Below, in pieces: positions 1 through 34,150 of a stretch of DNA of 34,150 nt. The stretch is from positions 1-34,150 of the forward strand of contig JACROS010000012.1 of assembly GCA_016214325.1 (NCBI GenBank), read 5' to 3'. Both the position numbers and the translations under genes were made by a program. The first letter of the stretch is position 1, and each line of letters starts with the position of its first letter. Source of the stretch: Candidatus Omnitrophota bacterium. GTDB taxonomy: Bacteria; Omnitrophota; Gorgyraeia; Gygaellales; Profunditerraquicolaceae. The notes under the pieces were generated by a model that was not told the DNA's origin, made no database searches, and was given only the letters and a program-made list of their open reading frames with translations.

Positions 1-661
1 TATCAACATCAAAATTCCCGCTTACCTGATATCCACGCCATTTAAGCATTTCAAGAAGCAATTCTGCGTTTTTTATTTCCTGTTCGTTCCAATCATTAAT
101 TATATAGAACACGACTTTATTTTGTACCGGAGAACTTACAACTACTTTAGACAACGCTATTCCCCTAGTTAATGCCACAGAAACTTTTTGAGCTCTTAAC
201 ACGCCATCTAAAACATTTTGATGCAATGTTAATAACTGCGGCAGTCCTTTTTCAGACAAATACGCTGATAATTGAAGTGTTTCGATCATCCCGGGATTAT
301 GACTATCCTCAAAACAAAATCTTCTATCATGAAAAACCTGCGCCAATGATTCGTAAAATATTTTTCTTGCGATATTAATACACTTTCTAAAACTATGGTC
401 GTATATTGACTTAAAGTTTATTTTATCAACAAACTCAGGAACAAAAGTGTCTAATGTTGAGAAAAATACTTTTCTTTGAAATTCTGGCATTTTTGAATCG
501 CCATTAGCAGGAATCGTGCGCAAATTTGCAATCCTATCACAAAGTTTTGCCAGCATAACGATAAAACCGAGATACCCAATAGTATTCACAATTTCACAAA
601 GATACTCCTGTTCTAACTCACCTTTATCCTTAGAGATTAATTTCACTGCCTGATAAATTGC
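1..661 (-). CDS. In-frame continuation of ORF B beyond the TAA (partial, runs off window); completes the RelA/SpoT-type HD domain
   Basis: Manual translation of the same frame gives 220 stop-free codons: AIYQAVKLISKDKGELEQEYLCEIVNTIGYLGFIVMLAKLCDRIANLRTIPANGDSKMPEFQRKVFFSTLDTF...VVVSSPVQNKVVFYIINDWNEQEIKNAELLEMLKWRGYQVSGNFDVD. 'KLCDRIANLRTI' matches the conserved RelA/SpoT HD segment 'KLADRLHNMRTL'; an SSPV linker follows. Confidence 0.8.
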
Positions 662-965
662 TTAACCAAAAATTTCCTTCAGGCTCTGCTCATCAACATC
701 TCCATCCTCCAGACTATCATGCAAAAGGATCACCATTAAAACCATCCAGACCTGCTTTTTGGTAAGATATTTTTGTATCTTAATTTCGCGAAGCGCCACA
801 ATTGCCGCATCAAAAACATGAATAATAGCAGGAGTAAAGTGATCTTTCCGCAATACCCCCATTTGCTTCTTAGCTACAATCTGCACTGCTTTATTAAGCA
901 GCTCTCTTTGGTTTTGAGTAAATTTTATATCTATCCCTCTTAATAACCTCTTAACAAGATTATTA
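480..965 (-). other. RelA/SpoT-type HD domain, interrupted by an in-frame TAA at 662-664
   Basis: DHFTPAIIHVFDAAIVALREIKIQKYLTKKQVWMVLMVILLHDSLEDGDVDEQSLKEIFG-stop-AIYQAVKLISK...FIVMLAKLCDRIANLRTI; compare RelA/SpoT [34 protein letters not shown]...KLADRLHNMRTL. Confidence 0.8.
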
Positions 966-3900
966 GACAACCTGCCGGGATAAAATCGGATACTCTTCTT
1001 TCCTACTTGCAGTTCCTTAGCAAGCACATCCTTTAAAGATTTTAACTCCACATCAACCGGAATCTCTATACCAAACAAATAACGCAAATAACCGCCTTCT
1101 TTTGGCTGAGGGTTCAAAAACGAAACAATATTAACATTATTAGCTTTGAAAAATCCTGTTATATCCACAAACTTCATTATTGAATACTTAGCAGAAAATT
1201 CTATTGTCCATATCTGTTTTAGGCGCTTCGCATATTCTTCATCAAGATAATCTTCAATTAAGGACAGGCTATCCTTTAACATCTCTACACTACTAATACA
1301 TGCGGGCTTAATCAAAATATCCAAAAGTATTTCCCTCTGCTGATCATTCCTTATCAACTGCACGATAATCCCCGCCTCAGGCCCCAGCGCTTCAAACACA
1401 GCAAAAAATATGTCATGCAAGATCCCCGGCCGCTCATGATTAAAAGTAAGCTTAAGCTTAAGTATTAATCGTTTTTCCCTATTTAAATAGCCCAGTTCTG
1501 ATAAGCTGCAAAACTCTTTATTCTTAATTGCAGAGGAAGAAAATTCACGAAGCCTCTGCTTAGCATGAGCGAAAACTTGTGCGCAACCAATTGTTTCTAA
1601 ATCCAAAACTTCTTTTAATATTACGGATAAGATATTTTTCAAGTCTTCGCTAAGCTTATCTTTGTCTTTTTCTAAGATAAAAGCATCCTTAGCATAAAAA
1701 CCCTTAGTATCAACAGGCGCATCAATAATATTAATTCCGAGACTAAAAATACAAGTTGAAATTAAGAAAATCAGCCCGCGCCTATCTGCAGCATAAACCT
1801 CCATTATGGTTTTATTATTATCATCAACAAATCTAACTTCTGTTTGATGCAAACAATTGACGTTGTTTTTCTCAAAACTATACCCATGCAGCAACAAATT
1901 TAAAATACTTATCGCTGCAGCTTCATTCTCCATAAATTGGCTCAAAATTGAGGTGATTGCCGACTCAAGGCAAGATGGCTCAATATGGGAAACATCCTCT
2001 CCGCCAAACTTAACCAGAAAACGGTTGAAGACCAGCCCATTAGCAACAGTTCTTATTTTGGCGCGGTGAATATCATAACCACTTTTTATCAAAATAGCGG
2101 TAATTGCCATTAATATTCCCGGTTTATCCTTGGCCGAAACAACCAATAATTCATCGTACATTTCAAAATCATAATCCCGCTGACGTTTAAAGATCCTCAC
2201 AGCAGCCTGATTTTCATTTATACCCTTTATCAGATCCAACTCATCTCTAATCTTTCTTAAACTATTACCTATTAGATGAACAACACCCACCAAATCAAGA
2301 TACAAATCCACCAACTGCTCACCATAATCATTGCGCAAACCTGAAAGTTTTATTTCTACTTCTTCTTTTGCCAACCGCTGGTATTCTTTATCAGAAACAA
2401 AACTTACAATCCTGCTAAACAAACCAATCATTTGCAACAACTGCCATAAATTACCTGTGTTCTTTACTGGATCAACCGCAACAAAATCACTAAGAGCCAA
2501 TAAATAAAGCATCCTTATTTTGTGTAAATCATTACCCAGAATACTCACAAGCTCTAAGATTGCAGAAGGACTATCTATATCTCTATTATTCATGAAAAAC
2601 GCCTGCACATCTACGTTAGAAACCAAATATTTAATCGTCTCTTGCGAGAGCTCTCCTAGGCCAAGCCTGTTTAAAATAACCGGAATAATTTCAAATGCAC
2701 CGTACTCATCGTGGCCAGGGTCAGTATTTCTTTTGAATCTTCTCACCTTGCCAATATCATGTAACAGAGCAGCCAAACGCAACAAATAAAAATCTTCTGA
2801 AAAACGAACCTGCTTATAAACTTCTGCGATTTTTCTCCTAACATCCCTTCTGACTAAATTTTCCCGTTCACTTAATAATTTATCCGGCATAATTACCCCA
2901 GGCAATTTCTCTAATAATTCAAGAGTCGCCACAGAATGCTCCGCCACATTTCCGTGGATATGCCCCATGCGCCGATCAGACTCAACATTCATCAATTCCC
3001 CAAGTTCAGCAATAACATCAAATAAGCTTCTATCATCATACATTTTCTTAATTTTTCTTGCGATGTTACCAGATAACTTCATAAGTTTCATAAAATTACT
3101 CTCTAATGAAGAAGAGCTAGAATTGACAAACGGCTTTCTATTTTCAAATATTCTTAATAATCCATCCCCCTCAAAGCACCTAATTCCTGCAAATACCAAC
3201 ATTTCATCCATAGTTAAACCGCGTGCCTGAGCCCGCTCTTTAAGAAAATCACTATTAGATCTATTCATAAGAAAACCATCAAATTCATACTTTTGCCAAA
3301 CATCAATTAATACACCATGATCTACAAATATCCGATTCCGGAATAAAACAATCTCCTGCATTATCTTAAAATCTTCAGAACAAGGAACGCCTTTTGCACC
3401 CACAACTACATCAAAATCTGAAGGAGCATCTTTACCAACAATTTTAAAAATCTCCCCAGATTTTATATCAACAAATCTATGATGATTCTTATAATTTCCA
3501 ACCCTCGGCCAGGCTACGCTAGGCACAACAACTAAACGAGCAAAACTGCCAAGCACGCAAACAATATGCACATTATGTATTCTATTAATTTCATTAATAA
3601 ACAAGTTGATGACACCTTGATATGCCTGAAGCGACTCTCGGTAAGCCTGCTGGTTTAAAGCAATCCCAAATTTGCTAAATTTGCCTACTACAAATTCATG
3701 AGTAGATAAACCATCTAGCGCAGAAGACGCTACATCAATAATATTTAACAGACTCACCGGCCCCAAAGCACTTGAAACTGCTTTTGTCAAGACCACCAGC
3801 TTGTGCACCGGTTCAAAAGACTTCCTTCCCACCAAAGGAGCAGCTAAAACATAAGGATGCCAATTAATTAATGTTTCTAAATCATGCGCTCGTGAGCTTT

Positions 3901-6900
3901 TTGTAAAACCATTTTTCGTAAACATTGGCTCCAGCATCACGTCAGCATTAAACAACAATACTATTTCTATATCTGTCTTAGAAATTGCACTTACCCACTC
4001 AAATTTCCAATCCCGGTAAGACGCCTGTTTAGGAGAATATTTTACAAATGCTGATACATCTTTTAAAATCAGCGTCTTAAAATTCTCACTTCTGGCAAGA
4101 GTTAAAATAAATTCAGAATCAAATATGTTATTTTTTAATTCATCCTTTTCAAAAAATTTCAAATTACCTGCTGCAATCCTTAAATCAACGTATTTATTAA
4201 ACAACTCTTCCTGATCTTTATCTTCTATGAATGAAAGAAAAGTAATCTTAGAATGATAATCTTCATCCACAGCAAATATCCTAGTAAATAAAGATGCGAA
4301 CAAATCTAATCCACAGCAAGGCACAAAGACTTTCTCTTTTAAAAGCCCAAGAGAAAACAGATACTTTAAAATCAAGATTTCATCCAGTCCTGCCCAAGAA
4401 AACAATGTATAAGAGTTAGGACGATTAAACCTGCCCCGCCAATTTTGCATGGCATTTCTATGCTTCAATATTGCTCTTTTAATATTTTCTAAACATTCTG
4501 ATCCTGTGCCAATTGAAGAACTAGCTGAATTTTTGGCTGGATTATTCTTGCAAAAATCACGAATTTTTTTGTTTAACGCAATACACTTTTCAATTACTTC
4601 CTCCTTAGCCTGCTCATGCAAATGGTCTTGAGTATGCAGCCTTGCCAAAAACTCTGAAATTACTACTAACCTCTCAGAAAACCTTAAGTACTCATCATAT
4701 CCATGCTCAGAGCTTAATTCTTTAAGCTGGCACCAAAGATTATAAGCCTGACTGACCAAGCCACTTTTTACAATTAGTAATTCTGGCTGTTTAAATTTAA
4801 CTTCTCTTAATAACATAAATAAAGACTCTATTTCTTCATCAAAGACCTGCACAAATCCTATATCTTGCGATACATCATTAAGACTTGCTTCATCAGATCC
4901 ATCCTGCGGATTATAGATTTCTGTAATATCCTCAAATGTAGTTATTACAGCAACCACTTGCCCATTTTCATCTCTAATTATTCTGTCTTCAGTAAGGCCA
5001 GAAATCATTGTTCCGTCTTTTCTTACATATAACCGATAAGGAGATTTTGGCAAAACCTCTCCTCTTAACTTCGCCTGAAATCTTACCCAAGCATCTTCTC
5101 TTTGTTCTTCATCAATAAAATCAAAGATCTTGTTGCCAATCATCTCCTCAGAAGAATAACCCAGTCTATTTAATTCTCCTGAGTTTACATAAAGAATCCT
5201 CCCTTGAGGATCAATTATATGAACCCCTATAGGCATCTTTTCAAAGAAGCTAAAGATATTCTCTCCAATAATTCTTAATACAGCAGAAATTGGGTAACCA
5301 TCTTTTGCAGTTACTGCCGGATAAGCACTTAAATTAACTGCTTCATCGCTTGTCTTAAATTGAGAAACCGTCTGATAAAATAACCTGATCAATCCCCTGC
5401 CCAAAAGATCATTGATCTTGATCGTAGCGCTCAAATCTTCAGCTTCAACATCGCGCTCTGCAGCTTCGATTCTGCGTAATTCTTCATTATCAGGGCCCCA
5501 AAAACTAACATATTCCCTCATTTCATGCAAATGAATAAGCACAGAACATTCTTCAGAAATAGCACTCACTATCTCTATTAACTTATCCATAAAATCGTCA
5601 TATTCTTGATCATCACCTGTTTTGATATTAACAACGATATCAATATCTGACGGCACGGTTTTGTCAAAAGTAGTAAAACCTCCTTTTTGACGCGTTTGAA
5701 TACCAATTCTAGGCAAACCTATTCTTATAGATTTCAATCTAGCAAAACTTCCAATTACTCTTTCAACCTCAACCTTCTCAAGCTTAACAACACGAGTATA
5801 AAAAGTGTTAATGGCCAACTGATATTTCAAGAGAGCCTCTTTTCTGGCTGCATCGTTTAAGGCGATTCCGGTTTCACTAAATTCGCTTTTCTCTGAGCCA
5901 ACAGAAGAAGAACTTGCTTTATTAGCCAACAACCTTTCTTCAATAACCACACACAACTCCTCTAATCTATTTAGATAATAGGGATAAATAGGAAGGTTAT
6001 TTGCTCTAGCAAACTCATCTTCTGCTAATTTTAGTTCCCTAAGTTCATCTACAAGTTCCTGCATCTGAAATACTTTTATATTATTCAAATTGCCGTTTTT
6101 TACAAAAAACTCCAGCCGATCAATAACTGCCAGTTTTACCATTTTGTTTTCATGCGGCAAATTAAGCATTGTTTTTAATAACTCGATTTTGTCAATTTCA
6201 GCGCTATCAATATATGCTATTCTTTCCGAAATAGTAAAACCAACCTGCCAATAAAATAATTTAAGACAAAGATAATCAAACAATTTCAACATAGGGCGAA
6301 CAAGCAAAGCTGCATAAAAAGCAGCAAGCAAAATTTCAGAATTTGTAACCGGGCTGGAAGATTTAAGAATACAATCCGAAGAAAAACTAGTACCTGTAAT
6401 TACCAAACCCTTAGTTAACAATTCACTCCTTGGTATTGTAGAGTTTGATTTTGAAGAAATAAGCATTCCTTTACCTGTATCAAGAACATAGCTGCGCATT
6501 TTTCTTTTCAACAGATACTTTTCATCAACACAAATACAACTAAATGTATTAAGAAATATTTGATCCGCATTTACTATTTCAGGAAAACAATCCTTGCGCA
6601 GCAACTCTGCAATCAACGAAAGGTTAAAATAATCTCCTTTTAACAACAACGGCTTATCCCCAAAATTTAGGCCGCTAACAGTAAAGATGTTTTCTTTACG
6701 ATCAAAAACAGAAATTACAATTTCTTTTTTACCAACCATGAGCCGGATTGGATAACGGGCAAAATCATCTCTTACTGATTTGGCACGCGACCTTCCGCGA
6801 CAAAATAAATAAGCCTTAATTATTTGAGTATGTGTAAAAACAAACCTGGTCCTTAATAAACTCACGACGGAGAGTTTTTCTGAAGGCCTTAAATTAACTT

Positions 6901-9900
6901 CTGCAGATTTATTTAAATTATTATCAAATTCTACAAACTCTCTTAATTTATTTAGCATGAATAGCGGCATAGTGGTTTTTCTTCTCTTGTCGTACATTAC
7001 ACCTGAAGGAATCAAAGCTTCCCCAGTCAAAGAAGAAACTATCTGTTTTCCACGCACTTCAAATACGATAAAGTTTTTTTCATTATTTAAATCCATAACA
7101 ACCAGAAAACGAGAATAAGTTTGCGCATCTCTATATAAAATTATTTTAGCTCCCGAAGAATTTTTACCGCGGTAAAAAGAAGGCAAGGTTAAAACGGAAT
7201 TATTAAAATTAATATTACGCTGGTTATGATTTTTGCTTTTTTGGCCCAATTGTTTTACTAGTTTTAAAAGTGCAAATTTTCTAGCTGAACTAAATTTACC
7301 AGAGATACCCAAAACTCTATCTCTAAAAGCAATAAATGTAACATAGGTATCTATCTTGACTTCTGTCTGATTTGCAGAAATCTTCAGATTATCTTCAAAT
7401 CTTTCCTTACCTATAGAAAATTTCAGTGTCAGGCAATTATCAGCTTTATTAATAACTAACTTTATTTTTGGATGTTTTGGGTCAAATAACTCAACTCTGG
7501 AAGCCTGAGAATACGGCAGAATATTGGCGCGGCTGGTGAGAATGCCTCTTAGCTCTTTAGGAATTTCTAGACGCAACCCAGCAAAAGAAAGGGAATTTAA
7601 AATTGTGTCCGAACTAAACCCTGAAAATAATACTATTCCAAAATCATTATAACTTAATCCATGATAACTAAACCATTTACCAAGAGAACTAGCTTTTGTA
7701 TGTGGCGGGCCTCTTAATCCAGGTAAGCCTTGCGCAACTTCCCATAAATTTGGAGCCCTATTTAACTCGCGAGTTAATTCTGCTACGATTTCTTTAATAT
7801 CTTGGATACGCTTATGATATGCTGGAGAGAATCTTTTCTTTCTATCCTTGCCTGAATTTCTACTAGAGGAGCTACTGTTAAAAGGTTCCTTAACAGGAGA
7901 GCCTGCAGAATCATCATCCGGCTTAGGCGGACAATATTCTTCCCACATTGCCAACAAAAGTGGATCATTACTGCCGATTACCACCGGCTGTACAATAACC
8001 GGTTCTTTTATGCGAAAATTAATTCCGGCTAATTTAAATAACTCGTTTTTGTCTTCAATTGAAATTGTTTTCTCAAATGGCAAGTCACGCGGAAAAGTAA
8101 CATCAATAACTGTATTATTTCTTCTCTTAAATTTATTTTGCATAAGCTGCTCAAACCACCAGCGTATTTTCTCTAATTGCTGTTCGGTAATAGCATCTGC
8201 TTGTTTAATTGTAAACAAATAATAATGTTTCTCTCTAATTATAATTATATCATGATGATATTCACAGCATGGAAGAAGCGCGGTTATAATTACTTGTGCC
8301 TCTTTAGCAGATGCATCATTATGATCCAGTTGACCAAGAGAACAGTCTGTTTGTGCATATAAAATATTACAATTATTGTCTTTTATAGTTAAATAAACCT
8401 TTATTCCCAACTCATCCTCGATATATCTAACTAATTCACAAAGCAGTATAAACGGCCTCATGTGCATGCACCACTTTGCCTCAACCAAAAACACAGGCTC
8501 ATTTATGGGCGAAGAAACAACGCCAAATATATACCCACCTAATTCTGCGCGATAATACAACCAAGGAAGACCTTGTTTTAATTTATCAAAAGGATTAAGA
8601 GTCTGGCCAAAAGAAACAAAAAATTGCCCTGGTTTTAGCATCCTTAATATTCTTTCCTGAAGAATTTCTTCTCCTTCTCTAAATGTACCCATGCCAAAAT
8701 AATAAATAATCCTATGCCTCTTTTGTTGAGTTAATAACGACGCCTTTAAATAATCCCCCCGCACAAAAGAAAGTTGATCGGCAGTTATTAAGCCGCGCCT
8801 TAGGCCATACTCTCTTATACTTAAAGATTCTTTATACAAACTTCCGTCTAATTCCCAGCCTTCAACTGATAAGCCCAAAATACTTGCTAAGCCTAAATCA
8901 AAAACACCATTCCCTGAACCTAAATCTAAAAGACTTATATCGCTTCCTTCTTTTCCGGTTGCCTGAATTGCCTTGGCCACCAAAACAAATGCTCCTTCAG
9001 GAGAAATATAATGCACTCCAGCGTTTGTGCGCCTTGGCCAAAGGCCAGATAATTTTTCTTTTAAGTAAATAGAGGAAGGTTTTAAATCAGCAGAAAATCT
9101 TTGCCTATAATAATCCTCAAGCATAGATAAGAAAATTTTACCCTTTTGAAGAATATACCTATCAAATTCTGTTTCCGTCAAATTTTGTATGGCACTAGAA
9201 GACTTTTTATCTGCAAATACAAGCCTGCCATTACACCCTCCAGAGTAACCAACAGACATCTTCATCGCCTGATCTAAAATATCTACATATTCTAGCGGCC
9301 AGGAAAAATAGTATTTCAAATTATAAAATATTGCCTGTGCCAGAAATTTTGTTGCTTTATCTCTATCTCCAGTTTGGACACAACAAAGGCTAAGGCAATA
9401 AGTTGTCTCACCAAGATCAAACTGGCTATCCAGAGACTTTTCTAAACACTCAACTGCCTTGTCAAATTTATTTTGTATCAAATAAACTTTGCCTAGATTT
9501 AAATACAAAATACCTAAATACACTTGGCTTGACATAAAATCTTGACCAATTTCAATGGCCCTTTTAAGGTATGATTCTGCATCAGTAAACCTGCCTTGTG
9601 CTGCCATAATATTGCCAAGGTTGCTATAAGCTAGTGAATAATCCGGCCTAAGCTTAATTGCCAGGAAATAACTCACTTCTGCCTTTAAATAATTCCCACA
9701 ATAGCAACTTATATCACCTAAGCTGACCAACAAAAACGGGGTTAATGCATACTGTTCGTAGATATTTATTTCCGGATAATGCAAATTAAGTATTCCTTTT
9801 AAAGTTTTAACCCCAAGATGGCCAAAGGAAACATTATAAATCTTATTCAGCTCTTCCCGGCTTAATTTAAATTCTTCTCTTAACTCAAATGCATTATTCT

Positions 9901-11758
9901 TAAGAATAAATAAGCTCGGGCTTAATCCATCAAGCCTAAAATACAGCTCCATTACATTTAAATTATAAAAATCAACTAGTAATGCCATATCTTTCGGCAT
10001 TAAAATTAAAATAAAACTATTTTTATGAGTATTTGCTCCTAAAATTTTATACTCTTTTAATAAATCATCATCCAAAACATAACTTAACAGCAAATAGGCC
10101 AATTGAGTAAGGCTATCTTTATAAAGTCTATTCTCAAAATCAAGCCTTAATTGCTTATTTAATCCAAGGCTTGACATTTCTTCATATATATCTGCACCGT
10201 TTAAGGCATTAACTAAAAACTTAGTTAATAAACCCTCTCCTTTGGATGTCTTGCCGGCAATTAACCAACTGTTAATAACCAGATACTCGGCAATCTCCCG
10301 CACATAATCATTACCAGAATATTTACGCTTAAAACGACAAATTACATTATCTAAATCTGCTTCTTTTAATAACCTAGTGAACTCCACAGTTAAAAGTGGC
10401 AGATAAAAAGTAAGCTCATCCTGAGAATAACCAATATGACTAAGAGAGCGCCAAAGAAAATCACTAATTTCTTTTTGTTTTTTATTCTGCCATTTTATCG
10501 GCGAGCTAACTGCATCAAATAAACAATCGGGATCAAAAGGATCATCGCCAGCAGAATACCCATGCATACGCCTTATGCTTCTCTGGTTAATTTCATCTGA
10601 CAATGCTTCTATCGCATTTAGTAATACCTGCAGCCTTGGCCTAAGCTTATCAGGTAAATTACTATTTTTTGCTAAGCCTTCTGCCTCAACTAATAAAGCA
10701 GAGATATCTCTTTTTAATTCATTACGCGAAATTCTCCTTCCATATTTAAGCATTAAAAGTCTACCTTTTACATCCTGAAGTTCAAAAAATAAATCACTTA
10801 TATCTTCCTCTAACTTTTTGTCAATATCATTCATAGCTGCTCTACGTACAGAATTGACTACTGATTCAAGCCGAGCATCTCTTTTCATTCTTCTTGCTAT
10901 TGTGCGCGGGCTGATCCTTACAACACCAGCAATATTAATAAATGTCGCAGGAATACCTTTGGGCATGTTTTTAACCCCCTGAGAAACTCTTTCTAGTGTT
11001 GAAAGCACATATTTATCCATAACTTGATTAATCCTAACAATACGTACTTTATGCAACGAAACAGTTTGTTCGGTCGTCTGTAAAAGCTCTGCAATATTTC
11101 TTCCGGTAACAGCTTTACCTTTTCGCCTTAACTCTATAGCCGCCCACACAATAACAGCTTCCTCAACCCTTAAGAAAACACCACTAACCCGAGGATGTTT
11201 ATTGCGGTATTTAATTACCGTGCCAATGTCTAACCCGCTTCTATTCATAATCTCAAAAGCAGTAGGGAAAATGTGCTCTCTCTTTACCTCTCTAATAATC
11301 TTCACCAGCATTCTTACTTGGTTTGTAGAAATAGCCTCATCAATTGCGTTAAGCCTTCTTCTATACCTTGAGATAGTCTCAACGTTTAATGTATATAATT
11401 CTGGATGATCTTTCTTAACCTGCTCAACAATGCTTAAATTTGTTACCACCAAGCCCAATGAATCCAATATTTTAATTGCTTCTAAAATATATAACTCTAA
11501 ATCTTTATACAGCGATTTTGGCACGCGCTTCTGTGCATCATTTCCTTTAACCGCAGAAGAAGTATCGCTGCTACCTTTACATTTTCCATTGTGCCCATAC
11601 ACATGATTTACTGTCATTGTCTTCTCCAGCCAATAATCATTTATAAACATTAAGATTTCTTCTAATAAATCATTTAAATTAAATGTTGTTTGCTGAAATT
11701 GACTACTTAAATAAGCCAAGACATTTTCCCTGGACCTATTTAGCAACTGGATGATCAT
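662..11758 (-). CDS. Giant multidomain protein (ORF B), GlnD-like and RelA/SpoT-like regulatory domains at C-terminus
   Basis: Uninterrupted 3698-codon minus-strand frame ATG 11758 to TAA 662-664; overlaps ORF A by 23 nt in the +1 frame. Confidence 0.93.
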   Translation of the reverse strand: MIIQLLNRSRENVLAYLSSQFQQTTFNLNDLLEEILMFINDYWLEKTMTVNHVYGHNGKCKGSSDTSSAVKGNDAQKRVPKSLYKDLELYILEAIKILDSLGLVVTNLSIVEQVKKDHPELYTLNVETISRYRRRLNAIDEAISTNQVRMLVKIIREVKREHIFPTAFEIMNRSGLDIGTVIKYRNKHPRVSGVFLRVEEAVIVWAAIELRRKGKAVTGRNIAELLQTTEQTVSLHKVRIVRINQVMDKYVLSTLERVSQGVKNMPKGIPATFINIAGVVRISPRTIARRMKRDARLESVVNSVRRAAMNDIDKKLEEDISDLFFELQDVKGRLLMLKYGRRISRNELKRDISALLVEAEGLAKNSNLPDKLRPRLQVLLNAIEALSDEINQRSIRRMHGYSAGDDPFDPDCLFDAVSSPIKWQNKKQKEISDFLWRSLSHIGYSQDELTFYLPLLTVEFTRLLKEADLDNVICRFKRKYSGNDYVREIAEYLVINSWLIAGKTSKGEGLLTKFLVNALNGADIYEEMSSLGLNKQLRLDFENRLYKDSLTQLAYLLLSYVLDDDLLKEYKILGANTHKNSFILILMPKDMALLVDFYNLNVMELYFRLDGLSPSLFILKNNAFELREEFKLSREELNKIYNVSFGHLGVKTLKGILNLHYPEINIYEQYALTPFLLVSLGDISCYCGNYLKAEVSYFLAIKLRPDYSLAYSNLGNIMAAQGRFTDAESYLKRAIEIGQDFMSSQVYLGILYLNLGKVYLIQNKFDKAVECLEKSLDSQFDLGETTYCLSLCCVQTGDRDKATKFLAQAIFYNLKYYFSWPLEYVDILDQAMKMSVGYSGGCNGRLVFADKKSSSAIQNLTETEFDRYILQKGKIFLSMLEDYYRQRFSADLKPSSIYLKEKLSGLWPRRTNAGVHYISPEGAFVLVAKAIQATGKEGSDISLLDLGSGNGVFDLGLASILGLSVEGWELDGSLYKESLSIREYGLRRGLITADQLSFVRGDYLKASLLTQQKRHRIIYYFGMGTFREGEEILQERILRMLKPGQFFVSFGQTLNPFDKLKQGLPWLYYRAELGGYIFGVVSSPINEPVFLVEAKWCMHMRPFILLCELVRYIEDELGIKVYLTIKDNNCNILYAQTDCSLGQLDHNDASAKEAQVIITALLPCCEYHHDIIIIREKHYYLFTIKQADAITEQQLEKIRWWFEQLMQNKFKRRNNTVIDVTFPRDLPFEKTISIEDKNELFKLAGINFRIKEPVIVQPVVIGSNDPLLLAMWEEYCPPKPDDDSAGSPVKEPFNSSSSSRNSGKDRKKRFSPAYHKRIQDIKEIVAELTRELNRAPNLWEVAQGLPGLRGPPHTKASSLGKWFSYHGLSYNDFGIVLFSGFSSDTILNSLSFAGLRLEIPKELRGILTSRANILPYSQASRVELFDPKHPKIKLVINKADNCLTLKFSIGKERFEDNLKISANQTEVKIDTYVTFIAFRDRVLGISGKFSSARKFALLKLVKQLGQKSKNHNQRNINFNNSVLTLPSFYRGKNSSGAKIILYRDAQTYSRFLVVMDLNNEKNFIVFEVRGKQIVSSLTGEALIPSGVMYDKRRKTTMPLFMLNKLREFVEFDNNLNKSAEVNLRPSEKLSVVSLLRTRFVFTHTQIIKAYLFCRGRSRAKSVRDDFARYPIRLMVGKKEIVISVFDRKENIFTVSGLNFGDKPLLLKGDYFNLSLIAELLRKDCFPEIVNADQIFLNTFSCICVDEKYLLKRKMRSYVLDTGKGMLISSKSNSTIPRSELLTKGLVITGTSFSSDCILKSSSPVTNSEILLAAFYAALLVRPMLKLFDYLCLKLFYWQVGFTISERIAYIDSAEIDKIELLKTMLNLPHENKMVKLAVIDRLEFFVKNGNLNNIKVFQMQELVDELRELKLAEDEFARANNLPIYPYYLNRLEELCVVIEERLLANKASSSSVGSEKSEFSETGIALNDAARKEALLKYQLAINTFYTRVVKLEKVEVERVIGSFARLKSIRIGLPRIGIQTRQKGGFTTFDKTVPSDIDIVVNIKTGDDQEYDDFMDKLIEIVSAISEECSVLIHLHEMREYVSFWGPDNEELRRIEAAERDVEAEDLSATIKINDLLGRGLIRLFYQTVSQFKTSDEAVNLSAYPAVTAKDGYPISAVLRIIGENIFSFFEKMPIGVHIIDPQGRILYVNSGELNRLGYSSEEMIGNKIFDFIDEEQREDAWVRFQAKLRGEVLPKSPYRLYVRKDGTMISGLTEDRIIRDENGQVVAVITTFEDITEIYNPQDGSDEASLNDVSQDIGFVQVFDEEIESLFMLLREVKFKQPELLIVKSGLVSQAYNLWCQLKELSSEHGYDEYLRFSERLVVISEFLARLHTQDHLHEQAKEEVIEKCIALNKKIRDFCKNNPAKNSASSSIGTGSECLENIKRAILKHRNAMQNWRGRFNRPNSYTLFSWAGLDEILILKYLFSLGLLKEKVFVPCCGLDLFASLFTRIFAVDEDYHSKITFLSFIEDKDQEELFNKYVDLRIAAGNLKFFEKDELKNNIFDSEFILTLARSENFKTLILKDVSAFVKYSPKQASYRDWKFEWVSAISKTDIEIVLLFNADVMLEPMFTKNGFTKSSRAHDLETLINWHPYVLAAPLVGRKSFEPVHKLVVLTKAVSSALGPVSLLNIIDVASSALDGLSTHEFVVGKFSKFGIALNQQAYRESLQAYQGVINLFINEINRIHNVHIVCVLGSFARLVVVPSVAWPRVGNYKNHHRFVDIKSGEIFKIVGKDAPSDFDVVVGAKGVPCSEDFKIMQEIVLFRNRIFVDHGVLIDVWQKYEFDGFLMNRSNSDFLKERAQARGLTMDEMLVFAGIRCFEGDGLLRIFENRKPFVNSSSSSLESNFMKLMKLSGNIARKIKKMYDDRSLFDVIAELGELMNVESDRRMGHIHGNVAEHSVATLELLEKLPGVIMPDKLLSERENLVRRDVRRKIAEVYKQVRFSEDFYLLRLAALLHDIGKVRRFKRNTDPGHDEYGAFEIIPVILNRLGLGELSQETIKYLVSNVDVQAFFMNNRDIDSPSAILELVSILGNDLHKIRMLYLLALSDFVAVDPVKNTGNLWQLLQMIGLFSRIVSFVSDKEYQRLAKEEVEIKLSGLRNDYGEQLVDLYLDLVGVVHLIGNSLRKIRDELDLIKGINENQAAVRIFKRQRDYDFEMYDELLVVSAKDKPGILMAITAILIKSGYDIHRAKIRTVANGLVFNRFLVKFGGEDVSHIEPSCLESAITSILSQFMENEAAAISILNLLLHGYSFEKNNVNCLHQTEVRFVDDNNKTIMEVYAADRRGLIFLISTCIFSLGINIIDAPVDTKGFYAKDAFILEKDKDKLSEDLKNILSVILKEVLDLETIGCAQVFAHAKQRLREFSSSAIKNKEFCSLSELGYLNREKRLILKLKLTFNHERPGILHDIFFAVFEALGPEAGIIVQLIRNDQQREILLDILIKPACISSVEMLKDSLSLIEDYLDEEYAKRLKQIWTIEFSAKYSIMKFVDITGFFKANNVNIVSFLNPQPKEGGYLRYLFGIEIPVDVELKSLKDVLAKELQVGKKSIRFYPGRLSNNLVKRLLRGIDIKFTQNQRELLNKAVQIVAKKQMGVLRKDHFTPAIIHVFDAAIVALREIKIQKYLTKKQVWMVLMVILLHDSLEDGDVDEQSLKEIFG
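980..2180 (-). other. ACT-like domain repeats (about four)
   Basis: LLVVSAKDKPGILMAITAILIKSGYDIHRAKIRT; MEVYAADRRGLIFLISTCIFSLGINIIDAPVDT; LKLTFNHERPGILHDIFFAVFEAL; IEFSAKYSIMKFVDITGFFKANNVNIVSFLNPQPKEGGYLRYLFGIEI. Confidence 0.75.
2440..3105 (-). other. HD domain (GlnD-like HDIG context)
   Basis: HIHGNVAEHSVATLELLEKL...LLRLAALLHDIGKVRRFKRNTDPGHDEYGA...LLALSDFVAV. Confidence 0.85.
3130..3700 (-). other. Pol-beta/GlnD-type nucleotidyltransferase domain 2
   Basis: VCVLGSFARLVVV...APSDFDVVVGAK...GVLIDVWQ; shared GIALN(D/Q)xAxxE lead-in with domain 1. Confidence 0.7.
4915..5310 (-). other. PAS domain
   Basis: FFEKMPIGVHIIDPQGRILYVNSGELNRLGYSSEEMIGNKIFDFIDEEQREDAWVRFQAKLRGEVLPKSPYRLYVRKDGTMISGLTEDRIIRDENGQVVAVITTFEDITE: textbook PAS/PAC. 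Confidence 0.95.
5370..5890 (-). other. Pol-beta/GlnD-type nucleotidyltransferase domain 1
   Basis: VERVIGSFARLKS...VPSDIDIVVNI: GS-x-x-R and DxD motifs. Confidence 0.7.
6340..7860 (-). other. Unknown ~510-aa module, copy 2
   Basis: Homologous blocks as listed for copy 1; flanked by SSSSS and SSSPV linkers. Confidence 0.9.
8150..8500 (-). other. HPr-like (PTS phosphocarrier fold) domain
   Basis: VEAKWCMHMRPFILLCELVRYI resembles HPr GLHARPAALLV; His codon at 8462-8464; followed by ASAKEAQVIITALLPCCEYHHDIIII, like the HPr central helix and strand 4. Confidence 0.5.
8560..9060 (-). other. Class I SAM-dependent methyltransferase-like domain
   Basis: HYISPEGAFVLVAKAIQ...SLLDLGSGNGVFDLGLASILGLSVEGWELD (motif I LDLGSGNG plus acidic strand 2 end), RGDYLKA. 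Confidence 0.8.
9280..9780 (-). other. TPR repeat region
   Basis: VSLGDISCYCGNYLKAEVSYFLAIKLRPDYSLAYSNLGNIMAAQGRFTDAESYLKRAIEIG...LGKVYLIQNKFDKAVECLEKSL: classic TPR residues. Confidence 0.85.
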
Positions 11759-12860
11759 TATTTAAATATAGCATCGCATCTAAAAGCACTACTAAATTAA
11801 ATTTATCCCAATAAGACGATTTTGTTTCAGAATTATTGCTAATATTAACCACCGCAGGCTGAATAGAAACAGCTGCTGGATTGACTTTTTTATGAGTACG
11901 GGCTCGAATGGGTTTTATTGCCAAAACCTCTAAGGCTTTACCATTTTGTGCTGCATAAGCACGAGAAACAGCCCAATTTAAAACCAAATCTTTTCGAATT
12001 AGCTCTGCCATAAGACCAGAGTCCATTACACAAGCATCGGCAATATTTGCCACAACCATCTTAACCCCATCACGCTCAAATTTAATAACTAACTCTAAGA
12101 TAAACTCTACCTGTTTCCTCTTTAGTTCATTTCTTAGTAAATAATACGCGTTAAAACATTTTCCTACTAAATCAAGGGATAAGCCGCTTCTTTGCGCAAT
12201 TATTCCTTTATGCGGGAACTCTCCGCCACCTACCAATAAATTTATGGTCTCGGTAATTCTCTGCGCCTGCTTACTCTGAATTAATTCATCTAAACTCGGA
12301 TATAGCTTCCGGCAAAGAGCCAATGTATCTATTTTTATTCCCAAATTAAGAATATTTGTAATATGAACCGGATGACCGGCTTCTTCAAGCAGATTAATCG
12401 CCTCCATAATCAAATCAAGCCAAAGATAATTACCATGAGCTAAAACACAAGCATCAACACCTTTATTATTTGTATTCAAAATGTTTAAGACTTCTTTGGC
12501 CCCACAAGAAATATATTCATCTTTTACTAAAATATGCACTGCATCAGGCCAATAGTCATGTGTCCTGCCATATAAAGTATTAATAGTTACGCCAAGGCAA
12601 TTTGCAACGAAGCCCTTTTCCAAATACTCCGGATGATCAGAAAAGTTTTTTCTTAAATAAATCAGACAATTAGCAATTGCTTTAGCGTAGGACCTTTTTC
12701 GCACATCAAGGGCAATTGCAACCCTATCAATAGATAGAGCTAAAACAATACTTGCTCTTTCTAAATATGAATCTGCCGTATTCCAATCAACACCAAAATA
12801 ATCAGCGATAGATTGAACTGGAGGGAAATACATTCTCAATTCATCTTTATTAAACCAATC
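10830..12860 (-). other. HTH-like repeat array crossing the ORF A/ORF B junction
   Basis: Repeated ~50-60 aa units: IADYFGVDWNTADSYLERA; VANCLGVTINTLYGRTHDYWPDAV; IAQRSGLSLDLVGKCFNAYY; in ORF B, IMNRSGLDIGTVIKYRNKHPRV; IAELLQTTEQTVSLHKVRIV; IAGVVRISPRTIARRMKRD. Confidence 0.6.
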
Positions 12861-15800
12861 CTCAAAATAATCTAACACCTTTATAGGAACATTTGTTTTA
12901 GCTGTCTTTCTCCCAACATAATATCTTTCTAAGCGCGATTCTATTGCCTGATTTAACCTCGGATTACCCAGTTTCTTCAGATCTAATAATACAGTTTCCA
13001 GATTATCCGAAACAATACCTAAGCGTAAAGATAATGCCTTTGCTATCTCTTCTTGACCAGGAAGGATAGTTAACACCGAATTAAAACTAAAACAATATAA
13101 AATATACATATAAATAGCTTTGGCATATTCTTTACGATAGCATAAGACTGCAATACCAATTCTCTTAAACAAGAAATTGCACTTAGGGTCTTCTGATAAT
13201 TTCTCCAAATAAACTATCATATCCTCCCAGTAATTCTTGTAAAAAGTACTCAAGGCCATACCACAAGCATCTGAAACTTTCTTAATCTTTGGCAATACAA
13301 ATAAATCAGAATTATTTCTAAATCCTGCAACCACAAACTCTACGGCCGAATATAATTGGCTATTATCTACCTGAAAATTTGAGTTATTACCTGGGCCCAC
13401 TAAATTGCTCTTGTCTTTTAATTGCTTTTCGTGGATTAATCTTTCTATAAATTCAAGTAATTTAATAGCATGAGTGTTAAGCTTAAAAAAAGTTAAGTCT
13501 AAATCTAATTGCCGCAACTGCCCTATTTCTCTATTACTGTTATTACTTTCCAGCAACACATTTCTTATTATATTTAACCATTCATAGATATAATTCAATT
13601 CCAATCTGATAAAATTATCACGCTCTACATATGAATTACCAAAGGAAAATGATAAAAATCGCAACCATTTTACCCTCTCTAACACTGCATTAAGATGTAT
13701 CTCAGCAGAAGCACTCTCAAAGAATCTCTTTGTAAATATGGCATTTGCACAACAGAAATCAATCATCGCAGGATTAAAACCTTTTTTTCTAAGGCTACCA
13801 ACCGTCCAGCTAATTACCTTGCTAAATAAAATAAAGTTAAGTTCCCCTTTTGTGCTATCAGTAAAATACCACCACGAGTATTTGTCGCTTTGTGTTTTCA
13901 TAACAAAAGTTACTGCTAAGCCATAAACAAAATGATCAAATCTTCTCTTGTCAGGAAATGCCAATTGAATAATTTTGTCTTTTTTCATAACATCACTAAG
14001 CTTGCCGACAAAGCTCTTAACTTCTACATCAAACCCAATAGTATTCCCCATTTCTTTCAGTGCAGAGGAAGCAGAGTTACTCCCTTCCTTGAAACCACAT
14101 TTACTAAATCTATCCTGCTGCAAGCGGGTGATTACATCTCTTCTTTGCTGTACTAAAAGCGAGCATTCTCTAACAAGCTTGAACACTGATTTATTTTCAA
14201 TTTTACCTGTATTAACAAATTGCTTTAATTTCTTGATTAATAAATCCACAATTTGCTTTTCCTTACGCGGGACCAAATTATCAGTAGAAATTATTTTTGC
14301 AAACTCACGCATACGATAAATTGCTGATTCTTCTAAGCTTTTTCCCTTGGGTGTTTCATCTATGATTCCCCATTCTTTTAATCTTGAACCCATAGAATAT
14401 AACTTGCTCAAGTCAAACTTGACCTGTGCCTCTTCTATAATTGCTGTGAGCTCTGCGCGGATTAACTGTGCTATAGCAGAAAATAATTCATTAAATCCGG
14501 ATTCAATTAAACATACCCCTGCTTTATTGGGAGAGGCCCTAAATTTCTTTATTTCTTCCTTTAATCTTTTAGCTTTTAAAAAGAAATCCGACGCTTGTTC
14601 ATCAGGAACTAATTGCAGCAAATTTATAATACTAAATAGCCCGCCGGTTAACTGTTCAATTTGTACAAAATCTTGCCCTACTGCAGAAGAGGCCACAAGC
14701 GCAACAGGCAAAGCACCCTTTAAGAATAAATCAGTAATATCAAAATACTCTCTTTTCTTACATGCTTTCTCTGACATTAAAGCAGTTTCTAAAGAATACG
14801 GCTCTTCAGTTAAATCCACAGAAAAACATTTACCGGCGTTAAATACATAAATCATTTTTGAGCTTCTATCAAAATAAGCCCTGCTTTGCGCATCAAGTTT
14901 AAATATAAGCTTGGCCTTAATTTGCTGAATTATTGCAGTTGTTAATTCAATTTGTAATGCGGCGTGATTCCTTAAAATATAAGCAGTCAATTTCTCAGAA
15001 GCGATTTCTGAAACACCAACCACGAAACCATCAGCATTCACTACAACATCTACAAAACCACGCTCACAAGGCGCAATAAAATGCCGTACTTCATCCTTGC
15101 CCAAGAAAATTGAGCCATTCTCAACAACCTCGTTTATTCTCTCAACATCAGCTACAAAATTATCAGCAATAATGACTACACCCGGCACAACTACACTCAC
15201 TTCTCCAAGCTGACAAACCGCCTGGACACCATTTCTTACGGCAATTTCAGCATCAAAATATTGCTTTTTCGCCAAATCCTCTAATCCTTTTTCTTTTGCA
15301 ACTGCTAATAACCTCTCCCATGCCGGATCAAAGACCATACGCACAAACCAAACCAGCTCAAATTCAACATGTTCTGACATCTCTGCAAACTTTGATTTTA
15401 ATTCTTCAAGCCCCAAACCCTTATTCTCTCTAACTAACATAGAAACATGCTCATATGAAAGCCTTTCATAATCAACCCGCAAATCAGAAACAAAAATTCC
15501 TAAAAGTTCATTTACAGCAAGTTTAACTCGATGCACCAAATCTGAATCCTCTTCTACAAGTAATAAACCCTGCAATATGTTTAAAATACAATCTTCCCCG
15601 TAATACTCGCGAATTGCCGGATAAAATCTTTCTGTGAGCCTAACAAGAGATGATAATAAAACTCCTTGTTGATTAATTTGAGTGCCCAAATTATCCTTAC
15701 TGATTGATTCATTGATAAATTCATCAACTACTGGTTGATATTCTTGGCCAAAAAATTCTGCAATCACACCCAAACAAGGATTAATAATTATTAAATACAG

Positions 15801-18800
15801 CCTACGCAGCCTATCCAAAGCCTGACTTACTAATTTATTCTCTTTTTTCTTAGCATGTTTATCTTTTTTCTTTTTGGTATTTTCTTGCGCGACATCTTGG
15901 CTGTATGTATTTAAAGACTGTTTAATTTCTGACAAAACTATTTCTACAGCCGCAGAAAATTCCGGCCTTACACAAAATTCCTTAGCCGTCTCTAGAAAAG
16001 CGACGGTTTTCTCTGGGCTAAGCACAGCTACCAACTCATTAACCAACACATTAAACAGTTTTTGTTTATTATCTGTTTCATCCAAAAGAAGAAGCATGTA
16101 ATCTTCATCTGGATACTGCACAAAACAGGTAACTCCTGATTTATCAAATAACAATAAATCATTTCTAATAATTTTATGCGCATCATCTAATTCATTATTG
16201 GCAATACTGATAAGAATAAGCATCTGATAATCCAAAGGCTGAACTCCAGCTTTACCCTCTAATTGAATCAGTTTTCGCAGCATTTTAACTGCCTCAGTAA
16301 GCCTTGTTTCAATAAGATAAAGACGGGCCAAATGGCGGAAGTTATTTGCAAATTGCGGACATCTAGAAACAGCATCTTCTAAAGTAGTAATTGCATTTTC
16401 TCTATCATTGCCATAAATATATGCCTTTGCCCGCATTTCCAGAATATGTGCCTGCTGGTATGGATTATCCACCTGCGGCAACAATTCTCCGGAGAGCTCA
16501 ATTACATCAGAAAGTTTTTCCTGTAAAAGTTTTATATGAATTAACTGCCGCAAAGAATTCAAACCTTCTCCAGGTATCTTGCTGTTTTCTAAAGCGACGT
16601 TTTCTGCTGCGGTAAAATCGCCATTTTGCATAAATAAGCCCATAAGAGAATAATTAATATTAACCAAGATATCAGTACGAATATCATTCCTTACGTCTTC
16701 ATCTAACTTATCAGCCGCACTCAATGCCTGATTAAAATATTTCTCTGCTTCTTCATATTGGGACTGTCTCAAATAACAAAGCCCAAGATTCTGCAAAGCA
16801 TCAACCACAAATACAACTCCTAGTTGAGGTGTGGTTAAAACACGTTTGTAAATTGCAATAGCAGAATTATAATCTCCTCTTTGTATAAAATTATATGCAT
16901 TCTGCATTTGACTTTCCAAGACTTGAGATAAATGTTTTATGCCAGAGCTAGCAGTAAATTTTGCCTCTTCGGGCAATTTATTACGCATAAAAAGACCAGT
17001 TAAATCTAAAGAGCCTTCCGGCTTAAAATCACTTTGCCCAAGCGCAGATGTGTTAATAAAAAACCTAAATATGTTTATTTTGGCAACCCTCTTTGTCGCT
17101 GTATATACAACATGAAAGGTGTGCCCGTCTTTAAAGCGATAATAAATCCTAGAAGCACCCTTACTAAATTCTTCTATCATCATTTCAGCTTCTCTTAAAT
17201 AACGATTCTGCTGATGCCCGTCTTGGCTCTTTAATCCGCCTCTTCCTGTTCTTAAAAACTCTACAAATTCCTGCGCAAGCCGGAATTTCCCTTTATCTAA
17301 ATTAAATAAATTTGAGGTGCTTAAAACATAGGCGGCAAAGTCATTTTCATCTATATCATCAAGCCTGATTACATCACCCATAGTACCTACAGTAACAACA
17401 TAAACACGCCCAGCTTCTTTTTTGTAGAAATAAAGAAAGTTAGCTTTCTTTTCACCAACATTCTTTTCTTTGCCAACAACTATTTCACCACTCTCAAGAA
17501 CTTCTCGTATTTTTTCTTTTAACGCTTCTTCATCCTGAACAAATCCTCTGAGCACCTTAACTCCAAAATAACTACCCACCTCTTGCCTAACCTCATATGC
17601 TATTCTGTTTCTTATCTCTTCCCAGCCAAATGCCCGGTTATCTCCAGTATAGCCAAAGAAAAGAGCCATATAATCCGGCACCACCAATGTCTGCACTCCA
17701 GAACGCCCGCCTCTGGCAATCACTAAGCTAATACCTTTTCTTCTCACCCCTAAAACTGGCAAGCGCCAATTATGCAACAAGCCTTCTAACCCTGCTTTTT
17801 TGGCAAAAGCGTAAAGATAATCCAAAGCTTCATCAGCTTTTTTCTTTAGTTCTTGCTTCTTCTTTTGTTCATTTAACACGCTAATTCTTTGATCAGCAGA
17901 ATCTACAAATAATTCCGCGCGCTTCATCACTAAACCTATTGTTTTATCATCATTACAAATAAGGCGAACCTCTGTATCTTCAGCCAAATTCTTTGCTAAG
18001 TAATCTATCAGCTGATCTCCAGCTAAAGCAAAAGTTTTCTGAACAAGGGCGTCGCTCCAGATGTTTTGCGTTAAAAACTCAATAATTATCTCGCCATCTC
18101 TCTTGTGTAAAATAAAAACTCTTGTACTATTTAGCCGTAATTCCGAAATATTGTCGACTTCTAATAAATCAAGGCGTGCTGATGAATTTAGAGCTAATTC
18201 ATTTAAAAGATTATAAAGCTCATCTAAACTATATTTCTTATGATTCAAGAACAAAGCATTTGTTTCCTGCTCTGTTAAGTGAGGAAACAAGATGGATAAA
18301 TCACAGCAAAACGTACTCACAATACCGTAATCATCATCTTCACTGTTACTGTTTTGATTTACTTTGTTTGTAAACAAATACCGCAAAATCACTTCTCCGA
18401 AATATCCATATATTGCCGGGTACACCGTTTTAGTCAATTCCAGGAAGAACCAGACTAAAAATTCATCCGGTTGAATTTGTTTCTTATATGCATCTTCGAT
18501 TAACCTATCCGCTATAGCGATAAATTCATCCCCAACTTGAGCAACCAAATCTTCAATATAACGATTCAACATCTCCCGCAAAATCCTAAAATATACCTCA
18601 CTGTCTCTTTGCTCTTCTTCTAAGCACTGCTTCTTTAAACCAATGGCATTCCTGATAAACTCAAGCGCTCTATTTTGATTAACTTTCTTAGATGATTTCT
18701 GCTTAGGTGCCTGTTGAATAACTTTGTTTGCAGAGCGAATAAATGTATCTACATAAGAATGTTTAAAAATAGCGCCCAACAAACTTGCGGCTTCTTCTTC

Positions 18801-21800
18801 ACGCTTATTGCCTAAAACATATTCGGTAAGTGCCTTAACCAAAATATCTTCTGCTTGTGTTTTATTGCCAAGGCCTGCCAAACACCTTGCCCGGTAAGTT
18901 AAAGCCAAAACTTTTAAATTCTTGGTAAGCGGCAACTTTAACAATAAGCTTAACGGCTCAAGCGCCTGAGCATACTTAGCCTGAAACATTCTTGCCTCGC
19001 AAAGGGCAATAAGAAAAATCCCAAAGTCAGGGCTATATTTTAGCAGATTATTTGCTACATTCTCCGCCTCAACATATTTTGCCTGATCCCTTAATAAAAG
19101 AAAATTTGCATAAGTTAGGCTTAGAGAAATCTCCCCAAATAAAGCATTGTTACAATTAACCACGAGGGTATTTCTTGCCATGAGAAAATTATCATAAGCT
19201 TTTTTACTGTCTCCTGACTGCAGATAGCAAACCCCAAGGCTCTGATAAACTCTTGCCCTGATTAATTCATCAATTATTAGCATTCTTGTAATGCGTTCAA
19301 AACAACCCACGGCCCCAGTAACATTTCCCTGGCCAAAAAGTTGATACGCCTCAATATACAACGAGCGGATATCTTCTAATTTAAACGCAATACCGTCACC
19401 ACCAGCTACTCTGGCGACAGGAAGATTGGCGCGAGAATCCAATGCAGAAAACAAAACTGCAGGCTGAGGCAAACTTCTAAATAGATTATCCTGACTTATT
19501 GCTTGCTTAACTGCGCTAGAAGAAACCGGCTTAGAGCAATCAACCTTAGGAATAATAATTAAGGTAACAGCTTTCTTGTTCTTGATATCATTATAAGCCC
19601 GCACTTTCCAGCCATGTTCTTTAGCTACATTATAAATTGTCTCTCCTCCAATTCCTGAATGCCCAACAGAAGAGTCTCCGGTTGAACTTCCTTTCACAAA
19701 TACTAACTGCCTATTAAGCTCTGCGTCTATTAACAACATTTCCTTAGAATATTCTCCGCTGTTGCTATATTTAACAACAATTGTCTTTGTATTTTCATAC
19801 AAAGCTAGAATAATTTCCCCAAACTGCCCCGGGATTGCCTTTAATCCATTCTTTCCCAAATTGCGCATCAATAAATCCAGATGATGCCTATTCACCCAAA
19901 CCACTGTTTCCGGACTAACACAACTAATAAAACTAAAAATAAAAGTCTTCTTATTTTTAGCTCCTTTAGGAGTTCTTCTGTTTATACCTGTTTCTTCTCC
20001 TTCTTCATTAACATTCAGGTTTTGACCGACAACAATTGTTGCCCTCATTAAATCAGCAAGAAAATAAGGTTCTTTACTTACCTTGTCCTCTAAAGGAAGA
20101 GTAATCCTTCTTTTTTGATAACTCCTACGCAAAGCATCAAAATGTTCTCTAAGTCCAGCCTCAATAAAATAACCATCATTTACAAGCATATTTACAATAT
20201 CTAAACGGTTTCTAACCCATGTTTCATCCTTGATATCATCAATCTTTATTCCACCAACCATTTCCCGCAACCTAACCAACGCCCCCAGAATAACTGAATC
20301 ATAATAATAAAACATTAAGTCTAAATTTGAACTTTCAGGAGCAAGTTTTGTAATAGTGTTAAGGTTGCGATAAAGCTCGCTCAAAGCATCAAACAATCCC
20401 GCCTTTATTGAAGACTTATCTGCAAAATACATCTGAACATAAGTACGGTCCGTTCCTATAGGAGCCACATAATCATGCCTGATTTTCCTTAAAATCTCTT
20501 TTATTTCATTTATTTCTTTCTCATTAAGTTGCCTTGAAAAAACAAAGAAACGACAATAAGATAAAAATGCCCTAAGAGCAGAAATAATTATATTGAAATA
20601 CTTTTTAGCTAATAAAACTAGATTTATTTTCTTCTCAAATACTGGACTTGAGGCCAAAGAACCGTGAAGTGCTTTATTAAAGTCTTTAGTAAGTGGCATA
20701 ATAAGAGGGAGAAAATTATTTAAGTCCCGTTGCAAAGCTGCAAATGTCCCCCACCAGCCACGGAAGGTAAGACTTTGCCGTAAATACTTTGCCTTGCAAC
20801 GGGATATAAACCAAGAAAAAACCTGAATTGCCACTTTTCCAAACTGCGGACACATTTCGCTGATACCAACAGCCCCAACCACCGCGCCTACGGGACTAGA
20901 TGAAGCAGAATGAGTTTTTCCTGCTCTTAAAGACAGCGCCACTCCTCCAATTGCTAAAACCACTCCTGCAGCAGCTATCGGATGAGGAAACTGCAGATTT
21001 AAAATACTTGAGAAAATCAAAACAAAAGCCGGAGAGGTATTAGTGATACTTTTATTTAAAGAAGTATCCAGATAATCTAAGGCATAATAACTTAAAATCA
21101 GGGTAACCAAACTTAGAGCAGTTATCATTAATATTGGAAAATTAAAGATTACAATATTCCCACCCACAAACACCTTTGCCAAGATTCCCATGATGGGAAA
21201 GGACACAAAATATGCCCAAGCCAACAATTTGCTCACCGGAATAAAACTTCTGGTTTTCTTTTTAATGATCTCTGATACAGCATAGGTAAATGCTGAAGCC
21301 ATTACCAAATACACACCTATTGAACTTATCTGCGCGACAACGGCTTTATCCGCAGAAAATACTGAAACAGTGATTACTCCTGCTACAGCCATAAACACAC
21401 CGATCAACTTCTTAAAGGTTAGCAATTCCTTCACAAACAACGGGGCAATAAATACCAAAAATATCGGAGAACTTTTAACAATTACTTCATTGATTAATAC
21501 AGAATTATATTTCAGGCCAAAATAGTACAACGGGGATGATAATATCTGGGAGAAGAATATACCTAAACAAATAGTAAATAGTTCCTTCTTTGATGCTTTG
21601 GCCTTGGCAATGTTTGAAGCAACGCTCGCTGGCTTTACTAATTCTTTCAAATTAACCAGCATCCGATACGCAAACAACATTATAAAAGCATATAAATAAT
21701 AGCTAGTCTGAATTACTAACTGCTCTACACCAGAGTTAGTTAGATATTTCCCAAAGAAGGGCTTAACCGCTACTAACGAAGCACAAAGTAAGGCCATAAT

Positions 21801-24800
21801 TACACCTTTTTGCTTGGGGGTAAGCCTTAATGCGCTAGATGATGATCCGCAATAATCTATTATTTCTGGAGAAATAACCTTAATTTCAAAAGTTGCGTTA
21901 AAGACTTTTCCTGGACCTAAAATTATTGGAGTTGCTTCTTGGTTACTCTGTAGATTAAAAACATTGGTTGCAGAAGTCTGCGGTTCAAGACAAACCGCAT
22001 CTTTATCTTGAGGGACATATAAAACCAGATGTTGAAATGCTGTACCTTGAGTTAAAACAATGCTGGTTTCGGAAGGTTTGTGAAACAATGTAGAAACAAT
22101 CTGCTTCTTTTCTAACGAAAGGCCCGTGAGCACATCATCGTAAGTTCTATCTCCAATTAGTTGCAGATGTCTTAAATCAAATTTTGTGTCAAATACGCTT
22201 CTAGGTGATCCTATTGGCAATTGATTTTCTGTAGGCCAATATTTATTAGCGGGAATTTCTAACTGCCAATTTGTTTTATCAGGGGTATTAAACCATGGAT
22301 GAAAAGCTAAACTCATGATCATCGGTTCCTGATCAAGATTTGCAACATTTGTTTCTATGATTAGGCGGTTTGCCAGCAAGGTATATCTTACGGTTATTTT
22401 TGACCTGCCAAAAAATTGTTTAATCGCTGGATAATCATTAGTGTCTAAAGAAAGTTGAACGAAATTTCTATTTTCATTTAAAGGTGGAACCTTCCAAGCA
22501 ACATACCTAGCCATGCCGTGATAGATATTACCTTTGCCATCGTCTTTTGTCCCTGGGACACTTCGCAGATCTATTTCTCTTCCCTTAAAACTAAATCTAC
22601 CTCCTGCAATACGGTTAGCAAATGGCCAAAGAACAGGAATCCCGCCTGATTGATTAATATCAGGACAATACAATATCTGCTGGCCGCCGACTCTAAAGGA
22701 AATTATCGTGGCTCCTCTTTCAGGAACCACCTCAAATGAAGAAAAGTTATTAATTGATTTTAATCTAATAACTTTGTATCCCTGCTGGGTAAATTCCTCT
22801 ACGCTGCTGCTGGCTGAAATCTTAAAAATATAAGCCCTTGGCCCAGGCAAAACATTGATTACCTTCACTACTTTATAACCAAGAATCACATCACCCTCTA
22901 TAAACTTAGCCCCTAAAAACGGCCCGACGACAACCGGAATATTATTTTTAGCTGCCTTAGCTAAGATTTCTTCGGAGCTTGCTCCATACCAAGGAGAAGC
23001 ATTGTCGACTTCAAAACCAAGCTTATTTAGCTCGGTATACAAATACCAAACATTGCCTGCGCAGCTATTCTCAACACTATCAATTCCTCTACTAATAGTG
23101 TGGCCTACATTTGCCGTGCTCCAGACCTTACTAACAGGCAGATTTAAAGCAACAACCGCCTTAACCACTAGCCTCCAATCCGGCCAGTAATATCTGTTTA
23201 TATAAACCATGGCTTTTGAATGCATTGATAAAAATGCAACCAGCAAAATTACAGCAGAATATTTATATATCTTACTGGTATTATTAAGCAGGCTTCTTAC
23301 TCGATTTAACGCCATACCTCCGAGTATTGAAGCAAATATACTTACCATATACAAATTCTTTTCCATAGTCAAAGTATTGGCGCTATGAATATGATAAACA
23401 ACTATTAAAGAAGCGGCACCAGCAAGAAAAACAAGATTTGTAATCTTACGGAATGATTTTAATTTAATCGAATCAATTAAATAAATTACAAATCCTAATA
23501 CTGCGAATAAAGATAGCACTGGAACTGCTAAAAAAGACTTAATCAGAATGGTTAATGCGCCCTGCCAAACACTGAGCTTGGCTCCATCATTAACAGCATG
23601 CCCAACAGCAGCTAAAATATGGTCATAGCTGGATAACCAATATGCTCCTGTTAATATTCCAAGCGGCAACAAAAAGCTAACAAACACCTTGGCTTTATTC
23701 TTGTTTAACGCACTAGAATAAATTGCATAAAATACTGCAGGCAAAATAAACATCTGCAGCATATAACGAGTAATTGCAGAAAGTGCCAAGAGGCTAGCGG
23801 CTAATAATAGCGATTTATTTTGGTTTTGGGTTATGCCTTTTGCTAACTGCCAGAAACCACAAGCATAAAGCATAAAAGCAAAAGCATCATAAGTCCCGAT
23901 GCTGCTGACAAATAGAACAGGAAACGAAAGAGAAAATAATAATGTGCTAAAGAAAGGGGATTTGTTATCTTTTACTACAAGCTCATTAGAAAATATCTGG
24001 GAAATTTTATAAATAAAACCAGCGGTTAAAACACCCAACATCAAATTCATAACGCGCACAGAATAAATGCCACATATTTTACTTACTAAATAAGCAATGG
24101 AAGGAAAAATAACTCCATTTCCGGTCATGTAGAAAAGATTTCCGGTTTTCTTTACAATGGTTATAGCAATGGAGATAAACGACTCATCAATAAATGGGGG
24201 GCTAAAAAGGCAAGTTACTCCTAAAACAAAGAATGTTGCTAAAATAGCGAGAGTTTCCGGCGGGCCGCGGGAGAAAATACTTTTGCCGAATATAGCGCTG
24301 GAAGCTGCTGCCTTGCTATTATCACCAAATACAGACAATAAGACAACTTCCTTCTGTCCTAGATTAAATTCTAAAGCACCTTTTTGCTTAAAGTTTAATT
24401 GCAACACGCTTGAAACAAATAAATACACAACTTCAGCTCCAAACGCTACGCCTACCGGAGAACTAGAATTAACAAGGAACAATAGTTTGCTCTCAAAACC
24501 GACTTTGTCACCTCTAATAAGTTTTACGCAAAGATCATTATAATCATTTCTGTTAAACTCCTGAACAGATAATCTTTGCAAATATCTATCAAATAGTTTA
24601 TTTACAAGAGATATCCTATAATTAGTTTCGCTTTTTATAATAAAATAAAATATAAACAGCGAATGATCAATAGCATGTCCTAATAAATTCTTATCTAATG
24701 GATCAACGATTTTCTCAAATACTATGCTATTAATTGTAAAAACTACTGCCCAAATAAGGATTAGAGTGCCAATAAAACTATATTCATCTCTATCGTAGCT

Positions 24801-27800
24801 CAAATCAAGAATATTTTCTCGGACAAAAATATAAGACCTTAGAATAAAAGGTTTATTCTGCTGAATTGAAACTAAGTTATATCTGCTATCAAAATTATAC
24901 GCAACATAAGCAACAAATATCGGAAGAGAAGATATGAATAGTAATTGCCCTGCCAAACAAATTCCAGCTATTAAAAAGAATGCCGAAGTTATTATAAATT
25001 CTCTCTTAGCAATTTCTCGATCATACGCATTTCTTAATTCACAATATGGACCTTGATTATAAGAACTAATATTAACATTTAAAGATGAGCTGGATTGTAA
25101 TGTATTCTCCGGCGGGCCGCGGGAGAAAATGCTTTTGCCGAATATAGAACTGACAGTAGAAGATCGGCTTATCCGAAGATCATAAACAGGACTAGAAGTT
25201 TTGATTATCAAGGCGGTTTCCTGCAATTCCGCCATTTCTACAAGACTACGAGTAGAATGTAATACACCAGCATTAGCATCAAAAAGATAGCCCCTTATCT
25301 TATTAACCTTACCTGAAGCAGTTTGTAATGTACGAAAAACAAAAGTATCCAAGAATAAATTGCTGGCCATAACCAAATCTACACCTTCATACATGAATTT
25401 ACCTAGTAAAACTAACTCTGCGATAACCGAAAGATTAAAATAATCTCCTTTTAATAAAAGCGACTTTTGGCCATCTTCAGAGTTAAACTTTAAACCATCA
25501 ACAGTAAACACATTATCTTGCTGCTCATAAACCCTGATAAGCATTTTCTTTCCGTCTGGACGGGTAAGAACCAAGGGATAAACCTCGCGGTCATCACGGC
25601 TTTTAGATGCACGCCAACCAAGAATATTACCAATTCTTAAAGGCATGTCATGCCAAAAACCGAATCTTGTTCTTAACAGCGATAGCAGAGCTGTGCGATT
25701 ATTGGGAATAATAACGTGCTGTTCATTCTTTTCTACGCAGTTATCAAAATCTCTAAATTCAGCGGTATTGTTTGGATAATAAACATTATTTATTGAACCG
25801 CGCCTATTATTTTTTGCTGTATGCTGCACAACCAGCTTTCCACCGCTTCCTGACAAAATTATTCCATCTGGCCTAAGTTCAAAAACAACAAAATTATCCT
25901 CATTGTCTTTGTCACTTATAACCATAAACCGAGAGTTATGCGTCATATCTCGATAAATATTAAGCCGATTTACTCCAGTTGTCCTATAATAAGACGCGAG
26001 AGACAATATATCGCCACCAAAAATAATATTTCTGGAATTGTTGGTTTCCACAGGAATACCAACTTTCTTAACCAACTGAAATATTGCTTCTTTTCTGAGC
26101 TGTCCAAATTCATGCGGAATGCCTAAACATTGATCTCTAAACGCAATAAATGCTTCGGTCATATCAATAAGCATGGCTTCTTTATTTTGGCCCTTTGCCA
26201 CTTCACTTATGATATTATTATTACCTAACTGATATTCTAAAATTATTTTTCCACCTTCATCGCGCAGAATTATTTCATTTCCCCGGTCAGCAATTTGATA
26301 AAGCGCCATTGTTTCAGCGTTTACTCTTGGGCCACCGATGTTTCTTACGGCAATTCTTTCAAAAAGCATATCAGGAATATAAATTCTTACATCGCTAAAT
26401 CTGAAACTTCTCTTAATGCCTTCATCGGTAAATTCAGCTGTTGTGGCCATACCTAAACCAATTGCAGTTAAATTATTTTTTCTCATCCAGGTATATAAAG
26501 CCGCCAATTTTCCGTGAGATGTTGAAGCAGTAAAACCAGGCATTTGTAATACAACCTCGGTAGGAGTAGGAGCGCGGCCAAACTCATCATGAAATCTAGC
26601 AATAATATCAGCGATCTCGGCTAATCTTTCTTTCCTAAGAACATCCGCTTTTGCCCGTCTTGTAGCAACGCTTCTTTGCACTGCTAAGCTGGGAGTTTTT
26701 CTTGTTGTTGAATCATACCTAATTGCGCTGGAAGCTGTTGTGCTGATATTTTCAGCGAGGTTTGATAACAAAACAACGCGTTCCTGGCTAGCGTGCCACT
26801 CTAAAACAACGCTAAATTCCCTGCCGAAACGGCTGAGCACTTTCCCTAATAAACTTTGGTTAATCTGATGCAGGGTGAAATTAATATTTAATTCTTTTAT
26901 CAAGGCAGTCAAATATCGGCTCAAATCCTCAGTATCCTTTGACCTTGTTTCTTCGCAAATATTAATCGGCTGATTAGTTTTAAATCCAGAATACTTGATA
27001 AATACTCGTTCATATCTATTGGCTTGAGCAGAATTTTCCCTTTGACGATTATCAATTAAACTAATTAAATACACGAGGGTTTCTAAATCAAGGGTTGTCT
27101 TTATTTCCAAATGCTTGGTTGTTGTTAATGCTGGGCGGCATAGTTCCGCTACTTTTGAAGCCACTCCAGAATATCTCATTTCCGGACTTAAAAACATATC
27201 TTCAATAATAAAGATACTCTTCTCCTCTGAAAAACGGCCCCTAAAATACCCTCGATCTCCTCTTGAAGTGCTGGCGATAATTTTAAAAACCGTAAATCCT
27301 TCTTTATTTCCAAAAAATACTATTTCTAATCTACAGTCTCTTGTGCTGGATTGTTTCTTAAAACTAACCAGCCTGGATAAAATTCCATTTGGTGACTTGC
27401 TTGGAAAACGTATTTCAACTTCTTTACCCATCCAGCTTCCAAACTGCTCGCTTAAATTTCTTGCCAGCCCTTGGGCATTATCATGATTCACTGCAGAAGA
27501 ACTGCTCCTACCTGCCACCAGCGCGCCAACTGGGCTTGAAGAGAATCTCCTAGATAATTCTCCTTTTAATAAACGCATTACTGGAACAGGGCGATAATCG
27601 GAATAAGCCAACAATGTCATTACTTCTCTAACAAACAAACTCTCAATAAGTTCAAATAATTTACTCGTGGCTAAAACCTCTGTGCCTAATCCGCATTCTT
27701 GAGACCAAAACCAATCTGCCAAGATATTTTTTCCAATAGCATCTGAGTAAACACGCTTACTATCATCTGCTGTTTTCTCACCAGAAAATACCGTTATTCC

Positions 27801-30800
27801 TTTAGTCAATAAAAATGGGAATCCAACTCCTGAAGGAGACATTTCATCATCACTAGCTAATACCAAATCTCTCTCATCTGGGTTAATACTAACGCTAGAA
27901 ATCAAATCTTCAACTGCAGTTCCTTTATGCACATCTGCACGCGTTAAATCGATGCTACCAGATCCTCCATCTTTTATTACTAATGGGCAGTGACCATCAG
28001 CCTCAAGAATGCTATTTGCATAATCAACGAGAAGCTTAATAATTCCACTTATTATTTCTCTCGCAGAATTTCTTTTTGCAAACTTTGCAGATGGGAACAC
28101 TGGTTTTAAAGTAGCCTGCACCACTTTATTTCCACCAATATCTTGGCGCAAATCAATAAATGGCCAGTTTTTGTCTTTCTTTAATATCGCTTCTGCTGTA
28201 TTGGGGTCTAATTGCGCAGTTAATTTTTCTACATATTCTTTGTCTTTCTTCGTCTGTGGATCCCAAGATAGAATGGTAATAAAATCAAGTAATATACTAT
28301 TAATATTATCTAATATATATTGAATTACATCGACACCGTACTGTTTAAATAAAAACTCATTGGCCTCTTTTGCAACCCCATCATACAACGAATCTTTAAT
28401 TAATCTTTTAAGAGTATCCAATTCTTTACTATCTAGCAAACAGCGATTATTCCTAATCGCTGTTAAAACTGACTCCCAAATCTTCCTAACATTATCAACA
28501 ATACCAAAGACGATAACCTTTAACTGCTCTTCGCTTAATGCCCTGGTATAATTCTCATCTCCTATATACTTTCCAGAAAAAATATCAAACCTTGCCTTTA
28601 CACCAGCACCATTAGCATAAATATAAAATCTTTCCAACAAAGAAGGATAAATTAACTCTGTCAAGGAACGACCAAACTGTTTTTGAAATTCATTTCCAGA
28701 TACTACTGCATATGTAATCCCAAAAATAAGCAATAAATTAATATGAAATAACATCCCTGCATCTATGTTTCTATCTGGCATTGCAGTAGTTAAATCCATA
28801 TCTGCAGCGATTATAGAACGGCTAATGATTTTCATCCCAGCAATAATTCTATCATCAACATGAGTTAATCCAGACCTATCAACAAATAGCCCATGCAAGA
28901 CTTGCTCGCCTTTCTTAAAAACAAAAGTTAAATTATCGTTATCAAATACCAGCTCAGTATCTGCAATCGCCAGAACAATAAATAATGCCACATAGTGAAC
29001 CTGATCTGAACTAATACCAAAATTGTTGAGAGCTGAAAATAAGCTATGCAAACCATTCAAAAGGGTTTCTTTGTTTTTTTCATTTTGTAAACGCGCAATT
29101 ATTTCTTTGGTAGCCCTCCAGCTAGAATAAATCTTTGCTTCTCTGGACAAAGAAACAGCTTCTTTTAAAGCAATTCCTTTTCTGCGTAAGAACAAATCTG
29201 GATCTTTCTTTACCATTGCTTCTACGGATAATCTCTGCTCATCAGCACTCCTCCAGTCTTCAATACCGTTAATCAACCCAGCAAGAGAATGCTCTAACGC
29301 TTCTACATTATGAAACCTACATAAATCATGATTCCGAGTAATCTCATTCAAAATACACAACATCTGAGCATAAATTGCTTTCTTAACTAGCTCAACATTT
29401 GCTGGATGCAAGAATAATTGCAGAATTGCACTAGCGTATATTTTATTACCTTCTGGGCCAACAATCCCAGAAACAAGCTCCTCCAGTTGGAAAAATTTAA
29501 AGTTCATTACTGTTTTAACCGGGTTATTTACATCAAAAAGTTCTTGCAACTCCGCAGCATTTAGAACATAAACATATTCAATTGTACATTCCCGGTTATC
29601 CACATATTTAGATGACCCATAAAATACACCAGCAGCATCATAATGCGGCTTACCAACAAACCCAGATCTAACAATCTTTCTTCTGCCAATTTTATTATCT
29701 AAAAGAATAAACCCATTTCTCCTTGGGCAAGAAAGTCCGGTATCAGTACGAAATATTCTTACTGCTGCATCTAAATAATCTTCATCTACATTTAAATGCC
29801 CCGTTGCTGAAGTATCCAACATGCCAAAACGATCATTACGCGTCAGCACAAGAATTTCTCCTGCTTCATTAGATGCAGTGACATGCACAGAAGTATGCCA
29901 TTTCCCCTGACTATGCGCGATATCCCAGCGTACGTTTTCTGCTGTGATTTCTCCAGTTTGCGGATCAACCACATTTAAGAGATGATTTAGCTGATAGGTA
30001 CCTTTTAATATTTCATCTATAAACATCTGTATCCTATTATATAAATCATTCATTTCCCCAATCTCTTTTTTGTGCTTAGGGATACTGGCATCATAATATG
30101 CTGCTGCCCTAGAAAATAAAGCCAATGCTTGTTCGATCTTGCCATCGCAAAACTCACTAAAAGCTACCTCAAACAAAGATTGCATTCTTGCGCATAATAC
30201 AGAAGACTTATCGTTAAGCACAGAAGAACTGGAATTCATTACCACCAGCGCGCCAACTGGGCTTGAGCACATATTGCCGCTATTTGCTAAATCAGCATCT
30301 AAATCACAACAAAAATCTGACATTATTGTTCCTAAGGCCCCGCGATAAACAGAATGATCAAAATCAACCCCCAGCACTTTGCTATAAACTTTAGCAAATT
30401 TAAGCGCAGCAGTGCGTGCATCTACAATAGGAAGCATTCTTCCGGCATTATGCATAATTCTTAATATCCCATTTGGACATTCTTGCATGTATTTTAAAAC
30501 TAATGCTACCCATCTTTGATTTGGATACTGCGATATCTCATAAATGTGCGTACCTTCTAAAGAATACATATGGGCGTAGAATCTTGCTGACAAATCCTCG
30601 AGCGCTAGCTGTAAACGAAATGGAGAAAACGACTCAAACAAATAACCATTGCCATCTTCACCATGATGCAAAACATTAACAATCTGTTGCACCGGCCCCC
30701 CGGTATAACTTGAAACCACAACATTATAAGCAATCATATCTTTTTTGTCTTTCATGCCAGCAGCTTCGTAAGGAGGTATTGATGTCTGTAAAGACGCCTT

Positions 30801-33800
30801 GGCTCCTGGAATTACATGTTTAGAAACCTCTGTATTCCAAATACATAACATAAATCTACCATCCAACCCTTGTTCAATAGCATACCTGTTAAGCTGTCTA
30901 ACCCAACTTTGGCACAAAGGATCATTTTCATGTGCTTTCCCAGCAAAAATAAAATTAAAACCCAAACCTCCTTTATCAGGATCTCCGGTAATATAATAAA
31001 TCCCTCTTAAGTTATCCCTACCAGGTATCTCATTAAAGAAAATGTTATATTTAAAAGCCACTACTCTTCTAGCCTGGACTATTGTAGGCCTACCAGAAAT
31101 AAGCTTTATACCGCTAATTGCAAAAAGATAATCAATCATTCGTTTTTCAGCCATTTTCTTAGCGTACCAAATCTCATCAATATTAAGTAATCTGCCATTT
31201 CTCTCTGTTTGCTCTGGCAGCATCCAGAAAAACGGCCAAATAGAATCTTCAATAGCAAAATACTTTTGGGAAAAATCTGGAAAAGCTTTGCGCATTGCAG
31301 CAAGATGCTCTTTTCCTACCGTACCTACACTAACTGCTACTTGGCTCAAGGCATAAAAAGGATCAAAAGCTATTTTATTGTCTCCAAAGATATTACGCCT
31401 GCTAAGATACTTTTCATATTTATCTTTTGCAATACCTAGAACTATCTCAATAAGATACGGCTCAAAACAAGGAAATGCAGCAGGATCAATTGTATGAGCA
31501 AAACCAATAATGTGCTTCTTAACTTCACTAAAGATACCCTTATCCTTAAAATTATCGTTTTCAAACAAATCAAGAATTATTGAAACTGCAGGAAATGCTT
31601 CGTGAACCTGCAAGATATCAGCTTTAATATTAAATTCTTCTAATAACGCCAAAACTGCGCGGGAATAATAAGCAGACTGTACGAATCTTTCAAAAGAATC
31701 ATGGCCAGAAGGATAAAGACGATTACTTATTGATCCGGAAGGAATTGAAATAAAAGGAACATAAACATCATTGTTTATTCCTTTTATAGAAAGTTTCATC
31801 AAAATAACTTTCGCTTGATACTCCTGGTTTAACAATCTAAACGAAATTAACTTTTCTCCAATTTTCTCCCATTTCTCAAATTCATCTTCATACCCATCAA
31901 ATAGGATAGAATAATCCAGTTGACAGTTATTCACACACGGCGACTTATTCTCCATCTTCTGGTCAATCCCACATTCATATATTGGAAGAGGAAAATAAAT
32001 CTTGGCTCCACAGTAACGTAAAGCTCTTAAAAAGCCTCCGATGAGAATACCCAAACCACCACCCATAGCTCCAAAAAGATTCTTTTCTTTATATCTTTCT
32101 AAAAGCAACTGAGCCTCTACGCTTAGAACAACTACATTTTTATCCTCTAAATTCTCCGGTAATAAATATTCAATCTGTTTATTATCAATACTACTGGGGG
32201 TAATCTTTTTGATTTCTCTAAAGTACCTTTTATCAATAACAAACTCTCTTATGCCAGCTGAATCAACAAAAATAAGCTCAAATTCTATAAAATTGCCTGC
32301 ATCAATTGGATTAATATCCCAAGTATACATCCCTAACGACCCTTCAACTCTATGAGTTGCTGACGTAAGCTGCAAAGTCCATGAATTATTAACTTCAGAA
32401 CCTGATCTAGCTCTGATAAAAATACCTGGCAGATATTGAGCATCTCCTTTTAATTTTAACCGAACACTAAAAGGATCTAATTTAGTATAAGCAAGCTTGC
32501 CTTCATCACGAGGCTTAAAAAGCTTCTCCTCAAGCGCCCAATAAAGCTTACCATCGTAAGGGCTTACATTAAATGGCGTAAATTCAAGATCAAATATTCC
32601 TCTCAATGCTATTAATGCTCTAGAATAATATTCTGAACCCTGTTTTTGAGTACATAAGATACTTAAGAGTTGATCAACAATCCATGCCTTTTCTTCTTGT
32701 GTTTTAGCCTGACCAAAAGACTCTACAATTATTCTAGGAGCATTAGGAGAATTATAATTAAATAACACTTTTAGCACCGAGCGATCCTGCCAAGCATCAA
32801 TATCAGGATGTTTTACGCTGCCAAAAAATTCATTTTTACTTAATATCCAGGCTGCACCAAATCTAAGATGTTCAGACCACTGAACATAATTAGTATCTTT
32901 GTTATCCAAATCCGGCGCATATTCTCTAACAAACAACCTTAATTCTTCAGAAGTAATAAATACCAGCCTTTTAATAACCATCAAGAATGTATTGTTGAAC
33001 CCATCTTGAGCCTTAAAATTTCTGTAAGTTGCATCAGACAAGGCCTTTGCCCACTCAAAAATACTAGAGGAAAGATATAAAGCCTCTTTCAACAAATCAT
33101 TTTCTGTCCATAATGCTGAGCTGGCAGATAAAGAACTACCATTAAAAATACCATTAAAACTACTCAAGATTTCTAGTTGCTGACTTTCGACAAGGATGAA
33201 GAAATATGGGTGGATAATAATTGCGGCAGAATACTCATCAACAAAAATAGCTGCGACAGTGTGTTGGGCAAGAATATAAGAAGCAGTTACAAGAATGGAG
33301 ATTTCTTGCGGCGGAGCATTTTCATTGAAATTCTTGGTTAAACAAAATAAAGTATTTAAACGCTCTTCTAAAATTGCCTGATATCTACCTGAAAGCTGTG
33401 TATACAAAGCAATAAGGCCTTTGTCCTGAGATTCTTTAATTTCTGTGATTGTTAACCCTAATTTTGTATCCCTAAAAGTAGGAGAGAAATTTATATATAA
33501 TCCTTCTGGATAATTTTGTTCATGACCAAATGGCCAATCTTTGGGAACCTGAAGTGGATAACGCGTAAGCCCAGAGCTAGCCTGTCCTTGGGGGTTATTT
33601 ACGACAAGCTTCAAGCTAATCTTGCTTTTTATCTCTTCATCAAGAAAATCGCGAATCTTGGGAAGATGCAAAACCGCCCAAATCACATCAAATAAAAACT
33701 CGTCTAATTCTGGCATATCCGAATAATAAATAGCATTGCAGCAAGAAGCAAACCATTCTGCCAACCAATCAGGAAGCATGCTCTTTTCTCCAACTTCCAT

Positions 33801-34150
33801 AGCCACTAGAAAGATTTTTATAGCATCTTCCAATTCGTTAACATTTACCCAATCGCGCCCTAGCCCACATAAAATGTCAGGATTGCCATTATCAAATTCA
33901 ACAATAAGCCTTTTCAGAATCTCATTTGCCTTATTTTTATCTCCCATGTCAAGTAGCTGCACGCCGCAATTTAATAAAGCAAGAAATACACTTCCTGGAG
34001 GATTAAATTCACGATCATCATGCAAACCATTCTTTATATAGTAATGCACCAGCATTCTAAAAATTTCTGTTAAATTAAAGATAATTGCATGCATAGTCCT
34101 TTCGGTACAGTTTTTTCTCAAAGTGTCTTTTTTTGCCTCAACTGCTGAGA
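11736..34150 (-). CDS. Giant multidomain protein (ORF A), 5' end probably outside the window; ORF track start is TTG at 34121
   Basis: Uninterrupted minus-strand frame of 7461 codons to TAG at 11736-11738; no stop from 34121 back to the window edge (in-frame residues SAVEAKKDT precede the called start). Many recognisable domains joined by Ser-rich linkers. Confidence 0.95.
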   Translation of the reverse strand, partial: SAVEAKKDTLRKNCTERTMHAIIFNLTEIFRMLVHYYIKNGLHDDREFNPPGSVFLALLNCGVQLLDMGDKNKANEILKRLIVEFDNGNPDILCGLGRDWVNVNELEDAIKIFLVAMEVGEKSMLPDWLAEWFASCCNAIYYSDMPELDEFLFDVIWAVLHLPKIRDFLDEEIKSKISLKLVVNNPQGQASSGLTRYPLQVPKDWPFGHEQNYPEGLYINFSPTFRDTKLGLTITEIKESQDKGLIALYTQLSGRYQAILEERLNTLFCLTKNFNENAPPQEISILVTASYILAQHTVAAIFVDEYSAAIIIHPYFFILVESQQLEILSSFNGIFNGSSLSASSALWTENDLLKEALYLSSSIFEWAKALSDATYRNFKAQDGFNNTFLMVIKRLVFITSEELRLFVREYAPDLDNKDTNYVQWSEHLRFGAAWILSKNEFFGSVKHPDIDAWQDRSVLKVLFNYNSPNAPRIIVESFGQAKTQEEKAWIVDQLLSILCTQKQGSEYYSRALIALRGIFDLEFTPFNVSPYDGKLYWALEEKLFKPRDEGKLAYTKLDPFSVRLKLKGDAQYLPGIFIRARSGSEVNNSWTLQLTSATHRVEGSLGMYTWDINPIDAGNFIEFELIFVDSAGIREFVIDKRYFREIKKITPSSIDNKQIEYLLPENLEDKNVVVLSVEAQLLLERYKEKNLFGAMGGGLGILIGGFLRALRYCGAKIYFPLPIYECGIDQKMENKSPCVNNCQLDYSILFDGYEDEFEKWEKIGEKLISFRLLNQEYQAKVILMKLSIKGINNDVYVPFISIPSGSISNRLYPSGHDSFERFVQSAYYSRAVLALLEEFNIKADILQVHEAFPAVSIILDLFENDNFKDKGIFSEVKKHIIGFAHTIDPAAFPCFEPYLIEIVLGIAKDKYEKYLSRRNIFGDNKIAFDPFYALSQVAVSVGTVGKEHLAAMRKAFPDFSQKYFAIEDSIWPFFWMLPEQTERNGRLLNIDEIWYAKKMAEKRMIDYLFAISGIKLISGRPTIVQARRVVAFKYNIFFNEIPGRDNLRGIYYITGDPDKGGLGFNFIFAGKAHENDPLCQSWVRQLNRYAIEQGLDGRFMLCIWNTEVSKHVIPGAKASLQTSIPPYEAAGMKDKKDMIAYNVVVSSYTGGPVQQIVNVLHHGEDGNGYLFESFSPFRLQLALEDLSARFYAHMYSLEGTHIYEISQYPNQRWVALVLKYMQECPNGILRIMHNAGRMLPIVDARTAALKFAKVYSKVLGVDFDHSVYRGALGTIMSDFCCDLDADLANSGNMCSSPVGALVVMNSSSSVLNDKSSVLCARMQSLFEVAFSEFCDGKIEQALALFSRAAAYYDASIPKHKKEIGEMNDLYNRIQMFIDEILKGTYQLNHLLNVVDPQTGEITAENVRWDIAHSQGKWHTSVHVTASNEAGEILVLTRNDRFGMLDTSATGHLNVDEDYLDAAVRIFRTDTGLSCPRRNGFILLDNKIGRRKIVRSGFVGKPHYDAAGVFYGSSKYVDNRECTIEYVYVLNAAELQELFDVNNPVKTVMNFKFFQLEELVSGIVGPEGNKIYASAILQLFLHPANVELVKKAIYAQMLCILNEITRNHDLCRFHNVEALEHSLAGLINGIEDWRSADEQRLSVEAMVKKDPDLFLRRKGIALKEAVSLSREAKIYSSWRATKEIIARLQNEKNKETLLNGLHSLFSALNNFGISSDQVHYVALFIVLAIADTELVFDNDNLTFVFKKGEQVLHGLFVDRSGLTHVDDRIIAGMKIISRSIIAADMDLTTAMPDRNIDAGMLFHINLLLIFGITYAVVSGNEFQKQFGRSLTELIYPSLLERFYIYANGAGVKARFDIFSGKYIGDENYTRALSEEQLKVIVFGIVDNVRKIWESVLTAIRNNRCLLDSKELDTLKRLIKDSLYDGVAKEANEFLFKQYGVDVIQYILDNINSILLDFITILSWDPQTKKDKEYVEKLTAQLDPNTAEAILKKDKNWPFIDLRQDIGGNKVVQATLKPVFPSAKFAKRNSAREIISGIIKLLVDYANSILEADGHCPLVIKDGGSGSIDLTRADVHKGTAVEDLISSVSINPDERDLVLASDDEMSPSGVGFPFLLTKGITVFSGEKTADDSKRVYSDAIGKNILADWFWSQECGLGTEVLATSKLFELIESLFVREVMTLLAYSDYRPVPVMRLLKGELSRRFSSSPVGALVAGRSSSSAVNHDNAQGLARNLSEQFGSWMGKEVEIRFPSKSPNGILSRLVSFKKQSSTRDCRLEIVFFGNKEGFTVFKIIASTSRGDRGYFRGRFSEEKSIFIIEDMFLSPEMRYSGVASKVAELCRPALTTTKHLEIKTTLDLETLVYLISLIDNRQRENSAQANRYERVFIKYSGFKTNQPINICEETRSKDTEDLSRYLTALIKELNINFTLHQINQSLLGKVLSRFGREFSVVLEWHASQERVVLLSNLAENISTTASSAIRYDSTTRKTPSLAVQRSVATRRAKADVLRKERLAEIADIIARFHDEFGRAPTPTEVVLQMPGFTASTSHGKLAALYTWMRKNNLTAIGLGMATTAEFTDEGIKRSFRFSDVRIYIPDMLFERIAVRNIGGPRVNAETMALYQIADRGNEIILRDEGGKIILEYQLGNNNIISEVAKGQNKEAMLIDMTEAFIAFRDQCLGIPHEFGQLRKEAIFQLVKKVGIPVETNNSRNIIFGGDILSLASYYRTTGVNRLNIYRDMTHNSRFMVISDKDNEDNFVVFELRPDGIILSGSGGKLVVQHTAKNNRRGSINNVYYPNNTAEFRDFDNCVEKNEQHVIIPNNRTALLSLLRTRFGFWHDMPLRIGNILGWRASKSRDDREVYPLVLTRPDGKKMLIRVYEQQDNVFTVDGLKFNSEDGQKSLLLKGDYFNLSVIAELVLLGKFMYEGVDLVMASNLFLDTFVFRTLQTASGKVNKIRGYLFDANAGVLHSTRSLVEMAELQETALIIKTSSPVYDLRISRSSTVSSIFGKSIFSRGPPENTLQSSSSLNVNISSYNQGPYCELRNAYDREIAKREFIITSAFFLIAGICLAGQLLFISSLPIFVAYVAYNFDSRYNLVSIQQNKPFILRSYIFVRENILDLSYDRDEYSFIGTLILIWAVVFTINSIVFEKIVDPLDKNLLGHAIDHSLFIFYFIIKSETNYRISLVNKLFDRYLQRLSVQEFNRNDYNDLCVKLIRGDKVGFESKLLFLVNSSSPVGVAFGAEVVYLFVSSVLQLNFKQKGALEFNLGQKEVVLLSVFGDNSKAAASSAIFGKSIFSRGPPETLAILATFFVLGVTCLFSPPFIDESFISIAITIVKKTGNLFYMTGNGVIFPSIAYLVSKICGIYSVRVMNLMLGVLTAGFIYKISQIFSNELVVKDNKSPFFSTLLFSLSFPVLFVSSIGTYDAFAFMLYACGFWQLAKGITQNQNKSLLLAASLLALSAITRYMLQMFILPAVFYAIYSSALNKNKAKVFVSFLLPLGILTGAYWLSSYDHILAAVGHAVNDGAKLSVWQGALTILIKSFLAVPVLSLFAVLGFVIYLIDSIKLKSFRKITNLVFLAGAASLIVVYHIHSANTLTMEKNLYMVSIFASILGGMALNRVRSLLNNTSKIYKYSAVILLVAFLSMHSKAMVYINRYYWPDWRLVVKAVVALNLPVSKVWSTANVGHTISRGIDSVENSCAGNVWYLYTELNKLGFEVDNASPWYGASSEEILAKAAKNNIPVVVGPFLGAKFIEGDVILGYKVVKVINVLPGPRAYIFKISASSSVEEFTQQGYKVIRLKSINNFSSFEVVPERGATIISFRVGGQQILYCPDINQSGGIPVLWPFANRIAGGRFSFKGREIDLRSVPGTKDDGKGNIYHGMARYVAWKVPPLNENRNFVQLSLDTNDYPAIKQFFGRSKITVRYTLLANRLIIETNVANLDQEPMIMSLAFHPWFNTPDKTNWQLEIPANKYWPTENQLPIGSPRSVFDTKFDLRHLQLIGDRTYDDVLTGLSLEKKQIVSTLFHKPSETSIVLTQGTAFQHLVLYVPQDKDAVCLEPQTSATNVFNLQSNQEATPIILGPGKVFNATFEIKVISPEIIDYCGSSSSALRLTPKQKGVIMALLCASLVAVKPFFGKYLTNSGVEQLVIQTSYYLYAFIMLFAYRMLVNLKELVKPASVASNIAKAKASKKELFTICLGIFFSQILSSPLYYFGLKYNSVLINEVIVKSSPIFLVFIAPLFVKELLTFKKLIGVFMAVAGVITVSVFSADKAVVAQISSIGVYLVMASAFTYAVSEIIKKKTRSFIPVSKLLAWAYFVSFPIMGILAKVFVGGNIVIFNFPILMITALSLVTLILSYYALDYLDTSLNKSITNTSPAFVLIFSSILNLQFPHPIAAAGVVLAIGGVALSLRAGKTHSASSSPVGAVVGAVGISEMCPQFGKVAIQVFSWFISRCKAKYLRQSLTFRGWWGTFAALQRDLNNFLPLIMPLTKDFNKALHGSLASSPVFEKKINLVLLAKKYFNIIISALRAFLSYCRFFVFSRQLNEKEINEIKEILRKIRHDYVAPIGTDRTYVQMYFADKSSIKAGLFDALSELYRNLNTITKLAPESSNLDLMFYYYDSVILGALVRLREMVGGIKIDDIKDETWVRNRLDIVNMLVNDGYFIEAGLREHFDALRRSYQKRRITLPLEDKVSKEPYFLADLMRATIVVGQNLNVNEEGEETGINRRTPKGAKNKKTFIFSFISCVSPETVVWVNRHHLDLLMRNLGKNGLKAIPGQFGEIILALYENTKTIVVKYSNSGEYSKEMLLIDAELNRQLVFVKGSSTGDSSVGHSGIGGETIYNVAKEHGWKVRAYNDIKNKKAVTLIIIPKVDCSKPVSSSAVKQAISQDNLFRSLPQPAVLFSALDSRANLPVARVAGGDGIAFKLEDIRSLYIEAYQLFGQGNVTGAVGCFERITRMLIIDELIRARVYQSLGVCYLQSGDSKKAYDNFLMARNTLVVNCNNALFGEISLSLTYANFLLLRDQAKYVEAENVANNLLKYSPDFGIFLIALCEARMFQAKYAQALEPLSLLLKLPLTKNLKVLALTYRARCLAGLGNKTQAEDILVKALTEYVLGNKREEEAASLLGAIFKHSYVDTFIRSANKVIQQAPKQKSSKKVNQNRALEFIRNAIGLKKQCLEEEQRDSEVYFRILREMLNRYIEDLVAQVGDEFIAIADRLIEDAYKKQIQPDEFLVWFFLELTKTVYPAIYGYFGEVILRYLFTNKVNQNSNSEDDDYGIVSTFCCDLSILFPHLTEQETNALFLNHKKYSLDELYNLLNELALNSSARLDLLEVDNISELRLNSTRVFILHKRDGEIIIEFLTQNIWSDALVQKTFALAGDQLIDYLAKNLAEDTEVRLICNDDKTIGLVMKRAELFVDSADQRISVLNEQKKKQELKKKADEALDYLYAFAKKAGLEGLLHNWRLPVLGVRRKGISLVIARGGRSGVQTLVVPDYMALFFGYTGDNRAFGWEEIRNRIAYEVRQEVGSYFGVKVLRGFVQDEEALKEKIREVLESGEIVVGKEKNVGEKKANFLYFYKKEAGRVYVVTVGTMGDVIRLDDIDENDFAAYVLSTSNLFNLDKGKFRLAQEFVEFLRTGRGGLKSQDGHQQNRYLREAEMMIEEFSKGASRIYYRFKDGHTFHVVYTATKRVAKINIFRFFINTSALGQSDFKPEGSLDLTGLFMRNKLPEEAKFTASSGIKHLSQVLESQMQNAYNFIQRGDYNSAIAIYKRVLTTPQLGVVFVVDALQNLGLCYLRQSQYEEAEKYFNQALSAADKLDEDVRNDIRTDILVNINYSLMGLFMQNGDFTAAENVALENSKIPGEGLNSLRQLIHIKLLQEKLSDVIELSGELLPQVDNPYQQAHILEMRAKAYIYGNDRENAITTLEDAVSRCPQFANNFRHLARLYLIETRLTEAVKMLRKLIQLEGKAGVQPLDYQMLILISIANNELDDAHKIIRNDLLLFDKSGVTCFVQYPDEDYMLLLLDETDNKQKLFNVLVNELVAVLSPEKTVAFLETAKEFCVRPEFSAAVEIVLSEIKQSLNTYSQDVAQENTKKKKDKHAKKKENKLVSQALDRLRRLYLIIINPCLGVIAEFFGQEYQPVVDEFINESISKDNLGTQINQQGVLLSSLVRLTERFYPAIREYYGEDCILNILQGLLLVEEDSDLVHRVKLAVNELLGIFVSDLRVDYERLSYEHVSMLVRENKGLGLEELKSKFAEMSEHVEFELVWFVRMVFDPAWERLLAVAKEKGLEDLAKKQYFDAEIAVRNGVQAVCQLGEVSVVVPGVVIIADNFVADVERINEVVENGSIFLGKDEVRHFIAPCERGFVDVVVNADGFVVGVSEIASEKLTAYILRNHAALQIELTTAIIQQIKAKLIFKLDAQSRAYFDRSSKMIYVFNAGKCFSVDLTEEPYSLETALMSEKACKKREYFDITDLFLKGALPVALVASSAVGQDFVQIEQLTGGLFSIINLLQLVPDEQASDFFLKAKRLKEEIKKFRASPNKAGVCLIESGFNELFSAIAQLIRAELTAIIEEAQVKFDLSKLYSMGSRLKEWGIIDETPKGKSLEESAIYRMREFAKIISTDNLVPRKEKQIVDLLIKKLKQFVNTGKIENKSVFKLVRECSLLVQQRRDVITRLQQDRFSKCGFKEGSNSASSALKEMGNTIGFDVEVKSFVGKLSDVMKKDKIIQLAFPDKRRFDHFVYGLAVTFVMKTQSDKYSWWYFTDSTKGELNFILFSKVISWTVGSLRKKGFNPAMIDFCCANAIFTKRFFESASAEIHLNAVLERVKWLRFLSFSFGNSYVERDNFIRLELNYIYEWLNIIRNVLLESNNSNREIGQLRQLDLDLTFFKLNTHAIKLLEFIERLIHEKQLKDKSNLVGPGNNSNFQVDNSQLYSAVEFVVAGFRNNSDLFVLPKIKKVSDACGMALSTFYKNYWEDMIVYLEKLSEDPKCNFLFKRIGIAVLCYRKEYAKAIYMYILYCFSFNSVLTILPGQEEIAKALSLRLGIVSDNLETVLLDLKKLGNPRLNQAIESRLERYYVGRKTAKTNVPIKVLDYFEDWFNKDELRMYFPPVQSIADYFGVDWNTADSYLERASIVLALSIDRVAIALDVRKRSYAKAIANCLIYLRKNFSDHPEYLEKGFVANCLGVTINTLYGRTHDYWPDAVHILVKDEYISCGAKEVLNILNTNNKGVDACVLAHGNYLWLDLIMEAINLLEEAGHPVHITNILNLGIKIDTLALCRKLYPSLDELIQSKQAQRITETINLLVGGGEFPHKGIIAQRSGLSLDLVGKCFNAYYLLRNELKRKQVEFILELVIKFERDGVKMVVANIADACVMDSGLMAELIRKDLVLNWAVSRAYAAQNGKALEVLAIKPIRARTHKKVNPAAVSIQPAVVNISNNSETKSSYWDKFNLVVLLDAMLYLNNDHPVAK
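14690..16945 (-). other. TPR-containing large module, tandem copy 2
   Basis: TPRs (VDALQNLGLCYLRQSQYEEAEKYFNQAL), Lys-rich linker (TKKKKDKHAKKKENK), YPAIREYYGE, VVENGSIFLGKDEV, then YFDITDLFLKGALPVALVASSAV; same block order as copy 1. Confidence 0.8.
16948..19515 (-). other. TPR-containing large module, tandem copy 1
   Basis: TPRs (ARVYQSLGVCYLQSGDSKKAYDNFLMAR), Lys-rich linker (KQKSSKKVNQ), YPAIYGYFGE, VLESGEIVVGKEKNV, then SLDLTGLFMRNKLPEEAKFTASSG. Confidence 0.8.
19545..20540 (-). other. Histidine-kinase-like region (H-box/dimerisation helix plus HATPase_c-like fold)
   Basis: EIKEILRKIRHDYVAPIGTDR (H-box-like), LDLLMRNLGKNGLKAI (N-box-like), VKYSNSGEY (G1-like), SVGHSGIGGETIYNVAKEHGWKVRAYNDIKNKKAVTLIIIPK (G2-like GxSGIGG and C-terminal HATPase pattern). 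Confidence 0.65.
20725..20804. repeat. 80-bp segment bounded by 11-bp perfect inverted repeats, inside ORF A
   Basis: tcccgttgcaa (20725-20735) and ttgcaacggga (20794-20804). Confidence 0.75.
20910..21835 (-). other. EamA/DMT-family transporter-like domain (~10 TM helices)
   Basis: KGVIMALLCASLVAVKPFFGKYL..., PLYYFGLKYNSVLINEVIVKSSPIFLVFIAPLFVKELLTFKKLIGVFMAVAGVITV, SYYALDYLDTSLNKSITNTSPAFVLIFSSI: typical two-half EamA pattern. Confidence 0.85.
21850..22800 (-). other. Aldose 1-epimerase (galactose mutarotase-like) domain
   Basis: SGGIPVLWPFANRIAGGRFSFKGREI, IYHGMARYVAWKV, MSLAFHPWFN, CLEPQTSATNVFNL: family motifs with catalytic His and Glu present. Confidence 0.88.
22810..24258 (-). other. 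Polytopic GT-C-like (PMT/ArnT-like) membrane glycosyltransferase domain
   Basis: Multiple hydrophobic helices after an acidic first loop: PPFIDESFISIAITIVKKTGNLFYMTGNGVIFPSIAYLVSKICGIYSVRVMNLMLGVLTAGFIYKI; C-terminal soluble part. Confidence 0.55.
24256..24295. repeat. 40-bp direct repeat, copy 1 (encodes IFGKSIFSRGPPE on minus)
   Basis: tccggcgggccgcgggagaaaatacttttgccgaatatag; one mismatch to copy 2. Confidence 0.97.
25108..25147. repeat. 40-bp direct repeat, copy 2 (encodes IFGKSIFSRGPPE on minus)
   Basis: tccggcgggccgcgggagaaaatgcttttgccgaatatag; 852 nt (284 codons) from copy 1. Confidence 0.97.
25180..26710 (-). other. Unknown ~510-aa module, copy 1
   Basis: Shares ordered blocks with ORF B 6340-7860: AFIAFRDQCLGI / TFIAFRDRVLGI; IYRDMTHNSRFMVISDKDNEDNFVVFELR / LYRDAQTYSRFLVVMDLNNEKNFIVFEVR; SLLRTRFGF / SLLRTRFVF; SLLLKGDYFNLSVIAEL / PLLLKGDYFNLSLIAEL. 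Confidence 0.9.
26980..27425 (-). other. Possible GNAT-like acetyltransferase domain
   Basis: IEDMFLSPEMRYSGVASKVAELCRPALTTTKHLEIKTTLDLETLVYLISLIDN...RYERVFIKYSGF follows the GNAT order (strand - RxxGxAxxL-like - terminal YxxxGF). Confidence 0.35.
27515..27539. repeat. 25-bp exact repeat, copy 2 (SSPVGALV linker)
   Basis: ccaccagcgcgccaactgggcttga, identical at 30242-30266. Confidence 0.95.
27770..28830 (-). other. HAD-superfamily (phosphomannomutase/sucrose-phosphatase-like) phosphatase domain
   Basis: AADMDLTT (motif I DxDxT), FGITYAVVSGNEFQKQFGRS (motif II region), YANGAGV, IDLTRADVHKGTAVEDLI (motif III Lys), DLVLASDDEMSPSGVGFPFL (motif IV-like). Confidence 0.7.
29480..29930 (-). other. 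Nudix-like (IPP isomerase/Nudix fold) domain with degenerate Nudix box
   Basis: WHTSVHVTASNEAGEILVLTRNDRFGMLDTSATGHLNVDEDYLDAAVRIFRTDTGL fits G-x5-E-x7-R-x-U-x-x-x-x-G-U but lacks most catalytic Glu residues. Confidence 0.65.
30242..30266. repeat. 25-bp exact repeat, copy 1 (SSPVGALV linker)
   Basis: ccaccagcgcgccaactgggcttga, identical at 27515-27539. Confidence 0.95.
30330..32160 (-). other. Divergent GT-B glycosyltransferase domain, alpha-glucan phosphorylase/glycogen synthase-like
   Basis: GAMGGGLGILIGGFLRALRYCGAKIYFPLPIYE (GGLG N-terminal motif), ADILQVHEAFPAVSIILDL, FIFAGKAHENDPLCQSWVRQLNRYA (FAGKAHP-like), PPYEAAGMKDKKDMIAYNVVVSSYTGG (compare EASGT.GMKA..NG). Confidence 0.6.
33790..33995 (-). 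other. TPR-like helical repeats near the N-terminus of ORF A
   Basis: CGVQLLDMGDKNKANEILKRLIVEFDNGNPDILCGLGRDWVNVNELEDAIKIFLVAMEVG has TPR-like periodicity. Confidence 0.5.

What the first reader, a model, noticed from the sequence alone, without database searches (positions are those of the whole stretch)
1..34150. The whole window may be the interior of one giant gene (>=34 kb, >=11,380 codons)
One strand, no intergenic gap, no promoter- or terminator-like break. The frame is open at both window edges and the only two interruptions each cut through a domain. The architecture (many unrelated enzymes and regulators joined by SSPV/SSAI linkers) resembles giant proteins reported in Omnitrophota. 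The combination of glycan metabolism, transport, histidine-kinase-like, GlnD-like and RelA/SpoT-like parts in one chain would be unusual.
Basis: inference. Interest (0 to 1): 0.85.

Follow-up and report, generated by a model that had tools for sequence, protein, structure and literature searches.

The report
Giant linker-jointed bacterial polyprotein gene
This DNA is an inner stretch of one enormous gene from an uncultured Omnitrophota bacterium, a protein built like beads on a string from dozens of different enzymes and regulators joined by one recurring five-residue linker, which suggests (unproven) that it is exported and cut into separate proteins.

Summary
The window is a whole 34,150-base contig of an Omnitrophota MAG, read in one direction end to end. 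It has two blemishes: a frame change near 11,740-11,760 and an in-frame TAA at 662-664. In a congeneric genome the TAA position is read through inside a 21,950-codon ORF, and break positions are not shared between the two species. A third genome holds a complete relative: one ~52,450-codon gene (157 kb) broken only by a scaffold gap. Giant Omnitrophota ORFs are already published.

What appears new: modules are separated by a tight motif, [S/A/V/T/G]-S-S-[A/P]-[V/I/L]. The window has 22 copies (0.5 expected); ordinary genes of the genome show no enrichment. The motif is kept at protein, not DNA, level. No recognised domain envelope checked is crossed by it, and blocks shuffled between species end at it. 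Giant genes of this kind across the phylum start with a conserved export-signal-like segment plus a C39 papain-like peptidase domain (Cys and His invariant in 49 of 49). Two giants also carry a trypsin-fold protease with an intact triad.

Best reading: an exported, self-processing polyprotein of effector-like enzymes. Export and cleavage are inferred, not shown.

The parts
11739..34148 (-). ORF A, 7470 codons, open at the 5' (high-coordinate) window edge
665..11761 (-). ORF B, 3699 codons, ends at in-frame TAA 664-662
2..661 (-). ORF C, same frame as B after the TAA, open at the 3' (low-coordinate) edge
11736..11761 (-). Break 1: frame change, 23-nt overlap, no ribosome-binding site before ATG 11758
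662..664 (-). Break 2: in-frame TAA inside a RelA/SpoT-type HD domain; the congeneric genome has Lys in this column
33111..33125 (-). Linker ASSAL
30258..32081 (-). Alpha-glucan phosphorylase / glycogen-synthase-like module
   Evidence: TIGR02094 E=3.8e-9
29727..29897 (-). NUDIX-like domain (weak, below curated cut-off)
27528..27542 (-). Linker SSSPV
27489..27503 (-). Linker SSSAV
26721..26735 (-). Linker ASSAI
25188..26723 (-). Unassigned module, 65% identical to G011; a diverged relative lies at 6395-7843
25185..25199 (-). Linker TSSPV
24453..24467 (-). Linker SSSPV
24291..24305 (-). Linker ASSAI
23637..24071 (-). PMT_2 glycosyltransferase membrane module (absent at this point in G011: insertion between linkers)
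   Evidence: Pfam E=2.4e-6
21882..22730 (-). Aldose 1-epimerase module, putative catalytic His/His/Glu present (motifs HGMAR, AFHPWFN, VCLEPQ)
   Evidence: Pfam E=1.1e-37; motifs read by eye in the translation
21828..21842 (-). Linker SSSAL
20928..21830 (-). EamA-type transporter module, flanked by linkers on both sides
   Evidence: Pfam E=2.1e-14
20889..20903 (-). Linker SSSPV
20640..20654 (-). Linker ASSPV
19509..19523 (-). Linker SSSAV
16710..16913 (-). Tetratricopeptide repeats
14679..14693 (-). Linker ASSAV
14058..14072 (-). Linker ASSAL
11549..11563 (-). Linker TSSAV
10496..10510 (-). Linker VSSPI
9188..9202 (-). Linker SSSAI, start of an inserted cassette
8507..9190 (-). Methyltransferase-like module inserted between two linkers relative to G011 (G011 is contiguous here and carries this module elsewhere)
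   Evidence: methyltransferase assigned from the LLDLGSGNGVFDLGL motif, no family hit
8504..8518 (-). Linker VSSPI, end of the inserted cassette
6347..6361 (-). Linker SSSPV
4919..5230 (-). PAS sensor domain
   Evidence: PF13426 E=5e-14; TIGR00229 E=9e-20
3716..3778 (-). Two linkers VSSAL and ASSAL
1607..2797 (-). GlnD-like (PII uridylyltransferase C-terminal half: HD + ACT) module
   Evidence: TIGR01693 E=4.3e-34, partial
1526..1540 (-). Linker SSSAI
185..1510 (-). RelA/SpoT-type HD module, split by the TAA; homologues in G011, G095, G078
125..139 (-). Linker VSSPV

Best explanation
The window is the interior of one giant Omnitrophota gene encoding a modular polyprotein. SHOWN: complete, unrelated protein modules, under purifying selection where comparable, are strung together in one frame and separated by a fixed peptide motif [small]-S-S-[A/P]-[V/I/L]; modules are gained, lost and moved between species at that motif; giant ORFs of this kind elsewhere in the phylum start with a highly conserved signal-like segment (FKSSFKAWIRVVAFIVVAVFLPEQVAQA-VEYDW) followed by a C39-type papain-like peptidase domain. 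INFERRED: the protein is exported through the inner membrane; it is cut at the linkers into individual enzymes. The motif resembles P5-P1 of an elastase/HtrA-type chymotrypsin-fold protease, such as the Trypsin_2 module inside two of the giants; the C39 head is the other candidate and may instead release the head or pair with a transporter. MORE SPECULATIVE: the released enzymes (glucan and sugar metabolism, (p)ppGpp- and GlnD-type signalling, HTH/sigma-like, methyltransferases, membrane carriers) act outside the producing cell, probably in prey or host cells. For the enzymes checked, the genomes also have canonical stand-alone copies.
For: One-gene reading: G011 21,950-codon ORF and its read-through of the window's TAA; own contig C22 reads through a G011 break; G095 complete 157-kb gene; dN/dS about 0.18-0.28 in eight of nine blocks. 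Linkers: 22 in the window vs 0.54 shuffled (max 5), ordinary ORFs 10 in 234,866 aa vs 7.65 shuffled; 51/82/47/29 four-residue matches in own/G011/G095/G078 giants vs 2.9/4.3/5.4/2.5; information confined to 5 residues; Ser codons from both TCN and AGY sets with mostly distinct DNA; 0 of 23 domain envelopes crossed vs 5.4 expected, P=0.002; homology-block ends within 10 aa of a linker 29% vs 5%. Head: Pfam C39 E=1.1e-9, PDB 6mpz by sequence E=0.019, C39 transporter models in 10 of 12, AlphaFold model matching 6mpz with Foldseek prob 1.00 and TMt 0.72, Cys113 and His204 invariant in 49 of 49 and an Asp/Glu 16 residues after the His in most, the same spacing as His105-Asp121 of CvaB (PMC3335142). 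204 of 384 genomes phylum-wide match the domain, heading ORFs up to 57,756 codons. Trypsin_2 in own contig C84 (ORF of 1405 codons) and in G095's 37,731-codon ORF, H-D-S present by motif. Stand-alone PFK, glycogen synthase and PGI exist besides the modules.
Against: No cleavage, secretion or expression data. The usual C39 oxyanion Gln is replaced by an invariant Trp in these heads. SSAV/SSPV is not the double-glycine site that C39 enzymes cut. Trypsin_2 was not found in several giant-bearing genomes (G078, G068, G069, G031, G175). The head domain was not found in the window's own 84%-complete genome, and in G011 it sits on another contig (C14). Linkers are sparser outside the window's genus and the motif drifts (ASPL/SSPL in G078 and G095). 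Several modules are multi-TM, which complicates export of the rest.
Confidence: 0.55

Rival explanations
1. One giant gene whose product stays whole: an extracellular or membrane-bound multi-enzyme coat or scaffold, with linkers acting as flexible or O-glycosylated hinges rather than cleavage sites.
For: Published view of the 39,678-aa Velamenicoccus giant as a surface coat, with peptides increased in attached cells (PMC10066038). Ser/Ala/Pro next to small residues also resembles bacterial O-glycosylation contexts (own knowledge). No cleavage data exist.
Against: A generic hinge would be S/T/P/G-rich and of variable length; here information is confined to five positions with a fixed hydrophobic last residue and little constraint outside. 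A protease domain heads the family.
Confidence: 0.27
2. Not one gene: two or three large adjacent genes in an operon, with the frame change and the TAA as real boundaries.
For: The assembly as given does contain a stop and a frame change; G011 and own contigs C22 and C84 also show frame breaks; a weak hairpin follows break 1.
Against: The TAA splits a conserved domain that G011, G095 and G078 read through. Where a G011 break falls, own C22 is continuous, so breaks are not shared. No Shine-Dalgarno at either restart. G095's only break is an N gap.
Confidence: 0.08
3. The linkers are DNA-level recombination or mobile-element scars that happen to be translated; the fusion has no protein-level purpose.
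For: Modules do move at linkers; some long linker repeats in G011 are near-identical DNA; a 45-nt repeat with 93% identity occurs in the window.
Against: Most linker copies have different DNA, and serine codons from both unlinked codon sets are used at near-background rates. Modules and frames are under purifying selection.
Confidence: 0.05

Closest known systems
Giant ORFs of Omnitrophota, incl. the 39,678-aa protein of Ca. Velamenicoccus archaeovorus LiM (PMC10066038) and the up-to-85,800-aa proteins cited in PMC12057145
   Same: Same phylum, ORFs >20 kb, poorly annotated, TM segments. A single-contig genome (G175) has the same head domain on a 39,687-codon ORF, probably LiM itself (inferred from size and length only).
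   Different: Published accounts that could be read stress adhesion, a coat or polysaccharide degradation and few domains. The passages read do not describe the fixed linker motif, module shuffling at it, or the conserved signal + C39 head. The West-Roberts preprint could not be read.
Omnitrophota 'gigantic proteins' noted in the lipocone survey (PMC12419801)
   Same: Mix of polysaccharide enzymes, signalling domains, methylases, papain-like peptidases and TM segments; predation role suggested.
   Different: The passages read do not describe linkers, a defined N-terminal C39 head or polyprotein processing.
C39 peptidases of bacteriocin exporters (PCAT1, CvaB, ComA)
   Same: Fold, Cys-His-Asp order, His-to-Asp spacing of 16.
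   Different: No ABC transporter attached; signal-like segment in front; invariant Trp where the oxyanion Gln is expected; heads a giant chain; no double-glycine sites known here.
MARTX / polymorphic toxins (named for comparison only)
   Same: Large exported chain with several effector-type domains and a built-in protease that may free them.
   Different: Dozens of housekeeping-type enzymes rather than toxin domains; C39 (and sometimes trypsin-fold) rather than the caspase-like protease; far larger.
NRPS/PKS megasynthases
   Same: Very large modular bacterial enzymes.
   Different: No condensation, adenylation, ketosynthase or carrier domains in the pieces scanned.

Membership tests
Omnitrophota giant ORF | ORF longer than 20 kb | tested here: met
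   ORF A alone is 22.4 kb, open at its 5' edge
Omnitrophota giant ORF | Phylum Omnitrophota | tested here: met
   Congeneric genome G011 has its head domain on JACQXK010000038.1, titled Candidatus Omnitrophota (100% match)
Omnitrophota giant ORF | Transmembrane helices in the product | tested here: met
   About 24 hydrophobic TM-like segments in A+B by Kyte-Doolittle; EamA and PMT_2 modules
Giant gene headed by signal + C39 domain | N-terminal signal-like segment and C39 domain on the same ORF | tested here: inconclusive
   5' end not in the window; no hit in the own genome (84% complete). Present on the G095 gene that shares modules with the window (across an N gap) and in G011 on another contig
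C39 peptidase (head domain of the relatives) | C39 fold | tested here: met
   Pfam E=1.1e-9; Foldseek prob 1.00 to 6mpz
C39 peptidase (head domain of the relatives) | Catalytic Cys, His and Asp | tested here: met
   Cys113 and His204 in 49/49; position 220 Asp 38, Glu 7, other 4
C39 peptidase (head domain of the relatives) | Oxyanion-hole Gln six residues before Cys | tested here: not met
   Invariant Trp107 instead; in CvaB Q26A had only minimal effect (PMC3335142)
C39 peptidase (head domain of the relatives) | Proteolytic activity | not testable with these tools
   needs biochemistry
Polyprotein | Several complete, unrelated proteins in one reading frame | tested here: met
Polyprotein | Recurrent site motif between the products | tested here: met
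Polyprotein | Cleavage at these sites | not testable with these tools
   no proteomic data available here
MARTX-type toxin | Caspase-like (C80) autoprocessing domain and RTX repeats | tested here: not met
   None among Pfam hits in the window or in the G011 and own-genome pieces scanned
NRPS/PKS | Condensation/adenylation/ketosynthase/carrier domains | tested here: not met
   None among Pfam/NCBIfam hits

The most novel reading that the evidence does not exclude
Omnitrophota make secreted polyproteins of tens of thousands of residues. A signal segment and C39 protease lead a chain of dozens of swappable enzyme cassettes, each bounded by a universal [small]SS[A/P][V/I/L] cleavage site, so that one gene delivers a whole set of metabolic and regulatory effectors to prey. 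This would be a new class of bacterial effector system, comparable in logic to viral polyproteins.
Probability: 0.3. Interest if true: 0.95.

Novelty: new variant of a known kind. Interest (0 to 1): 0.74.

Why it matters
Genes of 100-200 kb are among the largest known and their purpose is an open question. A specific linker motif, cassette shuffling and a conserved protease head turn 'what do giant genes do' into a testable claim: they are exported polyproteins cut into many effectors. It also gives annotators a rule for splitting these proteins into modules that existing tools can recognise, and a phylum-wide marker (the head domain, matched in 204 of 384 genomes sampled) for finding them.

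Tried and rejected
The search for related loci with a variable part of the window gave nothing. Contig-end overlaps to extend the window: none. DNA-level repeat explanation of linkers: rejected on codon diversity. Stand-alone loss hypothesis (that the giant holds the only copy of central enzymes): rejected for PFK, glycogen synthase and PGI. An apparent GNSGG protease motif in G011 ORF D is part of a repeated linker, not a protease. PDB sequence searches with single window modules gave no hits. SSPL/SSPI matches inside EamA are not linkers, so the five-residue form was used for the window counts.

Full report
WHAT IS THERE. The window is a complete contig (C51) of a 1.48-Mb, 106-contig, 84%-complete MAG. 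It is coding on the - strand throughout: ORF A (7470 codons, open at the edge), ORF B (3699 codons), and the continuation C (open at the other edge). Codon-usage scoring gives one strand in all windows and a single frame change near 11.9 kb. There is no tRNA or Rfam element and no excess of promoter-like sites.

ONE GENE OR SEVERAL. In a congeneric genome (G011) the homologous modules lie in a single ORF of 21,950 codons that runs off its contig. The window's TAA falls between two halves of a RelA/SpoT-type HD domain and aligns with a Lys codon in G011; G095 and G078 also read through. Conversely, a G011 frame break falls where own contig C22 is continuous, so breaks are not conserved boundaries; sequencing or assembly error, or recent mutation, is more likely. 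The G011 homologies place own contigs C84, C51, C22 and C48 (about 22,300 codons held) in one giant gene, though no contig ends overlap. G095 has a relative from start to stop: 181,556 to 24,196, about 52,450 codons, interrupted only by 100 Ns. It lies just downstream of genes with T2SSF, T2SSE and secretin domains (a Tad/type II-like locus) and upstream of a PilZ gene and a sugar-binding-protein gene of an ABC transporter. Conserved blocks have dN/dS of about 0.18-0.28, except one whose dS could not be estimated.

ANATOMY. Modules recognised in the window: glucan phosphorylase/glycogen-synthase-like, NUDIX-like (weak), PMT_2 glycosyltransferase, aldose epimerase, EamA carrier, TPR, PAS, GlnD-like HD+ACT, RelA/SpoT-like HD, plus a methyltransferase-like module judged by motif only. 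The G011 and own-genome parts add GT5 glycogen synthase, a nucleotide-sugar dehydratase, PFK, CofD, PPDK, trypsin-like, abhydrolase, DHH, PHP, HTH and sigma-region-4 modules. Motifs read by eye suggest intact active sites in the GT5, the dehydratase, the PFK and the window's epimerase; one HD domain in G011 has lost its HD motif. Canonical stand-alone PFK, glycogen synthase and PGI genes exist in the genomes checked, so the PFK and glycogen-synthase modules are extra, divergent copies.

THE LINKER. A five-residue motif, [S/A/V/T/G]-S-S-[A/P]-[V/I/L], separates modules. The window has 22 copies in 11,384 residues against 0.54 in shuffles (max 5); ordinary ORFs of the genome have 10 in 234,866 (7.65 shuffled). 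Flanking positions carry little information. Serine codons are drawn from both codon sets and most copies differ in DNA, so the peptide, not the DNA, is conserved. None of 23 domain envelopes contains a linker (5.4 expected, P=0.002). With linkers masked, ends of homology blocks fall within 10 residues of a linker in 29% of cases against 5% at random. The methyltransferase-like cassette at 8507-9190 is inserted between two linkers relative to G011, which has it elsewhere.

THE HEAD. The G095 giant begins with a signal-like segment and a domain found in 58 of 108 family genomes and 204 of 384 sampled across the phylum (weaker matches included), heading ORFs of up to 57,756 codons; 45 of 49 fetched copies run open to the end of the fetched DNA. 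The domain is a C39-type papain-like peptidase: Pfam E=1.1e-9, C39 transporter models, AlphaFold model (mean pLDDT 74, core mostly above 90) matching PDB 6mpz with probability 1.00. Cys113, His204 and Ala28 (the predicted residue before signal cleavage) are invariant in 49 sequences. The His-to-Asp spacing of 16 equals that of CvaB (PMC3335142). The oxyanion Gln is replaced by an invariant Trp, so activity is likely but not assured. In G011 the head is followed by about 3,000 residues of repeat-like, transglutaminase-like and glycine-rich membrane-like sequence before the first clear run of linkers (features judged by eye). A single-contig 2.0-Mb genome (G175) has the head on a 39,687-codon ORF, which fits the published 39,678-aa Velamenicoccus protein; this identity is inferred, not checked.

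MECHANISM. The best reading is an exported polyprotein. If the last linker residue is P1, then P2 Pro/Ala and P1 Val/Ile/Leu match elastase/HtrA-type proteases (own knowledge), and a trypsin-fold module with an apparently complete triad sits in own contig C84 and in the G095 giant. It was not found in several giant-bearing genomes, so the head C39 or a host-cell protease remain candidates. Steps shown: gene continuity in relatives, module structure, motif, head fold. Steps inferred: export, cleavage, action on prey. The chain from the window to the head rests on G095 (same gene, across an N gap) and on G011 (head on another contig); it was not seen in the window's own genome.

KNOWN OR NEW. 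Giant ORFs in Omnitrophota are published (PMC10066038; PMC12057145 citing a preprint that is not held), and a mixed domain content was noted in PMC12419801. In the papers that could be searched, neither the linker rule nor the C39 head nor polyprotein processing was found. I therefore call this a new variant of a known kind, with a minority chance that it is a new class of effector system.

Noticed in passing
own genome contigs C64:7941-10571, C78:2023-9056, C65:17860-23589, and C14, C27, C74, C77, C87, C92, C101: A second family of linker-joined proteins: signal peptide, conserved ~350-residue N-domain (WVNLRPDS.., TLTRPWIVPGE..), varied modules (kinase, FHA, methyltransferase, isomerase-like) and a conserved C-tail (GGIDFR..., ECC..., LLVVLEAG). 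The conserved ends have no Pfam match; about ten copies, several cut by contig ends.
   Followed up: partly
   Followed up: no
L173 (G011 contig 14), residues about 1,900-3,250 of the ORF: Between the C39 head and the first clear run of linkers lies a transglutaminase-like domain and a long stretch of glycine-rich membrane-like segments, possibly a translocation part.
   Followed up: no
window 24256-24300 and 25108-25152: A 45-nt repeat (93% identical) encoding IFGKSIFSRGPPE flanks modules and recurs in G011 as protein; a second, longer linker type.
   Followed up: partly
L219 (bin titled Dehalococcoidia) and L220 (Elusimicrobia): The head C39 domain also appears on ORFs of 1,795 and 1,030 codons in two MAGs not labelled Omnitrophota; misbinning or transfer.
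   Followed up: no
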